Source: a virus
Reading direction: 5' to 3' (one strand)
DNA: 38,087 bases
IMG/VR virus record: IMGVR_UViG_3300050821_016308
Location: 1 to 38,087 of that record
In this document: positions 1-38,087 of the stretch, piece after piece
Layout: each line of letters starts with the position of its first letter
Numbering within the stretch: the stretch's first letter is position 1
Notes under the pieces: model-generated
Databases searched by the model: none
What the model was told of the DNA's origin: nothing
What the model saw: the letters and a program-made list of their open reading frames with translations, nothing else
Position numbers and translations under genes: made by a program

Positions 1-97
1 CGGTGTTGTCCGATAGCGCAAGTTGCGGCACGGTCGAGCTGCCCACGGTGAAGGACGCAAACGCGGCTGTTGTCGTGGCGAGAGAGAGATGTGTGCC
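1..97. repeat. 97-bp terminal direct repeat (circular overlap)
   Basis: The first 97 bases are identical to the last 97 (37991-38087). Joining them gives a unit of about 37,990 bp, and the minus-strand frame that enters at 1 leaves at 37990 in register. This is the signature of a circular or circularly permuted genome written out with an assembly overlap. A true short direct terminal repeat cannot be excluded from sequence alone. Confidence 0.95.
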
Positions 98-1420
98 GTC
101 AAAGGCGCTGCTTGTGATAGCGCCAAATGTCGTTCCATTCGCGCGGTATTGCAGCTCGGTGCCTGAGCCTGCGGGGTTGGTTGAGCCGCCACCTGCTCCA
201 ATACATGCGCCAGCAATTGAGAAACAGCCAGCGGAGAGATTGATGCCATTCGCGAAGGTAGAACTAGCAGTCGTGTTGGTGATGTTGAGTGGTTTAGCGA
301 GTTGCAGACCGCCCGCGATCGTCGAAGTCCCAGTGCCATTGACTTCGATGTATCCGGTCGTTGTGGCGTTGCCGTTTAAGTCCAATTTGTAGAGGGTAGC
401 TGAGCCGGAGTTTTGAACGGTGAACGGCACACCCGTACCATTTTTGATAAAGATGCCTTGCGCGTCGGTTGGTGATACGTCGATTGAAAGCGCCGATGAG
501 TTTGAAAAGCCAGTGCCATTGCCGGTGTGCTCAATCTTGAGAATACCTTTGCCGGTCGGTTCGCCTTTAATATTCAACGCCGTTACGTTCGCGCCGCTAC
601 TTGATGCAATCATCATATCTTGTACATCAGCAGAGTTTGTCTGATTGAGAACGAACATACGGCCAGTGTTAGTCGAGCCCTTGGAAGCGGTCAATACGAA
701 ACATGCACCGTCGAAAGTACTGCAATTTCCATTGAACATGCCGCCTGTCGTGACCGAAGCAGGATAACCACGCGCTGCGGTCATTTTGAACATGTTGTCG
801 CCTGCGGTCGAGCCAAGCTGAAGAGCATTTGAAAAGGTGGTCGTGCCCGTAGTCGAGAAAGTGTTGTTGTCTATGAGCAATGTGGATGACGCAGCCGTAA
901 TTGTTTTCGAGTCTCCTAGGTTAAGGGTCGTTCCGTTCACTGTGATTGATGAATTGGCGAGCTGTGCGTTGCCTATCGTGGACGATGCAATGACAAGACC
1001 GTTTTGATCGAGGGCGAGAAGTTTCTGTGAGGTAAGGTTTGGATGCCACTCGCTTCCACTCACGGTGAGACCTGTGGTCGAGGCATTGGTGAAATAGGTC
1101 GATGACGCGATTACCATCGTATTTTTCAACCACAAAGGGGTCGTGGTGCTTTGATTGGCTGCACTGATCGTGGGGAAGTCGTACATGCTGGGAGTGAACG
1201 GCCATGCGCCAGAGCCGCCACCCCCAGAAGCACTCAGAGTTGTGCCTGTAAGAGTGAGATTGCTGCCAATTGTGAGAGTGTTTATCGGGCTTATTCCGTT
1301 ACCAACGAGAATTCCAGTCAGAGAGGAAGAAGCGGTTCCTCCTTGCTGCACCCCGAGGATAGATGCGGAGGCAGTGAGTGGAAGTAAAAAGGCGAGTAGT
1401 CCGATAAGTATTTTTTTCAT
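1..1420 (-). CDS. Secreted Ser/Thr-rich surface or fibre protein, N-terminal 473 residues (continues across the joint)
   Basis: The frame opens at an ATG at 1420-1418 and runs without a stop to base 1; it continues at 37990 and ends at 37686, for 574 residues in all. Residues 1-20 form a clear Sec signal peptide: MKK, a hydrophobic stretch ILIGLLAFLLPL, then a small-residue TASAS site. The rest is low-complexity beta-type sequence rich in Ser, Thr, Ala, Asn and Gly, with repeats such as IASST, ASTTGL and TGTTTF and a GGGGSG linker. This style is typical of Patescibacteria cell-surface proteins and some phage fibres. The start lies one base after the stop of the collagen-like fibre gene. A signal peptide is unusual for a virion fibre, so it may instead be exported to the host surface. 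The exact role is unknown. Confidence 0.85.
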   Translation of the reverse strand, partial: MKKILIGLLAFLLPLTASASILGVQQGGTASSSLTGILVGNGISPINTLTIGSNLTLTGTTLSASGGGGSGAWPFTPSMYDFPTISAANQSTTTPLWLKNTMVIASSTYFTNASTTGLTVSGSEWHPNLTSQKLLALDQNGLVIASSTIGNAQLANSSITVNGTTLNLGDSKTITAASSTLLIDNNTFSTTGTTTFSNALQLGSTAGDNMFKMTAARGYPASVTTGGMFNGNCSTFDGACFVLTASKGSTNTGRMFVLNQTNSADVQDMMIASSSGANVTALNIKGEPTGKGILKIEHTGNGTGFSNSSALSIDVSPTDAQGIFIKNGTGVPFTVQNSGSATLYKLDLNGNATTTGYIEVNGTGTSTIAGGLQLAKPLNITNTTASSTFANGINLSAGCFSIAGACIGAGGGSTNPAGSGTELQYRANGTTFGAITSSAFDGTHLSLATTTAAFASFTVGSSTVPQLALSDNT

Positions 1421-1421
1421 A

Positions 1422-2276
1422 TCATGCATAAATATTTATGATTTTGTCTCCTGTCTGGGGAGTAAGTGTTCCCGTGAAAGTAATATTATTTGATGAAACA
1501 GTATAATCATCCGTTAGTGTTTGTAGTAATCCATTCCAAAATATTAATGTTGGCGTATGTGTAAAAGCAAATGTTTGTTGGCTTCCATTTGGTGTAGTGG
1601 TAGATTTTTCTTGAGTTCCAGCAAAACCACTACTAGTAGTTGTCACATTGACGGTCGTACCATTATTTCCCACAGGTACAGCAACAGTAGGGCCAATGAA
1701 GTTTATCGTCTCTGCTGCTGATGAAATTAATGTACCATTACTTGATACACGTGTTTGTCTATTTCCTCCAAGTGAAATATAATTCTGTAATCGTTTTTCC
1801 GTACTTGCTGCTTTGTTCTCAACATCATCCAACCCTTCAATGCGTGAACGTTTTATTTTCTCTCCACGTGATTTATTTATCTTTTCGATGATTTCTTTTG
1901 GTGTATCGGGAGAACCATTTTTACCATCTTCACCCTTTAATACTTTTGGAGTTTGACTAGGAAGTATATTTAAAACACGTTCAGTTATTTCAGCAATATC
2001 TAATTCTGGCGACGTTCCATCCTTCCCATCTTTTCCATTAATTCCATCCAATCCACGAACTGATTTTTTAAAATCTTCATCATCTTTGAGAATTTCAGAA
2101 ACTGGAATAATAACCATTTCGGCGACTTCTTCAGATTCAGCATCTTTTCCCTTATCACCTTTCTCACCGCGCTCTCCTTTCTTTCCACGTAAGAATTTAT
2201 ACTCAACCTCAATTTCCTTTTCTTCTTCAGTTTGTGGAGGATTTTTAAAAAATGATTCAAGTGGGGGACGTTCCAT
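1422..2276 (-). CDS. Collagen-like tail fibre protein
   Basis: 284 residues. An acidic N-terminus is followed by three collagen-type Gly-X-Y blocks: five triplets from Gly31 (GKKGERGEKGDKGKD), five from Gly75 (GLDGINGKDGKDGTS) and three from Gly115 (GEDGKNGSP). These separate short coiled-coil-like segments. The C-terminal 120 residues are beta-rich (Thr/Asn/Gly) and would form a trimeric tip. Such alternation is typical of phage fibres, with the Gly-X-Y stretches as trimerising stalks. The gene has its own TTGCATTGATAT-box promoter and the ATG falls 6 bases after the -10, so the mRNA is probably leaderless. It likely takes part in receptor binding; the receptor is unknown. Confidence 0.8.
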   Translation of the reverse strand: MERPPLESFFKNPPQTEEEKEIEVEYKFLRGKKGERGEKGDKGKDAESEEVAEMVIIPVSEILKDDEDFKKSVRGLDGINGKDGKDGTSPELDIAEITERVLNILPSQTPKVLKGEDGKNGSPDTPKEIIEKINKSRGEKIKRSRIEGLDDVENKAASTEKRLQNYISLGGNRQTRVSSNGTLISSAAETINFIGPTVAVPVGNNGTTVNVTTTSSGFAGTQEKSTTTPNGSQQTFAFTHTPTLIFWNGLLQTLTDDYTVSSNNITFTGTLTPQTGDKIINIYA

Positions 2277-2282
2277 ATTTAA

Positions 2283-2312
2283 ATAATAGGAAATTTTGGT
2301 ATATCAATGCAA
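2283..2312 (-). promoter_or_regulatory. TTGCATTGATAT-box promoter, fibre unit
   Basis: TTGCAT (2307-2312), an 18-bp spacer starting TGATATAC, TATTAT (2283-2288), 6 bases, ATG at 2276. Confidence 0.7.
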
Positions 2313-4733
2313 TCATTTACCTTGAGAAGCAAGATATTTACTTGCAATATCGGGATTATTTTGTAGAAACTGCTGAATTTCGGTATCCGAATAAATCTTA
2401 TTAGCCGCTTGATATGCGGGTGTTTGTGTGATAGGGTTTGGAGATGAGGAATTCGCTTGTTGGGGCTGGGATTGCCCTGCTACTCCTGTATCTTCTGTTT
2501 GCGGGACAGTTTGTTGCGTTTGCGGTGCTTCTTGCTGTTGATTTAATTGTGCTCCGTTTAACACGTTCTTAGAGACTTCTCCTAGGGTAAGGAATTTAGC
2601 AAGGTGAGCCATTGTAACGGCGATTAATTCCTTGCTTCCACCAAGTGCGCGTAAGAGGGGAATGGCAACATCGGGTGATGAAATTATCATATAAGCAGCT
2701 GCCGCTCCGATCGTTGCCATGTTTCCCGTAGCAATTCCTGTTAAAACGCCGCCAGCCTTTAAGAAGGCAGAGGGGTATGTACCAACTTTCGTACCTCCAA
2801 TCTTTTGAATATCCTCCATAGCTTTGAGTACGCTAAGCTTTTGAGTAATTCCTGGAGAAATTTCCTCGAGTTTCGCAAGTTGCAAATCTTTTCCTTTTCC
2901 AACAGCGTTTGCAATTTTATTAATTGCAGAATCGAGTAGGTTGCCATTTTTATCAATCAGACCTTTGCGAAGATTGTTTAGTTCGTCAATCTGAGAAGAG
3001 AATGTAGCATCTTTTTCGGCAAGTCCTGCAATCTGCGGTCTGTAGGTATCGTTAAATGCTCCACGGATACCCGCAGCGACACTTTCGACTGGCTTACTGA
3101 CGCTGAATTCACGTTCAAACTTTGCCGCCGTGGCTAAATCCTGTCTAAAGTTTAGAAACTCGTTTTGGGTAAGTTGGCCATCCTGAAATTCGGGCTTCCA
3201 TGTATCGTAAAGCTGCTGAAGAGCGCGAATATCTGACGCAGAACGTACCTTTGACGCCCCAGTGGCCGATATTTGGCCATCCGTTACATCCACACCAGCT
3301 TGCGAGCGTAATTGTTCATCAAGAAATGTTGGAGACACCCTTACAACGTTTGCTGCATTTTCACGAACTGCTCCATATCCTGCACCTGTCTCATCGAGAG
3401 TGGCAATTTTCTGTTGCAGTGCTGTTTCAACATCTTGAGCCACACTCATTCGACTAGAATTTGCTATCTGCTCAGGTGTAAATGCACTTGGATTTGCGAT
3501 AACCTGGTCAATGGTTTGTGGTTCAAGGCCAGTGAGTTGACTTCCTAGCTCCGATGAAATCAAACCCGTTGCATTCGCAAGCTTGCCAGCTCCTTTGATT
3601 ACTGGTGTTAGGGGATTTACCCCCATCGCTGCCCCTCCGAGTGTGTCTGATACGGCTGATGCTCCGCGCGTAAACGCGTTACCGATAGCTTGGTCGCCAG
3701 CCATTGTGCGTATACCTGTATTCAATGCGGCACTCGCTGAGTCTGCTGCGCTTGCTGTACTCGCTAGTTCTCCTGCTTTTCCTACGAGCTTTGCAGCAGC
3801 ACCTCCAACACCAAGGACAGCGGAAGCGTCTGCAAGCACGCCAATTGGATCTGTGTAGGCACTCTTAGAGAATGCATCTACGCTTCCATACCGCTGTTTA
3901 AAATAATTCGTGAGAGCGTCCCATTTAGCAGTATTGTCATTTGTCTGTCCTCCTAATTCCTGCAAACCCCCCGCTGCCATGCTTCCAATGTTTTGTACTG
4001 TTTGAATAGGGTGAATGAGGGCGTTTGCTGTGTTCCCCAGGAAGTTTGCACCTGACTGGATAGCATTTTCTCCAAAGCCAAGAAGACTAGGATTCTGTGT
4101 GTGCTGTGGGTCGGGTGCTTGATACGGCTGCGTTGGATTATTCTGTGGTGTTCCATTCACAATGTTAGTCAGAGCATTCTGAAACTCTGTCGCTCGTTGA
4201 GGATTTATGTGCACAAATTGACCTGGATTCTGTGGGTCCGGTCGTGCGCCATTCCACAGAGCATCAATCGAGTTGGGAGTAAGTCCTTGGTCTTTGTAGG
4301 CTTTGATTTGACTATAAGCCACATAGTTTTGATTCTCGGGAGTCATTGGAGCATCCGCACTTCCGAGAAATTGCTTCGCTGCATTTTGCCAATTAATAGG
4401 GGTTTGACCTGGCTCAACGGGGTCTTTGCCGTTATTCCATTGATACGCTCCCATTGATGAGCCGTTATCGCCTACAGCATTGTAATTTCCTTGTGATTCT
4501 ACATTGCGAATTGACTGCATTACTTTCACAACAGCGGAGTCAAGTGTGGAAGGGTCGAAAGGAGGCGGCTTGACCACGCTTTGTTGTGAACCTATAGGAG
4601 GAGTAATTTGCGGAGACTGTGGTTGAACGGGCTGCTGTGGTTGAGTCGTTTGATTTACAAACTGTTGTTGTACTGCATTGAACCCTGGTTTAGCGGAAGG
4701 TCCCATATCATATTCCAGCCCACGAATTGGCAT
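2313..4733 (-). CDS. Internal virion (ejection) protein with lytic transglycosylase-like domain
   Basis: 806 residues. After a Pro/Gln-rich N-terminus (about 1-60), residues 66-105 look like a goose/SLT-type transglycosylase core: VESQGNYNAVGDNGSSMGAYQW, with Glu79 as the candidate catalytic acid. The middle is Ala/Gly-rich and largely helical. Near residue 660 there is a hydrophobic stretch (ATGNMATIGAAAAYMII) that could insert in a membrane. The C-terminus is again Gln/Asn-rich. Short-tailed phages carry such large helical proteins inside the head, and one usually has a muralytic domain that opens the cell wall during DNA ejection. The start overlaps the upstream gene by 26 bases; an ATG at 4706, nine residues in, is an alternative. 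Confidence 0.7.
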   Translation of the reverse strand: MPIRGLEYDMGPSAKPGFNAVQQQFVNQTTQPQQPVQPQSPQITPPIGSQQSVVKPPPFDPSTLDSAVVKVMQSIRNVESQGNYNAVGDNGSSMGAYQWNNGKDPVEPGQTPINWQNAAKQFLGSADAPMTPENQNYVAYSQIKAYKDQGLTPNSIDALWNGARPDPQNPGQFVHINPQRATEFQNALTNIVNGTPQNNPTQPYQAPDPQHTQNPSLLGFGENAIQSGANFLGNTANALIHPIQTVQNIGSMAAGGLQELGGQTNDNTAKWDALTNYFKQRYGSVDAFSKSAYTDPIGVLADASAVLGVGGAAAKLVGKAGELASTASAADSASAALNTGIRTMAGDQAIGNAFTRGASAVSDTLGGAAMGVNPLTPVIKGAGKLANATGLISSELGSQLTGLEPQTIDQVIANPSAFTPEQIANSSRMSVAQDVETALQQKIATLDETGAGYGAVRENAANVVRVSPTFLDEQLRSQAGVDVTDGQISATGASKVRSASDIRALQQLYDTWKPEFQDGQLTQNEFLNFRQDLATAAKFEREFSVSKPVESVAAGIRGAFNDTYRPQIAGLAEKDATFSSQIDELNNLRKGLIDKNGNLLDSAINKIANAVGKGKDLQLAKLEEISPGITQKLSVLKAMEDIQKIGGTKVGTYPSAFLKAGGVLTGIATGNMATIGAAAAYMIISSPDVAIPLLRALGGSKELIAVTMAHLAKFLTLGEVSKNVLNGAQLNQQQEAPQTQQTVPQTEDTGVAGQSQPQQANSSSPNPITQTPAYQAANKIYSDTEIQQFLQNNPDIASKYLASQGK

Positions 4734-6330
4734 TTACTCCACCGTTAGTTCCACCCGGAGTTACAGGAGGCGCAAATTGACCGCCCAATTGAGAAGTAAT
4801 AGAAGAAATTTGTTGTCCTGTTGCATTCAGAATATTTGCACCATTTACATTTAATTGCTGTTCAACCTGAGCCATATCAGATGGTTTTAAATTATCAGGA
4901 ATCAATGTAATTGCATCTTGTCCCGCTTGTGTTGGTGTTTCTCCACGAGAACCTAATAAGTTACCGTAATTCGTTCTCAATGATGCAAGGGATGCTTTAA
5001 ATCCTGCAATCGCGCCGGGAGCAAGCAATTTTGCTCCTACAGCATTTTGGATTTGGTTTATTATTGGTACATCACTTTGGTTAATATTCCCTGCAGACAT
5101 ATATCCTTTAAGATTTGTAAAATCATCATTCGCTGCTTTGAATGCAGGTGCTAATTGATTATATGTTTGCATTGCTTGATTGAGTGAAGAAGATTGTGCA
5201 GTTCCGAGAGAGGCAGCTGCACCACTCACTAGCTGTATAGTGCCATCAGCATTTTGCTGAAGAGCATTAGAATTAAGTTTATTGTAAATTCCTATTCCTC
5301 CTCCTGGGGTGCTATATGTTCCTTGGAATCCTGCTTGATAAGCAGGGGATTGTGCTGCTTTTTGTCGCGCTTCTTCGATTGAATCAGTTGGAAGAATTCC
5401 AGCTCCTGGATAGGCATTTCCAAGAGTATTAACTGAATTAATTGAATTAATAGCTGCAAGAGCTGCAGGGGACTGCAATTGTGTTTGCGCAGCAGCAATC
5501 TGTCCTGTCCGTGCTAGCTGTGCTGTATTCAATGCCTGATTCGCTCCAAGTTGTTGAATAGCATTTACTCCTTGTGCAAGAGTATTCTGTGATTGCGCAA
5601 GTGTATTTTGTGCTTGTGCTTTTGCTGTTGCCCCTTGAGCATAATTTAATGTATCACCTGGAAGATTATTGCCAGTATAAAAATTAGAATTAAGAGCAGC
5701 AGCATTTACTCCATATTGTGCCTGATTAAGATTTAATCCTGCTCCTTGCTGTTGTGCAGCATATTGCTGTTGTAGAGCTTGTAAATATTGCGGATTATAT
5801 CCCTGTGCTTGAGCGACACCATTCACGATATCAGTTAATCCTTGGTATTTACTATTAACATCATTAATTCCCGCGGTACTACCGAGAGCATTTGAACCGA
5901 TATTCGAGGTGTCAATTTTAAACTGAGGAGCATTTGAATACCCTTGTACAATGCCATTTCCGTTGGTAGTTACTTGACCACCATTTGGGGTAGGAGTTTG
6001 AGATATCGTATATTGATTATAATCTTTCGGATTTGAAACAGCATTATTTTGCGGTTGTGCTGTTGGAATTGCTGCGTTAGTTGATTGTTTTGCATTAATA
6101 GGAGGAAATGAAAGACCTCCTGTTTGACTAGGACGATAAGCGCCAAAATCTATTCCAGAAGATTGTTGATTCGGTATAGCTCCGAGCGTATTAAGATTTC
6201 TTGGAATATTAGCATTAAATGTACCTGCAATATTTGCCACCGTACTTCCTGCTGCTTGTCCTAATCCTTGCTGAAGAGGAGATTGTTGAAATGTATTCTG
6301 CTGCTGCGGTTGTTGTGTAAGAGGAAACAT
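4708..6330 (-). CDS. Gln/Asn/Ala-rich internal virion protein
   Basis: 540 residues, very rich in Gln, Asn and Ala, with near-repeats in the centre such as AQNTLAQSQNTLAQ and LQQQYAAQQQGAG. No recognisable domain. Size, composition, helix-prone repeats and position next to the transglycosylase-bearing protein fit the paired internal or ejection proteins of short-tailed phages. It is the first gene of a unit with its own TTGCATTGATAT box (6356-6368). The assignment rests on context and composition, not on a family match. Confidence 0.55.
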   Translation of the reverse strand: MFPLTQQPQQQNTFQQSPLQQGLGQAAGSTVANIAGTFNANIPRNLNTLGAIPNQQSSGIDFGAYRPSQTGGLSFPPINAKQSTNAAIPTAQPQNNAVSNPKDYNQYTISQTPTPNGGQVTTNGNGIVQGYSNAPQFKIDTSNIGSNALGSTAGINDVNSKYQGLTDIVNGVAQAQGYNPQYLQALQQQYAAQQQGAGLNLNQAQYGVNAAALNSNFYTGNNLPGDTLNYAQGATAKAQAQNTLAQSQNTLAQGVNAIQQLGANQALNTAQLARTGQIAAAQTQLQSPAALAAINSINSVNTLGNAYPGAGILPTDSIEEARQKAAQSPAYQAGFQGTYSTPGGGIGIYNKLNSNALQQNADGTIQLVSGAAASLGTAQSSSLNQAMQTYNQLAPAFKAANDDFTNLKGYMSAGNINQSDVPIINQIQNAVGAKLLAPGAIAGFKASLASLRTNYGNLLGSRGETPTQAGQDAITLIPDNLKPSDMAQVEQQLNVNGANILNATGQQISSITSQLGGQFAPPVTPGGTNGGVNANSWAGI

Positions 6331-6338
6331 AATATTAC

Positions 6339-6368
6339 ATCATGCATTGAGGGCGTATATCAATGCAA
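6339..6368 (-). promoter_or_regulatory. TTGCATTGATAT-box promoter, internal virion protein unit
   Basis: TTGCAT (6363-6368), an 18-bp spacer starting TGATATAC, a weak -10 CATGAT (6339-6344), 8 bases, ATG at 6330. Lies just after the stop of the small virion protein. Confidence 0.6.
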
Positions 6369-6369
6369 T

Positions 6370-6723
6370 TTAGGCAGTTGCGGTTACATAGTGCCAAACA
6401 TTTGCATTACCGTCGTACCAATAGAGGCGCAGTGTCGCCCCATTTACATAAATCTTAATTTGCTGATAAGGACTAGCTGGTATACCAGTAGGAACAGCTG
6501 ATACTGTTTCAAAAAGACCGATAATATCGGTATTAAAATTGATTCTTTTCTCCATAAGATTATTAATTTTATTGAGTGCATCTTGAATCTGATTACTAAG
6601 ACTATTCAAATCAGGAGCGGAACTATAAACTTGTCCCGCAATTGGTTGATACGATTGTAATTGGGGATGTGGAAAATCTGGTTGTTCTATTTTTGGCTGT
6701 TTATCTTTATTCTGCGACATCAT
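6370..6723 (-). CDS. Small virion protein, coiled coil plus beta tail
   Basis: 117 residues. A Pro/Gln-rich N-terminus is followed by a predicted coiled coil (LSNQIQDALNKINNLMEKRI) and a C-terminal beta segment (TLRLYWYDGNANVWHYVTA) of a type seen at the ends of tail or neck proteins. The start overlaps the upstream beta-propeller-like protein by 17 bases; there are two consecutive ATG codons and either could serve. Probably structural, from position and style. Confidence 0.55.
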   Translation of the reverse strand: MMSQNKDKQPKIEQPDFPHPQLQSYQPIAGQVYSSAPDLNSLSNQIQDALNKINNLMEKRINFNTDIIGLFETVSAVPTGIPASPYQQIKIYVNGATLRLYWYDGNANVWHYVTATA

Positions 6724-8089
6724 AGTAAATAATTATTCTGATAACACCGAAACCTTGTCCAGAAAACGTAAGGCGTGGTTGGACTGCTTGACATTTAAAA
6801 CTTCCATAATCAAAATCAAAATCATTTTGCGGAGAACCTGTGGAAGTAGCACCTAAAGAAGGAACTATAAACCCAATTTGAGTAGGAAATAAACTATTTT
6901 CATCAAAAAAAGTGAATCCTCCTATTCCCCCTCCCCCTGTAGTTGTGATATTCGTTGTTATTACACGAACACGACGAATAAATATCGGACGAGGAAAATA
7001 AATATTATTAAAATAAAGTATTCCAAGTCCTGCTGCAGTACTTCCAAAATCAAAAGTTTCAAATTGTGAACTATGAGCTGCAACACCTAATTTATTCGAA
7101 CCAGCAGGAAAAATTATATCAATATTATTTGAATTGATTGAATTATATCCTGTATAAAAAAACGCTTTTTTTCCTGCAATTACTTCTCCATAAGAAAGTA
7201 CATCATCGCCATCTACAATATGGAGAATATTACGTGTATTTGAGAAATGATGTTTATAAGGTAAATCTGCTTTTAAAAAGGTGCCATTTGTAGCTAATTT
7301 TCGTAAATATGTAATACCATTTCCATTCCATGCGCCAATTGTGCCTGAACCTGTACCAACAAATACTTGACCACCAATATTATAAAAAGCTGTAATTAAA
7401 TCATCGACAAGAATTTTGCGTGATGGTTTTGATGAAATACCATCATAAAGATATATGATACCTTTTTGCTGAATTGAATCTGTCGGATTATAGGAATTTT
7501 CTACTGAAACCATCATAAGTCCTGTTAGGGGGTCTATACCAAGAGCTACTATTTTTTCATTACCATTCAATACCCATGAAGCATCAGCATTGAATGTACT
7601 TTCATCGCTTTGCAAATTAGCAAGATGTTTTCCATCGCCAATCCACAAAGAAGCCTGATATACCAATAAAGGATGTAAAGCATTTGCATCTTGAAGTGTT
7701 TGGAATTCCTCATTTACTGTCCAAGAACTAGTATTTATTTGAAGTAAATCATCTCCATTGCATGTAGCATAATTATGACTATAAAATGGTTCTATATCAG
7801 ATTCAGGGAATGAATAAGTATTTGAAAGACCTGTTACTTGTTTTGTCCATCCACTTCCACTCCATGAATAAATATTTCCCGCATCATCAATGGCAATACG
7901 TGTATTTGGTAGTACAACCTGTGAATCATTTGAAGAGGCAACAAGATTACCTGCAAGATTAGTCGAGGCCACAGTTGGGGCAGCAAGAGAATAAATAACT
8001 CCTGGTGTTACGAATGGATTTAAACCCATTGATGAAATACCAAGTGCTCCATCAGTCGCATAATCAGATGATGACATTCCAGAAGTCAA
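6707..8089 (-). CDS. Beta-propeller-like tail protein
   Basis: 460 residues, beta-rich, with spaced Trp/Tyr/Asp-Gly motifs suggesting blades (NIYSWSGSGWTKQ, SLWIGDGKHLANL, IIYLYDGISSK, GTIGAWNGNGITYL) and a C-terminal beta-sandwich with a Gly-rich turn (TTTGGGGIGGFTF). It lies among tail genes, so a neck or tail role is likely. The first usable start is a TTG at 8089 with GGAG 8 bases upstream. However, the frame stays open a further 69 bases to about 8158 and reads like protein (GKYQLQLGADQ) with no ATG or GTG. That suggests the original 5' end was displaced when the HNH gene arrived upstream. Confidence 0.65.
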   Translation of the reverse strand: MTSGMSSSDYATDGALGISSMGLNPFVTPGVIYSLAAPTVASTNLAGNLVASSNDSQVVLPNTRIAIDDAGNIYSWSGSGWTKQVTGLSNTYSFPESDIEPFYSHNYATCNGDDLLQINTSSWTVNEEFQTLQDANALHPLLVYQASLWIGDGKHLANLQSDESTFNADASWVLNGNEKIVALGIDPLTGLMMVSVENSYNPTDSIQQKGIIYLYDGISSKPSRKILVDDLITAFYNIGGQVFVGTGSGTIGAWNGNGITYLRKLATNGTFLKADLPYKHHFSNTRNILHIVDGDDVLSYGEVIAGKKAFFYTGYNSINSNNIDIIFPAGSNKLGVAAHSSQFETFDFGSTAAGLGILYFNNIYFPRPIFIRRVRVITTNITTTGGGGIGGFTFFDENSLFPTQIGFIVPSLGATSTGSPQNDFDFDYGSFKCQAVQPRLTFSGQGFGVIRIIIYYDVAE

Positions 8090-8124
8090 TTGGTCAGCTC
8101 CAAGCTGTAATTGATATTTTCCGA

Positions 8125-8355
8125 TTATAGACTCCTTGCGACTGACCTTCGATTTCCTTTATCATATACACCATGACATTTAGGACACAATCGAATCCAA
8201 TCGGATTTAATTCTTTGATAATTTCGACTTTTATTTGCCCAATGCATGCGTCTTCCGTGTCCAAGAATACCACATTGAGAACAATTTGATGGCTTACCCA
8301 AAGGAATCTGACCTTTCATAAACATTTTTCCTTTTCGGTGTCCTTTTCCAATCAT
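8125..8355 (-). CDS. Small free-standing HNH-type endonuclease
   Basis: 76 residues. Cys25-x2-Cys28 and Cys57-x2-Cys60-His61 form a zinc pair around His38-Trp-Ala-Asn41 and SDWIRLC, the compact HNH arrangement found in phage homing endonucleases. The basic N-terminus would contact DNA. The ATG overlaps the upstream stop (ATGA), so it is translationally coupled into the tail operon. Its insertion appears to have altered the start of the downstream tail gene. Function as a mobile endonuclease is inferred; an HNH nicking activity in packaging is less likely because it lies far from TerL. Confidence 0.7.
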   Translation of the reverse strand: MIGKGHRKGKMFMKGQIPLGKPSNCSQCGILGHGRRMHWANKSRNYQRIKSDWIRLCPKCHGVYDKGNRRSVARSL

Positions 8356-9026
8356 ATCATTTTAAGCAGAAACGCTGGATTAGCTATTGCTGATACACCA
8401 AATGGTGCGATTGAAAAAAATGAAGAAGCAAATCGTGTCGATACAGCTGTTTCTACCATAGTGAATGAACCATTCTGTGCTGCATTTGTGTCTAACAAAG
8501 TAAATCCTTCACTTCCCGCCACTACAACCGAAGTATTCGCACCAGCACTCACAGTTGCTGCGTTACTATTAGTAGAAATCATTATACCCCATGCATTAGC
8601 TGCTACTGGCACAATAGTTTCCGTTTCTGAAGTCACTGAACCCGTATCAAGAACAGGTGAATTTGTTCCCACTGCATCGGGTGGATTTGATTGTTTAACT
8701 CCTGTGTAGGAAGCAACAATCGCTTTTCGTATCGTTGTACCGCTTGAAGTTGCAGCAAAAGTATGTGTCCCTGATGCCGGAGAAAGTAAATAAAATACAT
8801 CTATAGCATTTCCAACTCCCGCTATACTTTTATTATATTGACCAAGTGATGTCATGGTAACACCATTATATGTAGCACCTGTCATTGCGGTTGTAGCATC
8901 TGTTCCATTCATCATGAAAAATGCCAGTAATAATCCATTAGTATTATTATTCACCGTATAAGAATAAGAAATTGAGTTAGCTGACAATATTGCTGAGGCA
9001 TTTGAATTATCACGCGCAATTGCCAT
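8352..9026 (-). CDS. Beta-sandwich virion protein, related to the secreted protein at 36915-37682
   Basis: 224 residues, Ser/Thr/Ala/Asn-rich, no signal peptide. The order of motifs ATYNGVTMTSLGQY, VFYLLSPASGTHTFAATS, KAIVASYTGVKQSNPPDAV and ASSFFSIAPFG matches the order NTYTALTQQ, QLFYKQNPTVSSTMTFTPG, DVYVEGFSGSASSPFDV and AVIASFKPA in the protein at 36915. They therefore probably share a jelly-roll-like fold. It sits among tail genes and is probably a fibre or appendage component. The stop overlaps the HNH start. Confidence 0.6.
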   Translation of the reverse strand: MAIARDNSNASAILSANSISYSYTVNNNTNGLLLAFFMMNGTDATTAMTGATYNGVTMTSLGQYNKSIAGVGNAIDVFYLLSPASGTHTFAATSSGTTIRKAIVASYTGVKQSNPPDAVGTNSPVLDTGSVTSETETIVPVAANAWGIMISTNSNAATVSAGANTSVVVAGSEGFTLLDTNAAQNGSFTMVETAVSTRFASSFFSIAPFGVSAIANPAFLLKMI

Positions 9027-9028
9027 AA

Positions 9029-9775
9029 TTAAATATTTTGCCCTATTACAAATCCGTCATATGTACTGCTCCCCGTAATCTCAAATCCAACAGTATCAGC
9101 CTTTGATGCTGTTGTTGTAAGTATCGGCGCACTTCCACCTGCCCATTTTATCGTAGTAAACCAAGTAACCGTCCTGCTTCCCGTGCCATCTTGGAGTATG
9201 CGAATTATAAAGCATTGTCCCGCAGTCCCATTTGAAAGTGCAATCGTGATATTTCCCGCAGGCATTGTTATGTGATGAATATTACCCTTTGATAAATCGA
9301 GGGTTGCGGTTCCGCCTCCAGTTGGATTATATGTTTGTATGCTCGCGTTTGTACCAGAATTAATATTTATAGATGAAGTTGACGGAGCAGCTAACGTACT
9401 CACTGTTTGAGTTCCCGTAAACGTGTTTGCCGCATCGGTACGAGCAACTGTTATCGATGCATCAGGTAACGTAATCGTCCTGGCAGCGCTTGGCCCTGAA
9501 AATGTGAGTACTTGTGATGCAATAGGAAGAGTAGTATTTGAATCGGGGACAGTGATTGTGCGTGTGGTTGCGGTAGTGATTCCTGATGCACTGAAAGCCA
9601 CTTGTTTCGATGTATCAGAACTGTCCTTTATGCGAAATAGCGACGCCAGAATATTAAAGAAATTCATCATCGAGGACTGTTTTGTTGTCGTATTTGCAGT
9701 ATCAACTATCGGCACTAAATCAGCAGCGAGCGGTGTTGTGTAACTGGTGAGAGCGGAGATTTTTTGGTCTGCCAT
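9029..9775 (-). CDS. Tail fibre or appendage protein
   Basis: 248 residues. The N-terminus, MADQKISALT then DLVPIVDTANTTTKQ, is a recurrent opening of phage fibre and appendage proteins. The centre is repeat-like (TRTITVPDS, ARTITLPDASITV), and the C-terminal domain (GNIHHITMPAGNITIALSNG, then IKWAGGSAP) resembles the distal domain of other phage surface proteins. It lies 2 bases from the next gene and in the same operon as the connector. Confidence 0.65.
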   Translation of the reverse strand: MADQKISALTSYTTPLAADLVPIVDTANTTTKQSSMMNFFNILASLFRIKDSSDTSKQVAFSASGITTATTRTITVPDSNTTLPIASQVLTFSGPSAARTITLPDASITVARTDAANTFTGTQTVSTLAAPSTSSININSGTNASIQTYNPTGGGTATLDLSKGNIHHITMPAGNITIALSNGTAGQCFIIRILQDGTGSRTVTWFTTIKWAGGSAPILTTTASKADTVGFEITGSSTYDGFVIGQNI

Positions 9776-9776
9776 A

Positions 9777-9968
9777 TTAAGATTTAGTTAATTTGCTCCA
9801 AATAATTGAGGAAGGATTTGATTGCTCAAGAATCAATTTTGAACTTCCGTCCTCTTGCAATATATACCCGCCGTTTTCAAGTAATAGAAAACTGTTAGAG
9901 CCGAGTGACCGCGTTACTTTTGTATAGGTTGGAGAAGAAGATTTTGTTGTCTTTGTAAACGTCGCCAT
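9777..9968 (-). CDS. Small tail-associated protein
   Basis: 63 residues. The core SFLLLENGGYILQEDGSSKLILEQ is a short beta-repeat common in small phage tail proteins. It is packed between the connector-like protein and the fibre, with gaps of 1-2 bases. Role unknown beyond probable virion association. Confidence 0.6.
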   Translation of the reverse strand: MATFTKTTKSSSPTYTKVTRSLGSNSFLLLENGGYILQEDGSSKLILEQSNPSSIIWSKLTKS

Positions 9969-9970
9969 AT

Positions 9971-10744
9971 TTATCTTCCATAGGAATAACCTCCGACGCC
10001 TGAAGCACCGTTGTCACCGTAGTTGTCGTAGCCTGGACGAAGGAAAAGTACTTCATCGAGTTGTTTTCGACCATAGGCAGTGCGAAGCCGTGTCTCCCAA
10101 TCTGCTAAATCCTGTTTGATGTTCGCGAGTTGAGGCAAATTATTAGCATTGGCAAATTCGTATGCCGCTCCGTAGGACATCATGTGATGGAATACTGGAT
10201 CGAAGCCAGGGATAACAGTGGAATCATTCGGGTCAGTCGTATAGTCACTCGAGGAGAATGGCGTAACGTTTCTGAACCATTCCACTCGCATCAGCGCACC
10301 GGCGGAAACATCTGAAGCTGCCGCAAGGGGATAGAGAAAGATGGAATTAAACTTCACATCATATCGCGGCGCTTGTTTAATCATGTTCGCATCTTCGTTT
10401 GTAGCATTCCCAAATCCCCATCCTGCTACACCATCATCAAATGGAGTAGCACGATAGTAATTTATTCCATCATATGTTACATCAACACGCTTAATTTTTA
10501 GTACTGTTTCAGATACAGGCATCGAATAATCTCTTTGCCCTGCAACGAGTGGAGTTGTAACTATCGGATAGTTAGTATTCCGCATATCATCAAAATCAGA
10601 ATCATCCTGTGATTCCATAATGGCCGAAACGATTTTTTGATACCAAATATTGATATCAATTAGAATATTTGCGGTTGTATAAGTATAAATATTCGTATGC
10701 GTAAGTGAACGAGCCTTGGTTGCGACATCTCCGAGTGTTGCCAT
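9971..10744 (-). CDS. Head-tail connector / adaptor-like protein
   Basis: 257 residues. The helical N-terminus, a central DVTYDGINYYRATPFDD region and the helical C-terminus (FHHMMSYGAAYEFANANNLPQLANIKQDLADWETRLRTAYGRK) resemble adaptor proteins that dock under the portal in short-tailed phages. It is the first tail gene after the glycan cassette. It has its own box promoter (10798-10827), and its leader contains a perfect 8-bp hairpin. The family assignment is tentative. Confidence 0.55.
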   Translation of the reverse strand: MATLGDVATKARSLTHTNIYTYTTANILIDINIWYQKIVSAIMESQDDSDFDDMRNTNYPIVTTPLVAGQRDYSMPVSETVLKIKRVDVTYDGINYYRATPFDDGVAGWGFGNATNEDANMIKQAPRYDVKFNSIFLYPLAAASDVSAGALMRVEWFRNVTPFSSSDYTTDPNDSTVIPGFDPVFHHMMSYGAAYEFANANNLPQLANIKQDLADWETRLRTAYGRKQLDEVLFLRPGYDNYGDNGASGVGGYSYGR

Positions 10745-10759
10745 AATTTTGAGCTAGTA

Positions 10760-10782
10760 GGGCTTGTTTCCTCGACAAGCCC
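10760..10782 (-). promoter_or_regulatory. Leader hairpin before the connector gene
   Basis: GGGCTTGT and ACAAGCCC pair perfectly around a 7-base loop that reads CGAGGAA on the minus strand. It lies between the -10 box (10798-10803) and the ATG at 10744. No T-run follows, so it is more likely a 5' stabiliser or translation control than a terminator. Confidence 0.6.
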
Positions 10783-10797
10783 CGACCGCTTTCTATG

Positions 10798-10827
10798 ACT
10801 ATACTTTTCGAAGCAATATCAATGCAA
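10798..10827 (-). promoter_or_regulatory. TTGCATTGATAT-box promoter of the connector/tail unit
   Basis: TTGCAT (10822-10827), an 18-bp spacer starting TGATAT, and TATAGT (10798-10803). The box contains the stop codon of the upstream glycosyltransferase. One of six copies with the same spacing. Confidence 0.7.
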
Positions 10828-11475
10828 CGCAGGAAGTGTCATGCCACCGCGAAACATGGCCATTCGTTTCGTATTAAGACTACCATCAAATGATTCTCTA
10901 TAAGGATGCGGTAAAAAAGCATCATGATTATATGCAAGCACTGGATTATCAAATAGACATTTAAATTCATATCCAGCCAACTGAGCACGACATCCAACAT
11001 TCACATTATCCGATGACCAAATGCCATCTAATGTTTCATCAAATCCCCCTATTGCTTTAAGAGCTTCGAGAGGAGCAGCACCATTATCTATTTCCCATGT
11101 ATTCCATTCACAGGAACGAATATTCTTAGTCTCATCATTACGATATGCTCGCCAGTCCCATTGAGCAGGAAGTGAAAAATTAAGATTATTTACCTTTCCT
11201 ACAGGAGCAGTGAGAAAAGTATTCGGATATTCTTGATAACAATCCCACCATCTTTGGAGATAATCAGGGCGGATAAGAATATAATCTTGGAGAGACACAA
11301 TCAGTTCACCTTGTGCTCTTTTAAGCATTCGATTATATGCGGCATTTAAATCATGTTTTGTTAAACCGATTTCCACGAGCCACTCGAAATCTATGAATGT
11401 TTGTTTAAGCAAACCAGTGCGAACAATATCAAGTCCTAGCGGTCGTATTGATGGTGTAATGACTGAAATTTTCAT
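10819..11475 (-). CDS. GT-A fold glycosyltransferase (family 2-like)
   Basis: 218 residues. MKISVITPSIRP is a canonical first beta strand of GT2 enzymes. LNAAYNRMLKRAQGELIVSLQDYI is the helix and metal-site region with the DxD reduced to QDY, and AIGGFDE near residue 142 is the acceptor-side motif seen in GT2/GT27-type enzymes. It probably transfers a sugar from a nucleotide donor; substrate unknown. Last gene of the coupled glycan cassette (ATGA overlap upstream); its final residues LH plus stop lie inside a promoter box. Confidence 0.75.
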   Translation of the reverse strand: MKISVITPSIRPLGLDIVRTGLLKQTFIDFEWLVEIGLTKHDLNAAYNRMLKRAQGELIVSLQDYILIRPDYLQRWWDCYQEYPNTFLTAPVGKVNNLNFSLPAQWDWRAYRNDETKNIRSCEWNTWEIDNGAAPLEALKAIGGFDETLDGIWSSDNVNVGCRAQLAGYEFKCLFDNPVLAYNHDAFLPHPYRESFDGSLNTKRMAMFRGGMTLPALH

Positions 11476-11996
11476 TGTCCAGTATATTGAATAATAATAG
11501 AACCTCTTTTTGGGAATTGTTCACGCCACCAGTCAATTGATTTTATACAATGATGCGTATTATCACCACCGATAAGATGGTCTGAAGTCGTAATTGAATG
11601 ATATTGTTTTAAAGCAACGCGACATAATTCTTCTATAGCAGGATTTACTTCAGCCTCAAAGAGATGCTCTAACGTATCAAAAGAATAAATAGCATCAAAA
11701 AAGGAATCAGGATATGGAATTGTTAATAAATCTCCAACCATGAATCGATTTTTTGGATAACTTTCTCCAATTGCATAATCTGAAATATCCATTCCGTATG
11801 CATCAATTTCCGTATCAACAAGATGATTCACGATAAATCCTTTTGCACAACCTACTTCTAAGACTTTATCTCCTTTTTTGAGATTAAGAATTGTGATAAT
11901 TTTTTTCGCTTTCTCCTTAAAATCCTCACCATCTATGTAACCATGATAATTAGATGCATCGCCACCACTTTCAAAATAAGCTTTATCATAAATCAT
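11472..11996 (-). CDS. Class I SAM-dependent methyltransferase
   Basis: 174 residues. Motif I VLEVGCAKGF (45-54), motif II with the acidic residue in YGMDIS (about 67-72), motif III-like VGDLL and motif IV FDAIYSFDTLEHL define the Rossmann methyltransferase fold (Methyltransf_11/23 type). It lies between two glycosyltransferases with ATGA overlaps at both ends, so it most likely methylates a sugar or glycan intermediate made by its neighbours. The substrate is inferred from context only. Confidence 0.8.
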   Translation of the reverse strand: MIYDKAYFESGGDASNYHGYIDGEDFKEKAKKIITILNLKKGDKVLEVGCAKGFIVNHLVDTEIDAYGMDISDYAIGESYPKNRFMVGDLLTIPYPDSFFDAIYSFDTLEHLFEAEVNPAIEELCRVALKQYHSITTSDHLIGGDNTHHCIKSIDWWREQFPKRGSIIIQYTGQ

Positions 11997-12892
11997 AAAG
12001 AATTGATTCCTTCCATTAAAGCTTTTGCATAATGATATTCAGTCCAATTATTTTGAATATATTGTAATCCTAATTTTCCCATATTATTTTCTTCCATACA
12101 TTCATTTACAAATCCTCGAATTGTACCAGCATCAGGATTTGAAACTATACCACCACCGCTTGCTTCAACAAATTCTCTATTTTTTGGTGAATCAGACATT
12201 ACAATTACTGGAACACCACATGCCATTGCTTCAAGAGTACACCGTTGCCCTCCACCCCATTCACTAGATGTATTAAGCACGCAATGAGACATGTTAATCA
12301 TATTAGTAATATCAGAAGCAGGTAATTCAGGAAAAATAGAAACACCAGCCTTTTTACATGCCTCATAACCATTTCTATCATATTGTTGTAAACGTCCCGC
12401 GACTGCACCACGTCTACCAACTGAAGCAAAGAGTTCATGCCGCTTCCATTCAGCAAAAGTGGCCTGCATGAAAGCATCCCATGTCTTAGGCATACCTGTT
12501 TTAGGTTTAAAAATGCTCGTATTCACGCCAAAAGCACGTTTATAGGGTATTCCTTGTCTTTCGCAATCTTCTTCGTTTATACGCGATTCTACGAATACTA
12601 AGTCGAAATCCTTTACATCAATAGCCTTAAGTGGGCCTCCTGCGAATAAGAGACATTTCTTATAGGGAAGTTCACAAACTTCTTGCCAAATCGCCGCATC
12701 TTTACCATAAGCAGTACAAGGTGCTTCCCAAAATAAAACAACATCGGGGTTAAACTCAGTGAGATTCTTTAATGGCAAATCAAAATAAGCTACTTCATGC
12801 TCTTTGGAGATAAGTCTCATTGCCGCATATAGTCCGTCGTGCCATTGGCCATATCGGCCATCCATGCCGAACCACAGAAAGGCAATTTTCAT
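11993..12892 (-). CDS. GT-B fold glycosyltransferase (family 4-like)
   Basis: 299 residues from the ATG at 12892, which overlaps the HNH stop as ATGA and gives the classic first strand MKIAFLWFG; a longer reading from 12940 would run into the HNH gene. The C-terminal half has the GT4 donor site SSEWGGGQRCTLEAMACG (about 209-226), followed by VPVIV. Probably extends or caps the glycan made by the cassette. Confidence 0.8.
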   Translation of the reverse strand: MKIAFLWFGMDGRYGQWHDGLYAAMRLISKEHEVAYFDLPLKNLTEFNPDVVLFWEAPCTAYGKDAAIWQEVCELPYKKCLLFAGGPLKAIDVKDFDLVFVESRINEEDCERQGIPYKRAFGVNTSIFKPKTGMPKTWDAFMQATFAEWKRHELFASVGRRGAVAGRLQQYDRNGYEACKKAGVSIFPELPASDITNMINMSHCVLNTSSEWGGGQRCTLEAMACGVPVIVMSDSPKNREFVEASGGGIVSNPDAGTIRGFVNECMEENNMGKLGLQYIQNNWTEYHYAKALMEGINSL

Positions 12893-13344
12893 AGAAACTT
12901 TCTCATTTTGCCTGCATAAGTATCTGTTGTTTTGTGACATGGTTCACATAATGTGCGACCGTTATCTATGGCGAAGCGAAGCTCAGGAAATAAAGAAAAA
13001 GCCTTGATATGGTCAGCGTGCAATATTACCTTTTTCCCTACACCGCTTTTAGCTCCACACCAAATACAAGTGTAATTATCTCTCTCAAAAACAACCTTGC
13101 GCCATAGCTTGTATTCTGCTGAAGTTCTTATACTCCTATTTATTGGAGTCACACCGCCTCTCCAATTTGAATTATTACTACCCGCTCTCTGTTTCTTGAA
13201 CAAGGCTAAAGTGTCGGGAGTATGTTTAATACCTAAGCGGCGCTTATTTCCTTTTAGGGATTTTATCTGGGCGGGTGTAGCTTTAAGTCCCGTGTGGGAT
13301 TTACTCATTTTAGCTCTAGTTTCAGCAGAGTGAGGGCCTTTCAT
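12889..13344 (-). CDS. NUMOD3-HNH homing endonuclease
   Basis: 151 residues. The N-terminus holds a NUMOD3 DNA-binding repeat (HSAETRAKMSKSHTG, then a second weaker copy). The C-terminus is a full HNH nuclease: CIWCG, LHADHIK, an Asn in AIDNG, and CEPCH. It sits inside the glycan cassette with ATGA overlaps at both ends, so it interrupts the cassette without breaking translation. Free-standing endonucleases of this type promote their own spread between phage genomes. Confidence 0.9.
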   Translation of the reverse strand: MKGPHSAETRAKMSKSHTGLKATPAQIKSLKGNKRRLGIKHTPDTLALFKKQRAGSNNSNWRGGVTPINRSIRTSAEYKLWRKVVFERDNYTCIWCGAKSGVGKKVILHADHIKAFSLFPELRFAIDNGRTLCEPCHKTTDTYAGKMRKFL

Positions 13345-15647
13345 TTGAGTATATTATCCCACATTTGTGCTATTTTTGTCCATGAGAAGTCAACAGTTAA
13401 CTCTACTGGCTTTCTCTTTATTTTCAAAGATTCTACTATCATATCAACCCACTTTTCCTGCTGCTCTTCATCCTCCATTCCGAAAAAAAATTGATAGGGA
13501 CGATTCCAATTATCTTTATTCTTCTTAGAATGAGTCGTCAGGCCTGTTATGTTCATCTCTTTCAAAGCGGCGAAGTCTGAAGTAATAGCTAACGCTCCCG
13601 CTGCCTGAGCTTTTAGAACGCTTATGCAGAAAATCTCTGCAAACTCACTCGGATAAGCAAATACGCCTGCTTTCTGGTAAAGCTTTCCAACCTCTTCTTG
13701 CGAAAGTCGTCCGAGATCTTCAATACCAGCATCTTTGATAGCTTTCTTGGTGTACTCCATCCATTCCATTTTCTTTGAATCCGACTGGTGAGCGTTCACA
13801 AAGCCTTCCCAGCCATAACACCAAGCCATCTTTGCCTTTGGTACGCGTTTCTTGATCTGTTTAAATAGTTTAGGCATCACATCCATCGAGCGATCTGGTG
13901 AAGACGTGTTGATTATGAGATATGGGTCACGCTTAATTGTTGGGTCAAGATTCATCTCCACGCCATTCGGAATAATCTCTATCTTGTTGTTGGGAACGTT
14001 TGGGAAAAGTGAACGATGGAATTTTGATTTAACAAATATTTTAGTCACTCGCTCGAGTCGCTTTTCTGTAAATTCTCCTTCCGAGACTACATCGTGTAAG
14101 TCTAGGAATATCTTTGAGGCATTAATAGGAGCATCGAGTGCTTTCGGCCAACGCCAAATAATTGCCACATCTTGTTTGTCTCGATAGTTGAATTCCCAGA
14201 AAGGCTTGTAGGTAACATTCTCTGTTTTTATCTCTTTATGTCCACAATTGTTATAAACGGTCACATTCCACCCAAGTTTCGCTAGTTCACGAGCGTTGTA
14301 TATTACCGCTTCCTCTGAACCACCTACCATCTTTGTTTTTGCAAGTTCAGGATTCCACTGCTCGATAGTATTCCCGCAATAAATCACTAAATCCTTCCCA
14401 CTGGATTCCGTTTTAATGAAATTCTCGTTGCGAATCACTGCGATTGCCGGATGTGAGCGTAAATCTTCGGGTACTTTGTCCAATTCCTTCTTAAGTTTCT
14501 CTTTATCCGTAATTTTCTGAAGTTTTTGAACGATTCTGAGAGCACGTGCAAGCATTTCCTTATCCTTCTCACCTTCTTTTACATATTCAAGAAGCTTTTC
14601 ATCATTGGGATAGATTTTGAGACATCCTTTAAGGACGGGGAGCATAAGGTCTGGTCGGCTTTTCTGCGCGTAAATCTTTGCGAGGAGCATCATAGGGTTG
14701 TAATCGTAGTCTCGAGGGTTGTAGACAATCATTTTCATTATCTGAGGACGTTTGACCATCCCTTGAAGGCAATACTGTTCGGCTTTATCCATGTCTCCGA
14801 AGTCATAGAGGTAGGCTGCAAGCTGCAAATATGCGTCTGGGAGCGCCGGATTGAGTCCAATAGCTATCTGTAGCTCTCGCACACACTCTTCCCGCCGTGA
14901 GAGCGCTTTGTAAACGTTCGCGAGTCGCGTATGGGCAAGGTAAATCTCTTCGCTAGAGTGAGATTCTTTAATGAACTTCTCAAATGTTTCACGTGAACCT
15001 TTAAAATCAGATACGGAAAACTGTGCGTTAGCTAAATTCCAATATTCACGCGGATCGCTTGTAGCCATTTTCTTTGCTATCTTTAAGTTACGCTCAGCAT
15101 TCGCAGCACTTCGTTTCTTGTCCGTAAGATGCAATCGTTCAATGCCCTCAATCAAAGCAACTCTGAGCTGTCTATTCGGCTGTAAATCCTCATGTAGAGC
15201 ACCCACCCATGTAGCTGCTCCGTCATTCTTGATAATCATTGTCTTTCTGTGAACTACTACAGGCTTCTTGTGCTCGTCCCAATCATAGAGATACCAGAAT
15301 CCAAACCCATCGGCGTGCTCGTTCTCTTTTATCGTATCTCTCAACTTCTCGAGTCCTCTCCAAATGTCATCGGCATCACACCAAAGAATGTAATCATAAT
15401 CTTTTGGTACTTGTGAAAAGTTAAAGTTACGCGCTGCTGCAAAATCATCTATCCAATCAAAGTCTGACAAGTGGGCATTAAAATTCTTTACGACATTAGC
15501 AACTGCAGCATTTTTTCTTTCTTCCTTTTTTGTTGTGCGTGTAACAAAAATGCCATCTACATATGGAGCGATTGAATCAAGACAACGATTGAGTAAAAGA
15601 GCTTCTTCATTTGAACTTTTTACAATTAAACAAAGAGCAATTTTCAT
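13341..15647 (-). CDS. Three-part GT2 - TPR - GT-B glycosyltransferase fusion
   Basis: 768 residues. Residues 1-200 are a GT2 domain of the WaaE-like kind: LCLIVKSSNEEALL, the metal site CDADD (90-94) and HED (152-154). About 200-350 is a run of TPR-like helical repeats (YWNLANAQF, AHTRLANVYKALSRREECV, AYLQLAAYLYDFGDMDKAEQ). About 400-768 is a GT-B/GT4-like domain (MVGGSEEAVIYNARELAKLGWNVTVYNN, IEIIPNGVE, YPSEFAEIFCISVLKAQAAGALAI). Two catalytic folds joined by a protein-interaction scaffold suggest a processive or multi-step transferase acting on a protein. First gene of the coupled cassette and far larger than a usual phage glycosyltransferase. Confidence 0.85.
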   Translation of the reverse strand: MKIALCLIVKSSNEEALLLNRCLDSIAPYVDGIFVTRTTKKEERKNAAVANVVKNFNAHLSDFDWIDDFAAARNFNFSQVPKDYDYILWCDADDIWRGLEKLRDTIKENEHADGFGFWYLYDWDEHKKPVVVHRKTMIIKNDGAATWVGALHEDLQPNRQLRVALIEGIERLHLTDKKRSAANAERNLKIAKKMATSDPREYWNLANAQFSVSDFKGSRETFEKFIKESHSSEEIYLAHTRLANVYKALSRREECVRELQIAIGLNPALPDAYLQLAAYLYDFGDMDKAEQYCLQGMVKRPQIMKMIVYNPRDYDYNPMMLLAKIYAQKSRPDLMLPVLKGCLKIYPNDEKLLEYVKEGEKDKEMLARALRIVQKLQKITDKEKLKKELDKVPEDLRSHPAIAVIRNENFIKTESSGKDLVIYCGNTIEQWNPELAKTKMVGGSEEAVIYNARELAKLGWNVTVYNNCGHKEIKTENVTYKPFWEFNYRDKQDVAIIWRWPKALDAPINASKIFLDLHDVVSEGEFTEKRLERVTKIFVKSKFHRSLFPNVPNNKIEIIPNGVEMNLDPTIKRDPYLIINTSSPDRSMDVMPKLFKQIKKRVPKAKMAWCYGWEGFVNAHQSDSKKMEWMEYTKKAIKDAGIEDLGRLSQEEVGKLYQKAGVFAYPSEFAEIFCISVLKAQAAGALAITSDFAALKEMNITGLTTHSKKNKDNWNRPYQFFFGMEDEEQQEKWVDMIVESLKIKRKPVELTVDFSWTKIAQMWDNILK

Positions 15648-15649
15648 AT

Positions 15650-15991
15650 TTAAATATTAACGGGTAAAGCAAATTCAGGAAATTTCTTCGTAAACCATAA
15701 GGCACCTTCTTTTCGTGAGCGACCTCCCGCCTTAAACCACTCCATTTCTTCTTCCTCTAAACCAGTAATAAGCATTTCATGTAGCTCCACAGGAATCTCA
15801 AAAAGGGCACGCGTATAAGGGGCACCTTTCTTTTTTGCCGAAGCAAATTCATCCAAATGAAGACCTTTTTGCATTTGAATCCCCTTAATAACTATATGAT
15901 AATCTTCTGGAAAAAGACGAATATAATTCTTTACGATTGCTTCGATATGTTTTTTGGTTGCAGAGTTTTTTCCATCGAGGAGAATGGACAT
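15650..15991 (-). CDS. Hypothetical protein between capsid gene and glycan cassette
   Basis: 113 residues, basic and acidic, no recognised domain (EEEEMEWFKAGGRSRKEGALWFTKKFPEF). It lies just after the terminator that follows the capsid gene and 2 bases before the large glycosyltransferase. It could be a cassette accessory or a head protein; nothing in the sequence decides. Confidence 0.55.
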   Translation of the reverse strand: MSILLDGKNSATKKHIEAIVKNYIRLFPEDYHIVIKGIQMQKGLHLDEFASAKKKGAPYTRALFEIPVELHEMLITGLEEEEMEWFKAGGRSRKEGALWFTKKFPEFALPVNI

Positions 15992-16008
15992 GAAGATATA
16001 TAAACATA

Positions 16009-16034
16009 CAAAACCCCCACCGTAAAGATGGGGG
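16009..16034 (-). terminator. Rho-independent terminator after the major capsid gene
   Basis: On the minus strand CCCCCA and TGGGGG pair around a 9-base loop and are followed by TTTTG. It separates the very highly expressed capsid gene from the downstream glycan genes and would lower their expression. Confidence 0.8.
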
Positions 16035-16053
16035 CTGTGTATATCCTTTTGTT

Positions 16054-16977
16054 TTAAGCCAAAAGAAAACCCGAGCAGAAGAAGTTGGAATCTTGATTTC
16101 TGATCTCGAGTGTCAAACTTGCATACACCGCGCGAGGGGTGTAAGCACCACCTGTCTGAAGGTCGGTCAAAACGGTAGGCTTCTCGAGGAAAGCAACTTT
16201 CAGTTTCTCGGGACGAATGCCCAAGATACGGCCAGTTGCATCTCCTGATTGCTGGACGAAACGGTGTTTGTGGAGCGTAAGCGTACCAAACGCAGTTTCA
16301 TACGTTGTGACAGTCTTAACGATTCCACGGATATCAGGAGCGTTCACGACAACGTTCGACTTTGCGACGAAGGTGTCAGTGTTGCGCTTCATGATACCAC
16401 CCATGAAGACGTCGGTTGCGACATCTCCGTTTGAGTTAGACCAGTTCGTCTGCATCAGACCATCAAGGATAGATGCCGAGAATACAGTACCAGACGTTTG
16501 AGCGGTGGTGTTTGTAGACTTAGAAATAGCAGTGATGATTCCCATCATCGTCTGAGCAGTTCCTGAGATACCAGAAGTCTGCGTACCGCGAACGAGGTCA
16601 AACTCGACTGCGTTGGTGAACTCCATGAGTCCTTTTGCCAACTGGCGGTCAAGTTCGTTCTGTCCGTGATAGTGCTGAACGGCAATCTGAGGGCGCGTCA
16701 CACGAATCGGAATGGCGATTTCTTCCACGATGTTCGTCAAGAGCGTTGGCGTAGTACGAGTCAGGTATGTGAAGTCCTGTCCTTGCTCGACTGCTTGAGA
16801 AGCAGGAGTAAGAAGAGTATCAACAGGATACGAGTGAATCATCGCAATCGCGTTAGTCTTTCCGAGCATCGCAAAGATGCCATCTTCACGCGCAGAGATA
16901 ATTTCAACTGAATCAAGAACGATGTCGGTCTTGATGGTCAAGTCTCCATAGGTCTGCAATACAGCTGTTTGAGCCAT
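16054..16977 (-). CDS. Major capsid protein, SU10/DUF5309-like HK97 fold
   Basis: 307 residues. IGHYHGQ-like motif IAVQHYHGQNELDRQLAKGLMEFTNAVEFDLVRG followed by MGGIMKRNTDTF, then a beta-rich C-terminal half (FGTLTLHKHRFV, ILGIRPEKLKVAFLEKP, GGAYTPRAVYASLTLEIRN) matches the SU10 major capsid family. There is no long N-terminal delta domain, consistent with the separate scaffold gene just upstream. Followed by a strong terminator. The start has no clear Shine-Dalgarno site. Confidence 0.85.
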   Translation of the reverse strand: MAQTAVLQTYGDLTIKTDIVLDSVEIISAREDGIFAMLGKTNAIAMIHSYPVDTLLTPASQAVEQGQDFTYLTRTTPTLLTNIVEEIAIPIRVTRPQIAVQHYHGQNELDRQLAKGLMEFTNAVEFDLVRGTQTSGISGTAQTMMGIITAISKSTNTTAQTSGTVFSASILDGLMQTNWSNSNGDVATDVFMGGIMKRNTDTFVAKSNVVVNAPDIRGIVKTVTTYETAFGTLTLHKHRFVQQSGDATGRILGIRPEKLKVAFLEKPTVLTDLQTGGAYTPRAVYASLTLEIRNQDSNFFCSGFLLA

Positions 16978-16989
16978 GATGTGAAGCGT

Positions 16990-17550
16990 TTATCTTTCGT
17001 TATTTGCAGCATTGATAGCTGAAGCAAATACAAGTGCCGTGTCTTCATTAGTTGAGCCACGAGCATTTGTAACTTGAATCGCTTGTTCAGTCACTGATTT
17101 AGCTTGAGATAAACGTGAGTTAGAAGAAACAATTGATTTATTGTTTGCTACTTCATCGGCCACTTTTGCTTTCTCAAAATACGTCTTGAATGCATCGCTA
17201 CCCACAACCTCGGCAGGATTCGTCCCCATCGCATTAATGATGGCTTCGTGTCCTTTAAATTCTGGGTTGTTAGCATAGAAGACTTGTGTCTCGAGTGTTT
17301 GAACCTTAGACGCTAGGTTGGGGTCAACGGCGGGCGCAGGACTGACTGCAGCTATCTTTTTACCGACGTAACTCTGAGTGTCCTTGAGGGCCTTCAGAGC
17401 TGTTTCCTTATCCTTAAAGTCTTTTCCGAGTGTTTGGTTCAACTCAGCAAGTGAAAGGGCATTAGAAACCGCCGCGCCACCTTCTGCTGATGTCACGTGG
17501 GCATCATCAGGGACGGTCTTGTCGGTAAGGTTTTCTTGATTTTCGTTCAT
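16990..17550 (-). CDS. Capsid assembly scaffolding protein
   Basis: 186 residues, acidic, helical, with Ala/Asn/Lys-rich composition and a disordered N-terminus (NENQENLTDKTVPDDAHV). It lies between the portal group and the capsid gene, where phage scaffolds are normally coded. No protease domain is present. Assignment is from position, composition and length. Confidence 0.65.
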   Translation of the reverse strand: MNENQENLTDKTVPDDAHVTSAEGGAAVSNALSLAELNQTLGKDFKDKETALKALKDTQSYVGKKIAAVSPAPAVDPNLASKVQTLETQVFYANNPEFKGHEAIINAMGTNPAEVVGSDAFKTYFEKAKVADEVANNKSIVSSNSRLSQAKSVTEQAIQVTNARGSTNEDTALVFASAINAANNER

Positions 17551-17596
17551 AACAATTTCAATGGATTAATAACGGGGTTCGACCTTAATTAATTCC

Positions 17597-17614
17597 CCGC
17601 GTGAGGAAACGCGG
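17597..17614 (-). promoter_or_regulatory. Perfect hairpin upstream of the scaffold gene
   Basis: CCGCGT and ACGCGG pair around a 6-base loop in the 72-base gap before the scaffold start. No T-run follows. A second weaker pairing (GGGG with CCCC) spans the rest of the gap. Possibly an RNA-processing or stabilising element ahead of the highly expressed scaffold and capsid genes. Confidence 0.5.
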
Positions 17615-17622
17615 AATATCAA

Positions 17623-17928
17623 TTATCCCCTGTCAATAAATTCTTCCGGTTTTTCCTGAAGTTTCTGCGCATTTGATTCTTGTTGTTCTACGAATCCAAA
17701 AACATCATTTTTTAACCATTCCCATATATGCTCTACCGCCATCTTTCGTGCTGCTAATTGCGTTGAAAGTGTTGTTGGGTCAGTTAAATCAAGATTATTA
17801 ATATTTTGCAAATCTAAAATCCTTTGGGACAGCTTGGAATAAATTGATTGCCATCCCTGTGAATCAAGAAGTGATTTTACATGGTCTGCTTCTGTAAGGA
17901 TTTTTGCAGTTTCTACATCAGGATTCAT
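17623..17928 (-). CDS. Hypothetical helical protein, head region
   Basis: 101 residues from the ATG at 17928, which overlaps the upstream stop as ATGA and has GGAG 6 bases before it; a TTG start at 17940 is possible but less likely. All-helical (VKSLLDSQGWQSIYSKLSQRILDLQNIN, AARKMAVEHIWEWLKNDVFGF). Its place between portal and scaffold suggests a head or minor structural role; unrecognised. Confidence 0.6.
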   Translation of the reverse strand: MNPDVETAKILTEADHVKSLLDSQGWQSIYSKLSQRILDLQNINNLDLTDPTTLSTQLAARKMAVEHIWEWLKNDVFGFVEQQESNAQKLQEKPEEFIDRG

Positions 17929-18311
17929 ATGCAGCTCCAAGCAAGAAATGCTGGTGAGGAAGTAGCAATTGCGTGAATGGCACCTCGATAAAGAGATAAA
18001 TCAACATTGGTCATTTGCCATGTTCCGAGACTTGGAAGTGCGATACCATTCGACATTACCGCTGGCGCATCTCCCATAAGAGCGATAAAAATCGTGCTAG
18101 AGCCAATATTTGTGAAACGACAATATTGGCGAGTTGTTGATGATTGTATCCATGTGTCCGATGTACCAACAAGTGTCGTTGAGGAAATAGTATAAGTATT
18201 CTGTCCAGGACTAAGAACATCTCCTGTAAGATGAGTCATAGGAGTTTTTATATAAAAACCTATTCCTACAAACATAGCAACTATCACAAAAGTAATGAGA
18301 TATTTATTCAT
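17925..18311 (-). CDS. Membrane-anchored or exported small beta protein
   Basis: 128 residues. Residues 3-21 (KYLITFVIVAMFVGIGFYI) are one hydrophobic segment, a signal anchor or uncleaved signal. The rest is Ser/Thr-rich beta sequence (TRQYCRFTNIGSSTIFIALMG) like decoration or spike domains. It follows the portal and starts its own unit: the -10 box lies 6 bases before the ATG, so the mRNA is probably leaderless. Function unknown. Confidence 0.65.
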   Translation of the reverse strand: MNKYLITFVIVAMFVGIGFYIKTPMTHLTGDVLSPGQNTYTISSTTLVGTSDTWIQSSTTRQYCRFTNIGSSTIFIALMGDAPAVMSNGIALPSLGTWQMTNVDLSLYRGAIHAIATSSPAFLAWSCI

Positions 18312-18317
18312 ATAATG

Positions 18318-18347
18318 AGTTTAAATAATAAAGGTATATCAATGCAA
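18318..18347 (-). promoter_or_regulatory. TTGCATTGATAT-box promoter, head unit
   Basis: TTGCAT (18342-18347), an 18-bp spacer starting TGATATAC, TAAACT (18318-18323), then 6 bases to the ATG at 18311. The portal stop codon lies inside the box. Confidence 0.7.
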
Positions 18348-20264
18348 AGTCATAGCGTTTTGAGCGATATTCTGCATTTGCTGTCCTTGATTCTGCGGTG
18401 CTCCTTGTGGTGTCCCTGCAGGTATTGGTGCTCCTTGCGGCATTGGTGGAGGAGGATTCTTAAAAGGTGACAATCCCATTAAATCAACAGTTTGTTTTAT
18501 AATCTGGTCTGAATATTGTGGCGCTACTTTCATCATTTCAAGCAAATTCTGAATAGTAATGGTCACATCCATTTCTTCATTTGTGACATACATCTTTGTT
18601 TCAAGTTCATCGGCAATAATATCACGCACTAATTTCACAAACATGTCGCCTTTACGCATTTTTTCTTTTACATGCTCAATTTCTTGCTGAATTTCTTGGG
18701 GAGAAGGCAAATATCCTTCTTCGAATGATTTATCAAGCGCTTCCATTGCTTTAAAGTGAGCTACGCGTTCAACTAATTCACCGAATGTATCTTCATCAGA
18801 TGTTATACGTACAATTTCTCCCGCAGTGAGTTCTTTTGCGATAATTTTGAGTGCATGTCTATCCATCCAACGCTCTAGAAATCCTCCAAGTGCATCTTTA
18901 ACAAGTGCAAATCCACTTTTTACGCTTGCCGTCTGCAATGATGCTTCCGTAGCTGAGGTAGATGCGGGAAGATTCTCTCCTGTTGCTACTTGAAAAGCAT
19001 TTGTCAACCGTTCGGAAATATCATTTATTACTTCTTCGTCTTTGTATGATGATTCTCCCACTTCTTGTACTACCATTTGCTCCAAATCTTCGAGATTATT
19101 AAGAACAACTACTCCGTTCGAAGGCAAGCGAGCAAGCATTTGTGGAGTAATTCCAGCTCCTTTTTTCATTTTAAAGAGTCCTAACTGAGAAACACGTGAG
19201 CGGTTTATACGAACATTGAAAACAATATTTGCGTATATTTGGAGAGTAAGAAGCTTTTCAGCAATACCGCGACCATACCAACGATTCGGGACACGAGTAT
19301 ACCAACATTCTTCATAAGGTTTGAGTGAGTTACCTTCTTTATCGACTTTTGTATTGCGTTCAATGACATGCGCACGCTCTTTTCCTGGTGAATCAATACC
19401 AGACACTACGATATGGCCCGCAACTTCTACATTGTTATCGTTCCAATTGCCTGTAATAAGCGAAAGAGGAATCTGCCCCCACATTTCATATACATCAATC
19501 AATTTTACATTTGAATTAACTTGTGAAGAACGATTCATCCAATATGGATCAGTTCGCGGGAGTCCTTCAATCACATTCTGGTCAATTCCTTCGGTATTTA
19601 TCCATCCATTCATTCCTATGATTTCTTCAGGAAACATTAAAGTACGTTCAGTAAAACGATATGCTTCTTGAATAGATGGTGTTGTGGGGTCTATATAAAT
19701 ATTTAACAAATCAACTTGCTTAATAATCAATTTCCCTCTTTCTTCATAGGTTTTCCAAACCGCAGTGCCATCAATTGCCATCATGCGCTCAAAATCATCG
19801 AGTTTTTGACCAAAATATATCGTCGAAAGCTTATTTTTCACTGCTGCACGTGTTACATCCGTTATTTCTGCTCCCTCAGAAGTTCTCGCTCTAAAGTTAA
19901 TATCCTTCTGATCGAGGTCGATATTTTTCATCACTGCTTCTACATTGATTTCCGTGAGCGGATACCATGTCTTTTCAAGATTTGTGTATTGATCAATAGG
20001 CACATCAAAGATGCCATAGTAGTTCTTGCGAAAGATACGAATGAGCTGGCGCATTTTAAAGGACACACGGTCTGTGACGAATGCTGTAGCAACTTCCCAT
20101 CGTTGCTTTTCCCCTCTTACAATGCCAATTGCTCGGGCTTGGATATCAGTATTGCCATACATTCCAATAGGGTCTGATGAATCTGCTGTTTGCAGCAAAT
20201 GATTCTCACGTTCTTTATCGAGAATTGAGAGTCTAGGTTCGCGCGATTTCTTTTTTCGAGCCAT
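18339..20264 (-). CDS. Portal protein
   Basis: 641 residues, the size of a short-tailed-phage head-tail connector. A helical N-terminal wing (RVSFKMRQLIRIFRKNYYGIFDVP), DGTAVWKTYEERGKLIIKQVDLLNIYIDPTTPSIQEA, and a helical stem/clip region (VNDISERLTNAFQVATGEN-like at about 410-430) match the general portal pattern. The C-terminus is Gln/Pro-rich. Position after TerL and before scaffold and capsid fits. Starts with an AAGGTGA-type Shine-Dalgarno or, given the promoter, an 8-base leader. Confidence 0.85.
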   Translation of the reverse strand: MARKKKSREPRLSILDKERENHLLQTADSSDPIGMYGNTDIQARAIGIVRGEKQRWEVATAFVTDRVSFKMRQLIRIFRKNYYGIFDVPIDQYTNLEKTWYPLTEINVEAVMKNIDLDQKDINFRARTSEGAEITDVTRAAVKNKLSTIYFGQKLDDFERMMAIDGTAVWKTYEERGKLIIKQVDLLNIYIDPTTPSIQEAYRFTERTLMFPEEIIGMNGWINTEGIDQNVIEGLPRTDPYWMNRSSQVNSNVKLIDVYEMWGQIPLSLITGNWNDNNVEVAGHIVVSGIDSPGKERAHVIERNTKVDKEGNSLKPYEECWYTRVPNRWYGRGIAEKLLTLQIYANIVFNVRINRSRVSQLGLFKMKKGAGITPQMLARLPSNGVVVLNNLEDLEQMVVQEVGESSYKDEEVINDISERLTNAFQVATGENLPASTSATEASLQTASVKSGFALVKDALGGFLERWMDRHALKIIAKELTAGEIVRITSDEDTFGELVERVAHFKAMEALDKSFEEGYLPSPQEIQQEIEHVKEKMRKGDMFVKLVRDIIADELETKMYVTNEEMDVTITIQNLLEMMKVAPQYSDQIIKQTVDLMGLSPFKNPPPPMPQGAPIPAGTPQGAPQNQGQQMQNIAQNAMTLH

Positions 20265-20272
20265 TTACTTTC

Positions 20273-20302
20273 ACCTTAAATCATGGCTGTGTATCAATGC
20301 AA
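20273..20302 (-). promoter_or_regulatory. TTGCATTGATA-box promoter, portal unit
   Basis: TTGCAT (20297-20302), an 18-bp spacer (TGATACAC...), a weak -10 TAAGGT (20273-20278), then 8 bases to the portal ATG. One mismatch in the extended box. Confidence 0.55.
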
Positions 20303-20319
20303 TCAATCATAATTAGTTG

Positions 20320-21615
20320 TCAATCATAAGTTGTGCGATAAAGTTCACCTTCATATTCCCTATTCGCAAATCGTGGATTATGTAAATACATATCAATAGG
20401 AATCGGACTCGTAATACCATGAACAGCAAGAGCAAGCGAAAAGACTCTATCATCATGCATAGTCTCTGGCACTCCCACTTTTATCTTTCCGAGAGGAGAA
20501 AGTGAATACTGAAATGATTCAAGTTCAGTAATAAGTCCCTCATCATCTGGTATTTGAATCTTATCTTGTTCTAAAAGCATCGCTAGATTATTCAAAAGAT
20601 TCATTCTAGTCGCTTCGGTGAATTTAATAGCATCTTCGTCTGTTATATTAAGCCCACGGCTCTTTAAATCCTCTACAACAGGGTCGCCAACACCTGTGGC
20701 ATCTATTTTAACTCTTGCTTTGTAGCGGAGTGCGGCCGCCTCAATTCTCGCTTTCTGAAGGTTCCAGTCAATCTGGTTAAAACGGTCTTGAACATACGCA
20801 CGCATCGTATTCATGTTGAACGGCGTAATAACCGTGAAGTCTTGATACTTTGCTAAGTCCACGCCCATTTGAAAGTCTCCATGCTCTGTCTGCTGCTCCT
20901 GCATATCGTAGGTATTCTCATGGATACGACGGAAGAATTGACCAGCGCCGTCTATGAACGAACAGTAGTATTCCTGTTGGATGATTGCCTCAGGATTGTT
21001 GCGCTTCTCTTCTGCGAGCGCTTCATCAGTAAGCACGTGCGTTTCATTGATTGTAAGAAGCTCTGTAAACCACTTTTCGTTCTCTTTGGCCTTCTGTAGT
21101 AGCTCCCATGCATGATTCTTTCCTCGAGGTGTGAAGTTAAAGATTGCCCATCCGCCATTCACAGCGAGAATAGGGCCGACGAACTTCCATGCTTCTGGTG
21201 AAGTTATTGAATATTCTGAAAATACAACTCCAATAGGATTTGCGCCAACACCGCTTTCTTTAAAAGTGTCCGCACCAATAAGTTGGATGACTGAGCCATT
21301 AATCAGTTCTACTTTGAGGTCTGAGTTGTTCTTGCTCTTGATGACTTGCTTCGGGATGTGGTCGAGCATTGCAAACCCGTCGTTGTCTATGTTGTTCCAA
21401 ATAACCTTCTTAGCTTGTGAATACTCTGGGAGAAAGTAGTAATATGTTCCTACTCTCTCAAACGCTCTTCGTACCATGTAATTAAAGCAGACCTTATCTT
21501 TACCCGCTCGACGATTCCATACAATGACGGCGCGTTTACATCCATTATCAAGCGCTCTTAGAAGAGGCAGCTGATAATCTCTCGGTTCAAACTTGTGAGG
21601 TATCTCTATCTCCAT
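20320..21615 (-). CDS. terL: Terminase large subunit
   Basis: 431 residues. ATPase: Walker A VWNRRAGKD (32-40), Walker B VVFSEYS with catalytic Glu134, coupling motif FTPRGKNH (161-168). RNase H-like nuclease: Asp253 in GVDLAKYQD, Asp305 in KIDATGVGD, and the HDDR pair at 388-389. It cuts and pumps concatemeric DNA into proheads together with the small subunit and portal. It overlaps the upstream small terminase-like gene by 29 bases. Confidence 0.97.
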   Translation of the reverse strand: MEIEIPHKFEPRDYQLPLLRALDNGCKRAVIVWNRRAGKDKVCFNYMVRRAFERVGTYYYFLPEYSQAKKVIWNNIDNDGFAMLDHIPKQVIKSKNNSDLKVELINGSVIQLIGADTFKESGVGANPIGVVFSEYSITSPEAWKFVGPILAVNGGWAIFNFTPRGKNHAWELLQKAKENEKWFTELLTINETHVLTDEALAEEKRNNPEAIIQQEYYCSFIDGAGQFFRRIHENTYDMQEQQTEHGDFQMGVDLAKYQDFTVITPFNMNTMRAYVQDRFNQIDWNLQKARIEAAALRYKARVKIDATGVGDPVVEDLKSRGLNITDEDAIKFTEATRMNLLNNLAMLLEQDKIQIPDDEGLITELESFQYSLSPLGKIKVGVPETMHDDRVFSLALAVHGITSPIPIDMYLHNPRFANREYEGELYRTTYD

Positions 21616-21859
21616 AGTGGATTGTCTTTATTGTGAGTGAAGCATCCATCTTAGAATCTATCTGTGATTCGGGGTTTCCTTCTGCCATTCTCCATACCAT
21701 ATCCTTTTGGATTTGCGCCAAATATTCCCGCTTATCTTTCTCAGACATCTCTTTAAGATAATTACGAGCGAACGCTTTTAAAGAATCTTTTGGCCGCCCT
21801 CCTGGATTTCCACTTTGTCCTGGTTTAAATTGATATGGTTTCAAATGAGGCAGTTCCAT
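21587..21859 (-). CDS. DUF5681-like small terminase candidate
   Basis: 90 residues. FKPGQSGNPGGRPKDSLKAF (12-31) is the DUF5681 signature found in short proteins directly upstream of phage large terminases. The remainder is helical and basic. Overlap with terL and the usual gene order make a small terminase or terminase accessory role likely. It has its own promoter and an upstream terminator. Confidence 0.75.
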   Translation of the reverse strand: MELPHLKPYQFKPGQSGNPGGRPKDSLKAFARNYLKEMSEKDKREYLAQIQKDMVWRMAEGNPESQIDSKMDASLTIKTIHYGDRDTSQV

Positions 21860-21885
21860 ACTGTTTTTATACTGTTCTCAATAAG

Positions 21886-21915
21886 ATTATACCATATAAA
21901 ACAAAAGAGCCGCAA
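21886..21915 (-). promoter_or_regulatory. Promoter of the terminase genes
   Basis: Extended -10 TGGTATAAT (TATAAT at 21886-21891) with a TTGCGG -35-like hexamer 18 bp upstream that lies inside the terminator stem. About 20 bases of leader precede the ATG at 21859. Confidence 0.65.
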
Positions 21916-21926
21916 TTAAGCGACTC
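21898..21926 (-). terminator. Rho-independent terminator upstream of the terminase genes
   Basis: On the minus strand GAGTCGC and GCGGCTC pair (one T-G) around TTAATT, followed by TTTTGTTTT. It ends the unit 22996-21960 and insulates terminase expression. Confidence 0.85.
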
Positions 21927-21959
21927 CTTTGCTGCTTTAAAAATCTTCTCGCACTTTAT

Positions 21960-22343
21960 CTATTCCTGTGAAGCAGGACGCCCACGAGGTTGCTCTCTAT
22001 CTGCTTTTAATTGTCCATCTTCTCGTCTTTGTTCACCATATTCGCCACCAAATTCATTGAGAACAATGCCTGCGTTTGTAATAGGAATATTTCTTCCCAT
22101 TGCGACGCGACGCAATTCATCGAATCGGCCGATTTCTCTATCTTTAAGCTTATTTTGTTCTGATTGCAGTGAACCAGGAAAGCGTTCAAATTCTTTCTCT
22201 GCCGCTGGTCGGGCAATGCCCATGCCATCTGAAACATTATCGTTACTCAATGATTTCTCTGCAGGGCCTTGATAAAGATTATTATTAGTGCCTCTTTTTG
22301 TCTCACTATCACTTTCTGGTAATACATTTGAATTATACGCCAT
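21960..22343 (-). CDS. Hypothetical hydrophilic protein
   Basis: 127 residues, highly charged, probably disordered, with IGRFDELRRVAMGRNIPITNAGIVLNEFGGEYGEQRRE as its only ordered-looking stretch. No family recognised. Ends just before the terminator at 21898-21926. Context suggests a minor head or packaging accessory. Confidence 0.55.
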   Translation of the reverse strand: MAYNSNVLPESDSETKRGTNNNLYQGPAEKSLSNDNVSDGMGIARPAAEKEFERFPGSLQSEQNKLKDREIGRFDELRRVAMGRNIPITNAGIVLNEFGGEYGEQRREDGQLKADREQPRGRPASQE

Positions 22344-22345
22344 AA

Positions 22346-22645
22346 TTATTGATATTTAGCTTTGTAATTTCCTTCATTCCAATTCATCTCACTATTAGCG
22401 TAACCGAGATTATTTATCGGTTCTCGACCTTCTTTCACGCTCGAAGTTGGAATGAACATTTTTAATCGTTTGGTCATTTCTACAGCATCAGATACCATTG
22501 TTGAATTTGAAGCAGGAGCATTGAAATATGCTTCTCCTCTTGAAGAATCAACAACATTCCATCCATAGGGATTTGCAAGATTATTTGGATTCAAATCAGG
22601 GTCAATCATTGTTGGCACTGCTTGAGAAAGTTTTGGTGTGTTCAT
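22346..22645 (-). CDS. Hypothetical protein
   Basis: 99 residues, Asn/Pro-rich start (MIDPDLNPNNLANPYGWNV) and a basic middle. No domain recognised. It lies 2 bases upstream of the next gene in the same small unit. Confidence 0.5.
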   Translation of the reverse strand: MNTPKLSQAVPTMIDPDLNPNNLANPYGWNVVDSSRGEAYFNAPASNSTMVSDAVEMTKRLKMFIPTSSVKEGREPINNLGYANSEMNWNEGNYKAKYQ

Positions 22646-22660
22646 AATTATTGTAATATA

Positions 22661-22780
22661 TTAATTATGATAGGTACCGAATCCGTCTGTTTGAACAACT
22701 CCTGTTTGTACTGGCTCACTAAGAACTGTTTCAGGGCTACTAGTTTCAGGAACAGAATCAATTTTCGCTTCTTCATCCAT
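22661..22780 (-). CDS. Very small hypothetical protein (39 aa)
   Basis: 39 residues, acidic then Ser/Thr/Val/Gln-rich (MDEEAKIDSVPETSSPETVL...). It fits tightly between its neighbours in the same direction. Too short to classify; support is from spacing and composition. Confidence 0.45.
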   Translation of the reverse strand: MDEEAKIDSVPETSSPETVLSEPVQTGVVQTDGFGTYHN

Positions 22781-22786
22781 ATTATT

Positions 22787-22996
22787 CTATTTACGTCGTC
22801 CTAATGAATCTTCTCGACCTTTCTTACTCCAAGAAGACATTTTCTTTTCTCCATATTTTTCCCTACCAACTTTTGCTGCAATAGCCGCTCCTATTTCCTT
22901 TGCTTTTTTCTCTGATTTGCCTTTCTTTTCATATTCCTTTTCTACGCTTCCTTCTAGCTTTTTAAATCGTGCGCCACTGCCTAATTTAGGTTTCAT
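22787..22996 (-). CDS. Small basic protein, Lys/Arg-rich
   Basis: 69 residues, about one third Lys or Arg, with KLGSGARFKKLE at the start and AAIAAKVGREKYGEKKMSSW in the middle, a pattern common in small phage proteins of unknown function. Probably binds nucleic acid or coats DNA. First gene of a box-promoter unit; the ATG lies 6 bases after the -10, so the mRNA is probably leaderless. Confidence 0.65.
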   Translation of the reverse strand: MKPKLGSGARFKKLEGSVEKEYEKKGKSEKKAKEIGAAIAAKVGREKYGEKKMSSWSKKGREDSLGRRK

Positions 22997-23002
22997 ATTG
23001 TG

Positions 23003-23032
23003 AGTATAAAATCTTTGATGATATCAATGCAA
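23003..23032 (-). promoter_or_regulatory. TTGCATTGATAT-box promoter, pre-terminase unit
   Basis: TTGCAT (23027-23032), an 18-bp spacer starting TGATAT, TATACT (23003-23008), 6 bases, ATG. One of the best matches. The stop codon of the HTH/zinc gene lies in the box. Confidence 0.75.
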
Positions 23033-23350
23033 GAGCGAAAATCGCTGAGGACAATCACAAGGAATATCATGAATAAGTATCGTACATAGTTCGCAGCGGG
23101 GATGATATTCGAGAGAAACCGCACATCGATAACATTTAGTTTTATCTCGTTGACGCTCTAAAAGAAATTGTTTATATGAAGCTGTACGAGAAGCTAAGCG
23201 ATATTTTGGTGAAATATATCGATTGAGAGTAGCTTTTGATATTTTCCATTCATCAATAATTTGTTGAATTTTCAATATTTTTCCTTCTCGTGATAGATAT
23301 ACGCGAGATTGAAGTAATTCACTCAGAGAAGGCTCTAATAAAAGCCGCAT
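23024..23350 (-). CDS. HTH plus zinc-knuckle protein, candidate regulator
   Basis: 108 residues. Residues about 26-48 (KIQQIIDEWKISKATLNRYI) read as a helix-turn-helix; the C-terminal half has Cys pairs CYRC, CELC and CDC that could bind zinc. It is the last gene of the early leftward unit and its end overlaps the first TTGCATTGATAT box, so it is the best local candidate for the factor acting on those boxes. That link is inference. Confidence 0.6.
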   Translation of the reverse strand: MRLLLEPSLSELLQSRVYLSREGKILKIQQIIDEWKISKATLNRYISPKYRLASRTASYKQFLLERQRDKTKCYRCAVSLEYHPRCELCTILIHDIPCDCPQRFSLLH

Positions 23351-23357
23351 TCATGAA

Positions 23358-23627
23358 TTATACTTCATTATCTTCTAAATCAATAGCATCTATTGCTGCT
23401 TCGATGTTTTTAATGTGATTGGCGTTGTATTCTTTTTGGGCTTTAGTAAAGCCTTTATCGGTTTCAATGTATTCCCCATGATGAGAACGACGTTTTTTGG
23501 TGTCGAATTTTATGAGCTTTTCAAGACCGGTTGTAGCGGGGCCATTCAGCTTTAAATCACGGAATGCACCTCGATTTGTGTACACAATAGTACTTGCTTC
23601 TTCATAGCGATTGCTAAAGTCGTTCAT
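23358..23627 (-). CDS. Hypothetical small protein
   Basis: 89 residues, mixed charge (GLEKLIKFDTKKRRSHHGEYIETDKG), acidic C-terminus. No family recognised. Follows the SSB-like gene by 6 bases, so probably part of DNA metabolism. Confidence 0.6.
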   Translation of the reverse strand: MNDFSNRYEEASTIVYTNRGAFRDLKLNGPATTGLEKLIKFDTKKRRSHHGEYIETDKGFTKAQKEYNANHIKNIEAAIDAIDLEDNEV

Positions 23628-23633
23628 GGTTCC

Positions 23634-24320
23634 TTAGAAGGGAATTGCATCTGCGGGATTTTCTTCTAGTGCGGCATCGATGTTTTTGTCGTGAATAATG
23701 TCTTTTTGGCCTTGTTCGGTGAATTGTGGACAAATGTTCTCTTTGATGTAGTTGATGAGGAATTTTCGTGCGCTGAGAAAATATATCTTCCAGTCGTCTT
23801 TCGAGTAGTCTGCTGTGTCTCCTTCGGGATTTGGGTAGCCATTGATGTTTTCTTTTTTGTCTTTGTCGCGGAAAAAGTTGGTGATTTTTACCGTAAACTC
23901 GTCATCGGAATCTTGCTGCATTATCTCCATACCGCGTACTTCCTCGTTGTTGTCTCCTTCAAAATTGAAGGGTCTGAGGCGTACTTCCTTGGATAAATCA
24001 ACATTCGGAAGTTTCCGTAAGAAATCCTCAGCTTCTCTGCTTGACGTACCTAAAGCGATGATAGGGTTATCACCTTCCTCATTCTCATCAAGTTTTATGA
24101 GAACTTGCATACCAAACTCGCCATCTGCAAACGAAACATCTTTAATGTATCCGAATAACGCGTTGACAATACGTTCATACTTTGTGCCGCTTTTCTTTCC
24201 GTCTGCGCTTTCCCAATCTCGACGCGTCGCTGTTGGGTCTTCCTGTGGCACCTGTGTACGAAACGTACCGGCTACAATCGAATAATATTTACCACGTTTT
24301 ACGACTTGTTCTCTAGACAT
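23634..24320 (-). CDS. Probable single-stranded DNA-binding protein
   Basis: 228 residues. A beta-rich body (KYYSIVAGTFRTQVP, FGMQVLIKLDENEEGDNPIIALG, VRLRPFNFEGDNNEEVRGMEI) suits an OB-fold, and the C-terminus EENPADAIPF closely resembles the acidic, Ile-Pro-Phe-ending tip by which bacterial SSB recruits replication proteins. It likely covers phage ssDNA and draws host enzymes to it, important here because the phage codes for no polymerase. The fold is not certain from sequence alone. Confidence 0.7.
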   Translation of the reverse strand: MSREQVVKRGKYYSIVAGTFRTQVPQEDPTATRRDWESADGKKSGTKYERIVNALFGYIKDVSFADGEFGMQVLIKLDENEEGDNPIIALGTSSREAEDFLRKLPNVDLSKEVRLRPFNFEGDNNEEVRGMEIMQQDSDDEFTVKITNFFRDKDKKENINGYPNPEGDTADYSKDDWKIYFLSARKFLINYIKENICPQFTEQGQKDIIHDKNIDAALEENPADAIPF

Positions 24321-24321
24321 A

Positions 24322-24642
24322 TTATTTTCCTTTAGTTTTTAATCGTTCATCGCTTTTGTCAAGCTGATGAATGAGCCATTTTTGCGCACTATTCATGCGT
24401 TCCATTTGGTCTGCTGACATTCCTTTACCCTGTCGATACTTATCGAGCATCTGGTTCCACTCAACGCTTTCCAACCCAGCTCCGACCTTGACCATAGCTG
24501 TAAGCTCTGAATATGCCTCTAGGAGCGATTTTAGAGTTCCTTTGTGGTGTATCTCGATATACGCGTATTGTTCGCTTGTAGGGATTCGTAGCGTGGCTGC
24601 GTATTGTTCCTCCTCTTCGGGAAAATCGGCTTTTAATTTCAT
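24322..24642 (-). CDS. Hypothetical protein, early leftward unit
   Basis: 106 residues with a beta start (YAATLRIPTSEQYAYIEIHHKG), then helical (SLLEAYSELTAMVKVGAGLESVEWNQMLDKYR). Immediately upstream of the SSB-like gene. ATGA overlap with the gene before it. Function unknown; DNA metabolism by context. Confidence 0.6.
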   Translation of the reverse strand: MKLKADFPEEEEQYAATLRIPTSEQYAYIEIHHKGTLKSLLEAYSELTAMVKVGAGLESVEWNQMLDKYRQGKGMSADQMERMNSAQKWLIHQLDKSDERLKTKGK

Positions 24643-24788
24643 ATGTCTCTATCATCAGGGCTAAACGTCGCGAGCCATGCTTCGACCTTTTGAGCTGCAT
24701 TCGCTACCATTGTGTCTGCATCCTGCTTATTCTGTCTCTCCACGTAATCAAGAATGATTGCAAGTGCGTCATTAATTTCGTTAGTCAT
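24639..24788 (-). CDS. Very small helical protein (49 aa)
   Basis: 49 residues (MTNEINDALAIILDYVERQN...), helical, with ATGA overlaps at both ends, which strongly supports it as a real gene in the coupled chain. Unrecognised. Similar in style to the next upstream gene (shared ending AxAWL), perhaps a distant duplicate. Confidence 0.65.
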   Translation of the reverse strand: MTNEINDALAIILDYVERQNKQDADTMVANAAQKVEAWLATFSPDDRDI

Positions 24789-24949
24789 ACGGTTTTTTGT
24801 TTTTCTAACCATGCTTTGGCTCTAATAATTGCTTCATCGAGTGTGGCAATCAATCCGTTTTTCTCAATATCAGCTTTTTCGTTTTTCAAAAACGCAAGAA
24901 GATTTTCTCCAAGCATAATCATGTACGCATCTTTGTGTTCTTGTTCCAT
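24785..24949 (-). CDS. Very small helical protein (54 aa)
   Basis: 54 residues; helical (MIMLGENLLAFLKNEKADI..., LDEAIIRAKAWLEKQ). ATGA overlap with the gene after it. Shows the same closing pattern (K-AW-L) as its downstream neighbour. Function unknown. Confidence 0.65.
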   Translation of the reverse strand: MEQEHKDAYMIMLGENLLAFLKNEKADIEKNGLIATLDEAIIRAKAWLEKQKTV

Positions 24950-24950
24950 A

Positions 24951-25127
24951 TCAGCTCATGTCTACATTACCGCAATCCCCGCATCGCTTATAAGATTCAT
25001 CCCCAGCCATTTTATCGCTTGTCTCGCCTCCACACTTATCACACGTAGTCTCTCGGATATGCTTTTCTTCGGCATCTCTCTCCGCTTGTGCTTCGGCTGC
25101 TTCTTCATTCATTGAAGCTGAGTTCAT
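24951..25127 (-). CDS. Small zinc-ribbon protein (58 aa)
   Basis: 58 residues. A charged helical start is followed by CDKCGGE and, 20 residues later, CGDCGN, a four-Cys zinc ribbon. Probably binds nucleic acid or a protein partner. Spaced by 1-2 bases from both neighbours. Confidence 0.65.
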   Translation of the reverse strand: MNSASMNEEAAEAQAERDAEEKHIRETTCDKCGGETSDKMAGDESYKRCGDCGNVDMS

Positions 25128-25129
25128 AC

Positions 25130-25285
25130 TTAATTAGATGATTTAGCGTCGAATAATTGCGAACGATTTTCTTTGGTTGCCTTTGAAAGCATGTAGAGTT
25201 CGCCTTTCTCGTCAAAGATTGCGGCTCGTTGGTTGTCTTTGTAGATGACTTCCATACTTTCTTCGGCGCGGGTTATTTCGGTCAT
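25130..25285 (-). CDS. Very small hypothetical protein (51 aa)
   Basis: 51 residues (MTEITRAEESMEVIYKDNQRA...), beta-hairpin-like middle (AAIFDEKGELYML). ATGA overlap with the upstream gene supports translation. Unrecognised. Confidence 0.6.
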   Translation of the reverse strand: MTEITRAEESMEVIYKDNQRAAIFDEKGELYMLSKATKENRSQLFDAKSSN

Positions 25286-25491
25286 ATATAACTTTTAATT
25301 TGGATAAACAAGATGCTTGATGCGAGGAGACAGGATACGACTTTGCCAAAGTATTTATCATTCTGCTGTCTCATTTCTTTTGTTTTTTGCTCGAATTTTT
25401 TCCACCATGATTCGTGATATTGTTTGATGGCGTGGTCGCTATCCTTTTTGAGCTGTGCCCAACTGTAGAGCTTTGAGAAGTCTTGGTTCAT
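25282..25491 (-). CDS. Small membrane protein (69 aa)
   Basis: 69 residues. A basic helical N-terminal part (about 1-47) is followed by one membrane segment (VVSCLLASSILFIQI). N-in/C-out orientation is likely. Possibly a host-takeover or superinfection-exclusion protein, but nothing proves this. Confidence 0.6.
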   Translation of the reverse strand: MNQDFSKLYSWAQLKKDSDHAIKQYHESWWKKFEQKTKEMRQQNDKYFGKVVSCLLASSILFIQIKSYI

Positions 25492-25516
25492 AATTTATTT
25501 TATTTAATTGCACCCT

Positions 25517-25550
25517 CACCTACCTCCCACAGAAACGCAGGAGATAGGTG
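25517..25550 (-). promoter_or_regulatory. Intercistronic hairpin
   Basis: On the minus strand CACCTATCTCC pairs with GGAGGTAGGTG (11 bp, one T-G) around a loop of 12 bases in the 78-base gap between two early genes. No T-run follows; it may be an RNA-processing or attenuation point. Confidence 0.6.
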
Positions 25551-25569
25551 GGGATGTTTCTGTTAGTGG

Positions 25570-25755
25570 TTAATTTATTTCATTGATTTCTACTGGCTCG
25601 AAAAACGTGAGTGAAAATCTAAACGCTGGCGATTGCATCGCAGCATCTTTAGAATAGAACAGCTCTGCTTCGTCAATCTTGTCTGTCATCGCTGGCCCAA
25701 TTCCTGTCCACTTTTTGAAGTATCTGTTTCTGTCTTTCAAAATCCATTTCTGCAT
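25570..25755 (-). CDS. Small hypothetical protein (61 aa)
   Basis: 61 residues, basic N-terminus (MQKWILKDRNRYFKKWTG), then AELFYSKDAAMQSPAF. No domain recognised. Third gene of the early leftward unit, 11 bases after the gene before it. Confidence 0.6.
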   Translation of the reverse strand: MQKWILKDRNRYFKKWTGIGPAMTDKIDEAELFYSKDAAMQSPAFRFSLTFFEPVEINEIN

Positions 25756-25766
25756 ATTTGTTTTTA

Positions 25767-25904
25767 TTACTTGATAAGTGGGTGAGAGAAAAGATGGTGG
25801 AGGGACGCTTTCGCTTTCAACCCAGAACTTTCTAGCTTATGAAGCCAGACTGCATAGTTTTGTAGGCGTGTGAGTGGCTGTATATCGAACCTTTCATGAT
25901 TCAT
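25767..25904 (-). CDS. Very small early protein (45 aa)
   Basis: 45 residues (MNHERFDIQPLTRLQNYAVW...), helical and basic. The ATG overlaps the stop of the 22-residue leader ORF as ATGA, so the two are coupled. The pairing of start and stop and the sensible amino-acid mix support a real gene. Function unknown. Confidence 0.6.
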   Translation of the reverse strand: MNHERFDIQPLTRLQNYAVWLHKLESSGLKAKASLHHLFSHPLIK

Positions 25905-25969
25905 GAGGTCACTATTCTTTCGATTTCCTTAAACCTAGTTCCTACGGGCTTGCTACGACCCACCATCAT
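25901..25969 (-). CDS. 22-residue first ORF of the early leftward transcript
   Basis: 22 codons (MMVGRSKPVGTRFKEIERIV...) with AGGAGG only 4 bases before the ATG, by far the best Shine-Dalgarno site in this arm. Its stop overlaps the next start. It may be a small basic protein or a leader peptide that controls the following coupled genes. Its ribosome site is predicted to be hidden in a stem (see the leader RNA). Confidence 0.6.
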   Translation of the reverse strand: MMVGRSKPVGTRFKEIERIVTS

Positions 25970-26018
25970 CTTTCCTCCTGTTGTGGGCTATAAAGTTTTC
26001 AAAGAACAAAAGGAGATG
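25967..26018 (-). promoter_or_regulatory. Stem covering the Shine-Dalgarno site and start of the first leftward ORF
   Basis: In the minus-strand RNA, CATCTCCTTTTGTT (26018-26005) can pair with AACAGGAGGAAAGATG (25982-25967): 5 outer bp including the AUG, a 2-base bulge, then 9 bp including two G-U. The loop is 22 bases. The AGGAGG and AUG would be shut off in this state. Confidence 0.6.
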
Positions 26019-26020
26019 TT

Positions 26021-26089
26021 GGTGCGGAGTTACCGAAGCAACAACCGCACCATGAATCGTGAAGCCGCGCATCGTTTCCCGAAGGAACC
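26021..26089 (-). ncRNA. Structured leader RNA with two C(UUCG)G hairpins
   Basis: Within the predicted leader of about 145 nt (start near 26114, ORF at 25969). Hairpin I (26074-26089): GGTTCC-TTCG-GGAAAC. Hairpin II (26021-26051): GGTGCGG with CCGCACC outside, GTTGC and GTAAC inside, TTCG loop. C(UUCG)G is an extra-stable tetraloop. Together with the stem at 25967-26018 they suggest a regulated leader. No known riboswitch family is recognised. Confidence 0.6.
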
Positions 26090-26120
26090 GCCCAGACTTC
26101 CGTCCCTATCTCTAAGGTGA

Positions 26121-26149
26121 ATACTAATCTCTCATATAATCCTTGTCAA
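26121..26149 (-). promoter_or_regulatory. Early leftward promoter
   Basis: Minus strand TTGACA (26144-26149), 17-bp spacer, TAGTAT (26121-26126). The -35 hexamer lies within the left palindromic operator, so a bound repressor would block it. Confidence 0.65.
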
Positions 26150-26157
26150 CAGTTGAT
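26145..26157. promoter_or_regulatory. Operator copy 1 (GTCAACAGTTGAT)
   Basis: Twelve of 13 bases match the perfect palindrome at 26185-26197. Centres are 40 bp apart, about four helical turns, favouring cooperative or looped binding. Overlaps the leftward -35. Confidence 0.65.
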
Positions 26158-26179
26158 AAGCGATACATAACTGTATAAT
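26153..26179 (+). promoter_or_regulatory. Early rightward promoter 1
   Basis: TTGATA (26153-26158), a short 15-bp spacer and a consensus TATAAT (26174-26179) preceded by TG. Transcription would start near 26186, inside operator copy 2. Confidence 0.55.
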
Positions 26180-26184
26180 TATTT

Positions 26185-26197
26185 GTCAACAGTTGAC
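26185..26197. promoter_or_regulatory. Operator copy 2 (GTCAACAGTTGAC)
   Basis: Perfect 13-bp palindrome with a single central A. With copy 1 it brackets the rightward -10. Likely binding site of a dimeric repressor; the ribbon-helix-helix or winged-helix genes at 31369-31784 are candidates. Confidence 0.65.
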
Positions 26198-26220
26198 TAG
26201 TTTATAGGAGATGCTATCAT
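26193..26220 (+). promoter_or_regulatory. Early rightward promoter 2
   Basis: TTGACT (26193-26198), 16-bp spacer, TATCAT (26215-26220). The ATG of the first rightward gene lies 9 bases after it, giving a nearly leaderless mRNA. Its -35 overlaps operator copy 2. Confidence 0.5.
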
Positions 26221-26229
26221 TGGTTATTC

Positions 26230-26376
26230 ATGTCAGACCGCACCGCCTACCACGCAACATATTGGAAGAACATGTCCGAGAATAAAAAGAAACAGCGCCG
26301 AATTGCGGCTCGAAAATGGTGGAGAAAAAATCGCGCTAAACAACTTGAAAAAGCATCCACCCCTATAGATAAGTAA
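26230..26376 (+). CDS. Small basic protein (48 aa), first rightward gene
   Basis: 48 residues, strongly basic (ENKKKQRRIAARKWWRKNRAKQ) and likely one long helix that binds DNA or RNA. First gene after the control region, with no Shine-Dalgarno site, in line with a near-leaderless start. Function unknown. Confidence 0.6.
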   Translation: MSDRTAYHATYWKNMSENKKKQRRIAARKWWRKNRAKQLEKASTPIDK

Positions 26377-26379
26377 GGT

Positions 26380-26697
26380 ATGGTAGCAATAGATAAAACA
26401 ACCCTTGAAGATGTACTGCGGAAAGTACGCGACGAGAAACTTTCTCTCCCACAGCTAGAGGCTTTTCGTGATTCGCTGATACATTTTAAGACCGACCTTT
26501 TGAAAACTGTCGCTGAATATAAAAAACAGCGTGCCCTTTTTCTCATGCACGACCCTGAAAAATCAGTCGCACTGCGTAAAATGGAATGGGATGCGACACC
26601 TATGGGACTTTTGCTTATAGGATTTGAAGCCGACCTACGTGGATTGCCGGATGAGATAGATGCTTTAATGTCACGCATATATTCTGCAATCCGATGA
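26380..26697 (+). CDS. Hypothetical helical protein
   Basis: 105 residues, all-helical with coiled-coil character (LEDVLRKVRDEKLSLPQLEAFRDSLIHFKTDLLKTVAEYKKQ). Three bases after the first gene, ATGA overlap with the HNH gene. Unrecognised early protein. Confidence 0.65.
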   Translation: MVAIDKTTLEDVLRKVRDEKLSLPQLEAFRDSLIHFKTDLLKTVAEYKKQRALFLMHDPEKSVALRKMEWDATPMGLLLIGFEADLRGLPDEIDALMSRIYSAIR

Positions 26698-27101
26698 GAA
26701 AACATGCACAAGACACCGCAGCGAAAGATAAAAAAGAAATACAACGGCTTGTTCGGGAAATCGTCATCCTCCGAGACGGGGGGTGCGTGCTACGTGGTGT
26801 TCGTCTTTGCGGGGGAGAAGTCGGGAAAGCGGTTCTTCAGGCAGATCATCTCATCACAAGGGCAAATAGTGCTACCTTTGCCGATACGAGGCTTATCGTC
26901 TGTTTATGTAGACCTTGCCACGGAGGATACAAACAGTGGCATAAAGAAAAATATGATGCGCTTGTCAAAACAGTACTGGACGTGGACACCGTTAAACTCT
27001 GGGAAAGGTGCCAAGAAGACTCATGGCGGCCGCAAAAACAGGACTGGAAAATGCATATCGTCCTCCTTAAAAAGGAACTCGAATTGCTAAATAAATCTTA
27101 A
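26694..27101 (+). CDS. HNH endonuclease
   Basis: 135 residues. VLQADHLITRANSATFADTRLIVCLCRPCHGG carries the HNH core: Asp-His, a central Asn, and a Cys-x2-Cys-His zinc end. A basic N-terminal helix precedes it. Coupled to the gene before it by ATGA. Could be a mobile endonuclease or a phage nuclease that works on host DNA. Confidence 0.85.
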   Translation: MRKHAQDTAAKDKKEIQRLVREIVILRDGGCVLRGVRLCGGEVGKAVLQADHLITRANSATFADTRLIVCLCRPCHGGYKQWHKEKYDALVKTVLDVDTVKLWERCQEDSWRPQKQDWKMHIVLLKKELELLNKS

Positions 27102-27117
27102 ATGTTACACTAGGACG

Positions 27118-27630
27118 ATGCAAGAAATATGGAGAGACGTGAAAGGCTTCGAAGGCATATACATGGTAAGCAATTTAGGAAAAGTAAAACGACTATATAA
27201 GGGTAAAATCAGATTCCCTACCGGCTCACCAAATAAAAACCGTTTTAATTATGTCTATATAAACCTTGAGACTGCCGCAAAGAGAAAAAACGTGCTACTG
27301 CATCGACTCGTCGCGCAGCACTTTATTCCGAATCCCAAAAACAAACCCTGCGTCAATCATATAGATTTCAATGTATCTCACAATTTTTCATCGAATCTTG
27401 AGTGGTGTACTCATAAAGAGAACATGCAACACACGGTAAGAGCTGGTCGGTCTGCTAAACAACGTGGAGAAAAAGCACCTTGCTCAAAACTAACACTCAA
27501 AAAAGTCAGAGCAATTAGAGAAGACTTGGAAGCTGGAATGACATATATGACAATCGCAAGAAAACATGGAACCAATTACTCGAACGTCGCACACATTAAA
27601 CGTGGAAGTCGTTGGCAATATTCAGTATGA
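27118..27630 (+). CDS. NUMOD4-HNH homing endonuclease with HTH tail
   Basis: 170 residues. NUMOD4 at 3-26 (EIWRDVKGFEGIYMVSNLGK), HNH core VNHIDFN...SSNLEWCTHKENMQH in the middle, and a C-terminal HTH (LTLKKVRAIREDLEAGMTYMTIARKHG, then YSNVAHIKRG). This is the standard design of free-standing phage homing endonucleases. Paralogue at 34157-34576. Confidence 0.9.
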   Translation: MQEIWRDVKGFEGIYMVSNLGKVKRLYKGKIRFPTGSPNKNRFNYVYINLETAAKRKNVLLHRLVAQHFIPNPKNKPCVNHIDFNVSHNFSSNLEWCTHKENMQHTVRAGRSAKQRGEKAPCSKLTLKKVRAIREDLEAGMTYMTIARKHGTNYSNVAHIKRGSRWQYSV

Positions 27631-27660
27631 ATGAATACTCCCTCCTTAATAACCAGTAAT

Positions 27661-27917
27661 ATGGGGACTTATATACTTAAAAAACCAAGATATGAACAGG
27701 TGTCCCTTCACGGGAGTAATCAGTAACCTATGACGATATTTGCACTTATCAACATGCTCACGTATATTTCATCCCCCGCGGCGTATACACTGTGTATGAA
27801 GCGCTTGATTATGGACGTTCAATTTTTCCTAGAACAAGCAATCCAAAAGTAGCCGCAGATAACTACATACGTCATTATTTTTGGCGTTGTGATTTATCTC
27901 ACTGTAAAGGCGACTAA
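27661..27917 (+). pseudogene. Possible frameshifted small gene
   Basis: The frame from ATG 27661 (YILKKPRYEQVSLHGSNQ) stops at 27724. A different frame continues from 27720 to a TAA at 27915 with convincing protein-like sequence (VTYDDICTYQHAHVYFIPRG, YEALDYGRSIFP, NYIRHYFWRCDLSHCKGD) but has no upstream ATG. A one-base slip at the CAG codon at 27721 would join them into about 84 residues. A third short frame (ATG 27692) ends in CTATGAC, a +1-shift-like context, and would also enter the same frame. It is either a recently broken gene, a sequence error or a programmed shift. Confidence 0.4.
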
Positions 27918-27924
27918 GTTTTAC

Positions 27925-28266
27925 ATGAAAACTAACGCTCTTCATACAGACTTGCCGGATATGAAATCCACGCTCAATAAAATTCGCATGGGTCTGACTA
28001 CACTCAATCAAGTGCTCCTCGAAGGAACCATCATCAAGCAGTCCTGCTATTCGAGTGGCAATTCACCACGTACCGTAAATGATCTTGGAAAGAGAGTGCT
28101 CGCGCAAAGTGGCGCAAACGATTTGTTGATGGCGCACACAGATACATGGATAAAACAGTTGGAGGAAAAACATCCCGCTACATTGCTTGATCTTGAGAGG
28201 CAGGCGTTTCAACTCATTTTGAGCAAGATGAACGATGCAGATTTCGTTCACGTAATATGGGTATGA
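27925..28266 (+). CDS. Hypothetical helical protein
   Basis: 113 residues from the ATG at 27925; a GTG at 27889 would add 12. Helical (MKSTLNKIRMGLTTLNQVLLEGTIIKQ, WIKQLEEKHPATLLDLERQAFQLILSKM). The ATG was chosen because the earlier GTG overlaps the preceding reading frame. ATGA overlap with the next gene. Unrecognised. Confidence 0.55.
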   Translation: MKTNALHTDLPDMKSTLNKIRMGLTTLNQVLLEGTIIKQSCYSSGNSPRTVNDLGKRVLAQSGANDLLMAHTDTWIKQLEEKHPATLLDLERQAFQLILSKMNDADFVHVIWV

Positions 28267-28547
28267 CGGAACTTAAAAAATGTAATCGATGCTTAGACAC
28301 GAAAGATATCAATAATTTTCCGCCGTTTTTAAATAAAAAAAATAAACATTGGTATAGACGTTCGTATTGCCGCCCGTGCTTGAATAAAATCACCAACGAG
28401 CGACGCGCAAAAAATCCTATTAAATATAAACCTATGAAAAACAAAAGAGACAAAGATCGCTATTGGAAAGATATCGAGGTTTCTCGTGCTTATTATAGGG
28501 AAGCACACAGAAGATATCGCAAGGCAGAGGTATCCCACCTACCCTAA
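28263..28547 (+). CDS. Small zinc-finger basic protein
   Basis: 94 residues from the ATG at 28263, which overlaps the upstream stop (ATGA); an ATG two codons earlier is also possible. CNRCLDTKDINNFP and CRPCLNKI form a four-Cys zinc site like that in HNH-related recombination-factor fragments. The C-terminus is very basic (RRAKNPIKYKPMKNKRDKDRYW). DNA binding is likely; no His-Asn catalytic residues are visible. Confidence 0.6.
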   Translation: MTELKKCNRCLDTKDINNFPPFLNKKNKHWYRRSYCRPCLNKITNERRAKNPIKYKPMKNKRDKDRYWKDIEVSRAYYREAHRRYRKAEVSHLP

Positions 28548-28562
28548 TTAAATCCTACTCCC

Positions 28563-28594
28563 TAGCCCGTCCTCTCTTTCCTTGGGCGGGACTA
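28563..28594. terminator. Bidirectional hairpin between convergent genes
   Basis: TAGCCCGTCC pairs with GGGCGGGACTA (10 bp, one bulged A, one T-G) around an 11-base loop. It lies between the end of the rightward zinc-finger gene and the end of the leftward 2H gene. No T-run on either side, so termination strength is uncertain. Confidence 0.55.
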
Positions 28595-29179
28595 CTTATT
28601 CCCTCCTAGATTTATTTTGTCGCTGACTTTTATCTTTTTCCCTTTCCATTCTTTACGGAAATCTTCGATGAATGAATCCCTTTGTGCGGCTTCGATTGGC
28701 TGTAAGTAGCAAAGCGTCATGTGTGGTTTATATCCTGTGAACGTGTTCACGTGCGGTAAAAATTCTAGCCTCTGATGGCCTTCCATGAGTTCGGGAGTTA
28801 CTTTGAGATGCGCGACAATGCACCAATACTTTTCATCGGCGTATGGGCTTTCAAAAAATCCAATGTCCTCAATTTCAACTTCGTCTAATTTCCATCCGCG
28901 CAAAACTTCCGTGATATGTGGTTCAAAGTTTTTCCCCTGTTCAAGCAATCCATAAAGCAAAGTCATGTGTGGAACTTTGTCGGCCACCCAACCGTCAATC
29001 CAAAATCTTTCTGCGTTTGGCGACTTGTGTAGTGGAAGTATTTGTTGGTATGAAGTCGCGCCGTCTTGTGCAAGCCAGTGACCAACAGTAAGAGGCTCTA
29101 AATCCAACATCACGCATCCTAGAGTATTAAGATTGAGTCCGAGCCACTTGTATACATCGGGAAAATCGTGGGCTTTCAT
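28592..29179 (-). CDS. 2H phosphoesterase (2'-5' RNA ligase / cyclic-nucleotide phosphodiesterase superfamily)
   Basis: 195 residues from the ATG at 29179. Two H-x-T motifs, H71-M-T73-LLYG and H153-M-T155-LCYL, about 80 residues apart in matching hydrophobic strands, define the 2H fold. GCVMLDLEP and RFWIDGWVADKVPH precede the first motif. 2H enzymes cut 2'-5' or 3'-5' linkages or cyclic phosphates; phage members include the anti-CBASS enzyme Acb1. This is the only leftward gene in the rightward arm. It has a consensus extended -10 just upstream and a hairpin at its end. A longer start at 29227 would overlap the promoter. Substrate unknown. Confidence 0.85.
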   Translation of the reverse strand: MKAHDFPDVYKWLGLNLNTLGCVMLDLEPLTVGHWLAQDGATSYQQILPLHKSPNAERFWIDGWVADKVPHMTLLYGLLEQGKNFEPHITEVLRGWKLDEVEIEDIGFFESPYADEKYWCIVAHLKVTPELMEGHQRLEFLPHVNTFTGYKPHMTLCYLQPIEAAQRDSFIEDFRKEWKGKKIKVSDKINLGGNK

Positions 29180-29185
29180 GCCTCC

Positions 29186-29194
29186 ATTATAGCA
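29186..29194 (-). promoter_or_regulatory. Extended -10 promoter of the 2H gene
   Basis: Minus strand TGCTATAAT, a full extended -10 with no clear -35. Six bases (GGAGGC) separate it from the ATG, so transcription should begin at or next to the A of the start codon, and GGAGG would not be in the mRNA. Confidence 0.75.
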
Positions 29195-29233
29195 TATTTC
29201 ACTATCCACAGTTTCTCCCCACCCCACTAGGAC

Positions 29234-29262
29234 TTGATGAAACGGGGGTGAGGTGGTATTAT
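29234..29262 (+). promoter_or_regulatory. Promoter of the replication gene
   Basis: TTGATG (29234-29239), 17-bp spacer, TATTAT (29257-29262). Transcription would start near 29269 and give a leader of about 78 nt. Divergent from the 2H promoter. Confidence 0.65.
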
Positions 29263-29272
29263 TTTTGCATGA

Positions 29273-29340
29273 GTCTAGGACACTCGAACATTATTAGTGG
29301 CACATCTATCGTCCTAGACGGGTGTGCCTTTAATAATGTT
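29273..29340 (+). ncRNA. Leader RNA with interlocked inverted repeats (pseudoknot topology)
   Basis: Arm A: GTCTAGGAC (29273-29281) with GTCCTAGAC (29311-29319), perfect 9 bp. Arm B: AACATTATTAGTGGCACA (29287-29304) with TGTGCCTTTAATAATGTT (29323-29340), 10 plus 6 bp around a 2x2 mismatch. The order A-B-A'-B' is that of an H-type pseudoknot or of two competing hairpins. B' ends 6 bases before the start codon at 29347. Confidence 0.7.
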
Positions 29341-29346
29341 TGAGAT

Positions 29347-29853
29347 ATGGCTCAAAAGAGAATGTTCGATAGGGCAATAACTGGCACTGAGAAATTTATA
29401 GACATGCCAATGTCGAGCAAGGCTCTTTATTTTCTCCTCGGAATGGAAGCAGACGACGAGGGATTCGTAAGTGCTCGCACAGTAATGCGTGTACACGCAG
29501 GAACGGAAGATGATTTGAATATCTTACTCGCAAAAGGATTCTGTATTCGCTTTAAGTCCGGTATTATCGTTATCACACATTGGAAGAAAAATAATTGGCT
29601 CGATAATCGAAGAATACGTACAACAGAGTACAAAGAAGAAAAAGCCCTACTATTGACACAGAATGGAGAATATGTGCTTAGCAATGGCTCAGCCAGAATA
29701 GAGGAGAATAGAATAGAAAAGAAGAGTTTTGCTTCGCAGGAATCGGGTGCAAATACGCGGCAAGACCACGAACTCAGTGCAGCCGAGGCCTCTTCTCGTG
29801 CCGCCGAAATTCGCGCAAAAATCCCGCACCTCATTAATTCAAAGAAAATGTAA
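29347..29853 (+). CDS. Replisome-organiser-like DNA-binding protein
   Basis: 168 residues. The start MAQKRMFDRAITGTEKFIDMPMSSKALYF, then LGMEADDEGFV, is the characteristic opening of phage replication initiator / replisome organiser proteins with an N-terminal winged helix. The usual C-terminal DnaD or helicase-loader part is replaced by a short charged tail (IEENRIEKKSFAS...), so it may be a minimal version. It probably marks the origin and recruits host helicase. Preceded by its own promoter and structured leader. Confidence 0.75.
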   Translation: MAQKRMFDRAITGTEKFIDMPMSSKALYFLLGMEADDEGFVSARTVMRVHAGTEDDLNILLAKGFCIRFKSGIIVITHWKKNNWLDNRRIRTTEYKEEKALLLTQNGEYVLSNGSARIEENRIEKKSFASQESGANTRQDHELSAAEASSRAAEIRAKIPHLINSKKM

Positions 29854-29889
29854 CCCGATTCCCTTTACCCACACTAAGTAGTAAAGAAT

Positions 29890-30078
29890 ATGAAAGGATT
29901 TATTAAAGCATGGTGGCACTGTCTATGGAGAATGCCGCCGCATAAGGATTGGAGAAATCATCGAATGTGTTATTTGAGAAATGAGTGGCCGCCTCAGAAA
30001 ATTACCGCAGGATGGTTTTGCCAATGTTCACCAGAAATACAATCTGCATTCCGAAGTAGTAACCCTGATTATGAGTGA
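29890..30078 (+). CDS. Small Cys/Trp-rich protein (62 aa)
   Basis: 62 residues with many Trp, Cys and His (AWWHCLWRMPPHKDWRNHRMC, WFCQCS), perhaps a zinc knuckle. The stop overlaps the start of the methyltransferase by 8 bases. Unrecognised; support is from spacing and composition. Confidence 0.5.
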   Translation: MKGFIKAWWHCLWRMPPHKDWRNHRMCYLRNEWPPQKITAGWFCQCSPEIQSAFRSSNPDYE

Positions 30079-30706
30079 ACAGAAAGTCATTGAAGGAGAT
30101 TGTTTGGAGATAATGCGCGGATTCGCCGACAAGAGCTTTGATTTGGTGCTGACTGACCCGCCGTATGGGATTGGAGAGGCTGCAGGAAAGAATAAGAGCC
30201 GTGGGAAACTTGCCATCGCTAAAGACTACGGGAATGAGTCGTGGGATGATGAACCGCCAAGCAAAGAGTATTTTGATGAGATGCGCCGCGTGAGTAAAAA
30301 CCAGATTATATTTGGCGGCAATTATTTTGCTGATAACCTACCCGCTTCATCATGTTGGCTTGTGTGGGACAAGAATAATGGCGCGAACGACTTTGCTGAT
30401 TGTGAATTGGCGTGGACAAGTCTTGAAAGAGCGGTACGGCTTTTCAAATACACTTGGAACGGAATGATTCAAGAGGACATGAAACACAAGGAACGCCGCG
30501 CACACCCTACCCAAAAGCCCCTAGAATTGATGAAGTGGTGCTTATCACAGGTTCCCGACGCGGTAACAATCCTCGACCCCTTCATGGGAAGCGGCACCAC
30601 ACTAGTCGCCGCAAAATACCTCGGACGAAACGCCACAGGAATAGAAATCTCACCGAAGTACTGTGAAATCGCACGCAATCGGCTTTCTCAAGAAATGCTA
30701 TTTTAA
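30071..30706 (+). CDS. Orphan DNA methyltransferase (beta class, N6-A or N4-C)
   Basis: 211 residues from the ATG at 30071 (MSEQKVIEGDCLEIM). Catalytic DPPY at 29-32 comes first; HPTQKP (145-150) and the SAM site DPFMGSGTT (169-177) come last, the beta-class order. No cognate endonuclease is adjacent, so it probably protects phage DNA from host restriction or regulates phage genes. The longer reading from 29981 overlaps the previous gene and is not used. Target sequence unknown. Confidence 0.9.
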   Translation: MSEQKVIEGDCLEIMRGFADKSFDLVLTDPPYGIGEAAGKNKSRGKLAIAKDYGNESWDDEPPSKEYFDEMRRVSKNQIIFGGNYFADNLPASSCWLVWDKNNGANDFADCELAWTSLERAVRLFKYTWNGMIQEDMKHKERRAHPTQKPLELMKWCLSQVPDAVTILDPFMGSGTTLVAAKYLGRNATGIEISPKYCEIARNRLSQEMLF

Positions 30707-30760
30707 TGCTTCTAAGAGCTAATGAGTACCGGAGTTTTCCCCACATTTTAGAAAGTGCTG

Positions 30761-30788
30761 TTGACAAGAAATAAATAACCTATAAACT
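30761..30788 (+). promoter_or_regulatory. Promoter upstream of 30818
   Basis: Consensus TTGACA (30761-30766), 16-bp spacer, TAAACT (30783-30788). Gives a leader of about 25 nt to the ATG at 30818. No other feature is seen in the 111-base gap after the methyltransferase. Confidence 0.6.
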
Positions 30789-30817
30789 ACGGTATATTAA
30801 AACTAATTCATTCATGT

Positions 30818-31141
30818 ATGAAAAAGAAAATCGTTGAGATGCTTTTAGAAGAGGCTTCGGGAGGAGAAACAGAGACTCTTAAGTGCCCTTTTGAAGTTGG
30901 GGAGAAGTATTTTATCCGCACGGTTACCTACTTCGCTACTGGCAAGGTGAAGCGAATTATCGGTAACTTCCTTGAGCTTGAAACAGCTGCGTGGGTAGCT
31001 GATACTGGCCGTTTTCGACAAGCAATTATGGATGGTGTTTTAAACGAAGTAGAGCCAGTAGAAGTGCCTATGTTCATAAACATGGCGTCAATCACTGACG
31101 CCTTCGTGTGGAAGAACAAACTTCCGACTGAACAAAAATAG
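30818..31141 (+). CDS. Conserved phage protein of unknown function (ITDAFVW family)
   Basis: 107 residues. [41 protein letters not shown] and [14 protein letters not shown] follow a pattern seen in many phage and plasmid proteins of unknown role. A compact beta-barrel-like domain is likely. It has its own promoter and precedes the hexamer repeat. Confidence 0.75.
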
Positions 31142-31162
31142 GTATGTTGCTGCGCGATTATT

Positions 31163-31354
31163 GGAGTAGGAGTAGGAGTGGGAGTGGGAGTGGGAGTGGG
31201 AGTGGGAGTAGGAGTAGGAGTGGGAGTGGGAGTTGGAGTTGGAGTAGGAGTAGGAGTAGGAGTTGGAGTTGGAGTTGGAGTTGGAGTTGGAGTAGGAGTG
31301 GGAGTAGGAGTAGGAGTTGGAGTGAGAGTTGGAGTAGGAGTAGGAGTTGGAGTA
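31163..31354 (+). repeat. GGAGTN hexamer repeat, 32 units
   Basis: Thirty-two head-to-tail hexamers cover 192 bp. Thirty-one are GGAGT plus A (13), G (9) or T (9); unit 28 is AGAGTT. Only base 6 varies and it is never C. In one plus frame the repeat reads Gly-Val with all changes synonymous, but that frame has no proper start. Other frames give Ser-Arg/Gly/Trp (ATG at 31144) and, on the minus strand, Ser-Asn/Tyr/His (ATG at 31366). Each unit is a GGAG Shine-Dalgarno-like site, and 31181-31203 has four GGG runs that could make a G-quadruplex. No gene is called here. Confidence 0.95.
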
Positions 31355-31368
31355 TATAAAATTCATCT

Positions 31369-31503
31369 ATGATTAAAGGATACATCGCACTCACATTAAA
31401 AGTCGACCTCGATAAAAAGTTGCGCGAACACGCAAAGAAAAACTCCCGTACTCCTCAAGGTCAAATAGCTTACTGGTTGCAGTCAGATAAGAAGAAGTCA
31501 TGA
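31369..31503 (+). CDS. Small ribbon-helix-helix-like protein (44 aa)
   Basis: 44 residues. The strand YIALTLKVDLDKKLREHAKK, then TPQGQIAYWLQ, fits the Arc/CopG ribbon-helix-helix pattern of a beta strand followed by two helices. ATGA overlap with the next gene. Candidate repressor for the palindromic operators, by fold only. Confidence 0.65.
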   Translation: MIKGYIALTLKVDLDKKLREHAKKNSRTPQGQIAYWLQSDKKKS

Positions 31504-31784
31504 AAACTCTATCCCTCAGAGACAGACTGATGCGATATATGATGAAAAACCACGATGTGTGGGTGGCGAGCGGCGATTTACAAAGAATCGTTGTCCAAGA
31601 AACCGACTACACGCCACGTACCGCTGTTCGTCGTTTAGAGGAATTGGCCGAAGAAGGGAAGTTGCAGGTGGAGTATCGTAAGGGACACGCTTTCTACAAA
31701 GTAAACGCAACAACCGTCATTGATAGAAAAGGGGATTTAGCCGCTGCTGCCGAGGCGGTGAGGATTTTCGATATGACTGTATGA
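31500..31784 (+). CDS. Winged-helix DNA-binding protein
   Basis: 94 residues. LRDRLMRYMMKNHDVWVASGDLQRI, then YTPRTAVRRLEELAEEGKLQVEY (recognition helix and wing), is a typical winged HTH. ATGA overlaps at both ends. Probable transcription regulator of the accessory arm. Confidence 0.7.
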   Translation: MKTLSLRDRLMRYMMKNHDVWVASGDLQRIVVQETDYTPRTAVRRLEELAEEGKLQVEYRKGHAFYKVNATTVIDRKGDLAAAAEAVRIFDMTV

Positions 31785-31972
31785 TTCCCTCATCCTACTT
31801 ATTGTTCGTCAGAAAGATACGCGGTACGCAATGGTCGAAGCGAATGATTCGCCAGAAATTCCTCAGAGAAGTCGAAAAAGCGGATTACGATAAGAAAGAC
31901 CAACCACGTATCCTAGATTGGTGCTACTTTCTAAGTACAAAATCTTCTAAATATAAGGCACCTGTCATATGA
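31781..31972 (+). CDS. Small basic protein (63 aa)
   Basis: 63 residues, basic (RKIRGTQWSKRMIRQKFLREVEK). ATGA overlap upstream and with the next micro-ORF. Unrecognised; may bind nucleic acid. Confidence 0.6.
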   Translation: MIPSSYLLFVRKIRGTQWSKRMIRQKFLREVEKADYDKKDQPRILDWCYFLSTKSSKYKAPVI

Positions 31973-32040
31973 AACACAAAGTGCGTGGTTTGCTACCTTC
32001 AAAGAAAACAGAGGCCTTAAATCGCAAATTCTATGTCTAG
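31969..32040 (+). CDS. 23-residue micro-ORF
   Basis: 23 codons (MKHKVRGLLPSKKTEALNRK...), basic. It starts in an ATGA overlap and its end overlaps the next start by 8 bases, so it fills the coupled chain exactly. That argues for translation, either as a peptide or as a coupling device. Confidence 0.45.
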   Translation: MKHKVRGLLPSKKTEALNRKFYV

Positions 32041-32239
32041 TCCAAAACGCAACAGAACCGAACAAGCATACGAAGCAGTGAAGTATTTCGAAGTGGAAGA
32101 AATGGTGGAACGTATCGCCCGATTCAAAGGAAAAGTCCGACCATTAGATTATCCTCGCCTCCACAGGTACGCATCGATACTCGCCACCTTAACCGATGAT
32201 ATTCCCCAAGGCCGCGCAGCTATGGGAATTGTATGTTGA
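32033..32239 (+). CDS. Small helical protein (68 aa)
   Basis: 68 residues, helical and basic (AYEAVKYFEVEEMVERIARFKGKVRPLDYPRLHRYASILATL). No family recognised. Overlaps both neighbours in the coupled chain. Confidence 0.6.
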   Translation: MSSPKRNRTEQAYEAVKYFEVEEMVERIARFKGKVRPLDYPRLHRYASILATLTDDIPQGRAAMGIVC

Positions 32240-32364
32240 GTATGCAAACCGAACAAAACCCCGAACACAAGCACCAGGAGAGAGATTTGAAGCTACACAT
32301 AGGCACTATCCCAGACAGTCCTGATTTTCGGAGTGGGGTGTTAACTGATTATCAACAATGTTAA
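32233..32364 (+). CDS. Small hypothetical protein (43 aa)
   Basis: 43 residues (MLSMQTEQNPEHKHQERDLK...). Overlaps the previous gene by 7 bases; a second ATG three codons in is also possible. Low complexity of evidence; called because the chain is otherwise unbroken. Confidence 0.4.
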   Translation: MLSMQTEQNPEHKHQERDLKLHIGTIPDSPDFRSGVLTDYQQC

Positions 32365-32376
32365 ATATCGCCGCGT

Positions 32377-32823
32377 ATGATGCAAACAGAAAAGAAATGT
32401 CCAAGTTGTCTCGCTGGATTTAGTCGCGAAGATATAAAAGGGAATTGCACATGCAATATCCCACAACACTCACATGAGAGATGGAGAGAGGCGTTCGATA
32501 AAATGCTGCCATTGATTGTCGAGGACTACAATAATTTTATCGCTGAAGCAGGTGAGATTGGCGAACTTGATATAGAAGAAATTGTGTCTGAGAGGTTGCT
32601 TCCATTCATCGCCAAGACAAGACGAGAAGCAGAACGCGGAAAAGAAGAATTGGTAGATGCCCTTATTTCTATGTATTCTCAATATTGTCCTGATGGACAT
32701 GATTTCATGAGTGCTGGTGAACAGGCTTCAACCATTCTCGAACTTCAAGGATATGCAAGGTTTGATGACGCTGGTCGTATGCTCAATTCCCGCTCTCAGT
32801 TAGATAACACCAAAGAGGTATGA
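32377..32823 (+). CDS. Zinc-ribbon N-terminus plus helical domain
   Basis: 148 residues. CPSC...CTC near the start suggests a small zinc knuckle, followed by a helical domain (ERWREAFDKMLPLIVEDYNNFIAEAGE, LLPFIAKTRREAERGKEELVDALISMYSQYCP). ATGA overlap with the next gene. Unrecognised. Confidence 0.65.
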   Translation: MMQTEKKCPSCLAGFSREDIKGNCTCNIPQHSHERWREAFDKMLPLIVEDYNNFIAEAGEIGELDIEEIVSERLLPFIAKTRREAERGKEELVDALISMYSQYCPDGHDFMSAGEQASTILELQGYARFDDAGRMLNSRSQLDNTKEV

Positions 32824-32996
32824 AAGGAAACATCAAATTAACGAAAGGGCAAATACACATTTATTCATTTTGGTGCACTGCATATTGTTTATTAAATTTG
32901 TATGCATCAGGGACTTTTCTCGGAGCTGTGATAGAAACAACCATAATGGCAATAGTCAGTCTTGGCAGCCTGTTTTTAATAGAACGATATTTATGA
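32820..32996 (+). CDS. Small two-helix membrane protein (58 aa)
   Basis: 58 residues with two hydrophobic segments (FWCTAYCLLNLYASGTFLGAV and TIMAIVSLGSLFLI). ATGA overlaps at both ends. Possibly changes the host membrane early in infection; unrecognised. Confidence 0.6.
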   Translation: MKGNIKLTKGQIHIYSFWCTAYCLLNLYASGTFLGAVIETTIMAIVSLGSLFLIERYL

Positions 32997-33187
32997 AAAA
33001 GAAAATCAAACAGCAAATTGAAGTAGAGATTGCTATTTGTAATATTTGTGGCAAGGAAGTGAATGATAGACAATTCGCCAAAGCAAGAATAAAAATCGTG
33101 CGCGGCCTAATGAAAACAACTGGATTTGATGCACACGATGCATGCGTAAATCGCGTTATCAGAGAAGCATTTAAAAAATTCGTATGA
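32993..33187 (+). CDS. Small zinc-binding protein (64 aa)
   Basis: 64 residues from the coupled ATG at 32993; the longer upstream reading shadows the membrane protein. CNICGKEV and HDACVNRV could form a Cys2HisCys zinc site. Basic. Unrecognised. Confidence 0.6.
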   Translation: MKKKIKQQIEVEIAICNICGKEVNDRQFAKARIKIVRGLMKTTGFDAHDACVNRVIREAFKKFV

Positions 33188-33258
33188 TCACTCTGAATGA
33201 GTGTATAATTATTCATAGAGATTTCACGTTGTTCGTTGACAACAAGAGGAGGAGAACT

Positions 33259-33642
33259 ATGTCAGGTTGGACAAACAAAGTGAAGTGGAGTTCGGAGCAG
33301 TGGAAGCAATATCGCAGGAAGAAAGGCATTCCTCCGAAGAGCGATATGCCGACCAACATTCCAGCACACATCACTGCCGCAGGAAGAGAACTCTGCGCCA
33401 TGATTATGTGCCCGCGCCTTGATTGGCCTGATAATCTTTTCGAAGATATTAAGGCCGACTCAGCCGTGCAGACATTCAGACCGAAAGTGGCAGCACCAAA
33501 CCTCTGCCACTACAAGGACTGTATGAAACTGCACAACAACTGTGTGTCAGCCACAAAAACAGTGAATGGCACGCACCATGTCCGCTGGTTCTGTTGCGGT
33601 GAACATCAACGCAAATGGTATGCAAAAGGGAGTCAACTGTAA
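33259..33642 (+). CDS. Zinc-knuckle protein (127 aa)
   Basis: 127 residues from the ATG at 33259, which has GGAGG with 6 bases spacing, the best ribosome site in the rightward arm; an ATG at 33184 overlaps the previous stop and would add 25 residues. A basic start (KWSSEQWKQYRRKKG) leads to LCHYKDCMKLHNNC and WFCCGEHQRKWY, at least one zinc site. With the next two genes it forms a block that is visibly richer in G and C. Confidence 0.65.
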   Translation: MSGWTNKVKWSSEQWKQYRRKKGIPPKSDMPTNIPAHITAAGRELCAMIMCPRLDWPDNLFEDIKADSAVQTFRPKVAAPNLCHYKDCMKLHNNCVSATKTVNGTHHVRWFCCGEHQRKWYAKGSQL

Positions 33643-33878
33643 TGCCACGCACACAAGCAACACTCTGCGCCGCCGATAACTGCGACAAGCCGCTTGAAAC
33701 GGGCCCTGGCGCAACGACATATCGATTGCCAGAGGAAGCAAACTTCAATCCGCGGCCGCTGTACCACTCCGCTCCGTGCTGCGCGTATACGCGCGTGAAG
33801 TACTACACGATGAACACGGTCAAAGTGAATGGCCGCCATCTATGGGAGACAACACATGACACCATGGGAAAATCCTGA
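33642..33878 (+). CDS. Small Cys-rich protein (78 aa)
   Basis: 78 residues from the ATG at 33642 (TAATG overlap), with GGGAG 9 bases upstream. LCAADNCDKPLE and APCCAYTRVKYY look like a zinc or RNA-binding knuckle similar in style to the gene before it. Unrecognised. Confidence 0.6.
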   Translation: MPRTQATLCAADNCDKPLETGPGATTYRLPEEANFNPRPLYHSAPCCAYTRVKYYTMNTVKVNGRHLWETTHDTMGKS

Positions 33879-34005
33879 TTCGTACGAGCCAGAGGAGCGA
33901 CCCGCGCTCGACGGCGTGCGTGAACTCTCTGGATGGGTAATTGCGCTGGCGATTGTTACTGCGCTGCTCATCTACGGAGTTATCGCCGTTGTTCGCTTCT
34001 CGTAA
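33856..34005 (+). CDS. Small single-span membrane protein (49 aa)
   Basis: 49 residues. An acidic N-terminus (MTPWENPDSYEPEERPALD) is followed by one membrane helix (WVIALAIVTALLIYGVIAVV). GGGAG lies 7 bases before the ATG. It overlaps the previous gene by 23 bases. Last gene before a terminator. Confidence 0.65.
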   Translation: MTPWENPDSYEPEERPALDGVRELSGWVIALAIVTALLIYGVIAVVRFS

Positions 34006-34041
34006 GTTCTTTAATACAAAAATGCGCCGACCTTGTGCTAT

Positions 34042-34080
34042 AACTGCGACCGTCCCTTGAAGGCTGTCGCAGTTTGTTTG
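34042..34080 (+). terminator. Rho-independent terminator of the rightward arm
   Basis: AACTGCGAC pairs with GTCGCAGTT (9 bp, loop 15), followed by TGTTTG. It lies 37 bases after the membrane-protein stop. The rest of the 151-base gap holds a possible -10 (TATACT, 34084-34089) and an inverted repeat TTGGCGG / CCGCCAG before the endonuclease gene. Confidence 0.7.
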
Positions 34081-34156
34081 TGGTATACTTGAGGCTTAAT
34101 AGCTTGTACTTTCTGTTGGCGGTACTTACAAGCGCCGCCAGTAGAGAGATTTATGT

Positions 34157-34576
34157 GTGAAAGATATACCAGGGTTTGAAGGACTTTATGCAATTACAGA
34201 GGATGGAAGAGTTTGGAGTTATCCGAAATCGTGGATAACAGGACGGGAAAATCATTCCTTGTCTCATAAGGGGTTTTTTAAAAAAGCGCGATTAGATGGT
34301 AGAGGATATTACTGTATCGAATTGTCGAAAAATAAAAAAGTTTCCCCACATAAAATACACCGATTGATTGCAAAAACGTATATCGCAAATCCCAAAAATT
34401 ATCCCCTCGTTAATCATAAAAATCACATCCGGAATGACAATCGAATTGAAAATCTTGAATGGTGTACCTATTCACAAAACAATCTATTTTATAGAAACCA
34501 TTACCTCAAACTAGCCGTAAAATTACTAGAAGATTTCTTATGTGAGAGTTGTAAATTAAAGACCCATGATATATAG
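34157..34576 (+). CDS. NUMOD4-HNH homing endonuclease
   Basis: 139 residues from a GTG at 34157. NUMOD4-like start KDIPGFEGLYAITEDGRVWSY, then HNH core HRLIAKTYIANPKNYPLVNHKNHIRNDNRIENLEWCTYSQNN. Paralogue of the gene at 27118-27630 but without the C-terminal HTH. It sits between two terminators as a lone unit, as a recently inserted mobile gene would. Confidence 0.85.
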   Translation: MKDIPGFEGLYAITEDGRVWSYPKSWITGRENHSLSHKGFFKKARLDGRGYYCIELSKNKKVSPHKIHRLIAKTYIANPKNYPLVNHKNHIRNDNRIENLEWCTYSQNNLFYRNHYLKLAVKLLEDFLCESCKLKTHDI

Positions 34577-34626
34577 CAAAATGGCCAGCATGCGATTAGG
34601 CGTGCCGACGCATTTTGCTTAGAAAA
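34575..34626. terminator. Bidirectional terminator between the arms
   Basis: Outer stem AGCAAAATG / CATTTTGCT (9 bp) and inner stem GCATGC / GCGTGC, with TTTTT after it on the plus strand. It separates the convergent endonuclease and holin genes. Confidence 0.8.
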
Positions 34627-34637
34627 TTTTTCAATAC

Positions 34638-34883
34638 TTAGTGGCCAATCATTCCGAGTACTTGTCCATTTGAGTTTGTTGCGAAATTTTTACTCAAATA
34701 CGCAATTCCCGCCACGAATCCCATTTGAATAAGCTGATGCCAATCGAGCGCACCAAATGAAAATCCAGGCGCTTGCATGACTTGCAGGAGTCCAGTGAGA
34801 ATCGCGGCGAACACTGCCACGCAAAGCCCTTTTACGAAATCATTTGAATTTAATCGCCAGAGAGCACTATAAATTTGTTGCAT
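34638..34883 (-). CDS. Holin
   Basis: 81 residues, two membrane helices (about 16-36 and 49-66), charged and Asn-rich ends (NFATNSNGQVLG). The layout LNSNDFVKGLCVAVFAAILTGLLQ, WHQLIQMGFVAGIAYLSKNF is typical of two-span phage holins. Next to the transglycosylase endolysin, it would form membrane holes to release it. Confidence 0.75.
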   Translation of the reverse strand: MQQIYSALWRLNSNDFVKGLCVAVFAAILTGLLQVMQAPGFSFGALDWHQLIQMGFVAGIAYLSKNFATNSNGQVLGMIGH

Positions 34884-34894
34884 ATTATTTTATG

Positions 34895-35071
34895 TTAATT
34901 GACTAAAAATTTCCGATGTCCTCTCTGAATATCGACCAAATAGTCTTTGAGAGGCATTTTTGCGCGTTCAAGTTTCTGTGCATGAGCATAGCAATACGTA
35001 ACATTATCGATGTATTTCACATTTGAATGAGATTCAAAACAGGATGGATAGTGACATTTTATTCCTATCAT
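34895..35071 (-). CDS. Small zinc-binding protein (58 aa)
   Basis: 58 residues from the ATG at 35071, which overlaps the endolysin stop (ATGA); the upstream ATG at 35086 lies inside the endolysin. CHYPSC and CYAH, 18 residues apart, form a zinc site. It lies between endolysin and holin; a lysis accessory by position only. Confidence 0.6.
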   Translation of the reverse strand: MIGIKCHYPSCFESHSNVKYIDNVTYCYAHAQKLERAKMPLKDYLVDIQRGHRKFLVN

Positions 35072-35616
35072 ACCTTTCCAAGCCATTGCATATAAGCTGG
35101 CGGTTCCCCGTCGTAGCTATTAAAACTTGACCATGGATTGAGATTGCCCGTTGCTTTGTAGTATCGAGCCATGACGCGAATACACTTTTCTGGACTTGAA
35201 AGTACTTCCTCTTCAGAAGAAAAAGTGGCACCTTGTCCTATCCAAAATGGTACGCCATGCCGATTTTTTCCATTGTTGAACTGTGCAATGCCAAAATCTT
35301 GGGTGCCGTCGGTATTGAGTTTTCCCTTAGCGAGAGGATAAAAATCACTCTCTTGACGCACGCATGCAGTGAGGACATTTTTTTGTCCAAACTCTAACAA
35401 TTCTTCATCACAAATGACGCGTACATTGTGTCTATTCGCTTGGCTTCCTACAATGTTCTCCCATGGCAAAAGGGTATCAACTATCGAAGGCGGCGTTTGC
35501 GACGATTCTAGAGGCTGTTTTGAGGCGTCAGAAGGCATAGGAAGTGGATCATTACGATGATAGTAGTCATATTCTACGGTATCTAGGAATTTATTCAATG
35601 CATCGAGGAATTTCAT
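35068..35616 (-). CDS. Lytic transglycosylase-type endolysin
   Basis: 182 residues from the ATG at 35616, just after the peptidase stop; the 35727 start overlaps that gene. The catalytic core is CVRQESDFYPLAKG (Glu89) followed by DFGIAQFNNG, the SLT/goose-lysozyme pattern; AYMQWLGKV closes the domain. It cleaves the glycan strands of peptidoglycan and needs the holin to leave the cytoplasm, as no signal peptide is present. Confidence 0.8.
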   Translation of the reverse strand: MKFLDALNKFLDTVEYDYYHRNDPLPMPSDASKQPLESSQTPPSIVDTLLPWENIVGSQANRHNVRVICDEELLEFGQKNVLTACVRQESDFYPLAKGKLNTDGTQDFGIAQFNNGKNRHGVPFWIGQGATFSSEEEVLSSPEKCIRVMARYYKATGNLNPWSSFNSYDGEPPAYMQWLGKV

Positions 35617-35617
35617 A

Positions 35618-36343
35618 TTATTTCGTAGAGAGCAAGGGCAATATTTGGGGAATTCTCTTTGGATACTGCAGAGCGATCTTAACAAGATTGAACCATCGCC
35701 AGCCTGGTGTGAAGCCCCATGCACCAATTTCCGTCAAATCGTAATTTGCTTCTGTGAGATAGGCATACCCGCCAAGACCATACGTTGCACCGCAATACGG
35801 TTTAATAAGAAGGCCGATGCCATCATTCCATACACCAACATTGTGGTAGGAAAAATCACCTGAAATAGCTGGCAATGTGCCATCCTGATTCGGTATGAGA
35901 AAACTTCGGTAGAATTTCATCGCAAGCGATACGCCTTGTTTATATGTTCTTACATAATCGACAATTTCCTGATATGAACCAAGATACATAATACCATTCT
36001 GCGTACCGATTTTTGCTTGCTGGAATTGCTGTGGTGTGTAGTTTGCAATGTTTACTCGTTCAAGCTGACTCATGGTGAGCTGCTGTGGCGTATCATCAAT
36101 AAGAGGAAGTGCGCCAAATGCGACAGCTGCGGCCATTGCAGCATACGGGTCTTCTCCTATCGTCGTGGGAAGCAAATCGCCCATCCACAAGCCGAGCGCA
36201 TAACTAAAAGAAAGGTCGCACTGCTGCCCGATTATATTTCCAACAATATCGCTTACCGTAAAACCAACACATTGCCCGTTACATCCTGATGTAAGTTCAT
36301 CAGGCATATATTTGATTTTATCTAACGGTGCGATATCGGTCAT
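35618..36343 (-). CDS. Papain-like (C1 family) cysteine peptidase with altered Asn motif
   Basis: 241 residues. GCNGQC25VGF matches the papain active-site Cys region, DLSFSYALGLWMGD the following helix, and H167 in YHNVGVW the catalytic His. The third site reads KPYCGATYGLGGYAYL where papain has KNSWGxxWGxxGY, so Asn is replaced by Pro while the fold signature stays. It overlaps the membrane protein upstream by 4 bases. It could process virion or host-surface proteins or act in lysis. Activity is uncertain because of the Asn change. Confidence 0.75.
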   Translation of the reverse strand: MTDIAPLDKIKYMPDELTSGCNGQCVGFTVSDIVGNIIGQQCDLSFSYALGLWMGDLLPTTIGEDPYAAMAAAVAFGALPLIDDTPQQLTMSQLERVNIANYTPQQFQQAKIGTQNGIMYLGSYQEIVDYVRTYKQGVSLAMKFYRSFLIPNQDGTLPAISGDFSYHNVGVWNDGIGLLIKPYCGATYGLGGYAYLTEANYDLTEIGAWGFTPGWRWFNLVKIALQYPKRIPQILPLLSTK

Positions 36344-36585
36344 AATCGTCCTGCCTGAATAAGTGCAAAAATAAGAGGCAGAACAAGAATAGCTAATATG
36401 CCAAGTCCTCCGATGGCGAGATATACCATTTTTTCAAGCCATCGCACTCGGCCATTCGTCTTTGTCGTTTGCACTACGACTTCGCTAATTTTTACCATGA
36501 CATCATCGTGTTTTTCACGAATAAGAATATCAAGATTTTTGAATTTCTCATCAAGTTCCCTTTTTGAATATTCTACTTCTGGCAT
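36340..36585 (-). CDS. XhlA-like coiled-coil membrane protein (holin or lysis accessory)
   Basis: 81 residues. A charged coiled coil (1-45), then NGRVRWLEKMVYLAIGGLGILAILVLPLIFALI (about 44-76) with one strong membrane helix. This is the layout of XhlA-type hemolysin/holin accessory proteins. Coupled to the peptidase gene. Could act with the two-span holin. Confidence 0.7.
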   Translation of the reverse strand: MPEVEYSKRELDEKFKNLDILIREKHDDVMVKISEVVVQTTKTNGRVRWLEKMVYLAIGGLGILAILVLPLIFALIQAGRL

Positions 36586-36600
36586 AGTGTGATGAAATGG

Positions 36601-36912
36601 CTATGAAGTCGGCATCGGAGCTGGCTGGACGGGAATAAGCGCGGTGAGTTTATCGAGCTGCGCTTGCTGTTCGACAGTCTTGGCAGGTACTGCTATTGCT
36701 CCAAGCGCGAGCGTTTGGAATGCCAAATCGCGTACTTGAAGTTCTTGAATGCGTCCAGCTACGAAGCTTGCCACATGGTCGGGCGTCAAGTCATTTCCTG
36801 GCACATCTTCCGTATGAATTTCCCCCGTGTCGCTATTCTTGATTGTCACTGTTGCGACCACATTGAAGTCGCCTGTTCCCTTTGCTATTTTATCGAGTGT
36901 TGCTGAGTACAT
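36601..36912 (-). CDS. Hypothetical protein in the lysis/surface cluster
   Basis: 103 residues. A beta N-terminal part (VVATVTIKNSDTGEIHTEDVPG) and a helical C-terminal part. No family recognised. Two bases from the secreted protein gene before it and 15 from the membrane protein after it. Confidence 0.6.
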   Translation of the reverse strand: MYSATLDKIAKGTGDFNVVATVTIKNSDTGEIHTEDVPGNDLTPDHVASFVAGRIQELQVRDLAFQTLALGAIAVPAKTVEQQAQLDKLTALIPVQPAPMPTS

Positions 36913-36914
36913 AC

Positions 36915-37682
36915 CTAGTTAATTTTAACTACCGCATTGATAAAAGTCGCGGCATTGATGGCGAGTTTTGGCGGCTTATTCGCTGTTGCTGCGGGCTTGA
37001 AGGATGCAATGACTGCCGTTTCGTCATTGGCAGTCCCAGTCCATGAGAAAGTAGGATTTGTCGCAACTGCCGAGCCTTGAATGAAATAAGAAAAGGCTCC
37101 GCCAAAAGATACTGAACCAACCATCGTGCTGGAATCAGTTGTGGTGTAGTTGCCGTCTCCATTCACGGGTAAAGCGCCGTTCGTACCGCTATACATACCG
37201 CCCAAAGCAGTCACAAGATAACCGGCGCCCGAGGGGGTAATCGACCCTGGATTGACTGACGTACCGCCAACCGTATTAAGAAACCCATTCTGCACATCAA
37301 AAGGCGAAGATGCAGAACCTGAGAAGCCTTCCACATACACATCAGCGTTCACGTTCCCAGGAGTGAACGTCATCGTTGAGCTGACTGTAGGGTTCTGTTT
37401 GTAGAAAAGCTGAGTTCGCTCGATGGTGCTGTTTCCTAAAGCTTGTTGAGTAAGAGCGGTATAGGTATTTCCTAAACTGTCTGAAATCGAAGTAGTTACA
37501 TTCCCCGAATAGGAGACTTGACCCACGACAATGAGGTCTACTCCGGTGAAGTTGAGCGAGGGAGTAGCAGCCCCTTGTAATCCCTTACCATGTGCGCCTG
37601 TGACGAATGCGAGAGACGCGTAGGCTTGAAATGGGGAAGCGAGGAGAAGGAATGCGGCGATGACAATGAGTAGTCGTTTCAT
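36915..37682 (-). CDS. Secreted beta-sandwich protein, related to 8352-9026
   Basis: 255 residues. Residues 1-23 are a Sec signal peptide (MKRLLIVIAAFLLLASPFQAYAS). The body is Gly/Thr/Ser-rich and shares the order of strands with the virion protein at 8352-9026 (NTYTAL, QLFYKQNPTVSSTMTFTPG, DVYVEGFSG, AVIASFKPA). Like its upstream neighbour it is likely exported to the host surface. Role unknown: surface change, superinfection exclusion or an outside virion part. Confidence 0.7.
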   Translation of the reverse strand: MKRLLIVIAAFLLLASPFQAYASLAFVTGAHGKGLQGAATPSLNFTGVDLIVVGQVSYSGNVTTSISDSLGNTYTALTQQALGNSTIERTQLFYKQNPTVSSTMTFTPGNVNADVYVEGFSGSASSPFDVQNGFLNTVGGTSVNPGSITPSGAGYLVTALGGMYSGTNGALPVNGDGNYTTTDSSTMVGSVSFGGAFSYFIQGSAVATNPTFSWTGTANDETAVIASFKPAATANKPPKLAINAATFINAVVKIN

Positions 37683-37685
37683 ATG

Positions 37686-38087
37686 TTATGGCGTGCAGGC
37701 TCCCGCGACAATGACAAAGGCCGTTCCTACTAACATCACGCACGTTCTCGTTCCGGCCGAGTTGTAGCCATCGAATTGAATCTTTCCCATCATCACGGTC
37801 GAGGTGCCGTTGGTTGAAGGCTGTGTGCCGAGATTGAGAATACCGGCGCTGGTTGTCGTTCCAACAGCGAGAGATGGTGTGGAATTTCCATTGATTTGAA
37901 GCGCGGTGACAGACGACGTGGCGAGTGCGGTCGAGGTGGCTAGAAAAAGATTGCCGCCAGAATTGCGGAACGTCCAGAGATTGTCAGCGGCGGTGTTGTC
38001 CGATAGCGCAAGTTGCGGCACGGTCGAGCTGCCCACGGTGAAGGACGCAAACGCGGCTGTTGTCGTGGCGAGAGAGAGATGTGTGCC
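37686..38087 (-). CDS. C-terminal part of the junction-spanning Ser/Thr-rich secreted protein
   Basis: Same frame as the gene at 1-1420. The last 101 residues (from 37990 to 37686) follow residue 473 and end in CVMLVGTAFVIVAGACTP. They keep the Ser/Thr-rich repeat style (ATSTALATSSV, GTTTSAG) and finish with a short hydrophobic tail holding two cysteines that could make a disulfide or a lipid or anchor-like end. The gene for a second secreted protein starts 3 bases downstream. An isolated start inside this segment (38036) is not the real start, because the frame is open upstream through the joint. Confidence 0.85.
   Translation of the reverse strand, partial: GTHLSLATTTAAFASFTVGSSTVPQLALSDNTAADNLWTFRNSGGNLFLATSTALATSSVTALQINGNSTPSLAVGTTTSAGILNLGTQPSTNGTSTVMMGKIQFDGYNSAGTRTCVMLVGTAFVIVAGACTP
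37991..38087. repeat. Second copy of the 97-bp terminal repeat
   Basis: Exact copy of bases 1-97. It lies inside the coding region of the junction-spanning secreted protein, so it is not an intergenic terminus. Confidence 0.95.

Follow-up and report, generated by a model that had tools for sequence, protein, structure and literature searches.

The window, a stretch of 38,087 nucleotides of viral DNA (IMG/VR record IMGVR_UViG_3300050821_016308), carries on its minus strand six copies of a short box, all at gene junctions, which are listed in Table 1 together with the hexamers and genes that follow them. Five copies are exact and one has a single change. At no more than one mismatch TTGCATTGATAT has 6 matches in the window, a number that none of 100 shuffles reached (mean 0.63, maximum 3); allowing up to three mismatches gives no more matches than chance would, so that near-exact copies alone are meaningful. 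A previous reading of this DNA from its letters alone (the sequence-only reading) had described six minus-strand 12-mers at junctions, one with one change, and the count and the shuffles confirm it, except that each of its box start coordinates was one base too low. Its observation that three genes end in the box as Leu-His-stop is correct for the HTH/zinc-ribbon gene, the portal gene and gene 10819-11475, which terminate in TTG CAT TGA. It had also made every box the start of a structural unit; most of the genes served are indeed structural. The hairpin in the leader of the adaptor gene is also present in several relatives, with differing stem sequences, and a search of the window and of L018 against Rfam gave no match.

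Table 1. Boxes, -10 hexamers and associated features of the window.
Feature	Position	Strand	Remarks
Box 1, TTGCATTGATAT	23021..23032	-	ends HTH/zinc-ribbon gene (Leu-His-stop); upstream of 69-aa gene 22787-22996
Box 1 -10 hexamer, TATACT	23003..23008	-	6 nt to ATG
Box 2, TTGCATTGATAC	20291..20302	-	TTGCATTGATAT with one change; upstream of portal gene 18339-20264 (portal by Pfam/PHROG similarity)
Box 2 -10 hexamer, TAAGGT	20273..20278	-	8 nt to ATG
Box 3, TTGCATTGATAT	18336..18347	-	ends portal gene (Leu-His-stop); upstream of gene 17925-18311
Box 3 -10 hexamer, TAAACT	18318..18323	-	6 nt to ATG
Box 4, TTGCATTGATAT	10816..10827	-	ends gene 10819-11475 (Leu-His-stop); upstream of adaptor gene 9971-10744 (Pfam SU10_adaptor)
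Box 4 -10 hexamer, TATAGT	10798..10803	-	followed by a leader of ~47 nt
Hairpin in adaptor leader, GGGGCTTGT-CGAGGAA-ACAAGCCCT	10759..10783	-	GAGG in loop
Box 5, TTGCATTGATAT	6357..6368	-	upstream of gene 4708-6330
Box 5 -10-like hexamer, CATGAT	6339..6344	-	8 nt to ATG
Box 6, TTGCATTGATAT	2301..2312	-	upstream of gene 1422-2276
Box 6 -10 hexamer, TATTAT	2283..2288	-	6 nt to ATG
HTH/zinc-ribbon protein, 108 aa	23024..23350	-	candidate activator
TATAAT without box	23357..23362	-	6 nt upstream of ATG of HTH/zinc-ribbon gene

In the window, TTGCAT is followed at a distance of 18 bp by a TAnnnT-like hexamer, and the hexamers that the sequence-only reading had placed there were recovered at all six sites. 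At five of the six the ATG stands 36-38 nt from the first base of the box, that is, 6-8 nt past the hexamer, so that most messages of box genes should begin at the start codon or nearly so and be leaderless or close to it. The exception is the adaptor-gene site, with its ATG at 83 nt. In an alignment of 50 boxes whose spacer is 18 bp, T(-7) occurs in all 50 and A(-11) in 47, and the pair is found at the expected offset in 47 of 50, as against 1 and 0 at the adjacent offsets. The bases that separate the box from the -10 are unconserved, and the sequence of a 12-mer, 12 bp and the A(-11)/T(-7) pair (47/50) centres the box near -30. For the adaptor gene of the window, G001 and G021 the ATG is 83-88 nt away and the distance from box to -10 is still 18, which indicates that box and hexamer belong together as a unit, wherever the ATG lies. 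The -10 of the portal promoters of box phages matches TATAAT at a mean of 3.7 of 6 positions. Neither the proximity of the ATG at five of six sites nor the behaviour of close relatives, which keep the sites and not the sequence, had been pointed out in the sequence-only reading.

Each of the 11 contigs that make up the group, the window being one of them, has a box at the portal junction, and the sequence of that box differs in nearly every phage (TTGCGTTGTCYTA, TTGCACTGAAATAG, TTGTTTTGATA, TTGTATTGACACAA and others). The exact box of the window is absent from close relatives, an absence that was dropped as a refutation once the orthologous junctions showed boxes with other sequences; the proposed check on relatives thus came out in favour of conserved sites but against conservation of the box sequence itself. 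In a non-circular test, each genome was searched with its own portal-junction 11-mer only. The late strands gave 42 other matches; in 38 of them the A(-11)/T(-7) pair stood at its fixed position, and in 31 a start codon lay at +34 to +40. The opposite strands gave 5, one of them with the A/T pattern. Within a phage the 30 bases upstream of the box are unconserved, and so, in most genomes, are the 12 downstream. The portal box in 11/11 contigs, the private sequences and the fixed -10 spacing support the earlier suggestion of a phage-specific regulon, with the conserved TGATAT as the site of a second protein contact.

Clusters of at least three identical boxes on the late strand were found, among 91 contigs scanned, only in G000, G001, G007, G009, G010, G015 and L077, with a regular expression built from the box phages, which other box types would therefore escape. 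Boxes of the same geometry, TTGATAACCT, occur in two more distant phages, G019 and G020. Unbiased clustering of k-mers by strand was too noisy for ranking genomes, yet pointed to L135/G019. Elsewhere, a search of viral contigs for exact copies of the 12-mer followed by a -10 and an ATG gave five matches, each a single copy, and these were taken as chance. A perfect TATAAT stands at the portal ATG in 11 of 29 scored relatives that lack the HTH/zinc-ribbon gene, as against none of 10 scored box phages.

Helices predicted at 28-35 and 39-46 make up the HTH of the HTH/zinc-ribbon protein, and its Cys/His residues at 73, 76, 83, 86, 89 and 94 are invariant. Pfam and PHROGs returned weak matches to resolvase-type HTH_7 and zinc-binding domains; the PDB gave only weak L32/C1 zinc matches by sequence and, in a fold search with the predicted model, none below E 0.001, the best being a DeoR-type HTH. 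Comparison with a phage collection gave no match, a profile scan with the alignment of the protein recovered only two relatives, both already in the set, and a capsid-alignment profile scan of the genome contigs found nothing. The gene is present in box phages wherever the contig covers its place, usually just upstream of a late box, and genes of this class have no box upstream of themselves (0/8). All contigs with same-box clusters carry it except G009, which begins downstream of the gene and whose overlap is near-identical to G008, where the gene is found. Members with a TxxLWL-type recognition helix have T-N-ACTC instead at the portal junction in 5 of 6 cases, and G022 has a box and a degenerate zinc site. 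In eight phages, box distances were uncorrelated with those of the HTH (rho 0.15, P 0.22) or of the recognition helix (rho -0.04, P 0.59), with distances near saturation. The nomination of this protein by the sequence-only reading is therefore favoured by co-occurrence but not by covariation, and by co-occurrence and position it is the likeliest reader of the box.

We consider it probable, judging from sequence evidence, that the boxes are activator-dependent late promoters of sigma-70 type, with a geometry like that of T4 MotA, served by the HTH/zinc-ribbon protein and host RNA polymerase; the promoter class itself is well supported. The box would be the upstream half of a phage late promoter used by the host enzyme, its 12-14 bp spanning about -36 to -25 and comprising a family-wide TTG at -35 followed by a phage-specific extension. 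Some 12 unconserved bp would separate this extension from a weak -10 of sigma-70 type, conserved mainly at A(-11) and T(-7), and transcription would in most cases start at the ATG. The HTH/zinc-ribbon gene precedes the first late box and is not itself preceded by one; its product would be made first. Once bound to the box, it would keep RNA polymerase in place by contacting sigma region 4, the beta flap or alpha, compensating for the weak -10, and the box promoters would fire late. An activator or an altered sigma factor had been proposed; an activator agrees better with the data than a complete alternative sigma factor, because no Sigma70_r2 was found in 11 records (possibly incomplete), the positive control matching in 10 genomes. 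PF00940, the single-subunit RNA polymerase family, had no match in 14 records and none in the control genomes either; the split of conservation into box and -10 argues against a T7-like promoter of such an enzyme.

The most serious competing explanation, which we nevertheless regard as unlikely, is that the promoter element is read by a different protein of the phage, such as a sigma fragment resembling region 4, and that the HTH/zinc-ribbon gene is a mere co-inherited neighbour. No homologue of that gene could be detected in the possibly incomplete records of G019 and G020, which implies that another protein, or none, can serve a box of this geometry; a small Cys-containing protein of G020 matches Sigma70_r4 weakly, G001 has a Sigma70_r4 protein of 111 aa that contains a Cys cluster, and the absence of correlation between box and HTH distances points the same way. 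However, no Sigma70_r4 match was found in the window or in any other long record of a box phage from its group, and against a mere neighbour stands the presence of the gene wherever its place is covered, usually adjacent to a late box on its upstream side. It is also conceivable, although clearly improbable, that the box is a Q-like loading site, at which the HTH/zinc-ribbon protein would bind between -35 and -10 and make RNA polymerase resistant to terminators instead of activating initiation. In lambda the Q gene lies just before the late region, and the place of the HTH/zinc-ribbon gene directly upstream of the late region resembles this. Q, a late-promoter antiterminator, binds the late promoter between its -35 and its -10 and depends on a -10-like pause element early in the transcribed region (PMC6606751). 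Such an element would here fall inside codons, given leaderless starts, and none was seen in the columns inspected, to about +2; moreover, the box overlaps the -35 and marks several promoters per genome, not one.

The activator reading also has to be set against two further explanations. TTG at -35, A(-11) and T(-7) are the standard contacts of sigma-70, and near-identical boxes within one phage could be ordinary host promoters whose -35 and spacer are alike through recent duplication. We give this very little credence: the unconserved flanks within a phage are not what recent duplication would leave, copies are identical within a phage but differ between relatives at orthologous sites, and many phages without the HTH/zinc-ribbon gene have a plain TATAAT instead. 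That the box is a signal at the level of translation or mRNA, similar to start-associated sequences, is hardly credible; a box-to-ATG distance of usually 36-37 nt would suit it, but the -10 spacing is kept where the ATG shifts to 83-88 nt, and the -10 signature acts at the level of DNA.

The host of the phage is probably one of the ultra-small Patescibacteria. Gene control in the phages of these mostly uncultured bacteria seems to be little known, and the recent papers on Patescibacteria phages that were checked do not mention promoters. If activator-dependent promoters are indeed what the boxes are, they would provide a map of late promoters at sequence level across a phage family, with start sites predicted to the base and late mRNAs predicted to be leaderless, and natural pairs of reader protein and private DNA code for dissecting how activators read the -35 region. 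We also entertain, as a tentative and rather doubtful generalization, that the HTH/zinc-ribbon family consists of exchangeable readers of the -35 region that serve host RNA polymerase in Patescibacteria phages, with private codes at the same late genes and promoters fused to start codons, giving mostly leaderless late mRNAs.

Several known systems resemble these boxes in part. Lambdoid Q and its binding element likewise involve late genes and an HTH protein that reads the promoter between -35 and -10; here, however, there are several sites per genome, and they overlap the -35. The start-associated sequences (SAS) of cluster K mycobacteriophages are placed 3-7 bp before the start codon, include the AGGAG of the ribosome-binding site and serve mostly non-structural genes (PMC3203893). 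Like our boxes they are short, non-palindromic repeats that sit at gene starts in a single phage group and for the most part point the same way, but at typical sites our 12-mer ends ~24 bp from the ATG, lacks AGGAG and is tied to a -10. Phage sigma region-4 proteins are also small HTH proteins possibly acting at the -35 element, although Pfam and PHROGs do not place the HTH/zinc-ribbon protein in Sigma70_r4. MotA, which works with AsiA, consists of a helical domain at its N-terminus and a double-wing domain at its C-terminus, unlike the HTH and zinc ribbon of the candidate reader, and searches with the latter in Pfam, PHROGs and PDB sequences gave no MotA match. A further parallel is with T4 middle promoters, where the MotA box covers -35 to -26 at 13-bp spacing, is centred at -30, 12 +/- 1 bp from the sigma-70 -10, and requires an excellent -10 (PMC2988021). 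There too a phage-specific box overlies the -35 position of a promoter used by host RNA polymerase, and a small phage DNA-binding protein reads it, as the candidate would here; in our phages, however, TTG is kept, the -10 is a weak one and the start codon mostly lies at or near +1.

Very likely, the boxes of the window and its relatives are the -35-region element of a late, mostly leaderless promoter class. The sequence-only reading had placed six boxes at gene junctions of the minus strand, and TTGCATTGATAT is found there in five exact copies and one with a single mismatch, while shuffled windows held a mean of 0.63 copies at up to one mismatch and never reached six. The fixed spacing it described is likewise borne out, with TATACT, TAAGGT, TAAACT, TATAGT, CATGAT or TATTAT exactly 18 bp past TTGCAT, as is the ending of three genes on Leu-His-stop within the box; the box starts that it gives should each be raised by one base. 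A regularity absent from that reading is an ATG 6-8 nt past the hexamer at five of the six sites, which puts the ATG where sigma-70 transcription would start.

That related phages keep the box at the same junctions proved true of the sites (the portal junction carries one in 11/11 contigs, window counted) and not of the window's sequence. The nearest relative, G001/L006 (capsid 93% identical, terminase 78%), lacks the exact window box and carries TTGCGTTGTCYTA at the orthologous junctions, with TAAACT, TACTCT and TACTCT each 18 bp past TTGCGT; other counterparts are listed in the table. Several box copies of the more distant phage G019 have AACCTAG in the box and its inverted repeat, CTAGGTT, in the -10 region, possibly a dyad site.

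Boxes of the related phages and coordinates of the features discussed (G and L numbers are related phage contigs or records)
Feature	Phage	Position (strand)	Sequence	Remark
HTH/zinc-ribbon gene	window	23024-23350 (-)		
GAGG-loop hairpin	window	10759-10783 (-)		adaptor-gene 5' leader
Box	G007		TTGCACTGAAATAG	
Box	G008/G009		TTGCATTGYGWG	
Box	G010		TTGTTTTGAYA	
Box	G015		TTGTATTGACACAA	
Box	G021/L077		TTGYATTGGTACA	
Box	G022/L074		TTGCTTTGACTA	
Box	L019		TTGCTTTGAAATAG	
Box	L020		TTGCATRGTCACA	
Box	G019, more distant	8871, 10154, 15161, 26774, 27518, 30139 (oriented)	TTGATAACCTAG	same layout, 18-bp spacer, several late genes
Box	G020, more distant		TTGATAACCTCC	same layout, 19-bp spacer, several late genes
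Sigma70_r4 protein, 111 aa	L006	5379-5714 (+)		
Small Cys-pair protein	L158, G020	7848-8210 (+) in L158		upstream of portal box TTGATAACCTCC
Capsid-gene insert, ~218 bp	G007 (IMGVR_UViG_3300050821_002746)	about 10871-11088 in L018		

The alignment of 50 sites has T(-7) throughout (50/50) and A(-11) in nearly all (47/50), and the pair peaks sharply at 18-bp spacing; the bases from box to -10 are unconserved, as are, inside each of the seven genomes tested, the 30 bases upstream of the box. Since part of these sites had been located with the help of the -10, a clean test searched each genome with its own portal 11-mer alone: 38 of 42 other late-strand matches had the A/T pair at the fixed offset, against one of five on the opposite strands. 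Start codons lie 35-40 nt from the box start at 41 of 57 sites, most commonly 36 or 37. The adaptor gene of the window, G001 and G021 has its ATG 83-88 nt from the box start with -10 spacing unchanged, which sets the element apart from translation signals. The window's adaptor leader also holds a GAGG-loop hairpin, found too in G001, G010, G021, G015, L078, L079 and L083 with differing stem sequences, a possible RNA element controlling the gene.

The HTH/zinc-ribbon protein is the probable reader of the boxes. Its predicted structure (mean pLDDT 81.9) has an HTH modelled at pLDDT near 90 and, after it, a zinc ribbon of lower certainty; homologues occur in G001, G007, G008, G010, G015, G021 and G022, and the gene is present in every box phage of the window's group whose contig covers its place, a count that leaves out three contigs as not judgeable, G009 and two short ones (L019, L020). 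No box precedes it, and the window copy of the gene has TATAAT 6 nt upstream of the start codon. The box-phage proteins share a T-x-x-R-Y recognition helix; a second HTH class (G014, L078, L080-L083) has T-x-x-L-W, and five of its six members carry another sequence, T-N-ACTC, at the portal junction, so that helix and box classes appear to change together, a suggestive pattern seen after the fact. Within the T-x-x-R-Y class, box distance and protein distance showed no correlation. A ~22-nt conserved element (AAGGCGGTTTnnAACCTTACC or similar) precedes the gene for the adaptor or the portal in the second class and some others (L078, L080, L083, L084, L085, G014, L092), and in L043, L078 and L083 the ORF next after the HTH gene has a chaperonin-like motif (TLGPSGRNA or similar).

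A search for sigma region 2 in box phages found none; in that for single-subunit polymerases the control itself failed to give a match. The L006 protein combines a clear Sigma70_r4 domain with a cluster of Cys/His residues; its gene lies upstream of the HTH/zinc-ribbon gene, and no counterpart was found in the window. The small protein of G020, which has Cys pairs and an HTH weakly resembling Sigma70_r4, is a candidate reader of that phage's box.

Of 29 scored relatives without the HTH/zinc-ribbon gene, 11 have a plain TATAAT equally far from the portal ATG, versus none of 10 box phages; this is expected if box and reader compensate a weak -10. The counts are not independent, since some of these relatives are closely related among themselves. 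Relatives without the gene (G011, G012, G013, L041, L096) carry TATAAT ~6 nt before late ATGs, which suggests that leaderless late promoters are a general trait of the group.

By gene content (terminase, SU10-type capsid, portal, adaptor), the virus record (38,087 bases, possibly incomplete) is from a tailed phage whose head module is SU10-like; the nearest capsids among annotated phages share less than 30% identity with its own. The G007 capsid insert, without read-through, is intron-like and had no Rfam match at the gathering threshold. From the best genome-collection match of the large glycosyltransferase (52%, a 4.4-kb contig of a Candidatus Taylorbacteria MAG, possibly mis-binned) we infer that Patescibacteria may be the host.

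The box of T4 middle promoters has its centre at -30 and lies 12 bp from the -10 (PMC2988021), and the window-type layout has the same centre and distance. The box phages differ in the candidate reader protein, however, and lack the strong -10 of T4 type, so their promoters would work like T4 middle promoters rather than be members of that class.
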